From Saprospiraceae bacterium (GTDB lineage Bacteria > Bacteroidota > Bacteroidia > Chitinophagales > Saprospiraceae): a DNA stretch of 47,135 nt. The stretch spans positions 1 through 47,135 of the forward strand of contig JAIPBL010000048.1 of the NCBI GenBank assembly GCA_021739645.1. Reading direction: 5' to 3'. Each line of letters begins with the position of its first letter. The stretch's first letter is position 1. This document shows positions 1 through 47,135 of the stretch, piece after piece. A program made the position numbers and the translations under genes. A model generated the notes under the pieces. It searched no databases. It saw nothing but the letters and a program-made list of their open reading frames with translations, and was not told where the DNA came from.

Positions 1-87
1 GGGCAGACCGAACCGACTTGAAGTGTCATGAAAGAATCGGATTGTACTTGGAAAAATTCGGTCTGCCCAATAAATTGGGCGACCACA
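1..87. repeat. Dispersed palindromic repeat, cut by the window edge
   Basis: Bases 1-12 and 57-68 are exact reverse complements (GGGCAGACCGAA and its complement). Bases 60-87 match, with one difference, the right arm of the inverted repeat at 4315-4342. The shared core GCCCAATAAATTGGGC has 7-bp arms around AA. This looks like the right part of a dispersed non-coding element that starts before the window. It lies just downstream of the polyprenyl synthase stop codon, so it could also act as a transcript end, but there is no clear T-run. Confidence 0.6.
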
Positions 88-92
88 ATCCC

Positions 93-1064
93 TCACTTCT
101 TCCGTTTCGTCACATATACCACCAGTTCCCGCATCGCCGATCGCGCAGGCGAATCAGGCATTTGGTCAAGGATTTCAAAGGCCGCTGCACTGTACCGCTC
201 CATGGCCGCTTTGGCATAATCCAACCCACCACTGGCCTGCACGAAGCTGATGACCTCCTTCACTTTGTCTGGCTTGTCGCTATGCTTTTTGATGAGCTTA
301 ATGATGTGGCCCTTCTCGCTGCGGGAGGCATTTTCGAGGGCAAAAATCAGTGGAAGTGTCAGCTTTTTTTCCTGAATGTCAATGCCGAGCGGCTTGCCAA
401 CATCGTCGGAGCCGAAATCGAAAAGGTCATCTTTGATTTGGAAGGCGATGCCAAGATTTTCACCAAACAGCCGCATTTGCTCGATCACCACCTCGTCTTT
501 GGTGGTGGAGGCTGCGCCAACGCTGCACGCAGCTGCAATCAGCGAAGCCGTTTTCTGGCGAATGACTTCGTAATAAACCGATTCCTTGATGTCCAACCGA
601 CGGGCTTTTTCGAGTTGGAGCAGTTCGCCCTCGCTCATGGCCTTCACGGCCTCAGAGATGATTTCCAACAGGCGGAACTCCTTGTTTTTTAGCGCCAGCA
701 AAAGGCCTTGCGCAAAGAGGTAATCGCCCACCAGCACGGCCACCTTGTTTTTCCAGAGCGCATTGATGGAGAAAAAACCTCGGCGCTCTTCGGACTCGTC
801 CACCACGTCATCGTGGACGAGGGTGGCGGTGTGCAGCAGTTCCACCATCGAGGCGGCAGTGTAGGTGGCTTCCGTCACCCCGCCGCAAATCTGCGCACTG
901 AGGAACACGAACATTGGGCGCACCTGCTTGCCCTTGCGCCGGACGATGTAGTACATGATACGATCCAGCAGCGGCACATGGCTGCGCATGGCTCCCCGAA
1001 AGTGCTGCTCGAATCGGTCGAGTTCCTTCTCAATGGGCTGTTTTATCGTATCAATACTGGACAT
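93..1064 (-). CDS. Polyprenyl diphosphate synthase (trans-isoprenyl chain)
   Basis: This is a class I trans-prenyltransferase of 323 residues that extends allylic diphosphates with isopentenyl diphosphate, most likely making the side chain of menaquinone. Both aspartate-rich motifs are visible: LVHDDVVDE (first DDxxD) and IKDDLFDF (second DDxxD). The family block KVAVLVGDYLFAQG lies between them. Length fits the octaprenyl/heptaprenyl synthase family. The frame is open to 1202, but the ATG at 1064 (MSSIDTIKQ) is preferred because the upstream codons lie in an intergenic repeat. A -7-like box TACTTTTG on this strand at 1163-1170 would give a leader of about 90 nt. Product chain length cannot be read from the sequence. 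Confidence 0.9.
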   Translation of the reverse strand: MSSIDTIKQPIEKELDRFEQHFRGAMRSHVPLLDRIMYYIVRRKGKQVRPMFVFLSAQICGGVTEATYTAASMVELLHTATLVHDDVVDESEERRGFFSINALWKNKVAVLVGDYLFAQGLLLALKNKEFRLLEIISEAVKAMSEGELLQLEKARRLDIKESVYYEVIRQKTASLIAAACSVGAASTTKDEVVIEQMRLFGENLGIAFQIKDDLFDFGSDDVGKPLGIDIQEKKLTLPLIFALENASRSEKGHIIKLIKKHSDKPDKVKEVISFVQASGGLDYAKAAMERYSAAAFEILDQMPDSPARSAMRELVVYVTKRKK

Positions 1065-1066
1065 CT

Positions 1067-1126
1067 TAAGTTGGCAGTTAGACAGTTGGCAGTTGGCAGT
1101 CGGTGACTGCTTCCACAGCCTTGAGT
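1067..1126 (+). repeat. Heptamer-based intergenic element (GTTGGCA family)
   Basis: One copy of the roughly 60-bp element described at 16483-16746. It has three GTTGGCAG units, one GTTAGACA unit and the GACTGC...CAGCC tail. In this copy it is antisense to the neighbouring gene and lies in the 5' leader of the polyprenyl synthase. Confidence 0.75.
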
Positions 1127-1162
1127 ACCAGTAACGAACTGATAAACTATTTAACAGGAGGG

Positions 1163-1170
1163 CAAAAGTA
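1163..1170 (-). promoter_or_regulatory. Possible -7 box for the polyprenyl synthase gene
   Basis: The minus strand reads TACTTTTG, a full match to the Bacteroidota -7 consensus TAnnTTTG. No TTTG is found 19 bp upstream, so support is partial. Confidence 0.4.
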
Positions 1171-1208
1171 GCTTGAAACTTTGACAATCCTGATTTGCAC
1201 ACACGAAA

Positions 1209-1243
1209 CAGCCCCGGCAGGATTTGGATGCCTGCCGGGACTG
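1209..1243 (-). terminator. Intrinsic terminator after the DUF5723 gene
   Basis: A perfect 9-bp stem (CCCGGCAGG with CCTGCCGGG, 1213-1221 and 1231-1239) extends by a further CAG/CTG across one mismatch. On the minus strand it is followed by TGTTTCG, and it begins about 20 bases past the DUF5723 stop. The plus side has CTTTTTG, so it could work in both directions, but both neighbours are minus-strand genes. Confidence 0.75.
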
Positions 1244-1264
1244 CTTTTTGCTGAGTAGGTTGTT

Positions 1265-2614
1265 TTATTTGATAAAAATAGCCGCTCCCGCCCTTGCCGA
1301 AAAACTATGGGAATCCCCCGGATTTATCAACGAAAAAAAGTTGTCCGTCACCCCAAAGATTTGAACTGGCCCAAGCTTGAAAGTGAGGTTCAGGCCAATA
1401 TTATTGTAACTGTCGGGTTGTTTGAAGGCGTAGGTAGCCCCCACATTCACCTGTTCGATGGGGCTGAAATTAACCCCAACTGCGATGGACGAGTACGGCT
1501 TATCCCGATAGTTTTCATTGTAGTACAAGCCACTTACTGCCCATTTTTCATTCAATTTGTAGCGGGCGCTGAGGTAAATCTTGCGAGTGAGCGTGGTGGT
1601 GTAGCTGCCGCTGGTTTCTTTTACTTTGAAAATCGCCTTGAGTGTGTCCAATGCATCGCCGAAGGTGACGGAATCGCCCGTGAGTGCACCCGAGAAGTCC
1701 AGGCCATCGTACTGGTAGGTTTGATTGGCTTCGTAATTGGTCACATTGTCGTCCCAAGTGATTTTGCCAAGGTCGAGTACGCTGGCAGCAATTTCGAGCT
1801 TGCCGAGTTCTGCCCGCAGGCCAAAGTCAAGTGCCATACCACTGTTTCTGCTGAAAAACTTTTTGGCGGTGAGCTTTGCATACTTGAAATCGATGTTCAC
1901 ATCCTCAAATTCCTGGTAGTCAATCGTGTTGGCGGAGTGCAGGATGTAGTCACCATTCAGGGTGATTTGGTAAACATCGGGGTCGGTGTACAGGCTGGCC
2001 GAGTGGTGGTTCTTGTCGGTAGCGGCCCCAGCAATGCCGCTGAGGAATTTGATGTTGGCACCGAACGTCACCGGTCCAACCTCATAAGCCGCACCCGTCA
2101 TAAGTTCATGATAACCAGCGAGTTCCAGTTCATGACCCAACTCCACTGTTTCGCCGATGAACTGCGCATTGCCCTGCCAAACCACCTGCGGCAGCGTTTT
2201 CGGGTACTTCAAAAAGGAAGTATATTTCACCGTGTGGCCAATGCTGAGGTGTAGGTTGTTCAGTTTATAACTAAAGCTAAGGGAGGGAATGCCCAACTCG
2301 TTTCGAATGGAGTTCTGCGGCTCCAGGTGGCTGATTAGCTTGTCAATGTCCACCACCGTTTTCCCGTTTTCTTTTGAAACGGTTTGATTGTAAGTCGGCC
2401 CATCGAAAGCAATGGCGCTGTAAATACCGAGCAAACCGATAGTCAGTTTTTTGTCCTGCACAAAGGCGGGGTTGGTGCTATTCGACTGCCAGACATGGGG
2501 CATGAAGTGGAGGCCGAGTTCTTGCTGGGCGCTCATTTGCGAAGCGAAAAATAGGAGAAGAGGTATGAGGTATGAGGTATGAGGTATGACGGGCTGACGA
2601 TCAGTATTTTGCAT
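1265..2614 (-). CDS. DUF5723-like outer-membrane barrel protein
   Basis: The 449-residue product starts with a hydrophobic signal segment (LIPLLLFFASQMSA, about residues 17-30) followed by QQELGLHFMPHVWQSNSTNPAF, the typical opening of DUF5723/PorP-like barrels. The rest alternates polar and aromatic residues as in beta strands, and it ends in F-I-K. It is probably an outer-membrane protein; no function is established for the family. The start at 2614 is the only Met that includes the whole signal peptide. Codons 8-18 are made of a 7-bp tandem repeat (2562-2589), which is unusual and could shift the frame if copy number changes. Neighbours asnS and the polyprenyl synthase are separated by terminators, so it is probably transcribed alone. 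Confidence 0.8.
   Translation of the reverse strand: MQNTDRQPVIPHTSYLIPLLLFFASQMSAQQELGLHFMPHVWQSNSTNPAFVQDKKLTIGLLGIYSAIAFDGPTYNQTVSKENGKTVVDIDKLISHLEPQNSIRNELGIPSLSFSYKLNNLHLSIGHTVKYTSFLKYPKTLPQVVWQGNAQFIGETVELGHELELAGYHELMTGAAYEVGPVTFGANIKFLSGIAGAATDKNHHSASLYTDPDVYQITLNGDYILHSANTIDYQEFEDVNIDFKYAKLTAKKFFSRNSGMALDFGLRAELGKLEIAASVLDLGKITWDDNVTNYEANQTYQYDGLDFSGALTGDSVTFGDALDTLKAIFKVKETSGSYTTTLTRKIYLSARYKLNEKWAVSGLYYNENYRDKPYSSIAVGVNFSPIEQVNVGATYAFKQPDSYNNIGLNLTFKLGPVQIFGVTDNFFSLINPGDSHSFSARAGAAIFIK
2562..2589. repeat. Four perfect 7-bp repeats inside the signal-peptide codons
   Basis: GGTATGA occurs four times in exact tandem. The array lies 25 bp inside the 5' end of the DUF5723-like gene and encodes part of IPHTSYLIP. 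Seven is not a multiple of three, so gain or loss of a unit would put the protein out of frame. Confidence 0.9.
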
Positions 2615-2654
2615 TTTGGAATTGTATTTTCAGTGCAATTTCAATGATAGTTTA

Positions 2655-2701
2655 AAAAGAAAAAGGGCTTCGAGTGCTTTTGTTCAAACTGCTCGAAGCC
2701 C
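2655..2701 (-). terminator. Intrinsic terminator of asnS
   Basis: A perfect 10-bp stem (GGGCTTCGAG at 2665-2674 with CTCGAAGCCC at 2692-2701) is followed on the minus strand by TTTTTCTTTT. It lies 100 bases beyond the asnS stop codon. Confidence 0.9.
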
Positions 2702-2800
2702 CATTTGGAGTATTGGAAAGGTAAAGTTTCACAAATGCTGCCATGAATCTGACAAGTGTTGCAGCCTCCCACTTTTTCCTTTTCCCTTTGTACTTTTTCC

Positions 2801-4255
2801 TTAAAAGTCCGCTTGGCCAGCCGCTCGTGGGAAGGCAATCACGTCACGGATATTGCCCATGCCCGTGATGAACTGCACCATCCGCTCGAAACCGAGGCCG
2901 AAACCGGCGTGCGGGCAGCCGCCGAATTTGCGCAGCTCCAAGTACCACCAAAGCTCCTCCTCGTGGATGCCTTGGGCGTGGAGGCGTTCGAGCAGTTTGC
3001 CGTGGCGCTCCTCCCGCTGCGAGCCACCGATGACCTCGCCGATGTACGGAAACAGGCAGTCCATCGCCGCAACGGTCTCTTTGCCTGGCTCGGTGCCGTC
3101 GTTTTCCCGCATGTAAAATGCCTTGATGGCCTTCGGGTAATCCCGCACGAAAACGGGCTTTTGGAAATGCTTCTCGACGAGGTAGCGCTCGTGCTCGCTC
3201 TGGAGATCCTTGCCCCACTGCACGTCGAACTTGAACTTGCCTTTTTTGTAGGTATTTGAATTGCGCAGGATGTCCACCGCCTCCGTGTAGGTGATGCGCT
3301 CGAAGTCGTTGTCCACCACGAAGCGGAGCATGTCAGCGAGGCCCATCGGGCGGCGGTCGTCTTGCTTCATGTTCTTTTCCTCGTCCTTGATTCGCTTGTC
3401 GAGGAAGGCGAGGTCGTCGGGGTAGTTATCGAGGATGTGGCGGATGAGGTATTTTACGAAGTCCTCGGCCAGGTCCATGTTGTCGAAAATGTCGTTGAAG
3501 GCAACCTCTGGTTCAATCATCCAGAACTCAGCCAAGTGGCGGGTCGTGAAGGATTGCTCTGCCCGAAAGGTGGGGCCGAAGGTGTAAATTTTGCCCAAAG
3601 CCATTGCCGCTATCTCGCCTTGCAACTGGCCGGAAACGGTCAGGTTCGTGCTTTTTTCAAAGAAATCCTGCTTGAAATCAATCTCGCCGGACTCGGTTCG
3701 GGGCAGGTTGTCGAGGTCGAGCGTGGTCACCCGGAACATCTCGCCAGCGCCCTCGGCATCACTGCCCGTCACGATGGGCGTGTGCATGTAGTAGTAGCCC
3801 TTGTCGTTGAAGTATTTGTGAACGGCGTAGGCCACGGCATGGCGGATGCGGAAGACGGCGCTGAAGGTCTGCGTCCGCATCCGGAAATGCGCTTTTTCCC
3901 GAAGGTACTCCATGGTCATGTTTTTCGGCTGGAGGTGGTACTCCTCGGGGACGCACTCGCCGAGCAGTTCGATGCTGTCGGCTATCAGCTCCACAGCTTG
4001 GCCTGCGCCTTGCGATTCGGCGAGCTTGCCCGTGACAGAAATGCAGGCGTGGAACTGGATTTTTTTCAAAATCTCTTCATCGAATTTTTCATCCCGATAG
4101 CTATCGGGAACCACGACTTGCAGCGTGTTGAACGAGGAGCCATCGTAGAGGGCGATGAAGCGGTTGGAGCGGAAGGAGCGCACCCAACCAGAGACTTTTA
4201 CTTCGACGCCAACTTCGGGCTGGCGCAATATTTCTGTGATTTCAGTTCTTTTCAT
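2801..4255 (-). CDS. asnS: Asparaginyl-tRNA synthetase
   Basis: Class II aminoacyl-tRNA synthetase of 484 residues that charges tRNA-Asn in the cytoplasm. The N-terminal OB-fold anticodon-binding domain covers about residues 1-120. The catalytic domain shows motif 2 (FGPTFRAEQSFTTRHLAEFW) and motif 3 near the C-terminus (GFGLGFERMVQF), with the AsnRS-type ending RDVIAFPRAAGQADF. Length and start are normal for the family. The codons for PDSYRD in the OB-fold come from an 18-bp perfect palindrome (4092-4109). A -7 box on this strand at 4360-4367 would place the inverted repeat at 4275-4342 in the leader. The gene appears monocistronic, with a strong terminator downstream. Confidence 0.97.
   Translation of the reverse strand: MKRTEITEILRQPEVGVEVKVSGWVRSFRSNRFIALYDGSSFNTLQVVVPDSYRDEKFDEEILKKIQFHACISVTGKLAESQGAGQAVELIADSIELLGECVPEEYHLQPKNMTMEYLREKAHFRMRTQTFSAVFRIRHAVAYAVHKYFNDKGYYYMHTPIVTGSDAEGAGEMFRVTTLDLDNLPRTESGEIDFKQDFFEKSTNLTVSGQLQGEIAAMALGKIYTFGPTFRAEQSFTTRHLAEFWMIEPEVAFNDIFDNMDLAEDFVKYLIRHILDNYPDDLAFLDKRIKDEEKNMKQDDRRPMGLADMLRFVVDNDFERITYTEAVDILRNSNTYKKGKFKFDVQWGKDLQSEHERYLVEKHFQKPVFVRDYPKAIKAFYMRENDGTEPGKETVAAMDCLFPYIGEVIGGSQREERHGKLLERLHAQGIHEEELWWYLELRKFGGCPHAGFGLGFERMVQFITGMGNIRDVIAFPRAAGQADF
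4092..4109. repeat. 18-bp perfect palindrome inside asnS
   Basis: TCCCGATAGCTATCGGGA reads the same on both strands and lies in frame in the OB-fold part of asnS, where it encodes PDSYRD. The length is exactly six codons. Confidence 0.85.
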
Positions 4256-4274
4256 GTTCGGTTTGATTCTGATT

Positions 4275-4342
4275 TGTGGTCACCCAATTTATTGGGCCGA
4301 CCTTTTTCTTTTTTGGTCAGCCCAATAAATTGGGCGACCACA
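4275..4342. repeat. 28-bp inverted repeat in the asnS leader
   Basis: The arms at 4275-4302 and 4315-4342 match at 26 of 28 positions, with a pyrimidine-rich 12-bp loop (CTTTTT...). Each arm itself contains the small palindrome CCCAATnnATTGGG. The same sequence occurs at 60-87. The gene-free stretch 4256-4579 holds this repeat, the asnS -7 box, a terminator for the sigma gene and a heptamer element; no coding sequence is credible there. Confidence 0.85.
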
Positions 4343-4359
4343 ATTGGCAAAGCGGGGCG

Positions 4360-4367
4360 CAAAAGTA
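4360..4367 (-). promoter_or_regulatory. Possible -7 box for asnS
   Basis: The minus strand reads TACTTTTG, matching TAnnTTTG, 105 bp before the asnS start. No good -33 TTTG at the 19-bp spacing. Confidence 0.4.
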
Positions 4368-4442
4368 AAGCAAAAAACTGGCGTGAAGGTCTTCGCCAGT
4401 TGGAAATGGAAAAAACGTAAGTAGCCCAAACTTGGTTTCATT

Positions 4443-4475
4443 AAAAAAGGCCTCGGCAACGCCGAAGCCTTTTTA
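4443..4475 (-). terminator. Terminator after the sigma factor gene
   Basis: AAAAAGGC, one mismatch, TCGGC, loop AAC, then GCCGA and GCCTTTTT form a long near-perfect stem with runs of A and T on the two sides. On the minus strand it ends in GCCTTTTTT. It lies about 105 bases past the sigma stop. Confidence 0.8.
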
Positions 4476-4518
4476 TCCATCATAATTTTCCAATACCTTT
4501 TTCTTTGAGTTCGTCAGT

Positions 4519-4582
4519 GCGCAGTCAATGCCGTGGTAGCAGTCCCTGACTGCCCACTGCCAACTGTCAAACTGCCAACTTA
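4519..4582 (-). repeat. Heptamer element overlapping a stop codon
   Basis: A minus-oriented copy of the GTTGGCA element. The TAA of the sigma factor gene (4580-4582) runs straight into it: AATTAAGTTGGCAG. It continues with the GGGACTGCTACC...GACTGC tail. Confidence 0.8.
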
Positions 4583-5239
4583 ATTCGCCCGATGGTTGCT
4601 TTCCAAATAAGCCATTGCCCCTGGGTTCTTCATAATGGTATAAAGCATTTCCTTGGCCCTGAACAGTTGGGCCTTCACCGTGCCGAGTGGGATTTCCAGT
4701 TCGGTGGCGATTTCTTCGTAGCTCAGTTCCTCGTAGTAGCGCAGCTCAATCATGAGGCGGTACTTGTTGCTGAGTTGCGTCAGCACAGAGCGCACCATTT
4801 GCAGGCGCTGCTGGCGGATGAACTCTTCCTCTGGGTTACGGGCGTAGTTGCGGATGGTACCGGTGAAATCCTTGTCACCATTGGCCTCCATGGGTTGGTC
4901 AATGGATAGGAAGTGTAGCCGTTTTTTCCGGATGTGGTCAATGCAGTTGTTTACCGCAATTTTGAAAAGCCAAGTAGAAAAGGCGTAGTGCGGCGCATAG
5001 GTCGAAAGCTTGTTGAAGGCTTTGCCGAATGCTTCGAGGGTCAGGTCTTCCGCATCGTCGTGATTTCGCACCATTTTGAAAAGGTGGTTGTACACGCTGG
5101 CACGGTAACGTTCGAGTAGGGTGGAGTAGGCTTGTTGGTTACCTGCAATGGCCGCCGTGACTAGTTGGTAGTCTTCGGATGCCTTGGGTGAAAGCCTAGT
5201 AGGATTGCTAACTGGGTGTTTAGTAAGTGTTAATTCCAT
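4580..5239 (-). CDS. ECF-type RNA polymerase sigma factor
   Basis: The 219-residue product is a sigma-70 family factor of the extracytoplasmic type. Region 2 is seen in NHLFKMVRNHDDAEDLTLEAFGKAF and FSTWLFKIAVNNCIDHIRKKR. Region 4 with its helix-turn-helix is seen in LRYYEELSYEEIATELEIPLGTVKAQLFRAKEML. The start at 5239 (MELTLTKHP) is preferred over an in-frame codon at 5326 because it directly overlaps the end of the glycosyltransferase gene by 10 bp, which suggests translational coupling. No anti-sigma gene is adjacent, so how it is controlled is not visible. The stop codon abuts a heptamer repeat element. Confidence 0.9.
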   Translation of the reverse strand: MELTLTKHPVSNPTRLSPKASEDYQLVTAAIAGNQQAYSTLLERYRASVYNHLFKMVRNHDDAEDLTLEAFGKAFNKLSTYAPHYAFSTWLFKIAVNNCIDHIRKKRLHFLSIDQPMEANGDKDFTGTIRNYARNPEEEFIRQQRLQMVRSVLTQLSNKYRLMIELRYYEELSYEEIATELEIPLGTVKAQLFRAKEMLYTIMKNPGAMAYLESNHRAN

Positions 5240-6429
5240 TGCTGGGTGTCGTCGTTGTTCATGAGAACTGACGGTGCGAACACGAGATAGTAAAGTATCA
5301 GCAAACAATCGAGGGCTGGGAGCCAAAGTCGCAACGAACGGTGCTGCAACTTGTCGAGAATCATGCTGCCTATAGCCAGTACTACACCCATTCTCACCGC
5401 ATATCCCAATAGAGCAAACATTATGCTAATTTTGAATATCAGTAACAAGCCTCCCAAAAAATAGTGTAGTAAGTGGCTCATAGTGAGCAAACTAAGGATA
5501 AATTTATCTTTAAATTTATATTCTGAACCGGTCGAAAAATGCCTCGTCTTTTGGCGGTAGTACGCCCGCCAGGTTAATTTGGGCTTAGAGTAAACGAACG
5601 TTCGAGGATTGAGCCGGATGCCGACTTTTCCACGTCTTGCCGCCGCATTGACGAACAAATCGTCGTCGCCGGAGGCAAGGTGTTCGTGACTGCGAAAGCC
5701 GCCTGTACGCTCATAAAGCTCCCTTCGGTAAGCCAGGTTCCTGCCAACACCCATGTAGGGATGCCCGGTAAGAGCGAGGGACAAGTACTGCATCGCAGTG
5801 TAACAAGCCTCGTACCTGACAAATTTGTTCAGGGGACCAGGAGCTTCGTCATAAGGTGCCACGCCGAGCACGATGTGGGTGTTCTCGTCCATGCCAGCCA
5901 CCATTCCCTGAATCCAATCTTGGCTTGCTGGCACACAGTCGGCATCCGTAAGTAAAAGAACTTGGTGTTTAGCCTGCTCAATCCCCTTCGCTAGGGCGAA
6001 TTTTTTTCCTATTCTCTCATCATCGCAAATGACTATGCGTAAATGATTGAACTTGCGTTGCAAAGATGTTAATATATTAAAAGAATTATCAGATGATTTA
6101 TGGAGCACTAGGAGAATCTCAAGGGAACGGTAGGTTTGGTTTAGGATACGGTCAAGGTGCCGCTCCAAATTTTCCGCCTCATTGCGGGCGCAGATGATGA
6201 CGGAGACGGAGGGAGAGGGCAGTTTGGTAGTGGGCAGTGGGCAGTCTTTTGCCGCGGTAAATTCATGCTGTCCAGTCTCAGGCGAATTATTTGCGTCTGG
6301 AACTTCCGAACCGTGGTCGGGAATTTCTTCCACTGGATGCCTTGCCAGTTTCCCGAAGACAAACAACCAGAAAAAAAGCTGAACCGCCGTGGCGGCCACG
6401 AAGCCGTAAAGTATAATGGTTTCGAGCAT
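5230..6429 (-). CDS. Membrane glycosyltransferase, family 2
   Basis: This 399-residue protein has an N-terminal membrane helix (about residues 5-27), a GT-A catalytic domain opening with VSVIICARNEAENL, the DxD motif in LLTDADCVP (about residue 160), the acidic SGDDDLFVN motif (about 250) and QKTRHFSTG (about 290) in place of the usual QxxRW. Two or three membrane helices follow (about 310-390). It would transfer a sugar from a nucleotide donor on the inner face of the membrane; the acceptor is unknown. Residues 61-72 (KDCPLPTTKLPS), between the first helix and the catalytic domain, are encoded by heptamer repeats. The stop overlaps the start of the sigma factor gene, so the two are likely one operon. 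A -7 box TAACTTTG lies at 6464-6471. Confidence 0.9.
   Translation of the reverse strand: MLETIILYGFVAATAVQLFFWLFVFGKLARHPVEEIPDHGSEVPDANNSPETGQHEFTAAKDCPLPTTKLPSPSVSVIICARNEAENLERHLDRILNQTYRSLEILLVLHKSSDNSFNILTSLQRKFNHLRIVICDDERIGKKFALAKGIEQAKHQVLLLTDADCVPASQDWIQGMVAGMDENTHIVLGVAPYDEAPGPLNKFVRYEACYTAMQYLSLALTGHPYMGVGRNLAYRRELYERTGGFRSHEHLASGDDDLFVNAAARRGKVGIRLNPRTFVYSKPKLTWRAYYRQKTRHFSTGSEYKFKDKFILSLLTMSHLLHYFLGGLLLIFKISIMFALLGYAVRMGVVLAIGSMILDKLQHRSLRLWLPALDCLLILYYLVFAPSVLMNNDDTQQWN
6217..6246. repeat. Heptamer repeats within the glycosyltransferase gene
   Basis: The plus strand reads GGGCAGT, TTGGTAG, TGGGCAG, TGGGCAG, a variant of the GTTGGCA heptamer family found between genes. Here it is translated as a linker rich in Pro, Thr and Lys. 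Confidence 0.7.
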
Positions 6430-6463
6430 GGCCGATTGGCGGTAATTTTTTGTTCGCCTTCGG

Positions 6464-6471
6464 CAAAGTTA
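6464..6471 (-). promoter_or_regulatory. Possible -7 box for the glycosyltransferase-sigma operon
   Basis: The minus strand reads TAACTTTG, a full TAnnTTTG match 35 bp before the start codon. No -33 match is seen. Confidence 0.4.
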
Positions 6472-6496
6472 ATCAAACGTAAACGTAGGTCGAGGG

Positions 6497-6527
6497 TTTC
6501 GGCGAAACGAAAGAACCCTTACTTTTG
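6497..6527 (+). promoter_or_regulatory. Promoter of the cupin gene
   Basis: TTTC, 19 bp, then TACTTTTG (6520-6527). This is one base off the Bacteroidota pattern TTTG-N19-TAnnTTTG, and it lies 37 bp before the ATG at 6565. It is divergent from the glycosyltransferase operon. Confidence 0.65.
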
Positions 6528-6564
6528 CCCACCCTACCCCAAGACACCTTTACAATCAAGTTTT

Positions 6565-7056
6565 ATGACAAAAAATGATTTTTTGAAAAAAGTGGCCCAG
6601 CGGCTTGAAAACGATGGTTTTACCATTGTAAAAAAAGACGATGCCCGGCCTTGGGGCGGCTTCTTTGTCATTGATGAATCACAGGCACACCGTTTCATCC
6701 AAACCTACTTCCCCGGTGTGCCGCTTTCAGATTTTGAAGGTTTTGAAAAATTAAGCCCAAAATTCCTCGTGGTGGCTCCCGGCAAGCGCCTCTCATGGCA
6801 GTACCATCATCGTCGTTCCGAAATCTGGCGGCTGTTGGAAGGCACCGCTGGGGTGGCCACTAGCACCACCGACGAGCAGGGCGAAGTGCAGACCCTTGCC
6901 ATCGGCGACCTCGTTCGCCTCGAATGTGGCGAACGCCACCGCCTAATCGGTCTCGATAGCTGGGGCGTACTCGCTGAAATCTGGCAGCACACCGACCCAG
7001 CCAACCCTTCCGATGAGGATGACATCGTGCGGGTACAGGATGATTTCGGCAGGTGA
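6565..7056 (+). CDS. Cupin protein like the C-terminal domain of type II phosphomannose isomerase
   Basis: The 163-residue product has ARPWGGFFVIDES followed by KFLVVAPGKRLSWQYHHRRSEIW and GDLVRLECGERHRL, the two cupin motifs of the metal-binding domain found at the C-terminus of bifunctional mannose-6-phosphate isomerase/GDP-mannose pyrophosphorylase. The His-His-Glu and later His ligands are present. Alone, it may isomerise mannose-6-phosphate or just be a cupin of unknown substrate. The frame is open from 6157, but the first 136 codons are the antisense of the glycosyltransferase gene. The ATG at 6565 follows a good promoter and begins the conserved part. Confidence 0.8.
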   Translation: MTKNDFLKKVAQRLENDGFTIVKKDDARPWGGFFVIDESQAHRFIQTYFPGVPLSDFEGFEKLSPKFLVVAPGKRLSWQYHHRRSEIWRLLEGTAGVATSTTDEQGEVQTLAIGDLVRLECGERHRLIGLDSWGVLAEIWQHTDPANPSDEDDIVRVQDDFGR

Positions 7057-7063
7057 ACTTGAT

Positions 7064-7134
7064 GCTGGATACTGGATACTGGATGCTTGATGGGTCTATC
7101 GTTTTTGGCCGCCATCCAGCATCCAGCCCCCAGC
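7064..7134. repeat. Inverted heptamer arrays between two convergent genes
   Basis: 7064-7091 is four 7-bp units (GCTGGAT, ACTGGAT, ACTGGAT, GCTTGAT). 7114-7134 is three units of the reverse complement (ATCCAGC, ATCCAGC, CCCCAGC). The two arrays can pair into a stem with a loop containing GTTTTTGGCC. They fill nearly the whole gap between the cupin stop and the dtd stop, so a bidirectional terminator role is plausible. Confidence 0.75.
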
Positions 7135-7136
7135 CA

Positions 7137-7589
7137 TCACTCCCTCCCCTTCGAATCCATTACAATCGTCACTGGCCCGTCGTTGAGCAGGCCAACTTTC
7201 ATGTCGGCGCCAAACTCGCCCGTCAGCACCTCCAGCCCCGATATTGCCCGAAGGGCAGCCACAAAGTTTTCATAAATGGGAATGGCCACCTCAGGCCTTG
7301 CTGCCCGGATGAACGAAGGGCGGTTGCCCTTCTTCGTACTGGCGTGAAGGGTAAACTGGCTGACGACGATGATTTGCCCATTGATGTCCTGCACGGACAA
7401 ATTCATTAGCCCATCAGCATCGCCGAAAATCCTTAGCTGCGCAATTTTTTTGGTGAGCCACTCAATGTCCTCCGGCCCATCGGCATCCTCCACACCTAAT
7501 AGTATGAGCAGCCCCAGCCCGATTTCGGACTTGACCTTGCTATCGATGGTAACGGAAGCTTGGGAAACTCGCTGGATGACTGCTCGCAT
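7137..7589 (-). CDS. dtd: D-aminoacyl-tRNA deacylase
   Basis: This 150-residue cytoplasmic enzyme hydrolyses D-amino acids (and Gly) mischarged onto tRNA. The start [13 protein letters not shown] is the standard N-terminus of the family. Both active-site signatures are present: [17 protein letters not shown] near residue 80 and the Gly-cisPro motif in [13 protein letters not shown] at the C-terminal end. The frame is open to 7622, but the family start at 7589 is clear. It is convergent with the cupin gene. Confidence 0.95.
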
Positions 7590-7718
7590 GGAAAAAGGAT
7601 TTAGGTTGACAATTTGGTGCAATCATAAGCAATGCCCACCGTTGTTTATTTGTTTTGGGTGCAATGCTTTCAAAAAAGCAGCCCACCCAAAATCCTCCAA
7701 ACTCCCAACTTCCTTTCG

Positions 7719-7726
7719 TAGTTTTG
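7719..7726 (+). promoter_or_regulatory. Possible -7 box for the PBP1A gene
   Basis: TAGTTTTG matches TAnnTTTG and lies 65 bp before the start codon. No clear -33 element. Confidence 0.35.
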
Positions 7727-7791
7727 CGCCTCAACCGACAAATGTGGCCGTTCAAGCAACATGCCCATTTGCCGGAAAACTAATCTGAACG

Positions 7792-10371
7792 ATGTCCGAA
7801 ATCACCCCGCAACGACTTAGAGAAATGAGGCTTCCGATGTACCACCGCATCATCCGTTGGATGTGGCGGCTGGTAGCACTGGGCATTGGCGGCATCCTGC
7901 TGTCGCTATTCATCCTCTCCTTTTCCGACTTGCCAGATACTGAGGAACTCGAAAACCCAAAGAGTGAACTCGCCTCTCAGGTCATCGCCGACGATGGCTT
8001 CGTGCTGGGCCGTTATTTCATCGAAAACCGAGTTCCGGTGGACTTCAGCGAACTTTCCCCATATATAGAGCAAGCGTTGATAGCCACCGAGGACGAGCGA
8101 TTTTACAGGCATTCTGGCATTGATTTCCGGGCACTTGGACGGTCTGTCGTCAAGACCTTTCTTTTGGGTGATAAAAGCAGTGGCGGCGCAAGCACCATCA
8201 CGCAACAGTTGGCGAAGCTGCTTTTTACAGGACAAAAAGCAAACAGTCTCATTGGTCGGATACCGCAAAAACTAAAGGAATGGATCATCGCCGTGCGCCT
8301 CGAAAGCAAATATACCAAGGAGGAAATCATAGCGATGTACCTCAACAAGTTTGAATTCCTTTACGACAGCTACGGCATCAAGTCTGCCTCAGAGACCTAC
8401 TTTGGAAAGGGACAAGATTCGCTCAACATCCAAGAGGCGGCCATGTTGGTGGGCATGTTGAAAAACCCCTCGTTGTTTAACCCAAAAAGAAAACTGGAAA
8501 AAGCCACGCAGCGCCGTTCGGTGGTGCTCGACCAGATGCGAAAGAACGACATCATCAGCCAAGCAGAGTACGACTCACTGAAAGTGCTGAAAGTTGACCT
8601 CTCCCGCTTCCGCCGCAAGACGCATACCCAAGGCCTTGCCACCTATTTCCGCTCTTCGCTCGCCGAGGAGTTGATGAAGGTGATTCTGGTGAGCGATGAA
8701 GCACGCAAGAAGCCCGACGGCTCGCCCTACAATATCTGGAAGGACGGCTTGAAAATTTATACCACCATTGACCCCATCATTCAGCAACATGCAGAAGAGG
8801 CGATGGTGAAGCACATGGCCCAAGTGCAGAACCGTTTTTGGAACCTTTGGAACAAGCAAATGAAAAAATCGCCGTGGGACTACAAGGACGACAAGACCAC
8901 GGACGCCGAAATGGCCTACCGCAAACGAAAAATGGCACAGCTCGTACGCTACTCCGACCGCTACATAGCCATGCGGGACAAAGCCATCGGCTCGTTGGAG
9001 GCAGACCTCGAATCTGATGTGGACGAATTGCGCCTTAGCGATGCTGTCATCGAGAAAATGCTGAAGGGCAAAGACCTGAGCGGTGCACAGCGGAAAGCCA
9101 TGGAGTCAGAGAAATGGAACGAACTAAAGCGAAAATGGGAAGCTTTTCAAAAAAATGTGGAACTTGAGTTTAACAAAAAGGTGAAAATGGCCGTGTTCGA
9201 CTACAACGACAAGATGGAGAAAGACACCGTCATGTCGCCGCTCGACTCGCTGAAGTACCACCACATGATGATGCAAATCGGTTCGTTGGCCATTGACCCA
9301 AAAAACGGTCACGTGAAAGCTTGGGTCGGCGGCATCAACCACAAGTACTTCGCCTACGACCATACCCGCTCCAACCGTCAAGTTGGCTCTACGTTCAAGC
9401 CCTTTATTTATGCTACCGCAATTGCCCTGCAAGGCGTTTCGCCATGTATGGAAGTGGATGACGTACCCCGCACCATTTATGCGAACACAGGAAACTTCAA
9501 GTTACTCCAAGACTGGTCGCCAAGGAACTCCACTGGGAAGTTCAGCTACAATAAAATGCGCCTGCGCACTGCCCTTAAGAAATCGGTGAACTCCGTATCG
9601 GTCTTCCTCATGCAGCAATTGGGCAGCACCGAGCCTGTCATCGAACTGCTGGACAACATGGGCGTTGACACCAAAAAAATACCCAAGCAGCCCTCCATCT
9701 GCCTCGGTGCAGCCGATATGAGCGTGATGGACATGACGGGCGCCTACACGACTTTTGCCAACAATGGATACTACAGCAAGCCCATTTACATCACCAGGAT
9801 TGAGGACAAAAACGGGCGCACCATCTACTCGCAAGAGGAGCAGGACAAACAAGCACTGCAAGAAGAGCCCAACTACGTGATGGTGGAAATGCTGAAATAT
9901 GCCAGCGGCGGCATGGGCCTGAGCAGTGAAATTGGGGGCAAGACGGGTACCACCAACGACTATGTGGACGGTTGGTTCATGGGCATCACGCCGAGCCTCG
10001 TGGTAGGCACATGGGTTGGTGGTGAAGACCGCTGGATCCGGTTCCTTTCCATTGGAGAAGGACAGGGTAGCCGAATGGCCAAGCCGTTTTGCAAGGAGCT
10101 TATCTTGAGTTTGGAAAAAGACCCGAAGGCTATCGGTTACAATACCAAGGCCCGTTTCCAGCGCCCCGGTGGTGACCTCAGCATCGGCCTTGACTGCAAC
10201 GATTATGACAACAGCGGCTCTGACGACGAAAGTGACGATGGGGGCGGCGGAACGAGCACGCCGGCTGGCGGGGACGATTTTTACGAAGATCCCTTCGGCA
10301 CGGGAAAGGTGATAAAACGAGACACTACCGCCAAGAAAAAAAGTCCGGACGATGGTTTCAACGGGGGCTGA
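7792..10371 (+). CDS. Class A penicillin-binding protein (PBP1A-type)
   Basis: This bifunctional peptidoglycan synthase of 859 residues is anchored by one N-terminal helix (about residues 26-45) and acts in the periplasm. The glycosyltransferase 51 domain has its catalytic Glu100 in IATEDERFYRHSGIDF and the GGASTITQQLAKLLF motif. The transpeptidase domain has SxxK at Ser533 (GSTFKPF), SxN in KKSVNSVSV, and KTGT at 717-720. Between them lies a charged, Lys/Glu-rich segment (about 340-470) that looks helical. The C-terminal 50 residues are low-complexity (Asp, Ser, Gly, Thr), common in this phylum. It is 59 bp upstream of the HEAT/cyclophilin gene and may be cotranscribed with it. Confidence 0.95.
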   Translation: MSEITPQRLREMRLPMYHRIIRWMWRLVALGIGGILLSLFILSFSDLPDTEELENPKSELASQVIADDGFVLGRYFIENRVPVDFSELSPYIEQALIATEDERFYRHSGIDFRALGRSVVKTFLLGDKSSGGASTITQQLAKLLFTGQKANSLIGRIPQKLKEWIIAVRLESKYTKEEIIAMYLNKFEFLYDSYGIKSASETYFGKGQDSLNIQEAAMLVGMLKNPSLFNPKRKLEKATQRRSVVLDQMRKNDIISQAEYDSLKVLKVDLSRFRRKTHTQGLATYFRSSLAEELMKVILVSDEARKKPDGSPYNIWKDGLKIYTTIDPIIQQHAEEAMVKHMAQVQNRFWNLWNKQMKKSPWDYKDDKTTDAEMAYRKRKMAQLVRYSDRYIAMRDKAIGSLEADLESDVDELRLSDAVIEKMLKGKDLSGAQRKAMESEKWNELKRKWEAFQKNVELEFNKKVKMAVFDYNDKMEKDTVMSPLDSLKYHHMMMQIGSLAIDPKNGHVKAWVGGINHKYFAYDHTRSNRQVGSTFKPFIYATAIALQGVSPCMEVDDVPRTIYANTGNFKLLQDWSPRNSTGKFSYNKMRLRTALKKSVNSVSVFLMQQLGSTEPVIELLDNMGVDTKKIPKQPSICLGAADMSVMDMTGAYTTFANNGYYSKPIYITRIEDKNGRTIYSQEEQDKQALQEEPNYVMVEMLKYASGGMGLSSEIGGKTGTTNDYVDGWFMGITPSLVVGTWVGGEDRWIRFLSIGEGQGSRMAKPFCKELILSLEKDPKAIGYNTKARFQRPGGDLSIGLDCNDYDNSGSDDESDDGGGGTSTPAGGDDFYEDPFGTGKVIKRDTTAKKKSPDDGFNGG

Positions 10372-10430
10372 TGTTTTGCGAAGCACCCAGTTTTTTACCA
10401 AAAATTGTTTGAGACAGTAATCAAAAATCA

Positions 10431-12440
10431 ATGAGCAAATATCTACCTTTATTCATAGTTTGTATCAGCCTCTTCACGCAATGCGTGCCCCCGTCCGAGG
10501 AGAAAGCGCAGGGCGTACACCTCGATTTCACCAACCCTACCTACCAGGCCGTCTATGACCTGAAAGACCGGGGACAAACCGACAGCCTGCTTAGCTATTT
10601 TAAAAACAAGGATGCCACGCTGCGCTACATGGCCGTCATTGCTTTTGCCTCCATCAAGGACAACGCGGCCATTGACAGCTTGGCCTACATGCTGGGTGAC
10701 CCAGAAGAAGAAATCCGCATCGCAGCGGCCTATGCCTTGGGGCAAATTGGCGACAAAAGAGCCGAACCACTCCTGCTCAAAGGCTTTGACCGGAGCGATA
10801 CCGTCGGCATTTCAAAGAACATCAACGCCGCCATCATGGAAGCTGTCGGGAAATGCGGCACCATGAAAATGCTCGATGCACTCACCAGTATTAGCAGTTA
10901 CCGAGTGACCGACACCACCCTGCTGGAGGGGCAGGCATGGGGCATTTACCGCTTCGGCCTGAGGGACTCCATCTCCTTGGCAGGCACTGCCAAAATGATG
11001 GACTTTGCCACCAGTTCAAAGTACCCGAACAGCGTCCGTTTCATTGGCGCCAACTACCTTTCGAGGATGAAAAAAATTGAGCTGGAGAAAGGCGACAGCA
11101 TCCTGGCACCTGCACTGACCCGGGAAGAGGACTACCGCATTCGGATGTGCCTGGCCATTGCCCTCGGTAAAACAAAAACCGAACGTGCGACGAACGCCCT
11201 GCTCTTGCAATACAACGTGGAGCGGGATTACCGGGTGAAGTGCAACATCCTGCGGGCCCTCGGCAATTTTGACTATGAAACCGTAAAAGCAACCGTTTAC
11301 AATGCACTTTCCGATCAAAACATTCCAGTAGCCATCACGGCTGCCGAGTTTTTCGTGGACCACGGCGTGGCCACTGAGGCCAGCACTTACTGGGAAATTG
11401 CTAAACAACCAGGCCGCAAGTGGCAGGTGGCCATGACGATGTATGCCGCAGCCTCCAAGTACCTACCCTACGGTTTTGAAGAAACCCGCAAATACCTCAA
11501 TTGGGAAATCAAGCGCCGATTCGAGAACGCCGATTCTCCTTATGAAAAGGCCGCTGCCCTGAAGGCGCTCGGTCAATATGGCTGGAACTACCATTACATC
11601 CGCGATGCCGCCTACCCCTCGGAGTTTGTGGTGGTGCGTACAGCGGCGGTAGAGGCGCTCGGCAACATTGCCAAGATGCCCAATTTCAATGCTTTTTTTG
11701 GTGGAGGAAACACCGCCCGAAGAGAATTGGCAGAGTGCCTTCAAGACGCCATCACCACGGGCGATGTGGGCATGATGGCCGTTGCCGCCGAGGTGCTTCG
11801 GGACTCCACAGCCAAGTTCAAGACTGTTTTCGACAGCGTCTCGGTGTTTGAAAATGCACTGAAAAAACTCCGGCTCCCACAGGAAATTGAGACCTACAAC
11901 GAGGTGAAACTGACGCTCGATTATTTCAAAGGGGAAAAAAGTGCGCCTACCAAGCCCAAGTTTACCCATAAAATTGACTGGAAAATCATCACTGACCTCA
12001 AGCCTGGTTCAACGGTCGTCATCAAAACCAAAAAGGGCAATATTACCCTCGACCTACTACCCGACCAAGCACCCGGCACGGTATCCAACTTCTTGGAGTT
12101 GATAAAAGACAAGTATTACAACGGTAAAAACTTCCACCGCATCGTGCCCAATTTCGTGGCACAAGGCGGCTGCTCCCGTGGCGATGGCTACGGCGGCCCC
12201 AGCTACGCCATCCGCTCAGAGTTGCCCTACCTCCACTACGACCAGGAGGGCTACGTGGGCATGGCCTCCGCCGGAAACAACACGGAATCATCGCAGTTTT
12301 TCATCACCTACAGCCCCACGCCGCACCTCGACGGCAAATACACCATCTTCGCAAAAGTGATAGAAGGCATGGACGTCGTGACCAAGCTTCAAATAGGCGA
12401 TTTGATGGAAGAGGTGACCTTAGTTGAGCCGAAATCTTAA
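10431..12440 (+). CDS. HEAT-repeat lipoprotein with a C-terminal cyclophilin domain
   Basis: The 669-residue product has a lipoprotein signal peptide with the likely acylated Cys18 (LFTQCVPPS). A long stretch of HEAT-like helical repeats follows (about residues 35-490, for example MAVIAFASIKDNAAIDSLAYML and AAAYALGQIGDKRAEPLL). The cyclophilin-type peptidyl-prolyl isomerase domain is about 520-665 (NFHRIVPNFVAQGG, SSQFFITYSPTPHLDGKYTIF). It probably folds or sorts envelope proteins, with the HEAT part acting as a scaffold. This is inferred from domains and its place after the PBP1A gene. Its stop codon TAA is joined to a heptamer element. Confidence 0.9.
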   Translation: MSKYLPLFIVCISLFTQCVPPSEEKAQGVHLDFTNPTYQAVYDLKDRGQTDSLLSYFKNKDATLRYMAVIAFASIKDNAAIDSLAYMLGDPEEEIRIAAAYALGQIGDKRAEPLLLKGFDRSDTVGISKNINAAIMEAVGKCGTMKMLDALTSISSYRVTDTTLLEGQAWGIYRFGLRDSISLAGTAKMMDFATSSKYPNSVRFIGANYLSRMKKIELEKGDSILAPALTREEDYRIRMCLAIALGKTKTERATNALLLQYNVERDYRVKCNILRALGNFDYETVKATVYNALSDQNIPVAITAAEFFVDHGVATEASTYWEIAKQPGRKWQVAMTMYAAASKYLPYGFEETRKYLNWEIKRRFENADSPYEKAAALKALGQYGWNYHYIRDAAYPSEFVVVRTAAVEALGNIAKMPNFNAFFGGGNTARRELAECLQDAITTGDVGMMAVAAEVLRDSTAKFKTVFDSVSVFENALKKLRLPQEIETYNEVKLTLDYFKGEKSAPTKPKFTHKIDWKIITDLKPGSTVVIKTKKGNITLDLLPDQAPGTVSNFLELIKDKYYNGKNFHRIVPNFVAQGGCSRGDGYGGPSYAIRSELPYLHYDQEGYVGMASAGNNTESSQFFITYSPTPHLDGKYTIFAKVIEGMDVVTKLQIGDLMEEVTLVEPKS

Positions 12441-12576
12441 AGTTAGCAGTTCGACAGTGTGCAGTTCGCAGTCAGTCTTAAAGTCCACAAGTCTATTAGT
12501 CCAGCGCCTTTCACTGGCTAAAGAACTAACCAACTGTCGAACTGACTGCCCACTGCCAACTGGCGAACTGCCACCT
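12438..12576. repeat. Pair of inverted heptamer elements after the lipoprotein gene
   Basis: 12438-12479 is a plus-oriented copy that begins at the TAA of the preceding gene (TCTTAAAGTTAGCAG). 12531-12576 is a minus-oriented copy (AACTGTCGAACTGACTGCCC onward). The two can pair, and they fill the gap before gcvT. Confidence 0.75.
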
Positions 12577-12610
12577 AAAATAAAACTAACCAACTAACAA
12601 TCAGTATTTT

Positions 12611-13717
12611 ATGAAAAGCACACCACTGACAGACAAGCACACTGCCCTCGGGGCAAAAATGGCCGAATTTGCTGGCTACAACATGCCCATCTCCTACGCT
12701 GGCATTCGGGAAGAACACGAATGCGTGCGCACGGCCGTCGGCGTATTCGACGTATCGCACATGGGCGAGTTCATCGTGCGGGGCAAGCAGGCGCTCGACC
12801 TCGTGCAAAAAGTAACCTCCAACGACGCCTCCAAACTTGAAATCGGCGACGTACAATATTCCTGTCTGCCCAACGGCCAAGGCGGCATCGTGGACGACCT
12901 GCTCGTGTACCGCCTTCCACAAGATATGTGCGCCGAGGGCGAACAAGCCTTCCTGCTCGTCGTCAACGCCAGCAATATTGACAAGGACTGGAACTGGATT
13001 TCGAAGCACAACCACTTCGATGCCCGCATGATCAACATCTCTGACGAGACTGGCCTCCTCGCCGTGCAAGGCCCAAAAGCCGCCGAAGCACTACAACCGC
13101 TGACGGACATTGACCTCGGCAGCATGAAATACTACAATTTTGCCAAGGGTAAATTCGCTGGTATCGACAACGTGCTGGTGAGCGCCACGGGCTACACTGG
13201 CTCTGGCGGCTTTGAGATTTATGTAAACAATGAAGACTTGGCCAGCCTTTGGGACGCCGTTTTTGCTGCTGGCGCAAACTTTGGCATCAAGCCAATCGGC
13301 CTCGGTGCCCGCGATACGCTCCGCTTGGAGATGGGTTTTGCCCTCTACGGCAACGATATTGATGACACGACCTCCCCGCTGGAGGCTGGCCTCGGCTGGA
13401 TCACCAAGCTGAACAAGGGCGACTTCAACGACGCCGATTTTTTGCGCAAACAAAAAGAAGCTGGCCTCAGCCGTAAGCTCGTCGCCTTCGAAGTGCTCGA
13501 CCGCCGGGTGCCCCGCCACGATTACCTCATTGAGGACATGGACGGCAATACCATCGGAAAAGTGACCTCGGGTACGCAGTCGCCCTCACTGGACAAGCCC
13601 ATCGGAATGGGCTACGTGACCACTGCTTTTGCGAAGGAAGGCACGGAGATTCAGGTAGTTGCTGGTGGGAAAAAACTGGCGGCGAAGGTGGTGAAGCTGC
13701 CTTTTTATAAGGGGTAG
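12611..13717 (+). CDS. gcvT: Glycine cleavage system T protein (aminomethyltransferase)
   Basis: The 368-residue product transfers the methylene group from the aminomethyl-lipoyl H protein to tetrahydrofolate and releases ammonia. The N-terminus ([21 protein letters not shown]), [25 protein letters not shown] and the [20 protein letters not shown] block are typical of GcvT, and the C-terminal barrel ends with [13 protein letters not shown]. Length is normal. Other glycine cleavage genes (gcvH, gcvP) are not in the window. No glycine riboswitch is visible upstream, where the gap is filled by repeats. Confidence 0.96.
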
Positions 13718-13782
13718 GATTAAAAACATTGGTTTCTATACTTATTGATTTCTCCTAAAAGCAACTTTCAGTTGCAATTCCA

Positions 13783-13965
13783 AGGGGTTGTGTAAAAAGT
13801 CCCATCGGAACTATATCTTTGTAGCATTGCCAAAGAATGTTCCGAACCTTTCCGTAGGAACGGCATCCTGGCAGAACAAATGCCGTTCCTACGGAATGGC
13901 AGACGAAATTACATTCGTCGGTTCTACAAAGATTCACCCCCTACGGGGCTTTTTACACAACCCCT
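13783..13965. mobile_element. MITE-like nested palindromic element
   Basis: Perfect 17-bp terminal inverted repeats (13783-13799 and 13949-13965, AGGGGTTGTGTAAAAAG outward in). Inside them are a second inverted pair (CTTTGTAG at 13817-13824 and CTACAAAG at 13924-13931) and a perfect 17-bp central stem (13850-13866 and 13880-13896, core CCGTAGGAACGGCAT). No ORF. The central stem is nearly the same as in the element at 43677-43825. It is 183 bp long, lies between gcvT and the dehydrogenase gene, and could fold into one long cruciform. No target duplication was established. Confidence 0.75.
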
Positions 13966-14013
13966 GTTGAGTTTACGCTGTACTCAGCTCCTTTACTTTT
14001 TACTTGAAGAATT

Positions 14014-14712
14014 ATGAAAATCATCATCACAGGTGCCACCAAAGGCATTGGCCGAGCCATTGCGGAAAAGTTTGCTTCGGAAGGTTTTGACGTGGCTGTT
14101 TGCGCCCGTTCGGAAGCTGATTTGGCCACCTTTAAAAAGGATTTTGAGGGGAAATATGGCGTGGAAGTTTTGACAAAAAGCACCGACATGCGCAAAAAAA
14201 CCGAGGTGCTAGCCTTCGCCGATTTTGTGAGAAAACACTGGGGCGAAGTGGATTGCCTCGTAAACAATGCGGGCATTTTCCTTCCCGGCAGCGTCCAGGA
14301 GGAAGCCGACGGGGCATTGGAGAATATGATGGAAACAAACCTCTACAGCGCCTACCATTTCACCCGTGCCTTGCTGCCGACGATGCTCGCCAAGGGCAGC
14401 GGCCACATCTTCAACATGTGTAGCATTGCCAGCCAGATTGCCTACCCGAACGGCGGCTCGTACAGCATCTCCAAGTTTGCGCTGTTGGGCTTTTCAAAAG
14501 TGCTACGGGAGGAACTGAAAACCAAAGGAATCAAGGTGACGGCCATCCTGCCGGGTGCCACTTGGTCGGACAGTTGGGCTGGTGCAGACTTTCCCGAAAG
14601 CCGCCTGATGCAGGCCAGCGACATCGCCATTGCAGTGTGGGCCGCTTGGCAAATGAGCCCTGCTGCCGTGGTGGAGGAGATAGTGGTGAGGCCGCAATTG
14701 GGGGATTTGTAG
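14014..14712 (+). CDS. Short-chain dehydrogenase/reductase
   Basis: The 232-residue product is a classical SDR with a Rossmann fold. Visible motifs are the nucleotide-binding TGATKGIGRAIAE at the N-terminus, NNAG (about residue 88) and the catalytic Tyr-xxx-Lys in GGSYSISKFALLGF with a Ser upstream in MCSIAS. It is an NAD(P)-dependent oxidoreductase close to 3-oxoacyl-ACP reductases and sepiapterin-like enzymes. The substrate cannot be told, and the gene stands alone between the MITE-like element and the convergent symporter gene. Confidence 0.88.
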   Translation: MKIIITGATKGIGRAIAEKFASEGFDVAVCARSEADLATFKKDFEGKYGVEVLTKSTDMRKKTEVLAFADFVRKHWGEVDCLVNNAGIFLPGSVQEEADGALENMMETNLYSAYHFTRALLPTMLAKGSGHIFNMCSIASQIAYPNGGSYSISKFALLGFSKVLREELKTKGIKVTAILPGATWSDSWAGADFPESRLMQASDIAIAVWAAWQMSPAAVVEEIVVRPQLGDL

Positions 14713-14751
14713 GTGAGGAATTGTGGCATAGCACATCCAACTGAAATTGAC

Positions 14752-16479
14752 TCAATTTACTTCCTTCCTCCCCAACATCGCCTGCAAAACCGCCGCCGCA
14801 CCCATCACCACAAAGCACCCAATCGGGTTCAGCCAGATGAAGCCGAGGTCTTCTTTCCCGTCCATTTTATCCAAAAAATAAGTAGCCAAGACCACCGCCT
14901 CTCCGATGATGGCGGCGATGAAGACCGCCGTTCCACGTATCCATTTCATCGCAAAAGCCGCCACGAAGATACCGAGTATCGTGCCATAGAGCAGCGAGCC
15001 GACGATGTTCACGGCCTGTATCAGGTTCTCGAAAAGCAAGGTGATGGAGGCGAAGAAAATGACCACGGCCCCCCAGCCAAGCGTCATCCACTTGGAGATG
15101 CTGAGGTAGTGGCTGTCGGTGGCTTCTTTCACCATCGAGCGGCGGTAAATGTCCACGACGGTGGTGGTGGCCAGGGCGTTCAGCTCGGAGGCGAAGGACG
15201 ACATGGCGGCGCAGAAAATCACCGCCAGCAGCAGCCCAATCATGCCCTTTGGCAGGTAGTTGACCACGAAAGTGATGAAGATATAGTCCTTGTCGTTGGA
15301 CTCCATGACCCGGTTGTTCTCCTTGGCGTACTGCTGCACGAGCGTGTCCACACCGCCCCGCACGGCGATTTCCTGCTTGTTCAGGGCGATGACTTTTTCC
15401 TTGGAACTGGCCGTTGCGGCAGCGTCGTCTTGCTTCATGACCTGAACGAGGTGCAGCACTTCGGCTTCTTTTTCTTCAAAAATAGCCTTGTGCTGCTGCT
15501 TGAGGTCATCGAGTTTGGGTTGGTAGGCTGGGGCGCTTTCGAGGGCGAGCAGGTTGGCCTTGTTGTAGTGAACTGGCGACTCGGTGAACTGGAAAAACAG
15601 GAACACCATCACGCCTGTGAACAGCACGAACCACTGCATCGGGATTTTGATGATGCCGTTGAAAATCAGACCCATCCGGCTCTCCTTCAGCGAGCGTCCG
15701 CTCAGGTAGCGCTGCACCTGCGACTGGTCGGTGCCGAAATACGACAGGAAGAGGAAGGTCGAAGCAATCAGTCCCGACCAAATATTGTAGCGGTTGGAGA
15801 GGTCCCATTTGGTGTCGAGGGTGTCCATTTTGCCCATCTCACGGGCCACACCCACGCCGTCCCAGAGGCTGACTTCGGACGGGAATTTGGCGACGATGAT
15901 GAACGCCGTGACCGCCAAGCCTATCAAAATCACGGTCATCTGCTGCTGTTGCGTCACGCTCACGGCCTTCGTTCCCCCAAACACCGTGTAAATCGTGACC
16001 ACAGCACCCGTGATGATGATGGTCCACTGCAAGTTCCAGCCCATGATGCTGGCCAGCACGATGCTCGGTGCCGCGATGGTGAAGCCCGCCGCCATTCCCC
16101 TCGAAAACAGGAAAAGCATGGCCGCCAGTGTGCGGGTTTTTAGGTCAAAACGTTGCTCCAAAAACTCGTAAGCCGTGTAAACATTGAGTTTGTAATAAAT
16201 TGGCAGGACAAAAATGGCGATGATGGCCATCGCAATCGGCAGGCCGTAATAGAATTGCACGAAGCGCATTCCATCGTCATAAGCCTGGCCAGGCGTGCTC
16301 AGAAAAGTGATGGCGCTCGCCTGTGTGGCCATCACCGACAGGCCGATGGTCCACCAACCGAGTTCCCGGTCGCCCATGAGGTAGCTCTTCACGTTGTCCA
16401 CGCTGCGGGTCTTCCACATGCCGTAGGCGATAATGCCGACGAGCACGGTAATCATTACGGTCCAGTCAATCCAATGCAT
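14752..16479 (-). CDS. Sodium:solute symporter (SSS family)
   Basis: The 575-residue inner-membrane protein has about 13 membrane helices. Its SSS features include MGDRELGWWTIGLSVMATQASAITFLSTPGQAY near the N-terminus and the YFGTDQSQVQRYLSGRSLKESRMGLIFNG block. It should import a small solute with sodium; the solute is not evident. A soluble, charged, probably coiled-coil insert of about 95 residues (about 300-395, rich in Lys, Glu and Gln) separates two helices. The 5' side is occupied by four tandem repeat units (16483-16746), so any promoter must lie in or beyond them. Confidence 0.92.
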   Translation of the reverse strand: MHWIDWTVMITVLVGIIAYGMWKTRSVDNVKSYLMGDRELGWWTIGLSVMATQASAITFLSTPGQAYDDGMRFVQFYYGLPIAMAIIAIFVLPIYYKLNVYTAYEFLEQRFDLKTRTLAAMLFLFSRGMAAGFTIAAPSIVLASIMGWNLQWTIIITGAVVTIYTVFGGTKAVSVTQQQQMTVILIGLAVTAFIIVAKFPSEVSLWDGVGVAREMGKMDTLDTKWDLSNRYNIWSGLIASTFLFLSYFGTDQSQVQRYLSGRSLKESRMGLIFNGIIKIPMQWFVLFTGVMVFLFFQFTESPVHYNKANLLALESAPAYQPKLDDLKQQHKAIFEEKEAEVLHLVQVMKQDDAAATASSKEKVIALNKQEIAVRGGVDTLVQQYAKENNRVMESNDKDYIFITFVVNYLPKGMIGLLLAVIFCAAMSSFASELNALATTTVVDIYRRSMVKEATDSHYLSISKWMTLGWGAVVIFFASITLLFENLIQAVNIVGSLLYGTILGIFVAAFAMKWIRGTAVFIAAIIGEAVVLATYFLDKMDGKEDLGFIWLNPIGCFVVMGAAAVLQAMLGRKEVN

Positions 16480-16482
16480 TTT

Positions 16483-16746
16483 AGTTCGTCAGTTCGACAG
16501 TTGGCAGTTGGCAGTCAGAGGCTGCTACTTTGCACGGGCTGTCTTTTTAAGTTGGCAGTTAGACAGTTGGCAGTTGGGGACTGCTATTTTGCACAGGCTG
16601 CCGTTTTTAAGTTCTTAGTTAGACAGTTGGCAGTTGGCAGTTGGGGACTGCTATTTTGCGCAGGCTGCCTTTTTTAAGTTCTTAGTTAGACAGTTGGCAG
16701 TTGGCAGTCAGAGACTGCTATTTTGCGCAGGCTGCCTTTTTTAGTT
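16483..16746 (+). repeat. Four tandem copies of the heptamer element
   Basis: Units of 60-67 bp start with GACAGTTGGCAG at about 16496, 16562, 16622 and 16689. Each has two or three GTTGGCA heptamers, then GACTGC, an AT-rich stretch (TATTTTGC), GCAG or ACAG, GCTGCC and a run of 5-6 T. GGCAG...CTGCC with an inner CTGC...GCAG pairing before the T-run resembles an intrinsic terminator on the plus strand. The gene-free stretch 16480-16863 holds this array and the inverted copy at 16829-16866, with an AT-rich piece between them and nothing else recognised. Confidence 0.85.
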
Positions 16747-16828
16747 AGCCTGTTGGCTGTTATTCTTGAAGTCTAATAATCATAAAATATTGAGGCGTTT
16801 TATGGCATTTCAAATTAAGAATTGCACT

Positions 16829-16866
16829 CTGACTGCCAACTGCCAACTGTCTAACTGCCAACTTTA
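16829..16866 (-). repeat. Heptamer element abutting the four-helix-bundle stop codon
   Basis: On the minus strand the gene ends TCT TAA and continues AGTTGGCAGTTAGACAG. Only the heptamer part is present, not the tail seen in the tandem copies. Confidence 0.8.
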
Positions 16867-17226
16867 AGAAAATTTTTCGGGGTTGTCTATCATACCGGAT
16901 AGCATCCTGCCTACTTCTTCTGAATCGGCTATCCAATTGTCATATTTTTCTTTGGTGATGTATTTACAAGTCAAGGCAAAATCGCACCAGACTTGAGTTT
17001 CTGTATTTTCGCTATCCGCATCGGTTAGTTTGCTGGAAAAATGCTTAGGGTATTTTTTCTTGCGGTATGCCTCGCCGATACAACTACATACGGACCTCGA
17101 ACTTCGCCTAATCTGGTCGGTCAATGAATATTTTTCCTCAATTGGAAAGCTTTTGCTTTCCTGAAAAATATCCATCGCCAACTTAAAAGCCTTCCGGTAA
17201 ACGACGAGGTCTCTAAATGTTCCCAT
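16864..17226 (-). CDS. Four-helix-bundle protein (23S rRNA intervening-sequence protein family)
   Basis: The 120-residue cytoplasmic protein has FRDLVVYRKAFKLAMDIF at the start, SLTDQIRRSSRSVCSCIGEAYRK in the middle and a C-terminal helix with EVGRMLSGMI. This is the small family first found inside intervening sequences of 23S rRNA genes and now known to be spread through Bacteroidota genomes as free genes. Its role is not established; RNA or nucleic-acid binding is a guess based on the basic surface. There is no rRNA gene nearby. Its stop codon is joined to a heptamer element. Confidence 0.88.
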   Translation of the reverse strand: MGTFRDLVVYRKAFKLAMDIFQESKSFPIEEKYSLTDQIRRSSRSVCSCIGEAYRKKKYPKHFSSKLTDADSENTETQVWCDFALTCKYITKEKYDNWIADSEEVGRMLSGMIDNPEKFS

Positions 17227-17318
17227 AGTATTTGCTTTTGTAAGGTTTTTATGTCTCCTTATTTGGCAATTAGCGGCAAATATTAAATACTATCCTCCCC
17301 TGACTAAACAACTGCATC

Positions 17319-17347
17319 CCGACTGCCAACTGTCGAACTGCCAACTA
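17319..17347 (-). repeat. Heptamer element overlapping the thiL stop codon
   Basis: The thiL stop TAG (17345-17347) is part of the repeat itself: TTTTTAGTTGGCAG on the minus strand, followed by TTCGACAGTTGGCAGTC. Confidence 0.8.
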
Positions 17348-18382
17348 AAAATGCTTCCACCCCTGCGCCACCAAATCATGAATCTTCCCGCCGCTCGAAT
17401 GCAGTTTCACGCCCTCGCTCGCTTCGGTGATTTCGCCCATGATGTAGATGTCTGGCATGAGGCGCACCTTGTCTAGGTCTTTTATATCCACGGTGAAAAG
17501 CAGCTCGTAGTCCTCGCCGCCGTTGAGGGCGCAGGTGAGGGGGTCAAGCTGGAATTTCAGCGCCATTGTTTTCGCATCGTTGTGGATGGGCACGCCGATT
17601 TCTTCGATAATGGCCCCCACGCCGGACTGCTTGCAGATGTGCATCAGGTCGGAAGAGATACCATCCGATACGTCCATCATGGCCGTTGGCACGAGGTTGG
17701 CGTTTTTGAAAACTTCAATCATGTCCTTGCGGGCCTCCGGTTTCAGGAAGCGCCCGACGAGGTAATCCTGCTCCTCCAGGTCGGGTTGGATGCCGGGGTT
17801 GGAAAGGTAAATTTGCTTTTCCCGTTCCAGTATTTGCAGGCCAAGGTAGGATGACCCGAGGTCGCCAGTGATGCAGATAAGGTCGCCGGGTTTTGCGCCG
17901 TTGCGATATACCAATTCTTCCTCCTTCACTTGCCCGATGGCCGTCACGCTGATGACAAAACCCTTCTGGGAACTGGTCGTGTCGCCGCCCACAAGGTCCA
18001 CGCCGTAGTGTTTGCAGGCCAAATGGATTCCTTCGTAAAACTCGTCGAGTGCCTCCACGCTGAAACGATTGGAAATGGCGATGGACACCGTCACCTGCTT
18101 CGGCTGGGCGTTCATGGCGTAGATGTCCGAGAGATTGACGACTATGGACTTGTAGCCCAAATGTTTCAGCGGGCAGTACATCAGGTCGAAATGGACGCCC
18201 TCCACCAGTAGGTCGGTGGAGACCACGGTCAGAAAGCCTTCGTTGTCAATCACAGCGGCATCGTCGCCGATGGCGTAGTGACTACTTTCGTTCTGGATTT
18301 CGAAGTTTTTGGTCAAATGCTCAATGAGTCCAAACTCGCCGAGCGAGGCAATTTCTGTGCGTCCGAGGTCTTGTTTTTCCAT
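17345..18382 (-). CDS. thiL: Thiamine-monophosphate kinase
   Basis: The 345-residue enzyme phosphorylates thiamine monophosphate to thiamine diphosphate with ATP, the last step of thiamine biosynthesis. Family blocks seen are GEFGLIEHLTK, the metal-binding AIGDDAAVI, STDLLVEGVHF, KSIVVNLSDIYAMNA, LVGGDTTSSQKG and MDVSDGISSDL. The frame runs to 18577, but the ATG at 18382 gives the family N-terminus and the rest overlaps the DUF4143 gene. A weak -7 box (TACCTTCG at 18406-18413, minus) may serve it. No TPP riboswitch is visible in the short leader. Confidence 0.94.
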   Translation of the reverse strand: MEKQDLGRTEIASLGEFGLIEHLTKNFEIQNESSHYAIGDDAAVIDNEGFLTVVSTDLLVEGVHFDLMYCPLKHLGYKSIVVNLSDIYAMNAQPKQVTVSIAISNRFSVEALDEFYEGIHLACKHYGVDLVGGDTTSSQKGFVISVTAIGQVKEEELVYRNGAKPGDLICITGDLGSSYLGLQILEREKQIYLSNPGIQPDLEEQDYLVGRFLKPEARKDMIEVFKNANLVPTAMMDVSDGISSDLMHICKQSGVGAIIEEIGVPIHNDAKTMALKFQLDPLTCALNGGEDYELLFTVDIKDLDKVRLMPDIYIMGEITEASEGVKLHSSGGKIHDLVAQGWKHF

Positions 18383-18446
18383 GGTAAAATATTGCAATGA
18401 GGGGGCGAAGGTAGGGGTTTGAGGGGAAAAGAAAGGATAAGCCAGG

Positions 18447-19607
18447 TCACAGTTGCAGCTTCGGAATGTTTTTCCAAGAAACAAGCTTTCCGTGCGCCGT
18501 CTCCCAGTCGTCATCACCACCATAAATGGCCATGCCTTTTTCAACAGGAACATCCGCCACGTTTTCCCACCATTCAATGTTCTTGAAAAAATCCGAGTTA
18601 AAGGTTCTGCCAGATTTTACCTCAATCGGCAAGAGTCGCCCGCCGAGGTCAAGCACTAGGTCAATTTCCCGACCCGTGCTGTCTCGCCAGTAGTAAATGG
18701 GCGGGCGAGAACCTTTATTGTAGTAGATTTTTGAAATTTCATTGACCACGAAATTCTCAAACAGACTTCCTTTTTGGTAGTAGTTTTCCAGCGCATCCAA
18801 ACTGTTGATTCTCAACAAGGAGCAAGCCAAGCCAGTGTCATAAAAATACAATTTTGGCGACTTCACAATCCGTTTATTGAAGTTTCGGAAATAAGGATTG
18901 AGTTGGTAAACAATGTAAGAAGTCTCCAAAATGGAGAGCCAGTTCTGCGCCGTATTTACGCTGATGCCGACTTGGTTCGCCAGCGTGGAATAGTTGACAA
19001 TCTGTCCGGCATGTCCGGCACACATTGAAAGGAAGCGGCTGAAAAGGTTGAGGTTTCCCACGTTTTTCACCTGCCGAACGTCCCGCTGCACGTAGGTTTC
19101 GATATAACTCTGATAGAATCCGATTGGGTCAAGGTCTTTGTCGTAAAGACGAGGGTAGGCTCCTTTAAAGAGGAGTTCTTCATATTCTGTTGGCGCAATT
19201 CCCGCTGAATCCAATTCGGCCAGTGAAAATGGCAACAAGTAGAAAATGGCCGTGCGACCAGCAAGTGTCTGGCTCACGTTTTCCATCATCAGCATATTGT
19301 GCGAGCCTGAAAGGACGAAAAAAGCGTTAGGGTCTTCATCCACAATGGTTTGGATATAGGATAAAACCTCTGGCGTCCGCTGTACCTCGTCCAGCACCAT
19401 TCGGTGGCCATGCCTTGCGAAGAGTTCCCTTGGGTTCTCGCTGACCTGCAACCGCACGTCGGGGGTTTCCATCGAAAAATAAGGGAGGTCAGGGAATAGG
19501 GACTTGATGAGCGTGGTTTTCCCGCCTTGCCTTGGGCCAGTGATGGTAACTACTGGATACTTGCCTTCGACGGCTTTGATGCTATCGGTGATGTTGCGAA
19601 TTATCAT
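18447..19607 (-). CDS. ATP-binding protein with DUF4143 domain
   Basis: The 386-residue product is an AAA-like ATPase with Walker A at GPRQGGKTTL (residues 24-33), Walker B in HRMVLDEVQR (about 72-81), a sensor-like VLSGSHNMLMM segment and a DUF4143 C-terminal part (about 190-386) that contains the nuclease-like block DSTGREIDLVLDLGGRLLPIEVKSGR. The E-I-D...E-V-K pattern resembles a PD-(D/E)XK core. The role is unknown; the family is often present in many copies in Bacteroidota. The start at 19607 is chosen because a perfect promoter and a 16-bp inverted repeat lie directly upstream, and the longer frame would run through them. Confidence 0.88.
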   Translation of the reverse strand: MIIRNITDSIKAVEGKYPVVTITGPRQGGKTTLIKSLFPDLPYFSMETPDVRLQVSENPRELFARHGHRMVLDEVQRTPEVLSYIQTIVDEDPNAFFVLSGSHNMLMMENVSQTLAGRTAIFYLLPFSLAELDSAGIAPTEYEELLFKGAYPRLYDKDLDPIGFYQSYIETYVQRDVRQVKNVGNLNLFSRFLSMCAGHAGQIVNYSTLANQVGISVNTAQNWLSILETSYIVYQLNPYFRNFNKRIVKSPKLYFYDTGLACSLLRINSLDALENYYQKGSLFENFVVNEISKIYYNKGSRPPIYYWRDSTGREIDLVLDLGGRLLPIEVKSGRTFNSDFFKNIEWWENVADVPVEKGMAIYGGDDDWETAHGKLVSWKNIPKLQL

Positions 19608-19610
19608 CAG

Positions 19611-19649
19611 AAAAGTAAATTTGCAATAATTTTTTGCAAATTTACTTTT
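19611..19649. promoter_or_regulatory. Perfect 16-bp inverted repeat, likely operator
   Basis: AAAAGTAAATTTGCAA (19611-19626) and its exact complement (19634-19649) are separated by 7 bp. The right arm contains the -7 box of the DUF4143 gene, and the left arm ends 3 bp before its start codon. A dimeric repressor, perhaps acting on its own gene, would fit. A structured leader RNA is the alternative. Confidence 0.75.
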
Positions 19650-19667
19650 AAAAACAAGAAATACAAA
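19637..19667 (-). promoter_or_regulatory. Promoter of the DUF4143 ATPase gene
   Basis: On the minus strand TTTG (19664-19667), exactly 19 bp, then TAAATTTG (19637-19644), a complete match to the Bacteroidota vegetative promoter. The transcript would start near 19630, giving a leader of only about 20-25 nt. Confidence 0.85.
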
Positions 19668-19711
19668 AGAAATCACATTTTTGGACTGGATGCCGAACGG
19701 CGCTTTTTCTC

Positions 19712-19719
19712 TACCTTTG
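19712..19719 (+). promoter_or_regulatory. Possible -7 box for icmF
   Basis: TACCTTTG matches TAnnTTTG, 110 bp before the icmF start. It is followed by the small palindrome GGCTTTAAAAGCC. No -33 TTTG at the right distance. Confidence 0.45.
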
Positions 19720-19828
19720 CACGGCTTTAAAAGCCTTGTCTTCCAAATTTGTTTTAGGCAAAAGCATCCTAATAAGACCATTTCAACATGAATTCCAACT
19801 GCACAGCAGGTTAACCAAATTAATCGTC

Positions 19829-22800
19829 ATGGAAAACGTACAGCCCTACCACCCCCACCATAAAATCCGCCTCGTCACCGCCGCCAGCCTCTTCGACGGG
19901 CACGACGCCGCCATCAACATCATGCGCCGCATCATGCAGGCCAGTGGGGCGGAGGTCATTCACCTCGGGCACAACCGCTCGGTGCACGAAATCGTGAACA
20001 CCGCCATCCAAGAGGACGTGCAGGGCATCGCCATCACCAGCTATCAAGGCGGCCACAACGAGTTTTTTAAGTACATGCACGACCTGCTGAAAGAGCGGGG
20101 TGCTGGGCATATCAAGATTTTTGGCGGCGGCGGCGGCACCATTTTGCCTTCGGAAATCGAGGAGTTGCACCAGTACGGTATCAGCCGCATCTACTCCCCC
20201 GACGATGGGCGGCACATGGGCCTCCAGGGCATGATCAACGACCTGCTCAAACAGTGCGATTTCCCCATCGGCGTGAACCTGAATGGCGAGGTGCGGCGGG
20301 TCACAGACCTGACAGGTTTAAAAAACCTGTCAGGTCTTGCCGTGCCCATCGCCCGCATGATTTCGGCGGCGGAGAACGATACCGAGCATTTTGAAAAAGC
20401 CATTCGCCCGCAGTTGCAGGCGGTTTTTGATAAAAACCCGGCGCTGAAAAACACGCCCGTCCTCGGCATCACCGGCACGGGCGGGGCGGGCAAGTCGAGC
20501 CTGGTGGACGAGATTTTGCGGCGCTTTTTGCTGGATTTTGACAGCAAAACCATCGCCATCATCTCCGTTGACCCCTCCAAGCGCAAGTCGGGCGGGGCGC
20601 TGCTCGGCGACCGCATCCGCATGAATGCCGTGAACAACGAGCGGGTGTTCATGCGCTCCCTCGCCACCCGTCAGAGCAATCTGGCACTGTCCAAACACGT
20701 GCAGTCTGCCGTCGAGATTATGAAGGCGGCGGGCTTCGACCTCGTGGTGCTGGAGACCAGTGGCATCGGGCAATCTGACACCGAAATCATTGACCACAGC
20801 AACGTGTCGCTCTACGTGATGACGCCTGAATTCGGGGCCGCTTCGCAATTGGAGAAGATTGACATGATTGATTTCGCCGACCTCATCGCCATCAACAAAT
20901 TCGACAAACGGGGCGCACAAGATGCCCTGCGGGATGTGCGCAAACAGTACCAGCGGGCGCACCAACTCTGGACGAAGGACGTGGATGAAATGCCCGTCGT
21001 CGGCACGATCGCTTCGCAATTCAATGACCCCGGCACGAATGTTCTGTACGCCAAAATGATGAAGCTTTTGGTGGAAAAAACAGGCACCGACCTGAAGTCC
21101 GATTTCCACGCCGCCGAGGAAATGAGCGAGAAAATCTTCATCATCCCGCCGCATCGGACGAGGTATTTGTCGGAGATTTCGGAGAACAACCGGAACTATG
21201 ACAAGTGGGCAAGGGCTCAAGCTAAAATAGCCGGTGCGATGTATGCTTTGGATGAGGCAAGAAAATTACTTGCCATGGATGGCAACACTTACACAATTAC
21301 AGAAGGTGTAAGTGAAATCATGAAACGGTATGATGAGTTGAAGCGTATGCTTGACCCCAAAGTTCAAGACATTGTTGATGGTTGGAGGGAAAAATCCTTG
21401 AAATATAGGTTGGCAGAATTCGTGTACGAGGTACGGGGCAAGAAAATTACCGTCGCTAATTACACAAAGTCGCTGTCGGGCACAATGATTCCGAAAGTTA
21501 TTCTACCCAAATTCAATGACTGGGGCGAAATCGTTCGATGGTCTTTACAGGAGAACGTGCCGGGTGAGTTCCCTTACACGGCGGGTGTGTTCCCGTTCAA
21601 GCGCAAAGGCGAAGACCCCACCCGCATGTTCGCAGGGGAGGGCGCACCGGAGCGCACCAACCGCCGCTTCCACTACTTGAGCAAGGGCATGCCCGCCAAC
21701 CGACTTTCAACGGCCTTCGATTCGGTAACCTTGTACGGCGAAGACCCGCACCCCCGCCCAGATATTTATGGCAAAATCGGCAATTCCGGTGTCAGCATCT
21801 GCTGCCTCGACGATGCCAAAAAACTCTACTCCGGCTTCGACCTTTGCGACCCGAAAACTTCGGTGAGCATGACCATCAACGGCCCGGCTGCTACTATATG
21901 TGCCTTTTTTATGAACGCCGCCATTGACCAGCAATGCGAACTATATATTCGGGAACATAAACTCGAACATAAGGTGGAAGAAAAGCTGGTAGAATTATAT
22001 GATAATAAAGGGGTAAAACGTCCGAATTATATTGGCGATATTCCCGAAGGAAATAATAAACTCGGTTTATTATTATTGGGTATAACAGGCGATATGATAT
22101 TGCCCGCCGATGTTTATAAACCATTGAAAGAAAAAGCCTTAAATTCAGTGCGTGGTACAGTGCAAGCTGATATTTTAAAAGAAGATCAGGCGCAAAATAC
22201 TTGCATATTTTCCACGGAATTTTCCCTAAAAATAATGGGCGATGTGCAGCAGTATTTTAGCGATAATAAAGTGCGAAATTTTTATTCGGTGAGCATATCC
22301 GGTTACCATATAGCGGAGGCTGGTGCGAACCCGATTACGCAATTGGCATTCACATTATCCAATGGTTTTACCTTCGTGGAATATTACCTGAGCCGGGGCA
22401 TGAGCATTGACGATTTTGCGCCGAATCTCAGCTTCTTTTTCAGCAATGGCGTTGACCCAGAATATGCCGTCATCGGTCGGGTCGCACGCCGCATTTGGGC
22501 GAAGGCCATGAAGGAAAAATATGGTGCAAACGAGCGCAGCCAAATGCTAAAATACCATATCCAAACCAGCGGCCGCTCGCTCCATGCACAGGAGATTGAC
22601 TTCAACGACATCCGCACCACGCTCCAGGCGCTCTACGCCATCTACGACAACTGCAACTCGTTGCACACCAATGCCTACGACGAGGCCATCACGACACCGA
22701 CCGAGGAAAGCGTTCGCCGGGCAGTGGCTATCCAATTGATTATCAACCATGAACTGGGGTTAGCGAAGAACGAAAACCCGCTCCAAGGCGCTTTCATCAT

Positions 22801-23251
22801 TGAAGAACTGACCGAACTGGTGGAAGCCGCCGTGCTCACCGAATTCGACCGCATCACAGAGCGGGGCGGCGTACTGGGAGCGATGGAAACGATGTACCAG
22901 CGTGGAAAAATCCAAGAGGAAAGCCTCTACTACGAGCACCAGAAGCACAGCGGCGAGTTCCCCATCATCGGGGTGAATACGTTCTTGTCCAGTACCGGCT
23001 CGCCGACCATCCTGCCCCGTGAGGTCATCCGCTCGACGGAGGAGGAGAAGCTGGCGCAAATCGCCATGGTGGAGAATTTGAAAAAAGCCAATGCTGACAA
23101 GGGGGCAGCGGCTTTGAAAACGCTGCAATTGGCAGCGCTGCATAACGAAAATATCTTTGCGGCGCTGATGGAGGCGGTGAAAAACTGCTCGCTGGGCGAA
23201 ATTACAAATGCACTTTATATGGTGGGGGGACAGTATCGGAGAAATATGTGA
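19829..23251 (+). CDS. icmF: Fused acyl-CoA mutase (isobutyryl-CoA mutase type, IcmF)
   Basis: The 1140-residue protein interconverts branched and straight acyl-CoAs (isobutyryl/butyryl type) with adenosylcobalamin. It has a B12-binding domain (about 1-140, with the cobalt-ligating His25 in [10 protein letters not shown]), a MeaI-like GTPase chaperone domain (Walker [13 protein letters not shown] at 213-224) and the mutase barrel (about 560-1130, with [21 protein letters not shown]). The order matches IcmF rather than two-subunit mutases. The ATG at 19829 gives the family start. Residues 160-170 ([11 protein letters not shown]) come from a palindrome at 20305-20337. Stretches at about 21210-21480 and 21935-22390 are far richer in A+T than the rest, although the protein stays conserved. 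Confidence 0.94.
20305..20337. repeat. 33-bp palindrome inserted in frame in icmF
   Basis: Perfect 15-bp arms (AGACCTGACAGGTTT and its complement) flank AAA. The length of 33 bp equals 11 codons, and it lies in the linker between the B12 and GTPase domains. The reading frame is kept. Confidence 0.9.
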
Positions 23252-23267
23252 TGCCCATTTTCACCAC

Positions 23268-23309
23268 AAAAAAATCGGGTCGCCCACACAAGGACAACCC
23301 GATTTTTTT
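23268..23309. terminator. Bidirectional terminator between icmF and the DUF3078 gene
   Basis: AAAAAAATCGGGT (23268-23280) pairs perfectly with ACCCGATTTTTTT (23297-23309). It gives a GC stem with T-runs on both strands, between two convergent genes. Confidence 0.95.
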
Positions 23310-23326
23310 ATATCAAATAGTCAATA

Positions 23327-24283
23327 TCACTTCCCCCCAATCGCATACGACAACCCAATCAGGTAGTACATCTGCAACGGGTTATCGCTGCGGTTTGCAT
23401 CGGCAGCGAGTGCTTCCTGCTTGTTTTTGCGCAAGCCAATGTCGAAACCGATACCAATGCCCTTGACGGCGGTGGTAATACCGTTTATGAAAGTCCAGTT
23501 GTGGAGGTTACTGCCCTCATAGCTGAAGAAGCCGGAGAAGTTGGACTTCCATGCGAGGCCGGGCGTGATTTGTTGCTTGTAGTCGGCGACTACCTTGCAC
23601 CCAAGGGAGGATTCATAGTTAAAGTCACTGTCGGAAAACACAAAGTTGTAGTTCAACGGGTGGAAGACCACGACCATATCGGTGATGGGCGTCCAGGTGG
23701 CACCAGCACCGATGTCAAGGTAGCCGGGGTTGTTAAACTTGCCATCGAGTATGGAGGTACGGTACTCACCTAGGGTCGAAATCGCCCATTTTTCAGAGAG
23801 CTTATAGCCAAACAGGGAAGAGACATTGAAGGCATCGGCAGCTACCTGGAAGTCGGGGTTGTCATCTCCCACGTCTTCGTTGTCGAACTTGAGCCAAGCC
23901 AGGGCCAGGTTCGCATTGTTCCGCCAGAAGTAGTTGCGCTGCTGCAAGTTGGCGAAAGAATTTGCCGAGAAGCCGATGTTGACGGCGGTGGTATTGGGTG
24001 TGGATTTCGGGAACCAGTTGTTGAACCCGGAGATGCTGAGACCGAGGTTTCCGAGTGCACCCACATCCCAACGGGGGTATGGCGTCACCTTGTCGGTCAG
24101 GTCGGCTACATCGGCTTTGAGGGCGTCAACTTGACCAGTGAGTTCAGCCAATTGGGCCGCCAGCGGAGCGAGCTGCGCTTCTTTTTCGGCCTTGGCAGCC
24201 TTGAGTTCTTCAATGGTTTGGGCATTGGTGACCATGCAAAATGAGAGTAAGGCAAAGGAGAGTAATAAGATTCTTTTAGTCAT
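23327..24283 (-). CDS. DUF3078-family outer-membrane protein
   Basis: The 318-residue product has a signal peptide (KRILLLSFALLSFCMVTNAQ, cleaved after about residue 21). A short Ala/Leu/Lys-rich coiled coil follows (about 24-66, TIEELKAAKAEKEAQLAPL). From about residue 70 onward the DUF3078 beta-barrel region begins with PYPRWDVGALGNLGLSISGFNNW. It is probably an outer-membrane barrel with a periplasmic coiled-coil N-terminus; the substrate or role is unknown. The end of the gene is set by a strong bidirectional terminator. Confidence 0.85.
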   Translation of the reverse strand: MTKRILLLSFALLSFCMVTNAQTIEELKAAKAEKEAQLAPLAAQLAELTGQVDALKADVADLTDKVTPYPRWDVGALGNLGLSISGFNNWFPKSTPNTTAVNIGFSANSFANLQQRNYFWRNNANLALAWLKFDNEDVGDDNPDFQVAADAFNVSSLFGYKLSEKWAISTLGEYRTSILDGKFNNPGYLDIGAGATWTPITDMVVVFHPLNYNFVFSDSDFNYESSLGCKVVADYKQQITPGLAWKSNFSGFFSYEGSNLHNWTFINGITTAVKGIGIGFDIGLRKNKQEALAADANRSDNPLQMYYLIGLSYAIGGK

Positions 24284-24332
24284 AATTTAGAAGTGGTTTG
24301 TGATTAATTAAGAAACGTGAAGCCCAACTATT

Positions 24333-25154
24333 TTAGTTGATGTGCTTATCGCTCGAAAATATTTCCACCTTATCAGACGTGAGTTTTCTTAAAGGTATCA
24401 CAATTATTTTTCCTTCCCCCTGCAGGGTGAGGGAGGTGCTGTCCATGGCAATGACTTTGCCCTTCGAGCCATCTATCTGGATATAGTCGCCTACTTTCAC
24501 TTTGTTTTTGCTGTAAAACGAGGCCAAAAAATTGGCCATTGTATCCTTGGAAGCGAAGCCGTAACCAATGGCAAAAGCGCCCACGACCCCACCAAGAATC
24601 ACCGTCAAGTTTGAGGTAATAAGGGAGGTTTCGATGCTGGCCTGTGCCATGGCGCTGATGGTCAGCGTCAGAAAAATCAAGTAGAATACAAAGTTGGCGA
24701 TGATTTTTCCGGAAGAAATACCAAGGGCATTGGTCGTTGCCAGCACGATGTTTTTGACAAATTCGGCGAGATAGATGCCCATCACGAAAAGTGCAAGTGC
24801 CGAGAGCAGTTTGGGCAGGTAGGAAATCAAGTCCCTCACCATCTCGGAGACGATGGGCACGCCCAGTACATCGGTGGCCATCATCAGGAAAACCAGCATC
24901 AATACATAGTAGGCTAGTTTTGAGAAGAAAACACTCAACTTGATTTTCAGACCGGCTTTCTGCGCAAATTCGGTTTCGTTTATTTTTTCGCCAAACCGGT
25001 CAATGTTTATCCCGGCAAACAGTTTTTCCAGGGCTTTTGACACAACTTTGGCGATGCCCCAACCAATGGCTATCACGATGGCTGCCTTGGCGATGTTCAC
25101 TGCGGCGGAGGCAAATTGAAAAAGCACTTGTTTGACTACTTCGACTATTTCCAT
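24333..25154 (-). CDS. Mechanosensitive-channel-like membrane protein
   Basis: The 273-residue product has four or five membrane helices. The first half (AAVNIAKAAIVIAIGWGIAKVV and following) resembles the conserved TM-helix repeats of small MscS-type proteins. The second half has GYGFASKDTMANFLASFYSKNKVKVGDYIQIDG, the pore-helix/beta-domain junction of MscS channels. It probably relieves osmotic stress at the inner membrane. It lies 81 bp downstream of the small 102-residue gene and an ECF sigma gene on the same strand, so the three may form one operon. Confidence 0.85.
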   Translation of the reverse strand: MEIVEVVKQVLFQFASAAVNIAKAAIVIAIGWGIAKVVSKALEKLFAGINIDRFGEKINETEFAQKAGLKIKLSVFFSKLAYYVLMLVFLMMATDVLGVPIVSEMVRDLISYLPKLLSALALFVMGIYLAEFVKNIVLATTNALGISSGKIIANFVFYLIFLTLTISAMAQASIETSLITSNLTVILGGVVGAFAIGYGFASKDTMANFLASFYSKNKVKVGDYIQIDGSKGKVIAMDSTSLTLQGEGKIIVIPLRKLTSDKVEIFSSDKHIN

Positions 25155-25235
25155 GATGGTGATTTGTTTTTGTTGTTTTGTAACAGCTTGAAATCAGATA
25201 AATCGTGTGGTGCGGGGTAAGATTAGAGGAGGTTT

Positions 25236-25544
25236 TTAATTAGTGGGGTCATTATCTTCGTCGTGGGGCAAAGTGCCAGCCATACCGGGTGTTGGGCTTT
25301 CTGCGTCGGGGTTGGCAGCGCCTTCAGGAAGCTCGTTTTTTACAGCTTCGTCAATTTCCTTTACCGTGCCACCCAAGGTCAGGATGAACATTTCGAAGAC
25401 CTTCGGAATGTACAACTCCATTGCCTGTCCCATCATGGTCAATATCTGCAAGCTACCGAAGACGTGCTCTTCGATTTCGGGTGGCGGCGGAAACATCAGC
25501 GCATCCTCCTCCATGATTTGCTTGAAACTGTTTATGGTGCTCAT
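25236..25544 (-). CDS. Conserved small protein of unknown function
   Basis: The 102-residue protein is not assigned to a named family. It has FPPPPEIEEHVFGSLQ at residues 18-33, a predicted helix with MGQAMELYIPKVFEMFILTLGG (about 38-59) and an acidic, Pro-rich tail ending HDEDNDPTN. No signal peptide. It begins 18 bp after the ECF sigma stop codon, and the MscS-like gene follows. Conserved placement suggests a partner or regulator of one of these, but no anti-sigma motif is seen. Confidence 0.8.
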   Translation of the reverse strand: MSTINSFKQIMEEDALMFPPPPEIEEHVFGSLQILTMMGQAMELYIPKVFEMFILTLGGTVKEIDEAVKNELPEGAANPDAESPTPGMAGTLPHDEDNDPTN

Positions 25545-25562
25545 GACTCAAAGCTTTAATTC

Positions 25563-26135
25563 TCACTCATCAGGAAATAGTTCGTTATGTACCATTTGGG
25601 CTTTGTGTTTTGCTCGTTTTATTTTCATTTTTATGGCGCTCTCTGTTTTGTCCAGCATGTTTGCAATCTCCTTGATTTGCAGGTCGTCTTGGTATTTCAT
25701 CAATAAAATTGCCTTATCACCAACGGGTATTTGTTCCAGTACCACACGAAGGCGATCGGAACGCATGGTCAGAAGGGCCTCGTCATGAACTTCGTCAATG
25801 GTGTCTGGCAGGCGTTCCATGTCATCGGAGAAGATGTCGCCTGTTTTTTTCTTCTTCCGTATTATGTCAATACAATAATTATAGGTGATGGAATACACCC
25901 AAGTCGAGAACTTGGCCTGCTCTGCGAACTGACCAAGGTTCAGGAAAATCTTCATGAAAATGTCTTGTGCTGCATCTCTTGCCAGATGTTCTTCCTTTAG
26001 CAGTGATATACATTTACCATACACCTTACCAGAGTACCTCCTGTAAAGTTCTGAGAAATGCCTTGCGTCCTTGGTGGCGAGGTATCTCCTAATCAAGTTA
26101 ATGTCCTGTTCCTTGGAAATTTCTTCTGTTTCCAT
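25563..26135 (-). CDS. ECF-type RNA polymerase sigma factor
   Basis: The 190-residue protein has region 2 in HLARDAAQDIFMKIFLNLGQFAEQAKFSTWVYSITYNYCIDIIRKKKK and region 4 in LLMKYQDDLQIKEIANMLDKTESAIKMKIKRAK. This is an ECF sigma factor with no anti-sigma gene next to it. It leads a putative three-gene operon with a small unknown protein and a MscS-like channel, so envelope or osmotic stress control is possible. A near-palindrome at 26225-26240 and a weak -7-like TATTTTCG at 26251-26258 lie upstream. Confidence 0.92.
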   Translation of the reverse strand: METEEISKEQDINLIRRYLATKDARHFSELYRRYSGKVYGKCISLLKEEHLARDAAQDIFMKIFLNLGQFAEQAKFSTWVYSITYNYCIDIIRKKKKTGDIFSDDMERLPDTIDEVHDEALLTMRSDRLRVVLEQIPVGDKAILLMKYQDDLQIKEIANMLDKTESAIKMKIKRAKHKAQMVHNELFPDE

Positions 26136-26224
26136 TCAAACTGGAAAGTGCAATTACCCTAAGGCAGAAATCAAAATAGAATTGCCGATTCGCTGCCTAA
26201 CAGATTGATTTTCAATTGATTGCC

Positions 26225-26240
26225 CCAATGTTAACGTTGG
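26225..26240. promoter_or_regulatory. Operator-like near-palindrome before the sigma gene
   Basis: CCAATGTTAACGTTGG matches its own complement at 14 of 16 positions. It is 90 bp before the sigma start and just downstream of a weak -7 box. The gene-free region 26136-26786 holds this site, the ncRNA candidate with its promoter and terminator, and AT-rich sequence. Confidence 0.4.
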
Positions 26241-26386
26241 AATCTTCGCACGAAAATAGGAAAATTACCTTTATCGAAGGGGGGATTTGATATTTTTGAC
26301 GCAGAACCATCTCCTGAGGTACACATTTATTTAAATATTCTTTAAGTCATTCAGGAAACAAGGAGTTGGCGTAGGTATTTCAGGGC

Positions 26387-26423
26387 AAAAAAAAAAGAGG
26401 CAGTACTCTTGCAGCACTACCTC
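26387..26423 (-). terminator. Strong intrinsic terminator with no ORF upstream
   Basis: On the minus strand GAGGTAGT pairs with ACTGCCTC (one G-T pair) around an 11-nt loop and is followed by ten T. No minus-strand gene lies between it and the plus-strand M28 gene, so it must end an untranslated transcript or be used by readthrough. Confidence 0.85.
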
Positions 26424-26582
26424 AGCCCTAACCAAATAAAACCAAATTATTTATCTTCGATTCGCCGTAGCTCGAAAGCAGAGTTGACGAAAAATTGTCT
26501 TGGTGTAAAAACTACTCTTAGCTTGTGAACGCTAAGGTAAAGTGATTTTAAATAAACAAGCAAGGTTTCGCTAAAATATTTT
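26387..26582 (-). ncRNA. Candidate small RNA, about 195 nt, unknown family
   Basis: A promoter-like sequence at 26589-26618 and a strong terminator at 26387-26423 bound a stretch that has no start codon leading to an ORF on this strand. Possible hairpins are CTTAGC/GCTAAG, AGAGT/ACTCT and TTCGA/TCGAA, followed by the terminator stem. Size is in the range of 6S RNA, but I see no decisive 6S features and make no assignment. Boundaries are estimated from the promoter and the T-run. Confidence 0.5.
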
Positions 26583-26588
26583 CAAGAA

Positions 26589-26618
26589 CAAAGATATTTT
26601 ATCAGGCAGTAGGCCAAG
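26589..26618 (-). promoter_or_regulatory. Promoter of the candidate small RNA
   Basis: The minus strand reads CTTG, 18 bp, then TATCTTTG (26589-26596). The -7 box is perfect; the -33 box is one base off and the spacer is one base short of 19. Confidence 0.5.
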
Positions 26619-26786
26619 AATACCTTAAAAGCAAGGAAATAAAATCAAAAAAGCAGTTCTATTTTTTGACTATTCAAAATTAGGCAATTTTTTATTTCGA
26701 TGTTTTGCCTTGGGGTTGCTTTAAGAATATCCATATTTTTTTCAAATAAACCACAGCATTTGCTGTTTTTCAAAACAAAATTGAAA

Positions 26787-28193
26787 ATGAACAGAAAGAC
26801 ATTTTTATACACAATTTATCTTTTTCTTAGTGTACTGCCTACGGTTAGCCTTTTTTCACAAACAAACCCGGAAGCAGACATAGATGCCCGTTTCATTCGC
26901 CAGATTCACGACGTGGCCCTGACAGAAGGCCGCTGTTACCCTTGGCTCCACCATTTGACCAAAAAAATAGGTGCAAGACTGGCTGGCTCTCCGCAGGCCG
27001 CTGCTGCCGTGGAGTACACCTTCCAGATGTTGGACACGCTCGGCCTCGACTCCGTTTGGCTGCAGCCATGCACCGTGCCGCACTGGGTGCGTGGCGAGCG
27101 GGAAATCGTGCGCATAGCCCAATCCGACATGGGCACGGTGGAATTACGGGCGCTGGCCCTCGGCAACTCCGTCGGTACAGACAAAGGCGGCATTTCCGCC
27201 GAGGTGGTTAGGGTGCTTGGCTTGGATGAGCTTGAAAAATTGGGCGAAGCCAAGCTAAAAGGCAAAATCGTTTTCTTCGACCGCCCCTTTGACGCAACCA
27301 AAATCAATACTTTCGAGGCTTACGGCGGCGCTGTAGACCAACGGGGATATGGCGCTTCGGAGGCAGCACGGTTTGGCGCCATCGGTGTGCTGGTGCGCTC
27401 CATGGCCTCCGGCCTCAATGATGTCCCACATACGGGTGGCCTCATCTACAAAGATGGCCTGCCCAAAATTCCGGCCTGCGCCATCTCCACCAATGATGCC
27501 GAACTGCTTGGGAGTTTGCTCAAAAAAAGCCCTGTCAAAATCTTTATGCGCACTGACTGCAAGCAGTTGGCAGAGCGGCCCTCCTTTAATGTCATCGGTG
27601 AGATAAGGGGCAGCGAACACCCAGCGCAAATTATCGTGGTGGGCGGCCATCTTGATTCTTGGGACGTCGGCGAGGGTGCCCACGACGACGGCGCAGGCTG
27701 CGTGCAGTCCATGGATGTTTTACAGGTATTCAAACGCTTGAATTACAAGCCGAAGCGCACCATCCGATGTGTGCTTTTTATGAACGAAGAAAATGGACTG
27801 CGGGGCGGCACAGCCTATGGTGACGAGGCCATGCGAAAGGGCGAGCTACACATGGCGGCCATTGAAAGCGACCGGGGAGGGTTCACACCCAGGGGCTTCA
27901 CCGTGGATGGGGAAACGGATGTTTTTGCCGAAAAATTTCCGCTTATGCAGCCTTGGCTGACCGTACTCGAACCTTTTGGATTGCGCATCAAGAAAGGCGG
28001 CGGTGGAGCCGATATTTCACCGCTAAAAAAGCAAGGTGTACTGCTTATCGGTTTCGAGCCGGACTCACAACGTTATTTTGACTACCACCACACGACCGCC
28101 GATGTGTTCGAGGCTGTCAACAAGCGGGAACTGGAGCTGGGAACTGCGGCAATAACCAGCCTTATTTTTTTGATAGATAAATACGGATTATAA
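26787..28193 (+). CDS. Secreted M28-family metallopeptidase
   Basis: The 468-residue product has a signal peptide (LYTIYLFLSVLPTVSLFSQ). A PA-like insert spans roughly residues 120-260, and the M28 zinc site is present: the first His and the bridging Asp in GGHLDSWDVGEGAHDDGAG, Glu-Glu in MNEENGLRGG, Asp in AIESDRGG and His in YHHTTADVF. It resembles plasma glutamate carboxypeptidase (carboxypeptidase Q) and should cut small peptides or dipeptides outside the inner membrane. The start at 26787 is preferred over one at 26700 because it begins the signal peptide directly. Confidence 0.92.
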   Translation: MNRKTFLYTIYLFLSVLPTVSLFSQTNPEADIDARFIRQIHDVALTEGRCYPWLHHLTKKIGARLAGSPQAAAAVEYTFQMLDTLGLDSVWLQPCTVPHWVRGEREIVRIAQSDMGTVELRALALGNSVGTDKGGISAEVVRVLGLDELEKLGEAKLKGKIVFFDRPFDATKINTFEAYGGAVDQRGYGASEAARFGAIGVLVRSMASGLNDVPHTGGLIYKDGLPKIPACAISTNDAELLGSLLKKSPVKIFMRTDCKQLAERPSFNVIGEIRGSEHPAQIIVVGGHLDSWDVGEGAHDDGAGCVQSMDVLQVFKRLNYKPKRTIRCVLFMNEENGLRGGTAYGDEAMRKGELHMAAIESDRGGFTPRGFTVDGETDVFAEKFPLMQPWLTVLEPFGLRIKKGGGGADISPLKKQGVLLIGFEPDSQRYFDYHHTTADVFEAVNKRELELGTAAITSLIFLIDKYGL

Positions 28194-28216
28194 AGGCATT
28201 AAAAGTCAATTCTGCG

Positions 28217-28247
28217 TTTGTACCCCCGTTTTTTCATATTACCTTTG
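28217..28247 (+). promoter_or_regulatory. Promoter of carB
   Basis: TTTG (28217-28220), exactly 19 bp, then TACCTTTG (28240-28247), a full match to the Bacteroidota vegetative consensus. Transcription would start near 28253, leaving a leader of about 85 nt. Confidence 0.9.
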
Positions 28248-28269
28248 CGCCCCGGAACGAAGTAACACC

Positions 28270-28310
28270 AGACTTCCCATTCGCCAGTAGGGCGGATCGG
28301 AAGTCTTTTT
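28270..28310 (+). terminator. Terminator-like hairpin in the carB leader (possible attenuator)
   Basis: AGACTTCC (28270-28277) pairs perfectly with GGAAGTCT (28299-28306), which runs into TTTTT. Inside, ATTCGCC and GGCGGAT extend the stem at 6 of 7 positions. It lies between the promoter and the start codon, 29 nt before the ATG. An upstream GGAACGAAGT could compete for ACTTCC. Confidence 0.75.
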
Positions 28311-28338
28311 ATAAAAAAGCAAACCGAACTGCAACACC

Positions 28339-31155
28339 ATGCCAAAAGATACTTCCATCAAGTCAGTCCTCATCATCGGTTCCGGTCCCATCATCATCGG
28401 ACAAGCCTGCGAATTCGACTACTCTGGCACGCAAGCCAGCCGCTCGCTGCGGGAAGAGGGCATCGAAGTCACCCTCATCAACTCCAACCCGGCCACCATC
28501 ATGACCGACCCGGTGACCGCTGACCACGTCTATCTGCTGCCGCTTACAACAGACAGCCTTGAACAAATTTTGCAGGAGCAAAAAATTGACGCCGTGCTAT
28601 CCACTATGGGCGGCCAAACTGCGCTCAACCTCGCCATTGAAGCCGACAAGCTGGGCATCTGGCAGAAGTACAATTGCCGCATGATCGGCGTGGACATTGA
28701 CGCCATCGAACTGACGGAAAACCGGGAGGCGTTCCGAATGCACATGATAAACCAAGGGCTTGGTGTGGCGCCGTCTAGGATTGCCAACTCGTTTTTGGAG
28801 GGGAAAGAAGCGGCGCAGGAAATCGGCTTTCCGCTCGTCATTCGTCCATCCTACACCCTGGGTGGAACCGGGGCAGCTTTTGTTTTCAAAGAAGAAGAAT
28901 TCGACGAACTGCTCCGCCGTGGGCTTACTGCCTCACCTATGCACGAGGTGTTGATTGACAAAGCGGTATTGGGTTGGAAGGAGTTCGAGTTGGAACTTTT
29001 GCGGGACGATGCAGACAACGTCGTCATCATCTGTGTGGTGGAAAACCTTGACCCGATGGGCATCCACACGGGCGACAGCATCACCGTTGCGCCAGCAATG
29101 ACACTGAGCGACACGAGCTACCAAAATATGCGCAATCAGGCTATCCAAGCCATGCGTTCGCTCGGCAATTTTGCTGGCGGCTGCAATATCCAGTTTGCAC
29201 AAAATCCTGAAACAGAGGAATTGATCGTCATCGAAATCAACCCACGGGTGAGCCGTTCTTCGGCACTGGCGAGCAAGGCGACGGGCTACCCGATTGCGAA
29301 GATCGCTGCCAAACTCGCCATCGGCTACAACCTCGACGAGCTTAAAAACCAGATAACGAAGAGCACCAGCGCCTATTTCGAGCCGACGCTGGACTATGTG
29401 ATTGTGAAAATACCACGCTGGAATTTTGCCAAATTCCCCGGCGCCGACACCCGGCTTGGCCTCCAGATGAAATCTGTGGGTGAGGTGATGGCCATTGGCC
29501 GCAACTTCCTCGAAGCTTTGCAAAAAGCCTGTCAGAGTTTGGAAAATGGCCGTATGGGCCTCGGCGCCGACATGAAGGAATGGGTGCGCACAGAGGACAT
29601 CATGGAGCGCCTGGAGAAGGCCAGTGAAGACCGGATTTTTAGGCTAAAAGACGCATTGCGCCTCGGCGTACCGGAAAAATCCATCCACAAAATCACGAAG
29701 ATAGACCCTTGGTTCATCAAGCAAATCAAGCGGCTAGTGGACATGGAAAACGAGCTAATGCGTTACAACGTGCCGGACGATATCCCCGAAAAATTCTTTC
29801 GGGAAATGAAGGAAGTCGGCTACTCCGATGCCCAAATCGCTTGGCTGATGCGGGTAAAAGAAGAGGAAGTGAACAGCGCCAGAAAGAAGCTGAAAATCCG
29901 CCGCACCTACAAAATGGTGGATACTTGCGCTGCCGAATTCGAGGCGCAGACGCCCTATTTTTACTCCACATTTGACCAGGAAAACGAGAGCATCCCTTCG
30001 GATAAAAAAAAGGTCATCGTGCTGGGCAGCGGCCCCAACCGGATTGGGCAGGGCATTGAGTTCGACTACTGCTGTGTGCACGGCCTGATGGCCATCAAGG
30101 AAGTGGGCTACGAATCCATCATGGTCAACTGTAACCCAGAAACCGTGTCCACCGACTTCGACATGGCGGACAAGCTCTACTTCGAGCCGGTGTTCTGGGA
30201 GCATTTGGAGGAAATCATCGAACTGGAAAAACCAGAGGGCATTATCGTGCAACTCGGTGGCCAGACGGCCCTGAAACTGGCGGAGACGTTTCACAAAAAA
30301 GGCATCAAAATCATCGGCACCAGCTATCCGAACATGGACTTGGCCGAAGACCGTGGCGCTTTTTCCGACTTGCTGAAAGAACTCGGCATCCCCTACCCGA
30401 ACTACGGCGTGGCAAACGACGCTACCGAGGCGCTCCGCATCGCCAACGAAATCAACTACCCGGTACTGGTGCGCCCCAGCTACGTGCTCGGCGGGCAGGA
30501 CATGCGCATCGTCATCAACGACCGGGAACTGGAACAACATGTGCTCTCCATCTTCAAGCACATGCCCGACAACAAGGTGCTGGTGGACCACTTCCTCGAC
30601 CGGGCCAAGGAGGCCGAAATAGATTGCATCTGCGACGGCGACGAGGTACATGTGATGGGCATCATGGAGCATATCGAGCCAGCGGGCATCCACTCCGGCG
30701 ACAGCAATGCCGTGCTACCAACCTACAGCCTCTCCGTCGAAGTAGTGAACACAATGGTGGAATACGCCGAGCAGCTCGCCAAAGCGCTGAATATCAGGGG
30801 TTTGATGAACGTACAGTTTGCCATCAAGGACGAAAAAGTGTATGTCATCGAAGCGAACCCCCGTGCCAGCCGCACCACGCCGTTCATTGCGAAAGCTTAT
30901 GGTGTTCCCTATCTGAAAATCGCTACGAAGGTGATGCTCGGCACACACAAACTGAAGGATTTCGTCATCAAGCCGCAGCCGAAGGGCTTTGCCATCAAGG
31001 TGCCGGTTTTCTCGTTCAGCAAGTTCCCCGAAGTAAGCAAGGACCTTGGGCCGGAGATGAAGTCAACGGGTGAGGCGATTCATTTTATCCGGGATTTGAG
31101 CGATCCGTTTTTCAGGGAATTGGACAAGAATAGGAATATGTATTTGACGCGGTAA
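28339..31155 (+). CDS. carB: Carbamoyl-phosphate synthase large subunit
   Basis: The 938-residue enzyme makes carbamoyl phosphate from bicarbonate, ammonia (from the CarA subunit) and two ATP for pyrimidine and arginine synthesis. Both tandem halves are present, starting with SVLIIGSGPIIIGQACEFDYSG and, near residue 555, KVIVLGSGPNRIGQGIEFDYC, each with an ATP-grasp domain. The protein ends soon after the second ATP-grasp (FRELDKNRNMYLTR). The C-terminal regulatory (MGS-like) domain of about 130 residues seen in the 1073-residue E. coli enzyme is absent. carA is not in the window. A leader hairpin suggests control at transcription. Confidence 0.97.
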   Translation: MPKDTSIKSVLIIGSGPIIIGQACEFDYSGTQASRSLREEGIEVTLINSNPATIMTDPVTADHVYLLPLTTDSLEQILQEQKIDAVLSTMGGQTALNLAIEADKLGIWQKYNCRMIGVDIDAIELTENREAFRMHMINQGLGVAPSRIANSFLEGKEAAQEIGFPLVIRPSYTLGGTGAAFVFKEEEFDELLRRGLTASPMHEVLIDKAVLGWKEFELELLRDDADNVVIICVVENLDPMGIHTGDSITVAPAMTLSDTSYQNMRNQAIQAMRSLGNFAGGCNIQFAQNPETEELIVIEINPRVSRSSALASKATGYPIAKIAAKLAIGYNLDELKNQITKSTSAYFEPTLDYVIVKIPRWNFAKFPGADTRLGLQMKSVGEVMAIGRNFLEALQKACQSLENGRMGLGADMKEWVRTEDIMERLEKASEDRIFRLKDALRLGVPEKSIHKITKIDPWFIKQIKRLVDMENELMRYNVPDDIPEKFFREMKEVGYSDAQIAWLMRVKEEEVNSARKKLKIRRTYKMVDTCAAEFEAQTPYFYSTFDQENESIPSDKKKVIVLGSGPNRIGQGIEFDYCCVHGLMAIKEVGYESIMVNCNPETVSTDFDMADKLYFEPVFWEHLEEIIELEKPEGIIVQLGGQTALKLAETFHKKGIKIIGTSYPNMDLAEDRGAFSDLLKELGIPYPNYGVANDATEALRIANEINYPVLVRPSYVLGGQDMRIVINDRELEQHVLSIFKHMPDNKVLVDHFLDRAKEAEIDCICDGDEVHVMGIMEHIEPAGIHSGDSNAVLPTYSLSVEVVNTMVEYAEQLAKALNIRGLMNVQFAIKDEKVYVIEANPRASRTTPFIAKAYGVPYLKIATKVMLGTHKLKDFVIKPQPKGFAIKVPVFSFSKFPEVSKDLGPEMKSTGEAIHFIRDLSDPFFRELDKNRNMYLTR

Positions 31156-31218
31156 AAGCACTTTGCCTTGTGGAACTTTGGGAGAATGGATTAACTTTAT
31201 TGCCTAAAACTAAGAAAC

Positions 31219-31557
31219 ATGGGAAGTATAGCAGAACATAAACTTCATCTCATTCAGCAAATTTCGGCTATTGACGACCCAAAGGACTTGGAGTTGTTGG
31301 AGAAGGAATTGGAAAAAATCAAGGCGGGAAAAGAGAAGAAGGCCGAAAAGAAAGAGAAAGAAGGTGCTGAAAAGCCTGCTCCGATTGATTACAAGAAATT
31401 ATTGGTGAAGCCGATGCGGAAAACACTCGATGTCGAAGCCATAAAACGTGAACAAGGCTGGAAGGGCAAGCACGACAAGGAGAAAATGGACAGGCTAATC
31501 AAGGAAATGAATATCCAAGAACCCATTGAAGAACTCCTTGCGATGCTGACAAAATGA
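31219..31557 (+). CDS. Putative antitoxin of a PIN-domain pair
   Basis: The 112-residue protein is not matched to a known antitoxin family. The N-terminal 30 residues look helical (HKLHLIQQISAIDDPKDLELLEKELEKI). A very Lys/Glu-rich stretch follows (about 34-55). The C-terminal part (LDVEAIKREQGWKGKHDKEKMDRLIKEMNI, IEELLAMLTK) could grip the toxin, as in VapB-like proteins. It overlaps the PIN gene by ATGA, the arrangement typical of toxin-antitoxin operons. No DNA-binding fold is obvious. Confidence 0.75.
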   Translation: MGSIAEHKLHLIQQISAIDDPKDLELLEKELEKIKAGKEKKAEKKEKEGAEKPAPIDYKKLLVKPMRKTLDVEAIKREQGWKGKHDKEKMDRLIKEMNIQEPIEELLAMLTK

Positions 31558-31994
31558 GGTTTATTTTCGATACAAATATCATCATCCATCTTGTCCGGGA
31601 ATCCCCATTAAAACAGGTTGTTGAACGTGATTTCACCCCATTCTCAAATGAAAATGAGGCATGGGTTTCAGCGGTTGTTTTGGGTGAAATCCGTTCTATT
31701 GCAATGCAAAACAAGTGGGGTGCGAAACGGCTTGACAGGCTAAACAACTACCTCTCCGAGTTCATTGTGCTGGATTTAAACATAGAAAGCCTCCACCAAC
31801 GTTACGCCGAAATTGACGCCTTCAGCCAAGGCAAGCACCCTACCATTCCCTCCAATTTCTCTGCACGGAACATGGGCAAAAACGACCTCTGGATTGCTGC
31901 CACAGCCTCCCTCCTGGAAGGCACACTCCTCACCACCGACAGTGATTTCAACCACCTGAACAATGAGTTTTTAAAAGTAGAAAAACTGAGTTAA
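31554..31994 (+). CDS. PIN-domain ribonuclease toxin (VapC-like)
   Basis: The 146-residue protein is a PIN domain with the four acidic residues expected for metal binding: Asp6 (FIFDTNIIIHL), Glu45 (VLGEI), Asp111 (NDLWIAATA) and Asp129 (LLTTDSDF). VapC proteins cut tRNA or rRNA and are neutralised by the upstream partner. It starts inside the last codon region of the putative antitoxin gene (4-bp overlap). It ends 8 bp from the convergent ABC permease gene. Confidence 0.9.
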   Translation: MRFIFDTNIIIHLVRESPLKQVVERDFTPFSNENEAWVSAVVLGEIRSIAMQNKWGAKRLDRLNNYLSEFIVLDLNIESLHQRYAEIDAFSQGKHPTIPSNFSARNMGKNDLWIAATASLLEGTLLTTDSDFNHLNNEFLKVEKLS

Positions 31995-32002
31995 CCTCAC
32001 TT

Positions 32003-33328
32003 TTACTCACTCGAAAACGTCCACTTCACCATCTCCTTGAGCGTCGCTTTTTTACCGTAAAGCAAAACGCCAACCCGATAAATCCTGCCGGACAGCCACA
32101 CGAAGAACACCGCAGAACCCGCCAGCACCACCATGGACAGAATGACCTCCCACCAAGGCGGCTCGAACGCCAACCTAGCGGGCATAAGCACCGGTGAAAA
32201 CAGTGGGAAAATAGACATCCATCTTGCCAGCGCACTTGTCGGATTTTCGATGACCGGACTGATGAGGATGATGGACAGGATAATGGGCGCCATGGCTACC
32301 ATCGAAAGCGACTGGCTCTCGCCCATGTCGTCGCCCATGCTGGCGCCCACGGCGGCGAATAGCGAGGCGTAAATGAAGTACCCGCCCACAAAGTAGAACA
32401 GAAACAAGGGCAGGATATACCCCCAGTTTTGGCTGGCAAGCGCCTCGAAAACCATGGAGGCCTGTGAGGCCATTTCCGCTGAATCGGGTTGTTGGACAGG
32501 CATGGAAGTCTGCATCGAAGCGGTGTCCATGCCCAGAAAAGCAGTGGCCATCGAGGACAGTGCGAAAGTCATCACCATCCAAATCAGCATTTGCGTAAGC
32601 CCAACGGCGCTCACGCCAAGTATTTTGCCCATCATCAACTGGAACGGTTTCACCGACGAAATGATGACCTCCACGATGCGGTTCGTCTTCTCTTCCATTA
32701 CGGAACGCATGATCATAGCACCGTAAAAAATCAACACAATATAAATGATAAAACCAGAGACAAACCCAATGGCAGTGGCTAGTTCAGCACTGTTTTTCTT
32801 GCCCGTTTCCACGAGCTGACCCTCCTCGTTAAAGGCCAGTTCCTCTTGGTCAATGCTGATAGCCGTCTTGAAATTTTTTATCACGGCTTCACTGTACCCA
32901 GCTTCTTTTATCTTTTTGGTTTCCAATTGTTCGGCCACCCTATTCTCGACATAGCTCACTGTGCTCAGTGAGAGCTGTCCTTCGGAAAAATAGCTGAGTT
33001 TCAGCTTTTCACCATTCGGTTCCAGCGCCGGGATATAGAGCACGCCGTCAAATCCAGTGCTTTTGTAGGTTGCCTTGAGCGACGCAAGTGGCTCCTGCGA
33101 CATGGTGAAAGTGGCCCTCGCCGAAGTATCGATCGGCGGCACGAAGACGCCTGAATCGTCCTTCACCACCAGCGATTTTGTTTCCTTCCCCGCAAACAAC
33201 CCCACCAACACCGGGATGGTGAACAGCGCCACAAAAATGATGGGCGACAATAGCGTAATGATGATGAAGCTCTTCTTTTTTACCCTGGTCAGGTATTCCC
33301 GTTGTATGATGAGCCAAAGTTTATCCAT
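32003..33328 (-). CDS. ABC transporter permease (NatB/ABC-2 type)
   Basis: The 441-residue product has one helix at the N-terminus (about 20-45), a large extracytoplasmic domain (about 50-190) and a group of five or six helices at the C-terminus (about 190-420). It resembles the NatB and Bacteroidota ABC-2 permeases that export ions or small molecules. It lies 45 bp downstream of the ATPase gene on the same strand. The gap holds 8-bp repeats (GAAGGATT). The substrate is unknown. Confidence 0.9.
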   Translation of the reverse strand: MDKLWLIIQREYLTRVKKKSFIIITLLSPIIFVALFTIPVLVGLFAGKETKSLVVKDDSGVFVPPIDTSARATFTMSQEPLASLKATYKSTGFDGVLYIPALEPNGEKLKLSYFSEGQLSLSTVSYVENRVAEQLETKKIKEAGYSEAVIKNFKTAISIDQEELAFNEEGQLVETGKKNSAELATAIGFVSGFIIYIVLIFYGAMIMRSVMEEKTNRIVEVIISSVKPFQLMMGKILGVSAVGLTQMLIWMVMTFALSSMATAFLGMDTASMQTSMPVQQPDSAEMASQASMVFEALASQNWGYILPLFLFYFVGGYFIYASLFAAVGASMGDDMGESQSLSMVAMAPIILSIILISPVIENPTSALARWMSIFPLFSPVLMPARLAFEPPWWEVILSMVVLAGSAVFFVWLSGRIYRVGVLLYGKKATLKEMVKWTFSSE

Positions 33329-33333
33329 TTTTT

Positions 33334-33365
33334 GAAGGATTGAAGGATTGATGGAAAGAAGGATT
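33334..33365. repeat. 8-bp repeats in the gap between the ABC genes
   Basis: GAAGGATT occurs at 33334-33341, 33342-33349 and 33358-33365. It lies in the short gap between the stop of the ATPase gene and the start of the permease gene, so it may affect coupling of the two. Confidence 0.6.
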
Positions 33366-33373
33366 GAAGCGGC

Positions 33374-34288
33374 TTAATTACCAACCGTCTCGTTCACCCG
33401 ACGGATAAAAATCTCGTTGATGCTTGGCAAAATTTCGTTGAAGGAACCGATTTCGACACCCTTCCCGATGAGGTATTGCAGCACTTCGTTCGTATTGCCG
33501 CCATCCGCCACTTGGACCGTCATTCGTTGGTTCGTATTGTTTTTTAGGGTGAAAAAGCGGCCTACATCTTCCAGGTTTTCAGGCAACTGGCCATTGTACC
33601 CAATGCTGAACAGGTTCTCTTTGAAGCGCTGTTTCACCTCCTTCACTTCGCCTTCCAGCACGTTTTTGCCCTTGTTGATGAGCACGATATGGTCGCACAT
33701 CTCCTCCACCTGCTCCATGCGGTGCGTCGAGAAAATGATGCTCGTGCCCTGCCTTGCCAGTTCCCGGATTTCCGCCTCGATGAGGTTGGCGTTGATGGGG
33801 TCTAGGCCGCTGAACGGCTCGTCGAGGATGAGCAATTTGGGCTTGTGCAGCACCGTGGCCACAAACTGTACCTTTTGCTGCATGCCCTTGGAGAGTTCGT
33901 CCACCTTCTTTTCCCACCAGTCCACGATGTCCAGCCGCTTGAACCAGTAACTGAGCGCCTCACGGGCCTGTGCAGCACTGAGTCCCTTGAGCCGAGCGAG
34001 GTAGGTCAGCTGCTCGCCGACCTTCATTTTTTTGTAAAGCCCCCGTTCTTCGGGCATGTAGCCAATGTCAGATTGGTGGGTGCTGCGGATGGGTTCGCCG
34101 TCCAGCCAGATTTGCCCACTGTCGGCCTTCGTGATGCTGGTGATGATGCGGATGAGCGAGGTTTTGCCCGCTCCGTTAGGCCCCAGCATCCCGAACACCA
34201 CGCCTTTCGGGATGTCGAAAGTGACGTTGTCAACGGCCCGGAATTCGCCGTAGGATTTGACTACTCGTTCAAGTCGGAGGATATTCAT
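33374..34288 (-). CDS. ABC transporter ATP-binding protein (NatA type)
   Basis: The 304-residue ATPase has Walker A in LGPNGAGKTSL (about residues 36-46), the signature LSKGMQQKVQF, Walker B in LLILDEPFSGLDPIN and a C-terminal DUF4162-like domain from about residue 215 on. It pairs with the permease gene downstream and would power export. It is divergent from the T9SS cargo gene. Confidence 0.95.
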   Translation of the reverse strand: MNILRLERVVKSYGEFRAVDNVTFDIPKGVVFGMLGPNGAGKTSLIRIITSITKADSGQIWLDGEPIRSTHQSDIGYMPEERGLYKKMKVGEQLTYLARLKGLSAAQAREALSYWFKRLDIVDWWEKKVDELSKGMQQKVQFVATVLHKPKLLILDEPFSGLDPINANLIEAEIRELARQGTSIIFSTHRMEQVEEMCDHIVLINKGKNVLEGEVKEVKQRFKENLFSIGYNGQLPENLEDVGRFFTLKNNTNQRMTVQVADGGNTNEVLQYLIGKGVEIGSFNEILPSINEIFIRRVNETVGN

Positions 34289-34460
34289 GTCATGATTTGA
34301 TTAGCGGTGCGAAAGGTAGGCTTTTCGCAGAAACGGTAGTGCGAGTTATTCTATCGGGCGTCCTTTTTTTTCGATAAAAGAAAATACGACACCTCCTTTT
34401 TGCCTTTTTAGGAACCTGACTTTTGGAAAAAAATGGCGTCCGGTGGTGGTGGCAGGAGCA

Positions 34461-34468
34461 TAGCTTTG
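34461..34468 (+). promoter_or_regulatory. Possible -7 box for the T9SS cargo gene
   Basis: TAGCTTTG matches TAnnTTTG and lies 32 bp before the ATG. No -33 TTTG at 19 bp. Confidence 0.4.
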
Positions 34469-34499
34469 GTGGTATTGTTTCACAAAAAATATTGAGCTT

Positions 34500-35216
34500 A
34501 TGAAAATTAAAATTACCACCGTATTTGTTGCGTTGCAACTGGTTGTTCTCACCGCTTTTGCACAAAGCACAAACCTAATCACTGGCACCATCACCGACGA
34601 AAAAGGGGAACCGTTGCCTTTTGCAACCGTGCTGCTGGGCAATGGAAATGGCGTCGTGACTGATTTTGACGGTCATTTTTCCGTTGGAATACCTGCGGAT
34701 GAAGAGAGCATGGAGATGACCGCTTCCAGCACAGGTTACACCCCTCAAACGGCACTTTGGACGAAGGGCAGACTGGGAGAGCCAATGAAGCTGAGATTGA
34801 AAACAGGAATAGATTTGCCGGTTGTTGTGGTTAGCTATCTAAGTTCGGGCAATCGCTGCTGCTGTACAATATGTTGTCAAATCTGTTCCCGTCAAGAAGA
34901 ACATCCCATGATTCAACCTCCGCCTACGGTAGATAGCGTTGAAAATATTGAGCCTCGGCTCAACATCTACCCCAACCCCTTCATCTCCACCCTCAATGTC
35001 GAAATGGAGGTAATAACAGCCCAACCGTACCTCTTCCACCTCTACAACGAACCCGGCCTACTTGTCTTCGCCGAAAGCAGGAATTTGGAGGCGGGCCTGC
35101 AAACCTTCCAACTCGACCCCGTGCAACGTCATTTACCGGAAGGCATCTATTTCCTCCGCATCTCCGACGATGCCGGGGAGGTGCGGACGAAGCGGCTGGT
35201 GAAGGTCAGCCCGTAA
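34500..35216 (+). CDS. T9SS-secreted protein with a carboxypeptidase-regulatory-like domain
   Basis: The 238-residue protein has a signal peptide (VFVALQLVVLTAFAQS, cleaved near residue 22). A carboxypeptidase-D-regulatory-like beta domain follows (about 25-95, LITGTITDEKGEPLPFATVLL). Next is a linker with six Cys in eleven residues (CCCTICCQICS, about residues 119-129). The C-terminal sorting domain of type IX secretion begins with LNIYPNPFISTLNVEM (about 154) and ends with TKRLVKVS. It is likely displayed on the cell surface. The function is unknown. The stop codon TAA is the first triplet of a palindromic repeat. Confidence 0.85.
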   Translation: MKIKITTVFVALQLVVLTAFAQSTNLITGTITDEKGEPLPFATVLLGNGNGVVTDFDGHFSVGIPADEESMEMTASSTGYTPQTALWTKGRLGEPMKLRLKTGIDLPVVVVSYLSSGNRCCCTICCQICSRQEEHPMIQPPPTVDSVENIEPRLNIYPNPFISTLNVEMEVITAQPYLFHLYNEPGLLVFAESRNLEAGLQTFQLDPVQRHLPEGIYFLRISDDAGEVRTKRLVKVSP

Positions 35217-35335
35217 CACGGTCTGCCAGACCGTGCTTCCGCATTTCCCACAACGGCAGCTTGTCCGTTTTCAGGAAAGCACGGACTGGCAGTCCGTGTT
35301 ACGAAAAAAAAGCACAGACTGGCAGTCCGTTTTAC
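35214..35335. repeat. Palindromic repeats starting at a stop codon
   Basis: An inverted pair matches at 22 of 24 positions (35215-35238 and 35277-35300, each itself a palindrome CACGG...CCGTG). A third unit follows (35311-35335, AGACTGGCAGTCCGT). The first unit begins with the TAA of the preceding gene. A GAAAAAAA run lies between units 2 and 3. Confidence 0.85.
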
Positions 35336-35411
35336 AAAAACAACCTACATTAACGGCCTCAACCGCAACAACGGTTGGAGCCGTTTCACTTAACAAAACA
35401 ATCTGGTAATC

Positions 35412-36845
35412 ATGTCAACTACACCATCCGAAAAGAAAAACACCTTCAAACGCAGGGATTTTGTAAAAGCAGCGGGCCTTGGCGCAGCAGGCTTTTTCAT
35501 TGTGCCCCGCCACGTTCTGGGCAAGGGCTTCAAAGCACCCAGTGATAAACTGAACGTCGCCCTCATCGGCGCAGGTGGCCGGGCAGAGGGGCACCGAGAT
35601 GCGCTGAAAGGCGAAAACTTCGTAGCCTTCTGCGATGTGGACGATGCACGTGCAAAGACCACCTACGAGATGTACCCGAAAGTGGCCCGGTTCAAGGATT
35701 TCCGCAAGATGTTCGACACCATGGCCAAGGGCATTGACGCAGTCGTAGTCGCCACGCCCGACCATACGCACTTCTTGCCCACGCTGACGGCCATTCAACT
35801 TGACAAGCATGTTTATGTAGAAAAACCGCTGACGCACAGCATCTGGGAGGCACGTGAACTGCTGAAGGCAGCCCAAAAGCATAAAGTGGTGACCCAAATG
35901 GGAAACCAAGGCTCCTCGATGGACTGCATCCGTGACACCGTCGAGTGGATACAATCCGGCACCATCGGCGAAGTGACGAAGGTGCATATCTGGACCAACC
36001 GCCCCGTTTGGCCACAAGGCGTTCCGACACCAAAAGACAAAGTAGCTGTGCCCAGCACCCTCGACTGGGACCTCTGGCAAGGCCCAGCCGCTATTCGTGA
36101 TTACAATCCCGCCTACCTGCCCTTCAAATGGCGTGGCTGGTGGGACTACGGCACCGGTTCTTTCGGCGACATGGGCTGCCACCTCGTGGACCCCGCCTAC
36201 CGGGCACTGAAACTGACGACGCCACGTACTGTTGAGGCCAGCGCCAGCACGGTCTGGGTCGGCGACTTCGTGGAGGCCAACTACCCCGACTCTTGCCCGC
36301 CATCGAGCCTAGTGAAAATGCAGTTCGATGCACGGGAGGGCCTGCCAGCTTGCGAACTCTGGTGGTACGACGGTGGCATCCGTCCGATGCGTCCTGAAGA
36401 GCTTGGCCCGAACGAAGAGTTCGGCAGCTGGGATGGCGGCGTGCTTTTCGAAGGCTCGAAAGGCAAATTGCTGTGTGGCATTTTTGGTGAAAAACCGACC
36501 CTGCTGCCGACCAGCCGGATGAAGGATGCCACCCCACCGAAGCCTTGGCTGAAGCGGGTGAAAGGCGAGCATCAGCAGATTTGGGCGGAAGCCTGCAAGG
36601 GCAATGGCGAAGCTACTTCCCCGTTCGAGTACGCCGTGCCGCTGACGGAGACGCTGCTCATCGGCAACTTGGCTGTGCGCTGCTACGACTTCAAGAAACT
36701 GCAACCCGGCAAAACGGCAACCTCTTGGGCACCTTACGACTACCCCGGCCGTGTCCGCCTCGATTGGGATGCGGTGAACGGTCGGGTGACTAATTTCGAA
36801 GAAGCCAATCAGTTCGTGAAGCGGGAGTACCGGAAGGGATGGTGA
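35412..36845 (+). CDS. Gfo/Idh/MocA-family oxidoreductase, Tat-exported
   Basis: The 477-residue protein starts with a twin-arginine signal (KRRDFVKAAGLGAAGFFIV). A Rossmann nucleotide-binding domain follows (about 48-170, VALIGAGGRAEGH), with the EKP motif in DKHVYVEKPLTHS, then the C-terminal substrate domain. Members act on sugars or sugar alcohols with NAD(P). The Tat signal means export as a folded protein with its cofactor, common for this subfamily in Bacteroidota. The substrate cannot be deduced. A heptamer element starts right after its stop. Confidence 0.93.
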   Translation: MSTTPSEKKNTFKRRDFVKAAGLGAAGFFIVPRHVLGKGFKAPSDKLNVALIGAGGRAEGHRDALKGENFVAFCDVDDARAKTTYEMYPKVARFKDFRKMFDTMAKGIDAVVVATPDHTHFLPTLTAIQLDKHVYVEKPLTHSIWEARELLKAAQKHKVVTQMGNQGSSMDCIRDTVEWIQSGTIGEVTKVHIWTNRPVWPQGVPTPKDKVAVPSTLDWDLWQGPAAIRDYNPAYLPFKWRGWWDYGTGSFGDMGCHLVDPAYRALKLTTPRTVEASASTVWVGDFVEANYPDSCPPSSLVKMQFDAREGLPACELWWYDGGIRPMRPEELGPNEEFGSWDGGVLFEGSKGKLLCGIFGEKPTLLPTSRMKDATPPKPWLKRVKGEHQQIWAEACKGNGEATSPFEYAVPLTETLLIGNLAVRCYDFKKLQPGKTATSWAPYDYPGRVRLDWDAVNGRVTNFEEANQFVKREYRKGW

Positions 36846-36846
36846 T

Positions 36847-36910
36847 TTTAGTTGGCAGTTTGACAGTTGGCAGTTGGCAGTCAGGGGCTGCTAACTGGGG
36901 AAGGGCTGTC
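36847..36910 (+). repeat. Heptamer element after the oxidoreductase stop codon
   Basis: It begins TTTTAGTTGGCAG immediately after the TGA (36843-36845). Three GTTGGCAG-type heptamers and GTTTGACA precede the tail GGGGCTGCTAACTGG...GGGCTGTCGG, a degraded form of that in the tandem array. Confidence 0.8.
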
Positions 36911-36952
36911 GGGTTTCAAACTTGATTTTTCACCAATTTTTTTGATAAAAAT

Positions 36953-36990
36953 GCGGCGTTCCTTTTGGGGGCGCCGCTTTTCATTTTTCA
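36953..36990 (+). terminator. Terminator of the oxidoreductase gene
   Basis: GCGGCG (36953-36958) pairs with CGCCGC (36972-36977), followed by TTTTCATTTTTC. Confidence 0.75.
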
Positions 36991-37013
36991 AGATGTTCGG
37001 TTAAAATACTGTG

Positions 37014-37634
37014 TTAGTCTTCAAAAATTATGGGGGTGCTTTCCGCATCATAAATTTCACCTGTGGAAAGCGTGATGATGACCTTAACTTTGAATTCCTT
37101 GTTCGCCGCTGGGGCTTTTTTCAGTTTTACACTGATTGATTCATAATCAAGCAATGCTGTGTCCTGTGAAAGAAAGTCATTCAAGTCTAAAATATCAGGG
37201 TATTTCGAAATGGTCATCAAATCATTGATAGTATCATTTGCCATGTGCTCAGCGTCAAAGTCGTTCAAGGTTATGATAGTCAAATCATCCAATTTTTCTT
37301 CTTTTGAACCGAGCCAGCCATTGTAAACACATTCACATGCCAACGCTTCATTTATAAGCGAGAAGTCCCATTTACATTGATGTTTCATGTTGTTGGAAAT
37401 GTAATTCACATCCAGGTTAATGCTTAATCCACTGTATTGCGAGAGTTTGATAGCATCTCCCTCTTTTAAGGCGTCTGCACAGCAAGTTCCCCGTTTTTTA
37501 TAGTTGACAAGGCGACTTATACCTTGAACATCAAAATATTCTCCTTCGACAGGGTCACATTTACAATCGTCACAGTTTGGGAACCCGAGACCAATGGCGA
37601 GCAGTATGGTCAAGAAAAGAGCTTTTGATTTCAT
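37014..37634 (-). CDS. Small Cys-rich putative lipoprotein
   Basis: The 206-residue product begins with a signal-peptide-like segment (LFLTILLAIGLGFPNC). Cys21 could be lipidated, though the box is not classical. A CDDCKCDP cluster and DVQGISRLV follow, then mixed beta/alpha sequence with six or seven further Cys in the first 110 residues. It may belong to the DUF5034-like group; this is a resemblance from memory only. Codon use is more AT-rich than in the neighbours, a possible sign of transfer. Confidence 0.65.
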   Translation of the reverse strand: MKSKALFLTILLAIGLGFPNCDDCKCDPVEGEYFDVQGISRLVNYKKRGTCCADALKEGDAIKLSQYSGLSINLDVNYISNNMKHQCKWDFSLINEALACECVYNGWLGSKEEKLDDLTIITLNDFDAEHMANDTINDLMTISKYPDILDLNDFLSQDTALLDYESISVKLKKAPAANKEFKVKVIITLSTGEIYDAESTPIIFED

Positions 37635-37774
37635 TTCTATTTATTTAAAAGGGAGGTAGGGCATGTTTAGAAAATTATCAGGGATAATGCCCGCTTTCAT
37701 TTCTAAAGGTATTTCGCCTGCCCCAATCTGCCAAACTAAATCCTACCTCTACGCCCCGAAATTATTAAGCATCA

Positions 37775-37858
37775 ATGAGTTTAAAACAAGAAATCGCAAG
37801 TCGCAAAACCTTTGGCATCATCTCGCACCCCGTTGCCGGAAAGGCCACCCTCACGGAA
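37775..37858 (+). pseudogene. N-terminal fragment of peptide chain release factor 3 (prfC)
   Basis: The ATG starts [20 protein letters not shown], then AGKATLTE, which tracks the first 28 residues of RF3 (family form: [23 protein letters not shown]). The P-loop GTPase motif is broken (Asp to Val, Thr to Ala). After Glu28 the sequence is unrelated and runs into the iorB terminator at 37863. No other part of prfC is in the window, so this is a truncated remnant. The open frame goes on to 37960 by chance. Confidence 0.8.
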
Positions 37859-37862
37859 AGAA

Positions 37863-37898
37863 GAGGCTGTGTCAGTGCTTTACTACTGATACAGCCTC
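37863..37898 (-). terminator. Terminator of the iorB-like gene
   Basis: A 14-bp stem (37863-37876 with 37885-37898, one G-T pair, GAGGCTGT...ACAGCCTC) is followed on the minus strand by TTCTTTCC, 23 bases past the iorB stop. Confidence 0.85.
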
Positions 37899-37920
37899 AT
37901 TTATTTGTTGAACTTGCCCA

Positions 37921-40119
37921 CTATCCCAACGGCTGCTGGTCTCCCATAAACGGTTGGTGATAAACCCGCTTCCCCGTCGCCTTGTACATGGCATTGGCTA
38001 GCGCCCCGATGATGGGCGGATTCAGCGGCTCGCCGAGGCCCGTCGGGTCAATCTCGTTTTTCACGAAATGAACCTCAATCTCCTTCGGTGCTTCACTGTG
38101 GCGGATGAGGCGGTACTTGTCGAAATTGCTTTGGTCCGGCACGCCATCTTTGAAGGTCATGGCACTGTAAAGGGCGTGGCCTATGCCATCCACCATGCCG
38201 CCTTCGGCGAGGTTGGTGGCAGCGATGGGGTTCACCACGATACCGCAGTCAACGGCGGCATGGATTTTCTGCACAACGGGCTTGCCGTCCTCCATCACCA
38301 TATCCACCACCTGTGCCACGTAGCTGTTGTGGCAGAAATAGGCCGAGACACCCCGGCTTACGCCTTCTTGATTTTGGCCCCAGCCCGATTTTTCCTTTAC
38401 CTCTTTTAGCACACCGGCATATCGTTCAGCTTCGTAATCGTTGTCCTTGCCGACGGGGTTCTTCATGGCCCGGTCGAAGAGGGCAAGGCGGAACTCAATG
38501 GGGTCTTTCCCGGCGGCCTCGGCCACTTCGTCGAGGAAAGCCTGTTCTGCCCCGGCGATGAAATTTGAGCCCGGTGCCCGCCATGCGCCAGTGCTGATGT
38601 TGGTGTCCAGCGTCCAATCCTCAGCCAAGTAGTTGTCCACAGCTCCAGCCGGAAAACGGTTGGGGTGCACGGGACTGTCCGAAGTACCACCGCCACGCAA
38701 ATGAAAGGCTATCAGGTTTTTGTCGGTATCCAAAGCGGCCCGGTAGGTGACGTGGTAGGCTGGGCGATAGGTGCCTTGCGTTATGTCGTCCTCACGGGTG
38801 TAAATCAGTTTGACCGGGGCATTCATTTTTTGTGAAATGACCGCTGCCTCCACCACGAAGTGCCCGTACAACCGCCGCCCAAAGCCGCCGCCCATGCGAG
38901 TCATCTGTATATCAATCTTTTCGAGTGGCAGGTTCAGCCTTGCCGAAAGCGTTTTTTCGACAAATTCCGGCGTCTGTATCGGTCCGACGACTTCGGCCTT
39001 TTCTGCTGTCACATGGGCGAAAAAATTCATCGGCTCCATGCAGTTGTGGGCAAGGAACGGAGCGGTGTAGGTGCGCTCGATGACCTGAGCGGCATTCTTA
39101 AATGCAGCCGCTGGATCTCCGTCCTTGCGAAGCGGAGTGAGGGTTGGCTTGGCGGTAAGTGCCGCCATTTTGGTCATGTAGCTGGCGGTGTTCTCGGGCT
39201 CGGAGACCTTTTCCCACTCGATATTAAGTGCTTTTTTTGCCTGCATCACTTCCCACGTGGTATTGCCCACCACGACCACAAGTTCGGGGAAGGCGCTGGT
39301 ATCGCACCATTGCCTTTCGTAGCCTTCATTAAAAGTATTGATGGTGAAAACATCCTTGATACCGGGCATGGAACGTGCCACTGAATCGTCCACCGACTTC
39401 AGCTTCAAACCGAAAGCCGGAGGATGCGTAATCATGGCAATGAGCATCCCATCCCGGCGGTAATCCGAGCCGAAAAGCGGCTGCCCCGTTACGATTTTCA
39501 GGCCATCCACGTTCTTGCGGGAAGTGTTGATGATTTTGAAATCCTTTACGTCCTTCAGCTTCACCTCTTCCGGTACGGGGATGCTAACGGCCGCAGAAGC
39601 AAACTCGCCGTAGCCTGCCGACTTGCCGCTGTTTTTATGCTGCAAAACGCCCGCTTCCGTGGAGATTTCCTCCACGGGGACTTCCCATGCCTTGGCCGCA
39701 GCCTCCCGCAGCATCTGCCGGGCCGTGGCGCCTGCCATGCGCAGGCTTTGCCAACCCTGTCGGATGGACTGGCTACCGCCAGCCAATTGTCGGGTGAAAA
39801 TTTCCGTGTTGAGCGGCGCTTGCTCCACGATGACGTTTTTCCAGTCCACGTCAAGTTCCTCCGCCACAATCATTGGCATGGAGGTCTTCACGTTCTGCCC
39901 GATTTCCGGGTTTGGGGACATGATGGTGACGACGCCGTTTTCGCCGATTTTCAAAAAGCCATTGATGTTGAACCATTCCTTGGGCAAGGTCAACGCTGCT
40001 TCTTTGCCGGACGGTTTGCAACCCGCCAGCCAGCTAAAACCGAGAACCATGCCGCCGCCAGCCAAGGCTGTTGTTTTGATAAAGGAACGCCTGCCGTAGG
40101 TTGTTTTTATTGTTGTCAT
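37921..40119 (-). CDS. iorB: Molybdenum-cofactor subunit of an isoquinoline-1-oxidoreductase-like enzyme
   Basis: The 732-residue protein has a twin-arginine signal with a lipobox ([17 protein letters not shown], then WLAGC). Molybdopterin-binding blocks follow: GEPENTASY-type linker, [28 protein letters not shown] and [21 protein letters not shown]. It belongs to the xanthine-oxidase superfamily, subfamily IorB, which hydroxylates N-heteroaromatics or aldehydes in the periplasm. The 2Fe-2S partner is just upstream. Eight CAT triplets end at its start codon (40118-40141). The natural substrate is unknown. Confidence 0.93.
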
Positions 40120-40141
40120 GATGATGATGATGATGATGATG
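40118..40141. repeat. Trinucleotide repeat at the iorB start codon
   Basis: Eight perfect ATG triplets on the plus strand (CAT on the minus strand), the last overlapping the iorB ATG. Copy-number changes would alter the distance between any translation signal and the start without changing the frame. Confidence 0.85.
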
Positions 40142-40197
40142 ATTGGAAATTAGAAAATTGGGGAATCGTGGAGAGTCTGTAATTACTCAAATTTCAC

Positions 40198-40650
40198 TCA
40201 ACCTGCCGCAGTCTTGATGGCCGCTTTAATCCGCACATACGTTGCGCAGCGGCAGATATTCCCGTTCATCGCACCTTCGATTTCGGCATCGCTGGGCTTT
40301 GGGTTTGCTTTCAGCAAGGCGGAGGCGTTCATGATTTGTCCCGCTTGGCAGTAGCCACACTGCGCCACGTCGTGCTCCAGCCATGCCTTCTGCACCGGGT
40401 GGTCGCCGTTTTCGGAGAGGCCCTCGATGGTGGTGATGGGTTGGTTGCCGACCTGCGAGACGGGCAACATGCAGGAGCGCATGGCCACGTCGCCAAGGTG
40501 GATGGTGCAAGACCCGCATTGGGCGATGCCGCAGCCGTATTTGGTGCCGACGAGGTTGAGGTGATCGCGCAGCACCCAGAGCATGGGGGTGGCAGGGTCC
40601 ACTTCGACTTGCTGTTTTTTGCCGTTGATGTTTAGATTGAAGGTTGCCAT
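40198..40650 (-). CDS. iorA: 2Fe-2S subunit of an isoquinoline-1-oxidoreductase-like enzyme
   Basis: The 150-residue protein binds two [2Fe-2S] clusters. Cys40, 45, 48 and 60 (GTKYGCGIAQCGSC and MRSC) hold the plant-ferredoxin-type cluster, and Cys98, 101, 133 and 135 (QCGYC, NICRC) hold the second. It passes electrons from the molybdenum subunit encoded 78 bp downstream. It has no Tat signal of its own, so it is probably exported with IorB. A separate electron-acceptor gene such as a cytochrome c is not seen nearby. Confidence 0.95.
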   Translation of the reverse strand: MATFNLNINGKKQQVEVDPATPMLWVLRDHLNLVGTKYGCGIAQCGSCTIHLGDVAMRSCMLPVSQVGNQPITTIEGLSENGDHPVQKAWLEHDVAQCGYCQAGQIMNASALLKANPKPSDAEIEGAMNGNICRCATYVRIKAAIKTAAG

Positions 40651-40793
40651 GATGTTGGTATTGGTGAAAAAGTTCGGTTGGCGCTTTAGGGTTGGGAGTT
40701 GGGTGCAAGCTACGCATTGGTACTCGCCGTGAAGTTACACAAAAGCAGTAAAATTTGTAACTATACAGCCGGGGTGATTTTGTGAGAATGTCC

Positions 40794-40822
40794 AAAAAAG
40801 GGCTGCAATTTCCAAAGAGCCC
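40794..40822 (-). terminator. Terminator of the PaaE-like reductase gene
   Basis: GGGCT (40800-40804) pairs with AGCCC (40818-40822) and is followed on the minus strand by six T. The stem is short. It lies 160 bp past the reductase stop, in the gene-free stretch 40651-40981, which also has a CGTAAAT pair (40964-40977) and nothing else recognised. Confidence 0.6.
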
Positions 40823-40963
40823 GTATTCTTTTGCCTTTTAAAAACTTCGGTTCTTTGACAAATTCGGTGAATGAAAGCTCAGTCTTCAACTTTTTTGCTG
40901 CCATTTTTGATTGACTTCCCAGCTCAACCTATTTTAGGCTCGCACAGGTCGTAACTCATCAGT

Positions 40964-40977
40964 CGTAAATCGTAAAT
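40964..40977. repeat. CGTAAAT heptamer pair
   Basis: Two perfect 7-bp units next to the reductase stop codon (40982). A looser copy of the same motif lies just before. Confidence 0.5.
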
Positions 40978-40981
40978 CAAC

Positions 40982-42091
40982 TCACACCTCAAACGTAATC
41001 TCCACCTCCTCCGAAGTCGGGTGCGCCTGGCAGGTGAGGATATAGCCCTGCTTGATTTCGCTCTCATCGAGGGCATAGCAGGCATCCATTTTTACCGTAC
41101 CTTTTTTTACTTTGGCCATGCAGGTGGCACAGGCGCCGCTGGTGCAGGAGTAAGGTGCATCGCCCCCAGCGTCGATGACGGCGAAGAGTAGGTGCTTGCC
41201 CTTGGCAACGGTGGTCTCGTAGGTGCGGCCATCGAGGTAGGCAGTCAGTTTTGCGCCAGCGAAAACCTCACCAGCGGGAACTGCCGTGGCATCGGCACTG
41301 GGCGAGGCGGTGAAATACTCGTGGTGGATGTTCTTTTTGTCAATACCTTGCTCCAGCAAGGTCTTTTCCACAGAATCAATCATGCTGCCGGGGCCGCAGA
41401 GGAAGTACTCGGACTGTTTGTGGCGGGGCGGGTTTTCTTCGTAAAATTTTTGAAACACCTTGCCGTCAATGCGACCAATTTTGCCCTCCCAAGTGGGTTT
41501 CCCTTTGGAGAAAAGGCCACCCAAACCTTTTGACTTTTCCAACTTCGGCTGGCTGAGCGAATGCGCCACCATGAGCTGCCCCTCGTAGCGACGGGACAGT
41601 TCATCGAGCTGGCTTTTGAAGATGATTTCGTCCTCGTTGCGGCTGCCGTAGAGCAGGAAGATGAAGCTCATCGGCTCCTTTTCCAGGATCGTTTTCAGGA
41701 TGGACATGAGCGGTGTGATGCCGCTGCCCGCCCCGACGAGGTAGTAATTCTTCTTGTTTTCGTCGTTGAGAGCGGTGAAAAAACGACCATCAGGTGTCAT
41801 CACCTCCACGGCATCGCCCACTTTTACCTTGTCGAAAACATGGTTGGAGACTTTGCCGCCCTTCACTTTTTTCACGGTGACGCTCAGGCCGCTTTCCAGC
41901 GGGCTGCTGCACATGGAGTAGCTGCGGCGCTCCTCTTTGCCATTGATGGTGAAGCGCAGCGTGAGGTGCTGGCCCTGTGTGAACTGGTACTGCTCGGCGA
42001 GTTCGGTGGGCACGTCGAACGTGAGGGTGACGGCTTCAGCGGTTTCTCGGGTGATTTGTTTGACAGTGAGGTTATGAAAAGAGTGGCTCAT
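40982..42091 (-). CDS. Ferredoxin-NADP reductase-like oxidoreductase (PaaE/PaaK type)
   Basis: The 369-residue protein has an FAD-binding domain (about 1-105, RRSYSMCSSP), a NAD(P)-binding domain (about 110-250, YYLVGAGSGITPLMSIL) and a C-terminal [2Fe-2S] ferredoxin domain (about 280-369, CTSGACATC and a later CQAH). This is the layout of the phenylacetyl-CoA epoxidase reductase subunit. No other paa genes are in the window, so it may serve another oxygenase. A -7 box is seen at 42134-42141. Confidence 0.9.
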   Translation of the reverse strand: MSHSFHNLTVKQITRETAEAVTLTFDVPTELAEQYQFTQGQHLTLRFTINGKEERRSYSMCSSPLESGLSVTVKKVKGGKVSNHVFDKVKVGDAVEVMTPDGRFFTALNDENKKNYYLVGAGSGITPLMSILKTILEKEPMSFIFLLYGSRNEDEIIFKSQLDELSRRYEGQLMVAHSLSQPKLEKSKGLGGLFSKGKPTWEGKIGRIDGKVFQKFYEENPPRHKQSEYFLCGPGSMIDSVEKTLLEQGIDKKNIHHEYFTASPSADATAVPAGEVFAGAKLTAYLDGRTYETTVAKGKHLLFAVIDAGGDAPYSCTSGACATCMAKVKKGTVKMDACYALDESEIKQGYILTCQAHPTSEEVEITFEV

Positions 42092-42133
42092 TTTTTATTC
42101 AAGTAAAAAGGATAAAGTGAAAAGTTGGGTGCG

Positions 42134-42141
42134 CAAAGGTA
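42134..42141 (-). promoter_or_regulatory. Possible -7 box for the reductase gene
   Basis: The minus strand reads TACCTTTG, a full match to TAnnTTTG, 43 bp before the start. No -33 match. Confidence 0.4.
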
Positions 42142-42153
42142 AGCACCTGTAAC

Positions 42154-42190
42154 AAAAATAGCCGCCCCCCGGTTTGGGAAGCGGCTATTT
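42154..42190 (-). terminator. Terminator of the barrel-protein gene
   Basis: AAATAGCCGC (42156-42165) pairs with GCGGCTATTT (42181-42190). On the minus strand it ends in GCGGCTATTTTTG. It begins 24 bases past the stop codon at 42214. Confidence 0.85.
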
Positions 42191-42213
42191 GATTTTTGTC
42201 ATGCCTGAAAAAA

Positions 42214-42846
42214 TCAGAACTTGTAGGTGATGCCGAAGCGGAAGTCGAAAGGCAGTTCAAGCGTGTTTTCCGGTGCGTTCACATTGTAGAGCAGCAAAAG
42301 CTCATATCCCCAAAGCGAGCCACTGGTGTAGCCAATGCCCACATACATATTGTTCCGTGATTGTTTTACGGTAGCTACTTCCCCATTCTCAATGACAAGG
42401 CGGTTAAAATTGTCCACATAATACCCTTTGGTATTTTCGTTTTCATATTCAATATGAGCGAAAAAATTCTGGAAGGGCTTAATCCTTGCAAAGGCACCCA
42501 TGGTGAAAGCTAATGGTTTTATGCTGTGAATTCGGCCATCGGTGCCGCGCCCTTTCACATAATTGTAGGTAAATCCAGCACGGGGACCAACGGAAAACCA
42601 GTCGTCAATCAGTTTGTAGCCCACCATGGGGGTAAGGCCGAAAGTGAATTGGCTCGTTTCGCCTTGCCCAGCAAATCCGATGTTAAAATTGCCGCCATAC
42701 CAAAGCTTGTTGGCAAAGCCGCTGTCATCAAAGTACTCGTCCGTTTTGGACGATTTTTTCTTTCCTTTTTTCTGGGCATAAGCCTCGTTCGTAAATGCCG
42801 CCGTGAAAAACAGCGCAAGCAAACTGAAAAGCAATATTTTTTTCAT
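42214..42846 (-). CDS. Small outer-membrane beta-barrel protein
   Basis: The 210-residue product has a signal peptide (KKILLFSLLALFFTAAFTNEAYAQ, cleaved near residue 25) and a short Lys-rich region. Eight or so amphipathic strands follow, with aromatic girdles (LWYGGNFNIGFAG, VGPRAGFTYNY, YVGIGYTSGSLWGYEL), ending in TYKF, a terminal aromatic typical of outer-membrane barrels. No named function. It lies between upp and the reductase gene on the same strand, with terminators on the 3' side. Confidence 0.75.
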   Translation of the reverse strand: MKKILLFSLLALFFTAAFTNEAYAQKKGKKKSSKTDEYFDDSGFANKLWYGGNFNIGFAGQGETSQFTFGLTPMVGYKLIDDWFSVGPRAGFTYNYVKGRGTDGRIHSIKPLAFTMGAFARIKPFQNFFAHIEYENENTKGYYVDNFNRLVIENGEVATVKQSRNNMYVGIGYTSGSLWGYELLLLYNVNAPENTLELPFDFRFGITYKF

Positions 42847-42955
42847 AGTTCAAATTTTTGAGTGATAGGTGTTAACAGAACGGCCAAGGGTTGCTTTCTG
42901 TTGGGATTGGATTGGGTGAAAAATGTTATCAAAATGATAATTTTTTAAACGCCCC

Positions 42956-43606
42956 TCATGATTGCAACTTTGGGCCGTAGGCCAAATCGCCCGCATCGCC
43001 CAAACCGGGCACAATGTAGGACTTTGCCGTAAGCTCATCATCAATGGCGCCAGCCCATACCTTGGCGGTAGGCATGGTACGGCGCAAGTGCTCCAACCCC
43101 TGCCGGGAGGCAATGGCGGTAGCCACATGAACTTCCGAAGGCTGCCCGAACCGCCGGAGTGCTTCGATGGCCATTTCCACGGAAGCGCCGGTGGCCACCA
43201 TCGGGTCGGTGAGGATGAGCACACAGTCGTTGAGGTCGGGACAAGAGACGTACTCCAGCGCAATCTCGAAGGTGCCGTCCTTGTGGTGTCGGCGATAGGC
43301 GGAGACGAAAGCGCTTTCCGCCCGGTCAAAATAGTTGAGCAGGCCCTGGTGCATGGGCATGCCTGCTCGCAGGATAGTGGCCAGCACAATGCGATTGGAA
43401 GGCATATTGACCTTTGCTACCCCCAGTGGCGTTTCTATCTCCTGTGGGTGGTAGTTGAGCCGCTGGCTGATTTCGTAGGCCATTACCTCCCCAATCCGCT
43501 CCAAATTGCGGCGAAACCGAAGGCGGTCTTTTTGTACGTTCACATCCCGCAGTTCAGCGATGAAACGGTTGGCAATGGAATTATTTTCGCTCAGGTTGAA
43601 AATCAT
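42956..43606 (-). CDS. upp: Uracil phosphoribosyltransferase
   Basis: The 216-residue enzyme makes UMP from uracil and PRPP (pyrimidine salvage). The PRPP-binding loop is LILTDPMVATGASVEMAI (about residues 130-147). ATILRAGMPMHQGL and the C-terminal uracil-binding YIVPGLGDAGDLAYG are also standard. It complements carB, which is in the de novo pathway, though they are 12 kb apart. Confidence 0.95.
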   Translation of the reverse strand: MIFNLSENNSIANRFIAELRDVNVQKDRLRFRRNLERIGEVMAYEISQRLNYHPQEIETPLGVAKVNMPSNRIVLATILRAGMPMHQGLLNYFDRAESAFVSAYRRHHKDGTFEIALEYVSCPDLNDCVLILTDPMVATGASVEMAIEALRRFGQPSEVHVATAIASRQGLEHLRRTMPTAKVWAGAIDDELTAKSYIVPGLGDAGDLAYGPKLQS

Positions 43607-43676
43607 TTATCTGGTATTTTTGCAACTATCGTTCTAACAAAAGGGCTTCCTCGTAAAAATGCCTTGTAGCGATTCT

Positions 43677-43825
43677 CGCCCCATCGGGGCGAAATGTCGG
43701 TAGTGATTTCATTGTGAATGGGTCTCCGTGCCGTAGGTACGGCATACTAGCGACAACATTTCGTACCTACGGCACGGAAGGCAAGGGTTCTGGGAATACT
43801 ACCGACATCTCGCCCCGATGGGGCG
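43677..43825. mobile_element. MITE-like nested palindromic element, second copy of the core
   Basis: Outer arms of 28 bp match at 27 positions (43677-43704 and 43798-43825, with the inner palindrome CGCCCCATCGGGGCG). A perfect 17-bp inner stem lies at 43725-43741 and 43762-43778. The core CCGTAGGTACGGCAT matches 14 of 15 positions of the core in the element at 13783-13965. No ORF. The gene-free stretch 43607-44201 holds this element, AT-rich sequence and the inverted repeat at 44090-44183. Confidence 0.75.
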
Positions 43826-44089
43826 TTAAAACTGTCTGCACGTTTTTTTGAGAAATCCCTTGTTCTAACAACAATAGCGGTGCAAATGTAGGGAAATATC
43901 AGTGGACGGTGTGCGAGATATTGGATTATAGGCAATAGATAAAAGTCACTACAGCATGGGCATTGAAACGTTCACAATCAATTGTCCAACATCTATGGCC
44001 TAAAGCCTTTTCATAGGCTTTTTGATAGTTTTTATCTAACAAAATAAGGCGAGGCAGAAACCGTGGTGTATTTTCAGCCCTCGCAATGG

Positions 44090-44183
44090 ACCCCTGACTC
44101 CTAAAGGGGGACCTAAAATATTCAACCCTCGACAAAGTCCCTAGGCATTAAAACCTGTGGGTCCCCCTTTAGGGGTCAGGGGT
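44090..44183. repeat. 24-bp inverted repeat before the permease gene
   Basis: Arms at 44090-44113 and 44160-44183 match at 23 of 24 positions (core CCTAAAGGGGGACC). The loop is 46 bp. The right arm ends 18 bp before the permease start codon, so it will be in the leader or overlap the promoter. Confidence 0.85.
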
Positions 44184-44201
44184 AAACGCAACAACGCAAC
44201 C

Positions 44202-45440
44202 ATGCATTACAGTGAAATAATCAAGATAGCACTCCGCTCCGTGCGCAACAACCTGCTCCGTGCGATTCTCACCCTGATGATTATTGCCATCGGCATCATG
44301 GCCTTGGTGGGCATCCTGACGGCCATCGACAACATGGTCTTTTCCCTCAACGACAATTTCTCCGGGCTTGGCGCCAATTCGTTCACCATCTCCCCAAAGG
44401 GCGCTGAACTCAGCGGCTCGGATAGCGGCAGGCGGCAAAAGCGGGGCGAACCCATTTCGATGAAAGAAGCGCTGGAATTCAAGGAGCGCTTCGACTATCC
44501 GGCCAGGGTCTCCGTTTCATCGAACTGCACTGGCCGTGCGACTATCAAGCATGGAGAGGAAAAAACAAGTCCCATCGTTTCAGTAGTGGCCATTGACGAA
44601 AACTATATTGAGGCCAAGGGACACGAAATACAGCTTGGGCGGGCATTTACCACCCAAGAGATACTGAACGGTGGCAACAAGGCCATCATCGGGTCGGACG
44701 TCGTAGAGTCATTGTTCGACAATAAACCGGAGAAGGCGCTGAACAGTACCATTGCCATCGGCAATCTCCAGTTTCGGGTGGTGGGCGTGATGGCTTCCAA
44801 AGGCTCCGCCATGAACCAAAGCGAGGACCGGGTAGTGCTCATCCCACTGCTCGACGGCAAGCGATACTATGCCACGCAGAGCCAAAACTACAACGTGATG
44901 GTCAGCTTAAATGACGCTACAACCATGGACCAGGCGGAGTCTTATGCCATCGGCGTGTTCCGCAGTGTGCGGCGGCTCATGGCCAGGCAGGACAACGATT
45001 TTGAAATATTCAAGAGCGACAGCTTGGTGTCCATCATCAAGGACAATACCACCAACCTCCGTGCCGCTGCTGTGGCCATTGGCCTGATGACGCTGCTCGG
45101 CGCCGCCATCGGCCTGATGAACATCATGCTCGTGTCCGTCACGGAGCGCACCCGGGAAATTGGCATCAGCAAATCGTTGGGTGCCACCCGAAAAACCATT
45201 CTTTGGCAATTCCTCACCGAAGCAGTCATCATCTGCCAAATGGGCGGCGTGGTGGGCATCCTGCTGGGCATCCTCGCTGGCTTCGGTGTCACGGCGGCCA
45301 TGGGCGGCCACTTCGTCATGCCCTGGAACTGGATTATCATGGCCATCATCGTTTGTACGATAGTCGGGCTTGGTTCCGGCATTTACCCCGCCATGAAGGC
45401 GTCGAGGTTGGACCCGATTGAGGCGCTGCGGTATGAGTAG
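44202..45440 (+). CDS. MacB/FtsX-like ABC transporter permease
   Basis: The 412-residue membrane protein has one N-terminal helix (about 18-45, [20 protein letters not shown]), a periplasmic core domain of MacB type (about 50-270) and three helices at the C-terminus (about 285-405), the FtsX layout. These permeases work by mechanotransmission with a separate ATPase, and no ATPase gene is next to it in this window. The frame is open from 44157, but the ATG at 44202 ([17 protein letters not shown]) fits the family start and avoids the repeat. Confidence 0.9.
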
Positions 45441-45668
45441 AAGGGGATGAAAGGAAAAAGTATAAAGGAAAAAGGCAAAAGTTGGACCTGCTCCCCCCTT
45501 GGCATGGCCTCAGGCCAACTGCGACGTCATGCATGACGATATACGGGACGCTACGGGTGGCCTACGGCTATGCCAAAAGCGGCGCAAACACGACTTGCCA
45601 AAAGTATAAAGGCAAAAGCAGGGACTCCCCACTTTTGCCTTTTCACTTTCTCCTTTTTCCTTCCGAAA
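45441..45668. repeat. Intergenic region with nested inverted repeats
   Basis: AAAGGAAAAAGGCAAAAG-type sequence near 45450-45480 is mirrored by CTTTTGCCTTTTC near 45638-45650. An inner imperfect pair of GGCATGGCC-like arms surrounds a perfect 14-bp palindrome CGTCATGCATGACG at 45525-45538. No coding potential was recognised. Confidence 0.6.
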
Positions 45669-46165
45669 TCAAACCCCGTTCGGGGAAAGCTCTAATGCCG
45701 CTAAAGCAGTGGGCGGTGCCTGTACCTCCTTCTTCACGCCCTCCTCCTCATCGTGACGGATGCCCACCTTGCTGATGCGGCTCGCATTTTCGAGGGACTG
45801 GTAGAAATTGATATCCACCACCTTATATACCAGTGCCGATTTCATCATATCCTGTATTACAAACTCCGACAGGCCGAATGCCAAGTTCAGCAGTTCGTTG
45901 CGGTCCGCCTCGGAGGTATAGACATTGGCGATGGGCTTCGGGTTCTTCTCCTCGAATTTTACGAGGGCTTCCGCCACATCGCTCATAAATGCCGTGGTGA
46001 TGCCATAGTCCACAGCGACAGCCTCGGCTTCCAGGCATTTTTGTCCTCGGAGATGCCACTGGCATTGGTCGTGAGGCGCTTCATCAGGTCCTTCAATGCC
46101 ACGATTCGGTCTTTCAGTGTAGCGACAAGCAGCACAAAAGCGGCACCAAGGCCACTACCTCCGTG
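45669..46165 (-). pseudogene. Frameshifted gene of unknown function
   Basis: The 114-residue open frame (45669-46013) has a natural-looking acidic sequence (VAEALVKFEEKNPKPIANVY, SEADRNELLNLAFGLSEFV). The codons just upstream in that frame do not look coding, whereas a second frame in 46034-46165 reads AAFVLLVATLKDRIVALKDL followed by MKRLTTNASGISEDKNA. Joining the two near 46030-46036 needs a one-base shift. The N-terminus beyond is lost. I do not recognise the family. A short intact protein starting at GTG 46013 is the alternative. Confidence 0.5.
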
Positions 46166-46408
46166 CGGGTTGCGAGTGATTTGGAATTGGGGCCTGTTAT
46201 TCGGGATTTGGAAGGCGGGGCAGGGGAAATGGGGCGGGTAAAACAAAAAATGATAAAATTGACACAAAAAGAACAAGAAATATTTTTGGATTTCACTAAG
46301 CAGCCTAACTTTAGCGCACGAACCTTTCCTTATTGTAAAATAATATGCACCGTTGAAGGCATAATGATAGAATAACACAAAATCTATGACCAAGTGCCCC
46401 ACATTCCC
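46166..46408. other. Gap without recognisable genes
   Basis: About 240 bp between the frameshifted ORF and the integrase remnant, AT-rich in its second half. No promoter, repeat or RNA gene was recognised. Confidence 0.4.
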
Positions 46409-47043
46409 TCCGTCTCGAACCCCTTGAATTAGCGGGCATTCGCCTTATTAAAGCTACTGTTCCCAAAGAATCTATTTTGATTGAAAAAATCAAACGCATC
46501 AAGGGTCGGCAATGGTCGCAGCAGCAAGGTGCATGGCTGCTACCGTTGGATAAGGACGCTTGGGCCTCGTTCCAGCAGGAATTCCGGGATACGCTGTACA
46601 TCATCATAAAGGAAGGACAAGAAATTGTACATGAACCCGAAGAAACAAAGCCCAAAAAAGTCAGCGCAAAAAAAGCAGATTTTTGGAAAGGGAGGCTGCG
46701 TCTCGATTTTCCCTACCGCAAGGATTGGGTCGAAAAAATAAAGCAAATAGAAGGCAGGCGCTGGCACCCCGAACACAATTGCTGGACCATACCCGATAGC
46801 CCTTTGAGCATGGCGCAGTCAACAAAACATTTTGGGGATGATTTTCATTTGGACATAGATGAACATGCACCAACTATCCCCTCAAAGCGCACCAACTCCC
46901 CCCAGGCCGTATCCGATAAGGCGCCAGCAAAGTATCATGAAGAACTGACTAAATTGGAGGAGAAGCTGACACTGAGGCGCATGAGCCATCATACCATTTT
47001 AGACTTTGGACAATTTTTAGCTGCCCGACAAAAAGTTCTTTGA
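46409..47043 (+). pseudogene. Truncated tyrosine recombinase (integrase) with duplicated N-terminal motif
   Basis: The main open frame (46429-47043, TTG at 46477) has two copies of a motif: IEKIKRIKGRQW with WLLP, and VEKIKQIEGRRW with WTIP. The start of a core-binding domain follows (LTKLEEKLTLRRMSHHTILD). This is the N-terminal layout of some Bacteroidota phage-type integrases. The catalytic domain is absent: the frame stops at 47041 after LAARQKVL. In another frame, 46409-46440 reads LRLEPLELAG and would join the open frame if one base were added near 46440, so the 5' end is frameshifted too. It is judged a dead remnant of a mobile element. Confidence 0.6.
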
Positions 47044-47135
47044 AAAAAGACAGACTGGTTGCAATTTGATGGTATGAAAAATCAAAAAAAAGCTACCAGT
47101 TCTGCCTCGATCTTCTTCAATTGGGGTTGCGCAAC

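Follow-up and report, generated by a model that had tools for sequence, protein, structure and literature searches.

Heptamer-built palindromic repeats abut gene edges in the genome of an uncultured Saprospiraceae bacterium

Intergenic repeats built of heptamers, some of them overlapping stop codons, are known from Xanthomonas (GGGAATC) and Nostoc (GGGGAYT) (Rehm et al. 2015, PMC4692102). According to the passages of that paper on these repeats, the G-rich strand lies in sense orientation after stop codons and antisense before start codons, copies are scarce between divergent genes, inverted heptamer pairs number 70 and 75 in two Xanthomonas, and for 83% of the repeats the gene context is conserved in a close relative. 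Another heptamer, TAACTGA, forms direct repeats in Beggiatoaceae, Cyanobacteria and some Bacteroidetes (MacGregor 2015, PMC4679880), and the Rickettsia palindromic elements, which are short and comprise several families, are also found in frame in protein genes (reviewed in PMC10969869). Among the matches listed, the Xanthomonas and Nostoc heptamers and the Rickettsia elements are the closest precedents, with none nearer than the systems named here; no paper on CAGTTGGCAGTTGGCAG was found in the literature searched, in which few subscription journals are covered.

The repeats described below come from an uncultured Saprospiraceae bacterium, of which a stretch of 47,135 nucleotides (the window) served as the starting point; relatives of this host show such palindromes too. 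They resemble the Xanthomonas and Nostoc heptamers in their tandem 7-nt units in intergenic DNA, in their strand rule (G-rich sense after stops, antisense before starts), in their inverted pairs and in the small number of copies in divergent gaps. However, unlike those repeats, described as having one word type per genome, they comprise many words, including octamers and several words without GG, and the edges of the Saprospiraceae arrays lie at 0-9 nt; the differing words at orthologous sites, and the palindromes that lie in frame in enzymes, are likewise Saprospiraceae features absent from the passages on Xanthomonas and Nostoc. As with the TAACTGA repeats, there are intergenic heptamer arrays that touch start codons and in some cases overlap stops, but the TAACTGA repeats are direct, consist of one word and are not presented in the corresponding passages as gap-filling palindromic pairs (PMC4679880). 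The likeness to the Rickettsia elements, drawn from their description, lies in the in-frame palindromic copies; these elements differ in being ~150 bp long and not heptamer-built, and the passages concerned give no gene-edge rule for them (PMC10969869). Further, the BrickBuilt minisatellite MITE of Porphyromonas gingivalis, also a member of Bacteroidota, is described as having tandem units in an element with small inverted-repeat ends, but with a 23-nt unit, 19 copies and nearest coding sequences 49-591 nt away (PMC4596501). Borg tandem repeats are similarly intergenic and in-frame, fast-evolving and different in related genomes; however, they belong to archaeal extrachromosomal elements, their units are longer, at 18-21 nt in the example given, and they are not palindromic as described (PMC9879509).

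Read inward, the arm of the GTTGGCA element has the form A-GTTGGCA-GTTNGACA-GTTGGCA-GTKGGCA-GTC. Many arms are the ends of palindromes of 73-99 nt or 115-214 nt, element lengths change in steps of seven (73, 80, 87), and the short copies have a common core, judged by eye, near CTGCTWCCACG. The window contains 12 matches to the GTTGGCA core against 0.02 expected (up to 3 mismatches), and the genome contains 165 matches to an 18-nt core against 1 for the reversed pattern (up to 2 mismatches), with an irregular unit order that is identical across all 165. Arrays are predominantly G-rich inward (52 versus 5, with 5 ties). Growth of arrays outward until a gene is met is disfavored for GTTGGCA, because the outer end of the arm is mostly fixed sequence. 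An origin in place, by polymerase slippage followed by mirroring through fold-back template switching at a local hairpin, would involve no movement between loci. The length steps of seven agree with this, as do native terminators lying in loops, a slippage proposal for heptamer repeats cited in PMC4692102 and the likeness of arms within an element, which is reached by 2 of 2000 shuffles of partners for all 36 elements and by 18 of 2000 for the long form. Nevertheless, we regard such an origin as unlikely: the single unit order of the genome matches and the common core of the short copies speak against it, arm likeness is weak in the short form alone (180 of 2000 shuffles, not clearly above shuffled), and words are common to several loci above the level of letter-shuffled units, clearly for GTTGGCA and modestly for others.

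Table 1. Positions of GTTGGCA elements and of arrays of other words in the window
Feature	Coordinates	Strand	Context	Relatives
Single GTTGGCA arm	1069..1111	+	4 nt upstream of ATG of gene 93-1064(-), between ATG and promoter-like box	Same place in G008, G006, G011, G012; absent in G003, G007
GAGGTAT heptamer array	2557..2592	+	~20 nt upstream of start, gene 1265-2536(-)	
Short two-armed GTTGGCA element, 73 nt	4508..4580	-	Outer edge shares one base with TAA stop, gene 4580-5239(-)	Present in G005, G006, G011; none in G003, G008
Palindrome of word CTGGATA/CTGGATG	7057..7136	.	Fills convergent gap stop to stop	
Long two-armed GTTGGCA element, 136 nt	12441..12576	+	Directly after TAA stop, gene 10431-12440(+); arm 12576 is inward-facing partner of arm 12441	
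Composite GTTGGCA element	16484..16863	.	Four arms in 67-nt tandem array (including 16550, 16610, 16677), beginning 4 nt upstream of ATG of gene 14752-16479(-), then inverted arm ending directly after stop of gene 16864-17226(-)	
Single GTTGGCA arm	17310..17346	-	AG of arm forms TAG stop, gene 17345-18382(-)	Stop position unchanged, adjoining spacer differs
Octamer array, GATTGAAG type	33330..33356	+	Between a start and a stop	
Single GTTGGCA arm	36850..36910	+	4 nt after TGA stop, gene 35412-36845(+)	GTTGGCA in some, other words or no repeat in others
Convergent gap with AAAGGAA-type arms at either end	45441..45668	.		

An earlier note on this DNA had singled out five copies at stop codons. 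All are present as written, with a same-strand gene upstream each time, and for their arm edges at 4580(-), 12441(+), 16863(-), 17346(-) and 36850(+) the offset from the stop codon is -1, 0, 0, -2 and +4 nt (Table 1). Arms of the window that the note passed over include those at 1069 and 16484, both 4 nt ahead of the start codon of a gene on the other strand, as well as 12576 and the array members 16550, 16610 and 16677. In a placement sample of 1.154 Mb of the genome, mostly contigs already known to carry matches, with genes called by a custom codon-score finder, 49 of 129 GTTGGCA arms are in sense orientation and start -3 to +9 nt from a stop codon (44 of 118 without the window). Over 500 random draws the corresponding number is 0.62 for placement anywhere and 3.4, with a maximum of 9, for intergenic placement. 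Hence, the note's contention that random intergenic insertion would not give such closeness to stops is borne out, and the strand agreement with the upstream gene and the stop distance relative to a control, on which it had staked its claim, both withstood examination. Additionally, 20 of the 129 arms lie antisense just upstream of start codons, versus 3.4 by random intergenic placement. TAG stops account for 16 of 49 beside arms as against 133 of 764 without the element, a shift that is as expected if the leading AG of the element often completes the stop codon.

The stop-adjacent edges and the enrichment of TAG could be read as site-specific insertion at stop codons, one of two explanations offered in the note. 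While the abutment itself stands, edges are also found at starts, at promoter-like boxes and inside proteins, and relatives often carry other words than GTTGGCA at orthologous gene ends; start edges, in-frame copies and these other words rule out stop-codon targeting as the general cause, and the explanation is very unlikely. In the 31 gaps with a facing pair of arms, 37 of 40 stop-side edges are within 9 nt, and start-side edges are close in 10 of 22, with at least 19 nt left in the remainder. Random insertion into existing gaps is expected to place ~2-4% of edges no more than 5 nt from the left gene, and the observed edges are sharper. This sharpness was judged against element-free gaps in place of a within-gap sliding permutation, as sliding arrays inside their own gap is uninformative because the arrays nearly fill it.

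The other explanation in the note, a 3' UTR module selected for its position, accounts for many of the copies; the ones located in 5' UTRs or within proteins fall outside it. More broadly, the repeats might be selected gene-end hairpins, i.e., bidirectional 3'-end, RNA-stability or insulating structures, in which the words are free since only the hairpin matters. In keeping with this, gap architecture is kept at orthologous gaps while the word changes, elements are found in 25 of 117 convergent, 80 of 471 tandem and 12 of 141 divergent regions, the polarity is uniform, and folds are strong (z of -2.5 to -6.6 for GTTGGCA copies in the window and -13 for locus L093). However, besides the 5' UTR and in-protein copies, terminator-like sites, scored by a custom rule as a hairpin directly before a T-run, are neither rarer nor commoner with the element (8 of 18 convergent GTTGGCA gaps versus 36 of 69 element-free ones), and therefore the arms are not terminator replacements. 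In the closely read convergent gaps the loop holds a native terminator that is distinct from the arms, as where arrays flank one at 12136 in L078 and at 9215 in L096; such terminators inside loops do not agree with insertion of one two-armed unit. The tail of GACTGC...GGCTGCC plus a T-run, taken by the note as a sign of transcript ends, does exist but is found mainly in one array, 16505-16743. Further, of the 20 tandem gaps with paired arms, 8 have tight edges at both genes. Among these eight, none has a TAnnTTTG box, which we take to be a promoter motif, and one has a terminator-like site; the downstream gene therefore probably needs read-through. Overall, selection for a gene-end hairpin is unlikely as an explanation.

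In intergenic DNA without GTTGGCA, self-similarity at lags 7 and 8 exceeds that of shuffled sequence ~56-fold and ~37-fold, respectively. GTTGGCA is thus one of many words, and its element belongs to a large group of palindromes in this Saprospiraceae genus whose arms have a period of 7 or 8 nt. In L078 (9464-9615), the free sequence on each side of a conserved promoter-like box is taken up by arrays. The frequent words AGTTTTG, AAAAAGT and AAATCGT contain no two adjacent G residues. This bears on the possibility, discussed for the Xanthomonas and Nostoc heptamers, that arrays are kept for G-quadruplex formation: the placement and strand rule, the same as in the pertinent passages of PMC4692102, and the G-rich-inward arms would accord with it, but several words lacking any GG would, from their composition, not form quadruplex-capable units, and therefore it cannot be general and is highly improbable.

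Comparison of orthologous gaps, restricted to those of 25-700 nt at loci where both flanking anchors were present and ended near enough to the gap, found the relative to be without an array in 23 of 51 cases. Of the genomes considered, G003, G005, G006, G008, G011 and G012 are rich in elements, and G001, G002, G004, G007, G009 and G010 are poor in them. Within called reading frames lie 27 of the 129 arms (21 sense, 6 antisense), as for the in-frame Rickettsia elements; some of the in-frame GTTGGCA copies are in conserved, Pfam-recognised enzymes, including a helicase and an ion pump. At two loci these protein linkers were compared with orthologues, and the relatives have differing words.

A search for an associated mobility machinery recovered seven Y1_Tnp matches, of which two have arrays in the examined stretch (a TTATTGGG palindrome in L265 and a C-rich array in L262); there is no consistent flanking repeat pattern of the REP/BIME with RAYT kind at the seven, and no linked transposase was found within this family. 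Visual inspection of the compared junctions showed no target-site duplications. No Rfam family matched the window at gathering score. Integron attC sites have the motif GTTRRRY, which the unit does not fit, and the copies are dispersed, and so this identity was set aside. The sole RVT_1 gene of the genome looks, by its neighbors, like part of what is presumably a diversity-generating retroelement, and no reverse transcriptase suited to a telomerase-like origin was found. Telomerase-like addition of repeats to broken ends, followed by joining, would yield paired G-rich-inward arrays and has a precedent in the DRT10 enzymes, which use an RNA template to synthesize tandem repeats of 9 nt (PMC12632851); given that lone gene and the partly mirrored arms, it is hardly credible.

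Taken as a whole, the GTTGGCA element is a palindromic repeat that is non-coding and present in high copy number. The reading that we consider probable is that mobile palindromic repeats of this kind remain in DNA free of constraint, as far as the first base that is constrained, rather than targeting stop codons. It draws on the edges at stops and starts, the lag-7 and lag-8 excess, the arrays around the promoter-like box and the native terminators, the differing words at orthologous edges and in two protein linkers, the in-frame copies in enzymes and the length steps of seven. Copies would spread about the genome, gaining or losing 7-nt units, and would persist only in free sequence, either between a stop codon and whichever functional feature comes next (a terminator, a promoter or a start codon) or in frame within a tolerant protein linker. 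Freedom could begin inside the stop codon, as the A or AG of the element is able to complete a stop; stop codons would be abutted because freedom begins there, and elements at them probably mark where constraint ends and not a chosen target. The word occupying a site would, in the course of evolution, give way to another. Hairpins might be copied by a trans factor or by template switching in replication, with purifying selection acting against copies in constrained DNA and other neutral DNA being lost, such that the element would come to touch the edge. As the edges are sharper than random insertion predicts, the reading has to assume that flanking DNA was replaced or was later lost. Native terminators in loops, and the negative outcome of the searches for a linked transposase (Y1_Tnp) and for target duplications, also count against it. 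Neutrality gives no explanation for the uniform polarity, and the relatives without arrays, the modest sharing of words beyond GTTGGCA and the weak arm likeness of the short form all weaken this constraint-edge reading.

The cited passages on the heptamers record the placement and strand rule for a single G-rich type of word, in Gammaproteobacteria and Cyanobacteria; here the same rule extends to many words, several without any GG. Orthologous sites with differing words provide a natural experiment on hairpin shape versus sequence, and the in-frame copies in the helicase and the ion pump point to a route from a non-coding repeat to a protein linker. A curiosity at stop codons hence becomes a question of how spacer DNA is made up in one group of environmental bacteria. 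It is possible, though only tentatively proposed, that Saprospiraceae have a dedicated machinery that composes palindromes of 7- and 8-letter words drawn from a common pool, places them in any unconstrained DNA with a fixed, G-rich-inward polarity, and rewrites the words at a site in the course of evolution; if so, much of their spacer DNA and some of their protein linkers would come from that source.

The window is the entire contig C44 of a draft genome of 6.16 Mb and 147 contigs, whose nearest named relatives, judged by the protein of gene 12611-13717 (presumably the glycine-cleavage T protein), are metagenome-assembled Saprospiraceae of the Bacteroidota. The core GTTGGCAGTTNGACAGTTGG of the GTTGGCA element has 12 matches in the window at up to 3 mismatches, vs 0.02 in shuffles, and an 18-nt core has 165 in the genome at up to 2 mismatches, vs 1 for the reversed pattern. 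Across twelve genomes of the genus (relatives, labeled G001-G012) core matches number 45-187 in six, 2-4 in four and 0 in two, with 0-6 for the reversed-pattern control. Placement was analyzed in 61 stretches (1,154,322 bases, window included) drawn mostly from contigs already known to carry matches, in which a home-made codon-score finder called 917 genes (85.7% coding) and 129 arms were located.

The five sites at which the earlier note had seen repeats abutting same-strand stop codons are all present as such, and its view that such strand-consistent abutment is not random is borne out in the sample: 49 of the 129 arms lie -3 to +9 nt from a stop in sense, as opposed to 0.62 for random placement anywhere and 3.4 for intergenic-only placement. 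Additionally, 20/129 lie 0 to +9 nt upstream of a start, in antisense (controls 0.55 and 3.4, respectively); the maxima of the 500 intergenic draws were 9 at stops and 11 at starts. Excluding the window leaves 44/118 and 18/118. On the outer side of the arm, the nearest feature is a stop in 56 cases, a start in 45, a gene interior in 27 and none in 1. Within the 31 gaps bearing a facing arm pair, 37 of 40 stop-side edges fall within 9 nt (two of these overlapping the called gene by 12-13 nt), and the start-side edges are close in 10 of 22, leave 19-162 nt in 11 and 419 nt in one. Length-weighted random insertion into element-free gaps (medians ++ 85, -- 97, +- 66 and -+ 234 nt) would come to lie at most 5 nt from the left gene in 2-4% of cases. 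TAG stops are enriched beside arms (16/49 vs 133/764). Element-bearing gaps, i.e., those with GTTGGCA or an array of other words of at least 40 nt, comprise 25/117 convergent, 80/471 tandem and 12/141 divergent gaps, the last being the fewest although they are the longest gap class.

Each arm reads inward as A-GTTGGCA-GTTNGACA-GTTGGCA-GTKGGCA-GTC (consensus by eye). The 36 two-armed copies of the sample span 73 to 214 nt and include a short form (17 copies, mostly 80 or 87 nt), sharing by eye a core like CTGCTWCCACG, and a long form (19, many near 170-180 nt). Hairpin z-scores of three window copies are -2.5, -3.3 and -6.6. The left arm of an element is more similar to its own right arm than to shuffled partners, the observed value being reached in 2 of 2000 shuffles for all 36 copies, in 18 for the long form and in 180 for the short form.

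GTTGGCA is one of many such words. In 133.6 kb of intergenic DNA without a GTTGGCA arm, self-matching 12-nt windows number 74.0 per 10,000 at lag 7 (offset of 7 nt) and 43.1 at lag 8, vs 1.3 and 1.2 in shuffles; lags 14, 16 and 21 are also raised (52, 32 and 22), with 1.0-4.7 at lags 2-6 and 11.7 at lag 1, and coding DNA gives 5.7 at lag 7 and 3.1 at lag 8. A loose threshold, which admits a few simple repeats such as runs of ATG, finds a 7-9-nt array in 204 of the 729 gaps that measure 25 nt or more; GTTGGCA is present in 50 of the 204. A stricter count (G-rich strand, at most one mismatch) places AGTTGGC, the commonest word, in 23 gaps; ATTGGTG, AGGTTTC and AGTTTTG in 9 each; the octamers AGGATTTG and ATTGTTGG in 8 apiece; AGGTATG in 7; and AAAAAGT and ATTGGGTT in 6 apiece. 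The octamer ACAGTTCG, counted in 9, corresponds to the irregular unit within GTTGGCA arms. Relative to letter-shuffled units, sharing between loci is in clear excess for GTTGGCA (23 vs 8) and in modest excess for other words (e.g., 9 vs 6.6 at rank two). The other words share a polarity: in 48 gaps with at least two arrays of them, G makes up 32% and C 7% of the first array, as against 7% and 33%, respectively, of the last. Among 62 single arrays lying no more than 12 nt from a gene edge, 52 have a G-rich inward strand, 5 have the opposite arrangement and 5 are tied; those farther away divide 19 to 23, with 2 tied.

Orthologous gaps, aligned by anchoring on flanking genes, show words changing in place. 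By eye, the end of gene 35412-36845 carries GTTGGCA arms in G003 and G008, a GAGTTTT type in G012, TTTGAGGGG in G007, CGGTGGA/CGGTTGA in G006 and G011, AACAATG in G001 and none in G005. At L078 (L-numbers denote sampled loci) 13603-13695, a hairpin-like spacer between the same start and stop occurs in this genome and six relatives, its word being GAGGTAT here, GAGGGAT, one letter off, in G012 and G006, CGGTGGA in G005 and ATGAATG in G007; the spacers of G003 and G008 lack a clear period. A scripted count over 30 junctions yielded 71 comparisons, 51 of them at arrays of this genome. In those 51 the relative carries the same word within one mismatch in 7 cases, another word in 21 (at least 5 of them resembling degenerate GTTGGCA by eye) and no array in 23. 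In the other 20, where this genome lacks an array, the relative has one in 5.

Elements also end at other features. At L078 9464-9615 a promoter-like box, GGCAAAGATAAAG, is retained with arrays in both flanking spaces (on one side only in G012 and G005), and the element upstream of gene 93-1064 is flanked by the ATG on one side and a promoter-like box on the other, being missing from G003 and G007 among six relatives; we take TAnnTTTG to be the promoter motif behind this reading. Two convergent gaps, L078 12136-12310 and L096 9215-9386, have arms on either side of a native terminator that occupies the loop; at the latter, G003 and G012 possess a terminator but no such arms. The 27 arms within called genes comprise 21 sense and 6 antisense, three lying at most 41 nt from the gene end. 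Seven of eight arm-bearing proteins scanned have Pfam domains (e.g., SNF2 helicase, P-type ATPase, AMP-binding enzyme and E1 dehydrogenase), and that of L040 has no Pfam match. The SNF2 linker holds a degenerate GTTGGCA copy in G003, TATTGGG-type arrays in G012 and G010 and other sequence in G006, G011 and G007; the ATPase loop holds GTTGGCA in G003 and G005, a half element in G008, unrelated palindromes in G006 and G011, and is shorter and without a palindrome in G012, G002 and G007. By a home-made rule, terminator-like sites occur in 8/18 convergent gaps with GTTGGCA vs 36/69 element-free ones. Of the paired tandem gaps, 8/20 are tight on both sides, with TAnnTTTG in none and a terminator-like site in one. 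The arms therefore seem not to stand in for terminators, and transcription probably reads through the tight tandem gaps.

Coordinates of individual elements and other repeats
Feature	Location	Observation
Degenerate GTTGGCA-like arm	window 6218-6248	lies within a reading frame, gene 5230-6429(-)
Palindrome of a non-GTTGGCA word	window 7057-7136	spans convergent gap stop to stop
GTTGGCA copy, near-perfect 87-nt hairpin	L093 15740-15826	-72 kcal/mol, z -13
Second repeat, ~182 nt	window 13783-13965	recent, partly palindromic; 96-97% identical copies on C51, C58, C80, C116 of this genome; 85-87% copies in G008, G012
Two 33-nt tandem units	window 35217-35341	ACGGACTGGCAGTCCGT hairpin; related repeats widespread in genus; long tandem array at G006:C1 ~118009-118674
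33-nt direct repeat	window 57-89 and 4312-4344	CCCAATAAATTGGGCGACCACAAT type, 94% identical; related to inverted repeats at 4280-4350
GGGAGTA- and CTCATCC-type heptamer arrays	L222 (G002:C1:1-20000) 18548-18975	>400 nt of one intergenic region; G002 has zero GTTGGCA core matches
Sole RVT_1 match of the genome	L240 (G000:C51, ~41217-41858)	neighbors presumably Avd protein of a diversity-generating retroelement and a RAYT-type transposase

Breadth was gauged from 80 named-record loci around the counterpart of gene 12611-13717, grouped by record title. The words differ from species to species, and lags 5 and 6 give 0-13 per 100 kb. This taxonomic breadth is provisional because a handful of loci account for much of the signal.

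Density of lag-7 and lag-8 self-similarity per 100 kb
Set	Lag 7	Lag 8
This genome	98.4	55.3
33 Saprospiraceae-type loci	51.5	36.4
14 loci named only Bacteroidota	79.4	18.7
12 Chitinophagaceae	30.6	9.4
5 Pedobacter-type	17.1	7.6
6 other Chitinophagales	5.1	0
7 Flavobacteria-type	2.8	0.9
2 Sphingobacteria-type	0	0

Among known systems, the GGGAATC and GGGGAYT heptamers, for which Rehm et al. 2015 (PMC4692102) discuss quadruplexes and slippage, are placed like the present elements, follow the strand rule seen here, form inverted pairs and are scarce between divergent genes. Other sources describe TAACTGA repeats adjoining starts, including in some Bacteroidetes (MacGregor 2015, PMC4679880), Rickettsia palindromic elements sitting in frame (a review, PMC10969869) and BrickBuilt of Porphyromonas gingivalis, a MITE with 23-nt units (PMC4596501). 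Borg tandem repeats evolve rapidly, although the excerpted description does not mention a palindromic form (PMC9879509). Among the matches listed from the open-access literature, none describes palindromic heptamer spacers of many words in Saprospiraceae.

Copy number, shared irregular unit order and shared core suggest from sequence that the elements are mobile. As to a mobilizer, the 7 matches in the genome to the transposase family Y1_Tnp have no consistent flanking repeat, and a reverse transcriptase was set aside since the one such gene looks to be of the diversity-generating type.

The like endings at stops, starts, promoter-like boxes, terminators and protein-domain edges, together with the change of word in place, point to elements that fill unconstrained DNA; what this chiefly fails to explain is why the polarity is uniform and why loops contain terminators. 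Stops would predominate because most free stretches start there, and the edges of the elements are best read as the edges of constraint.
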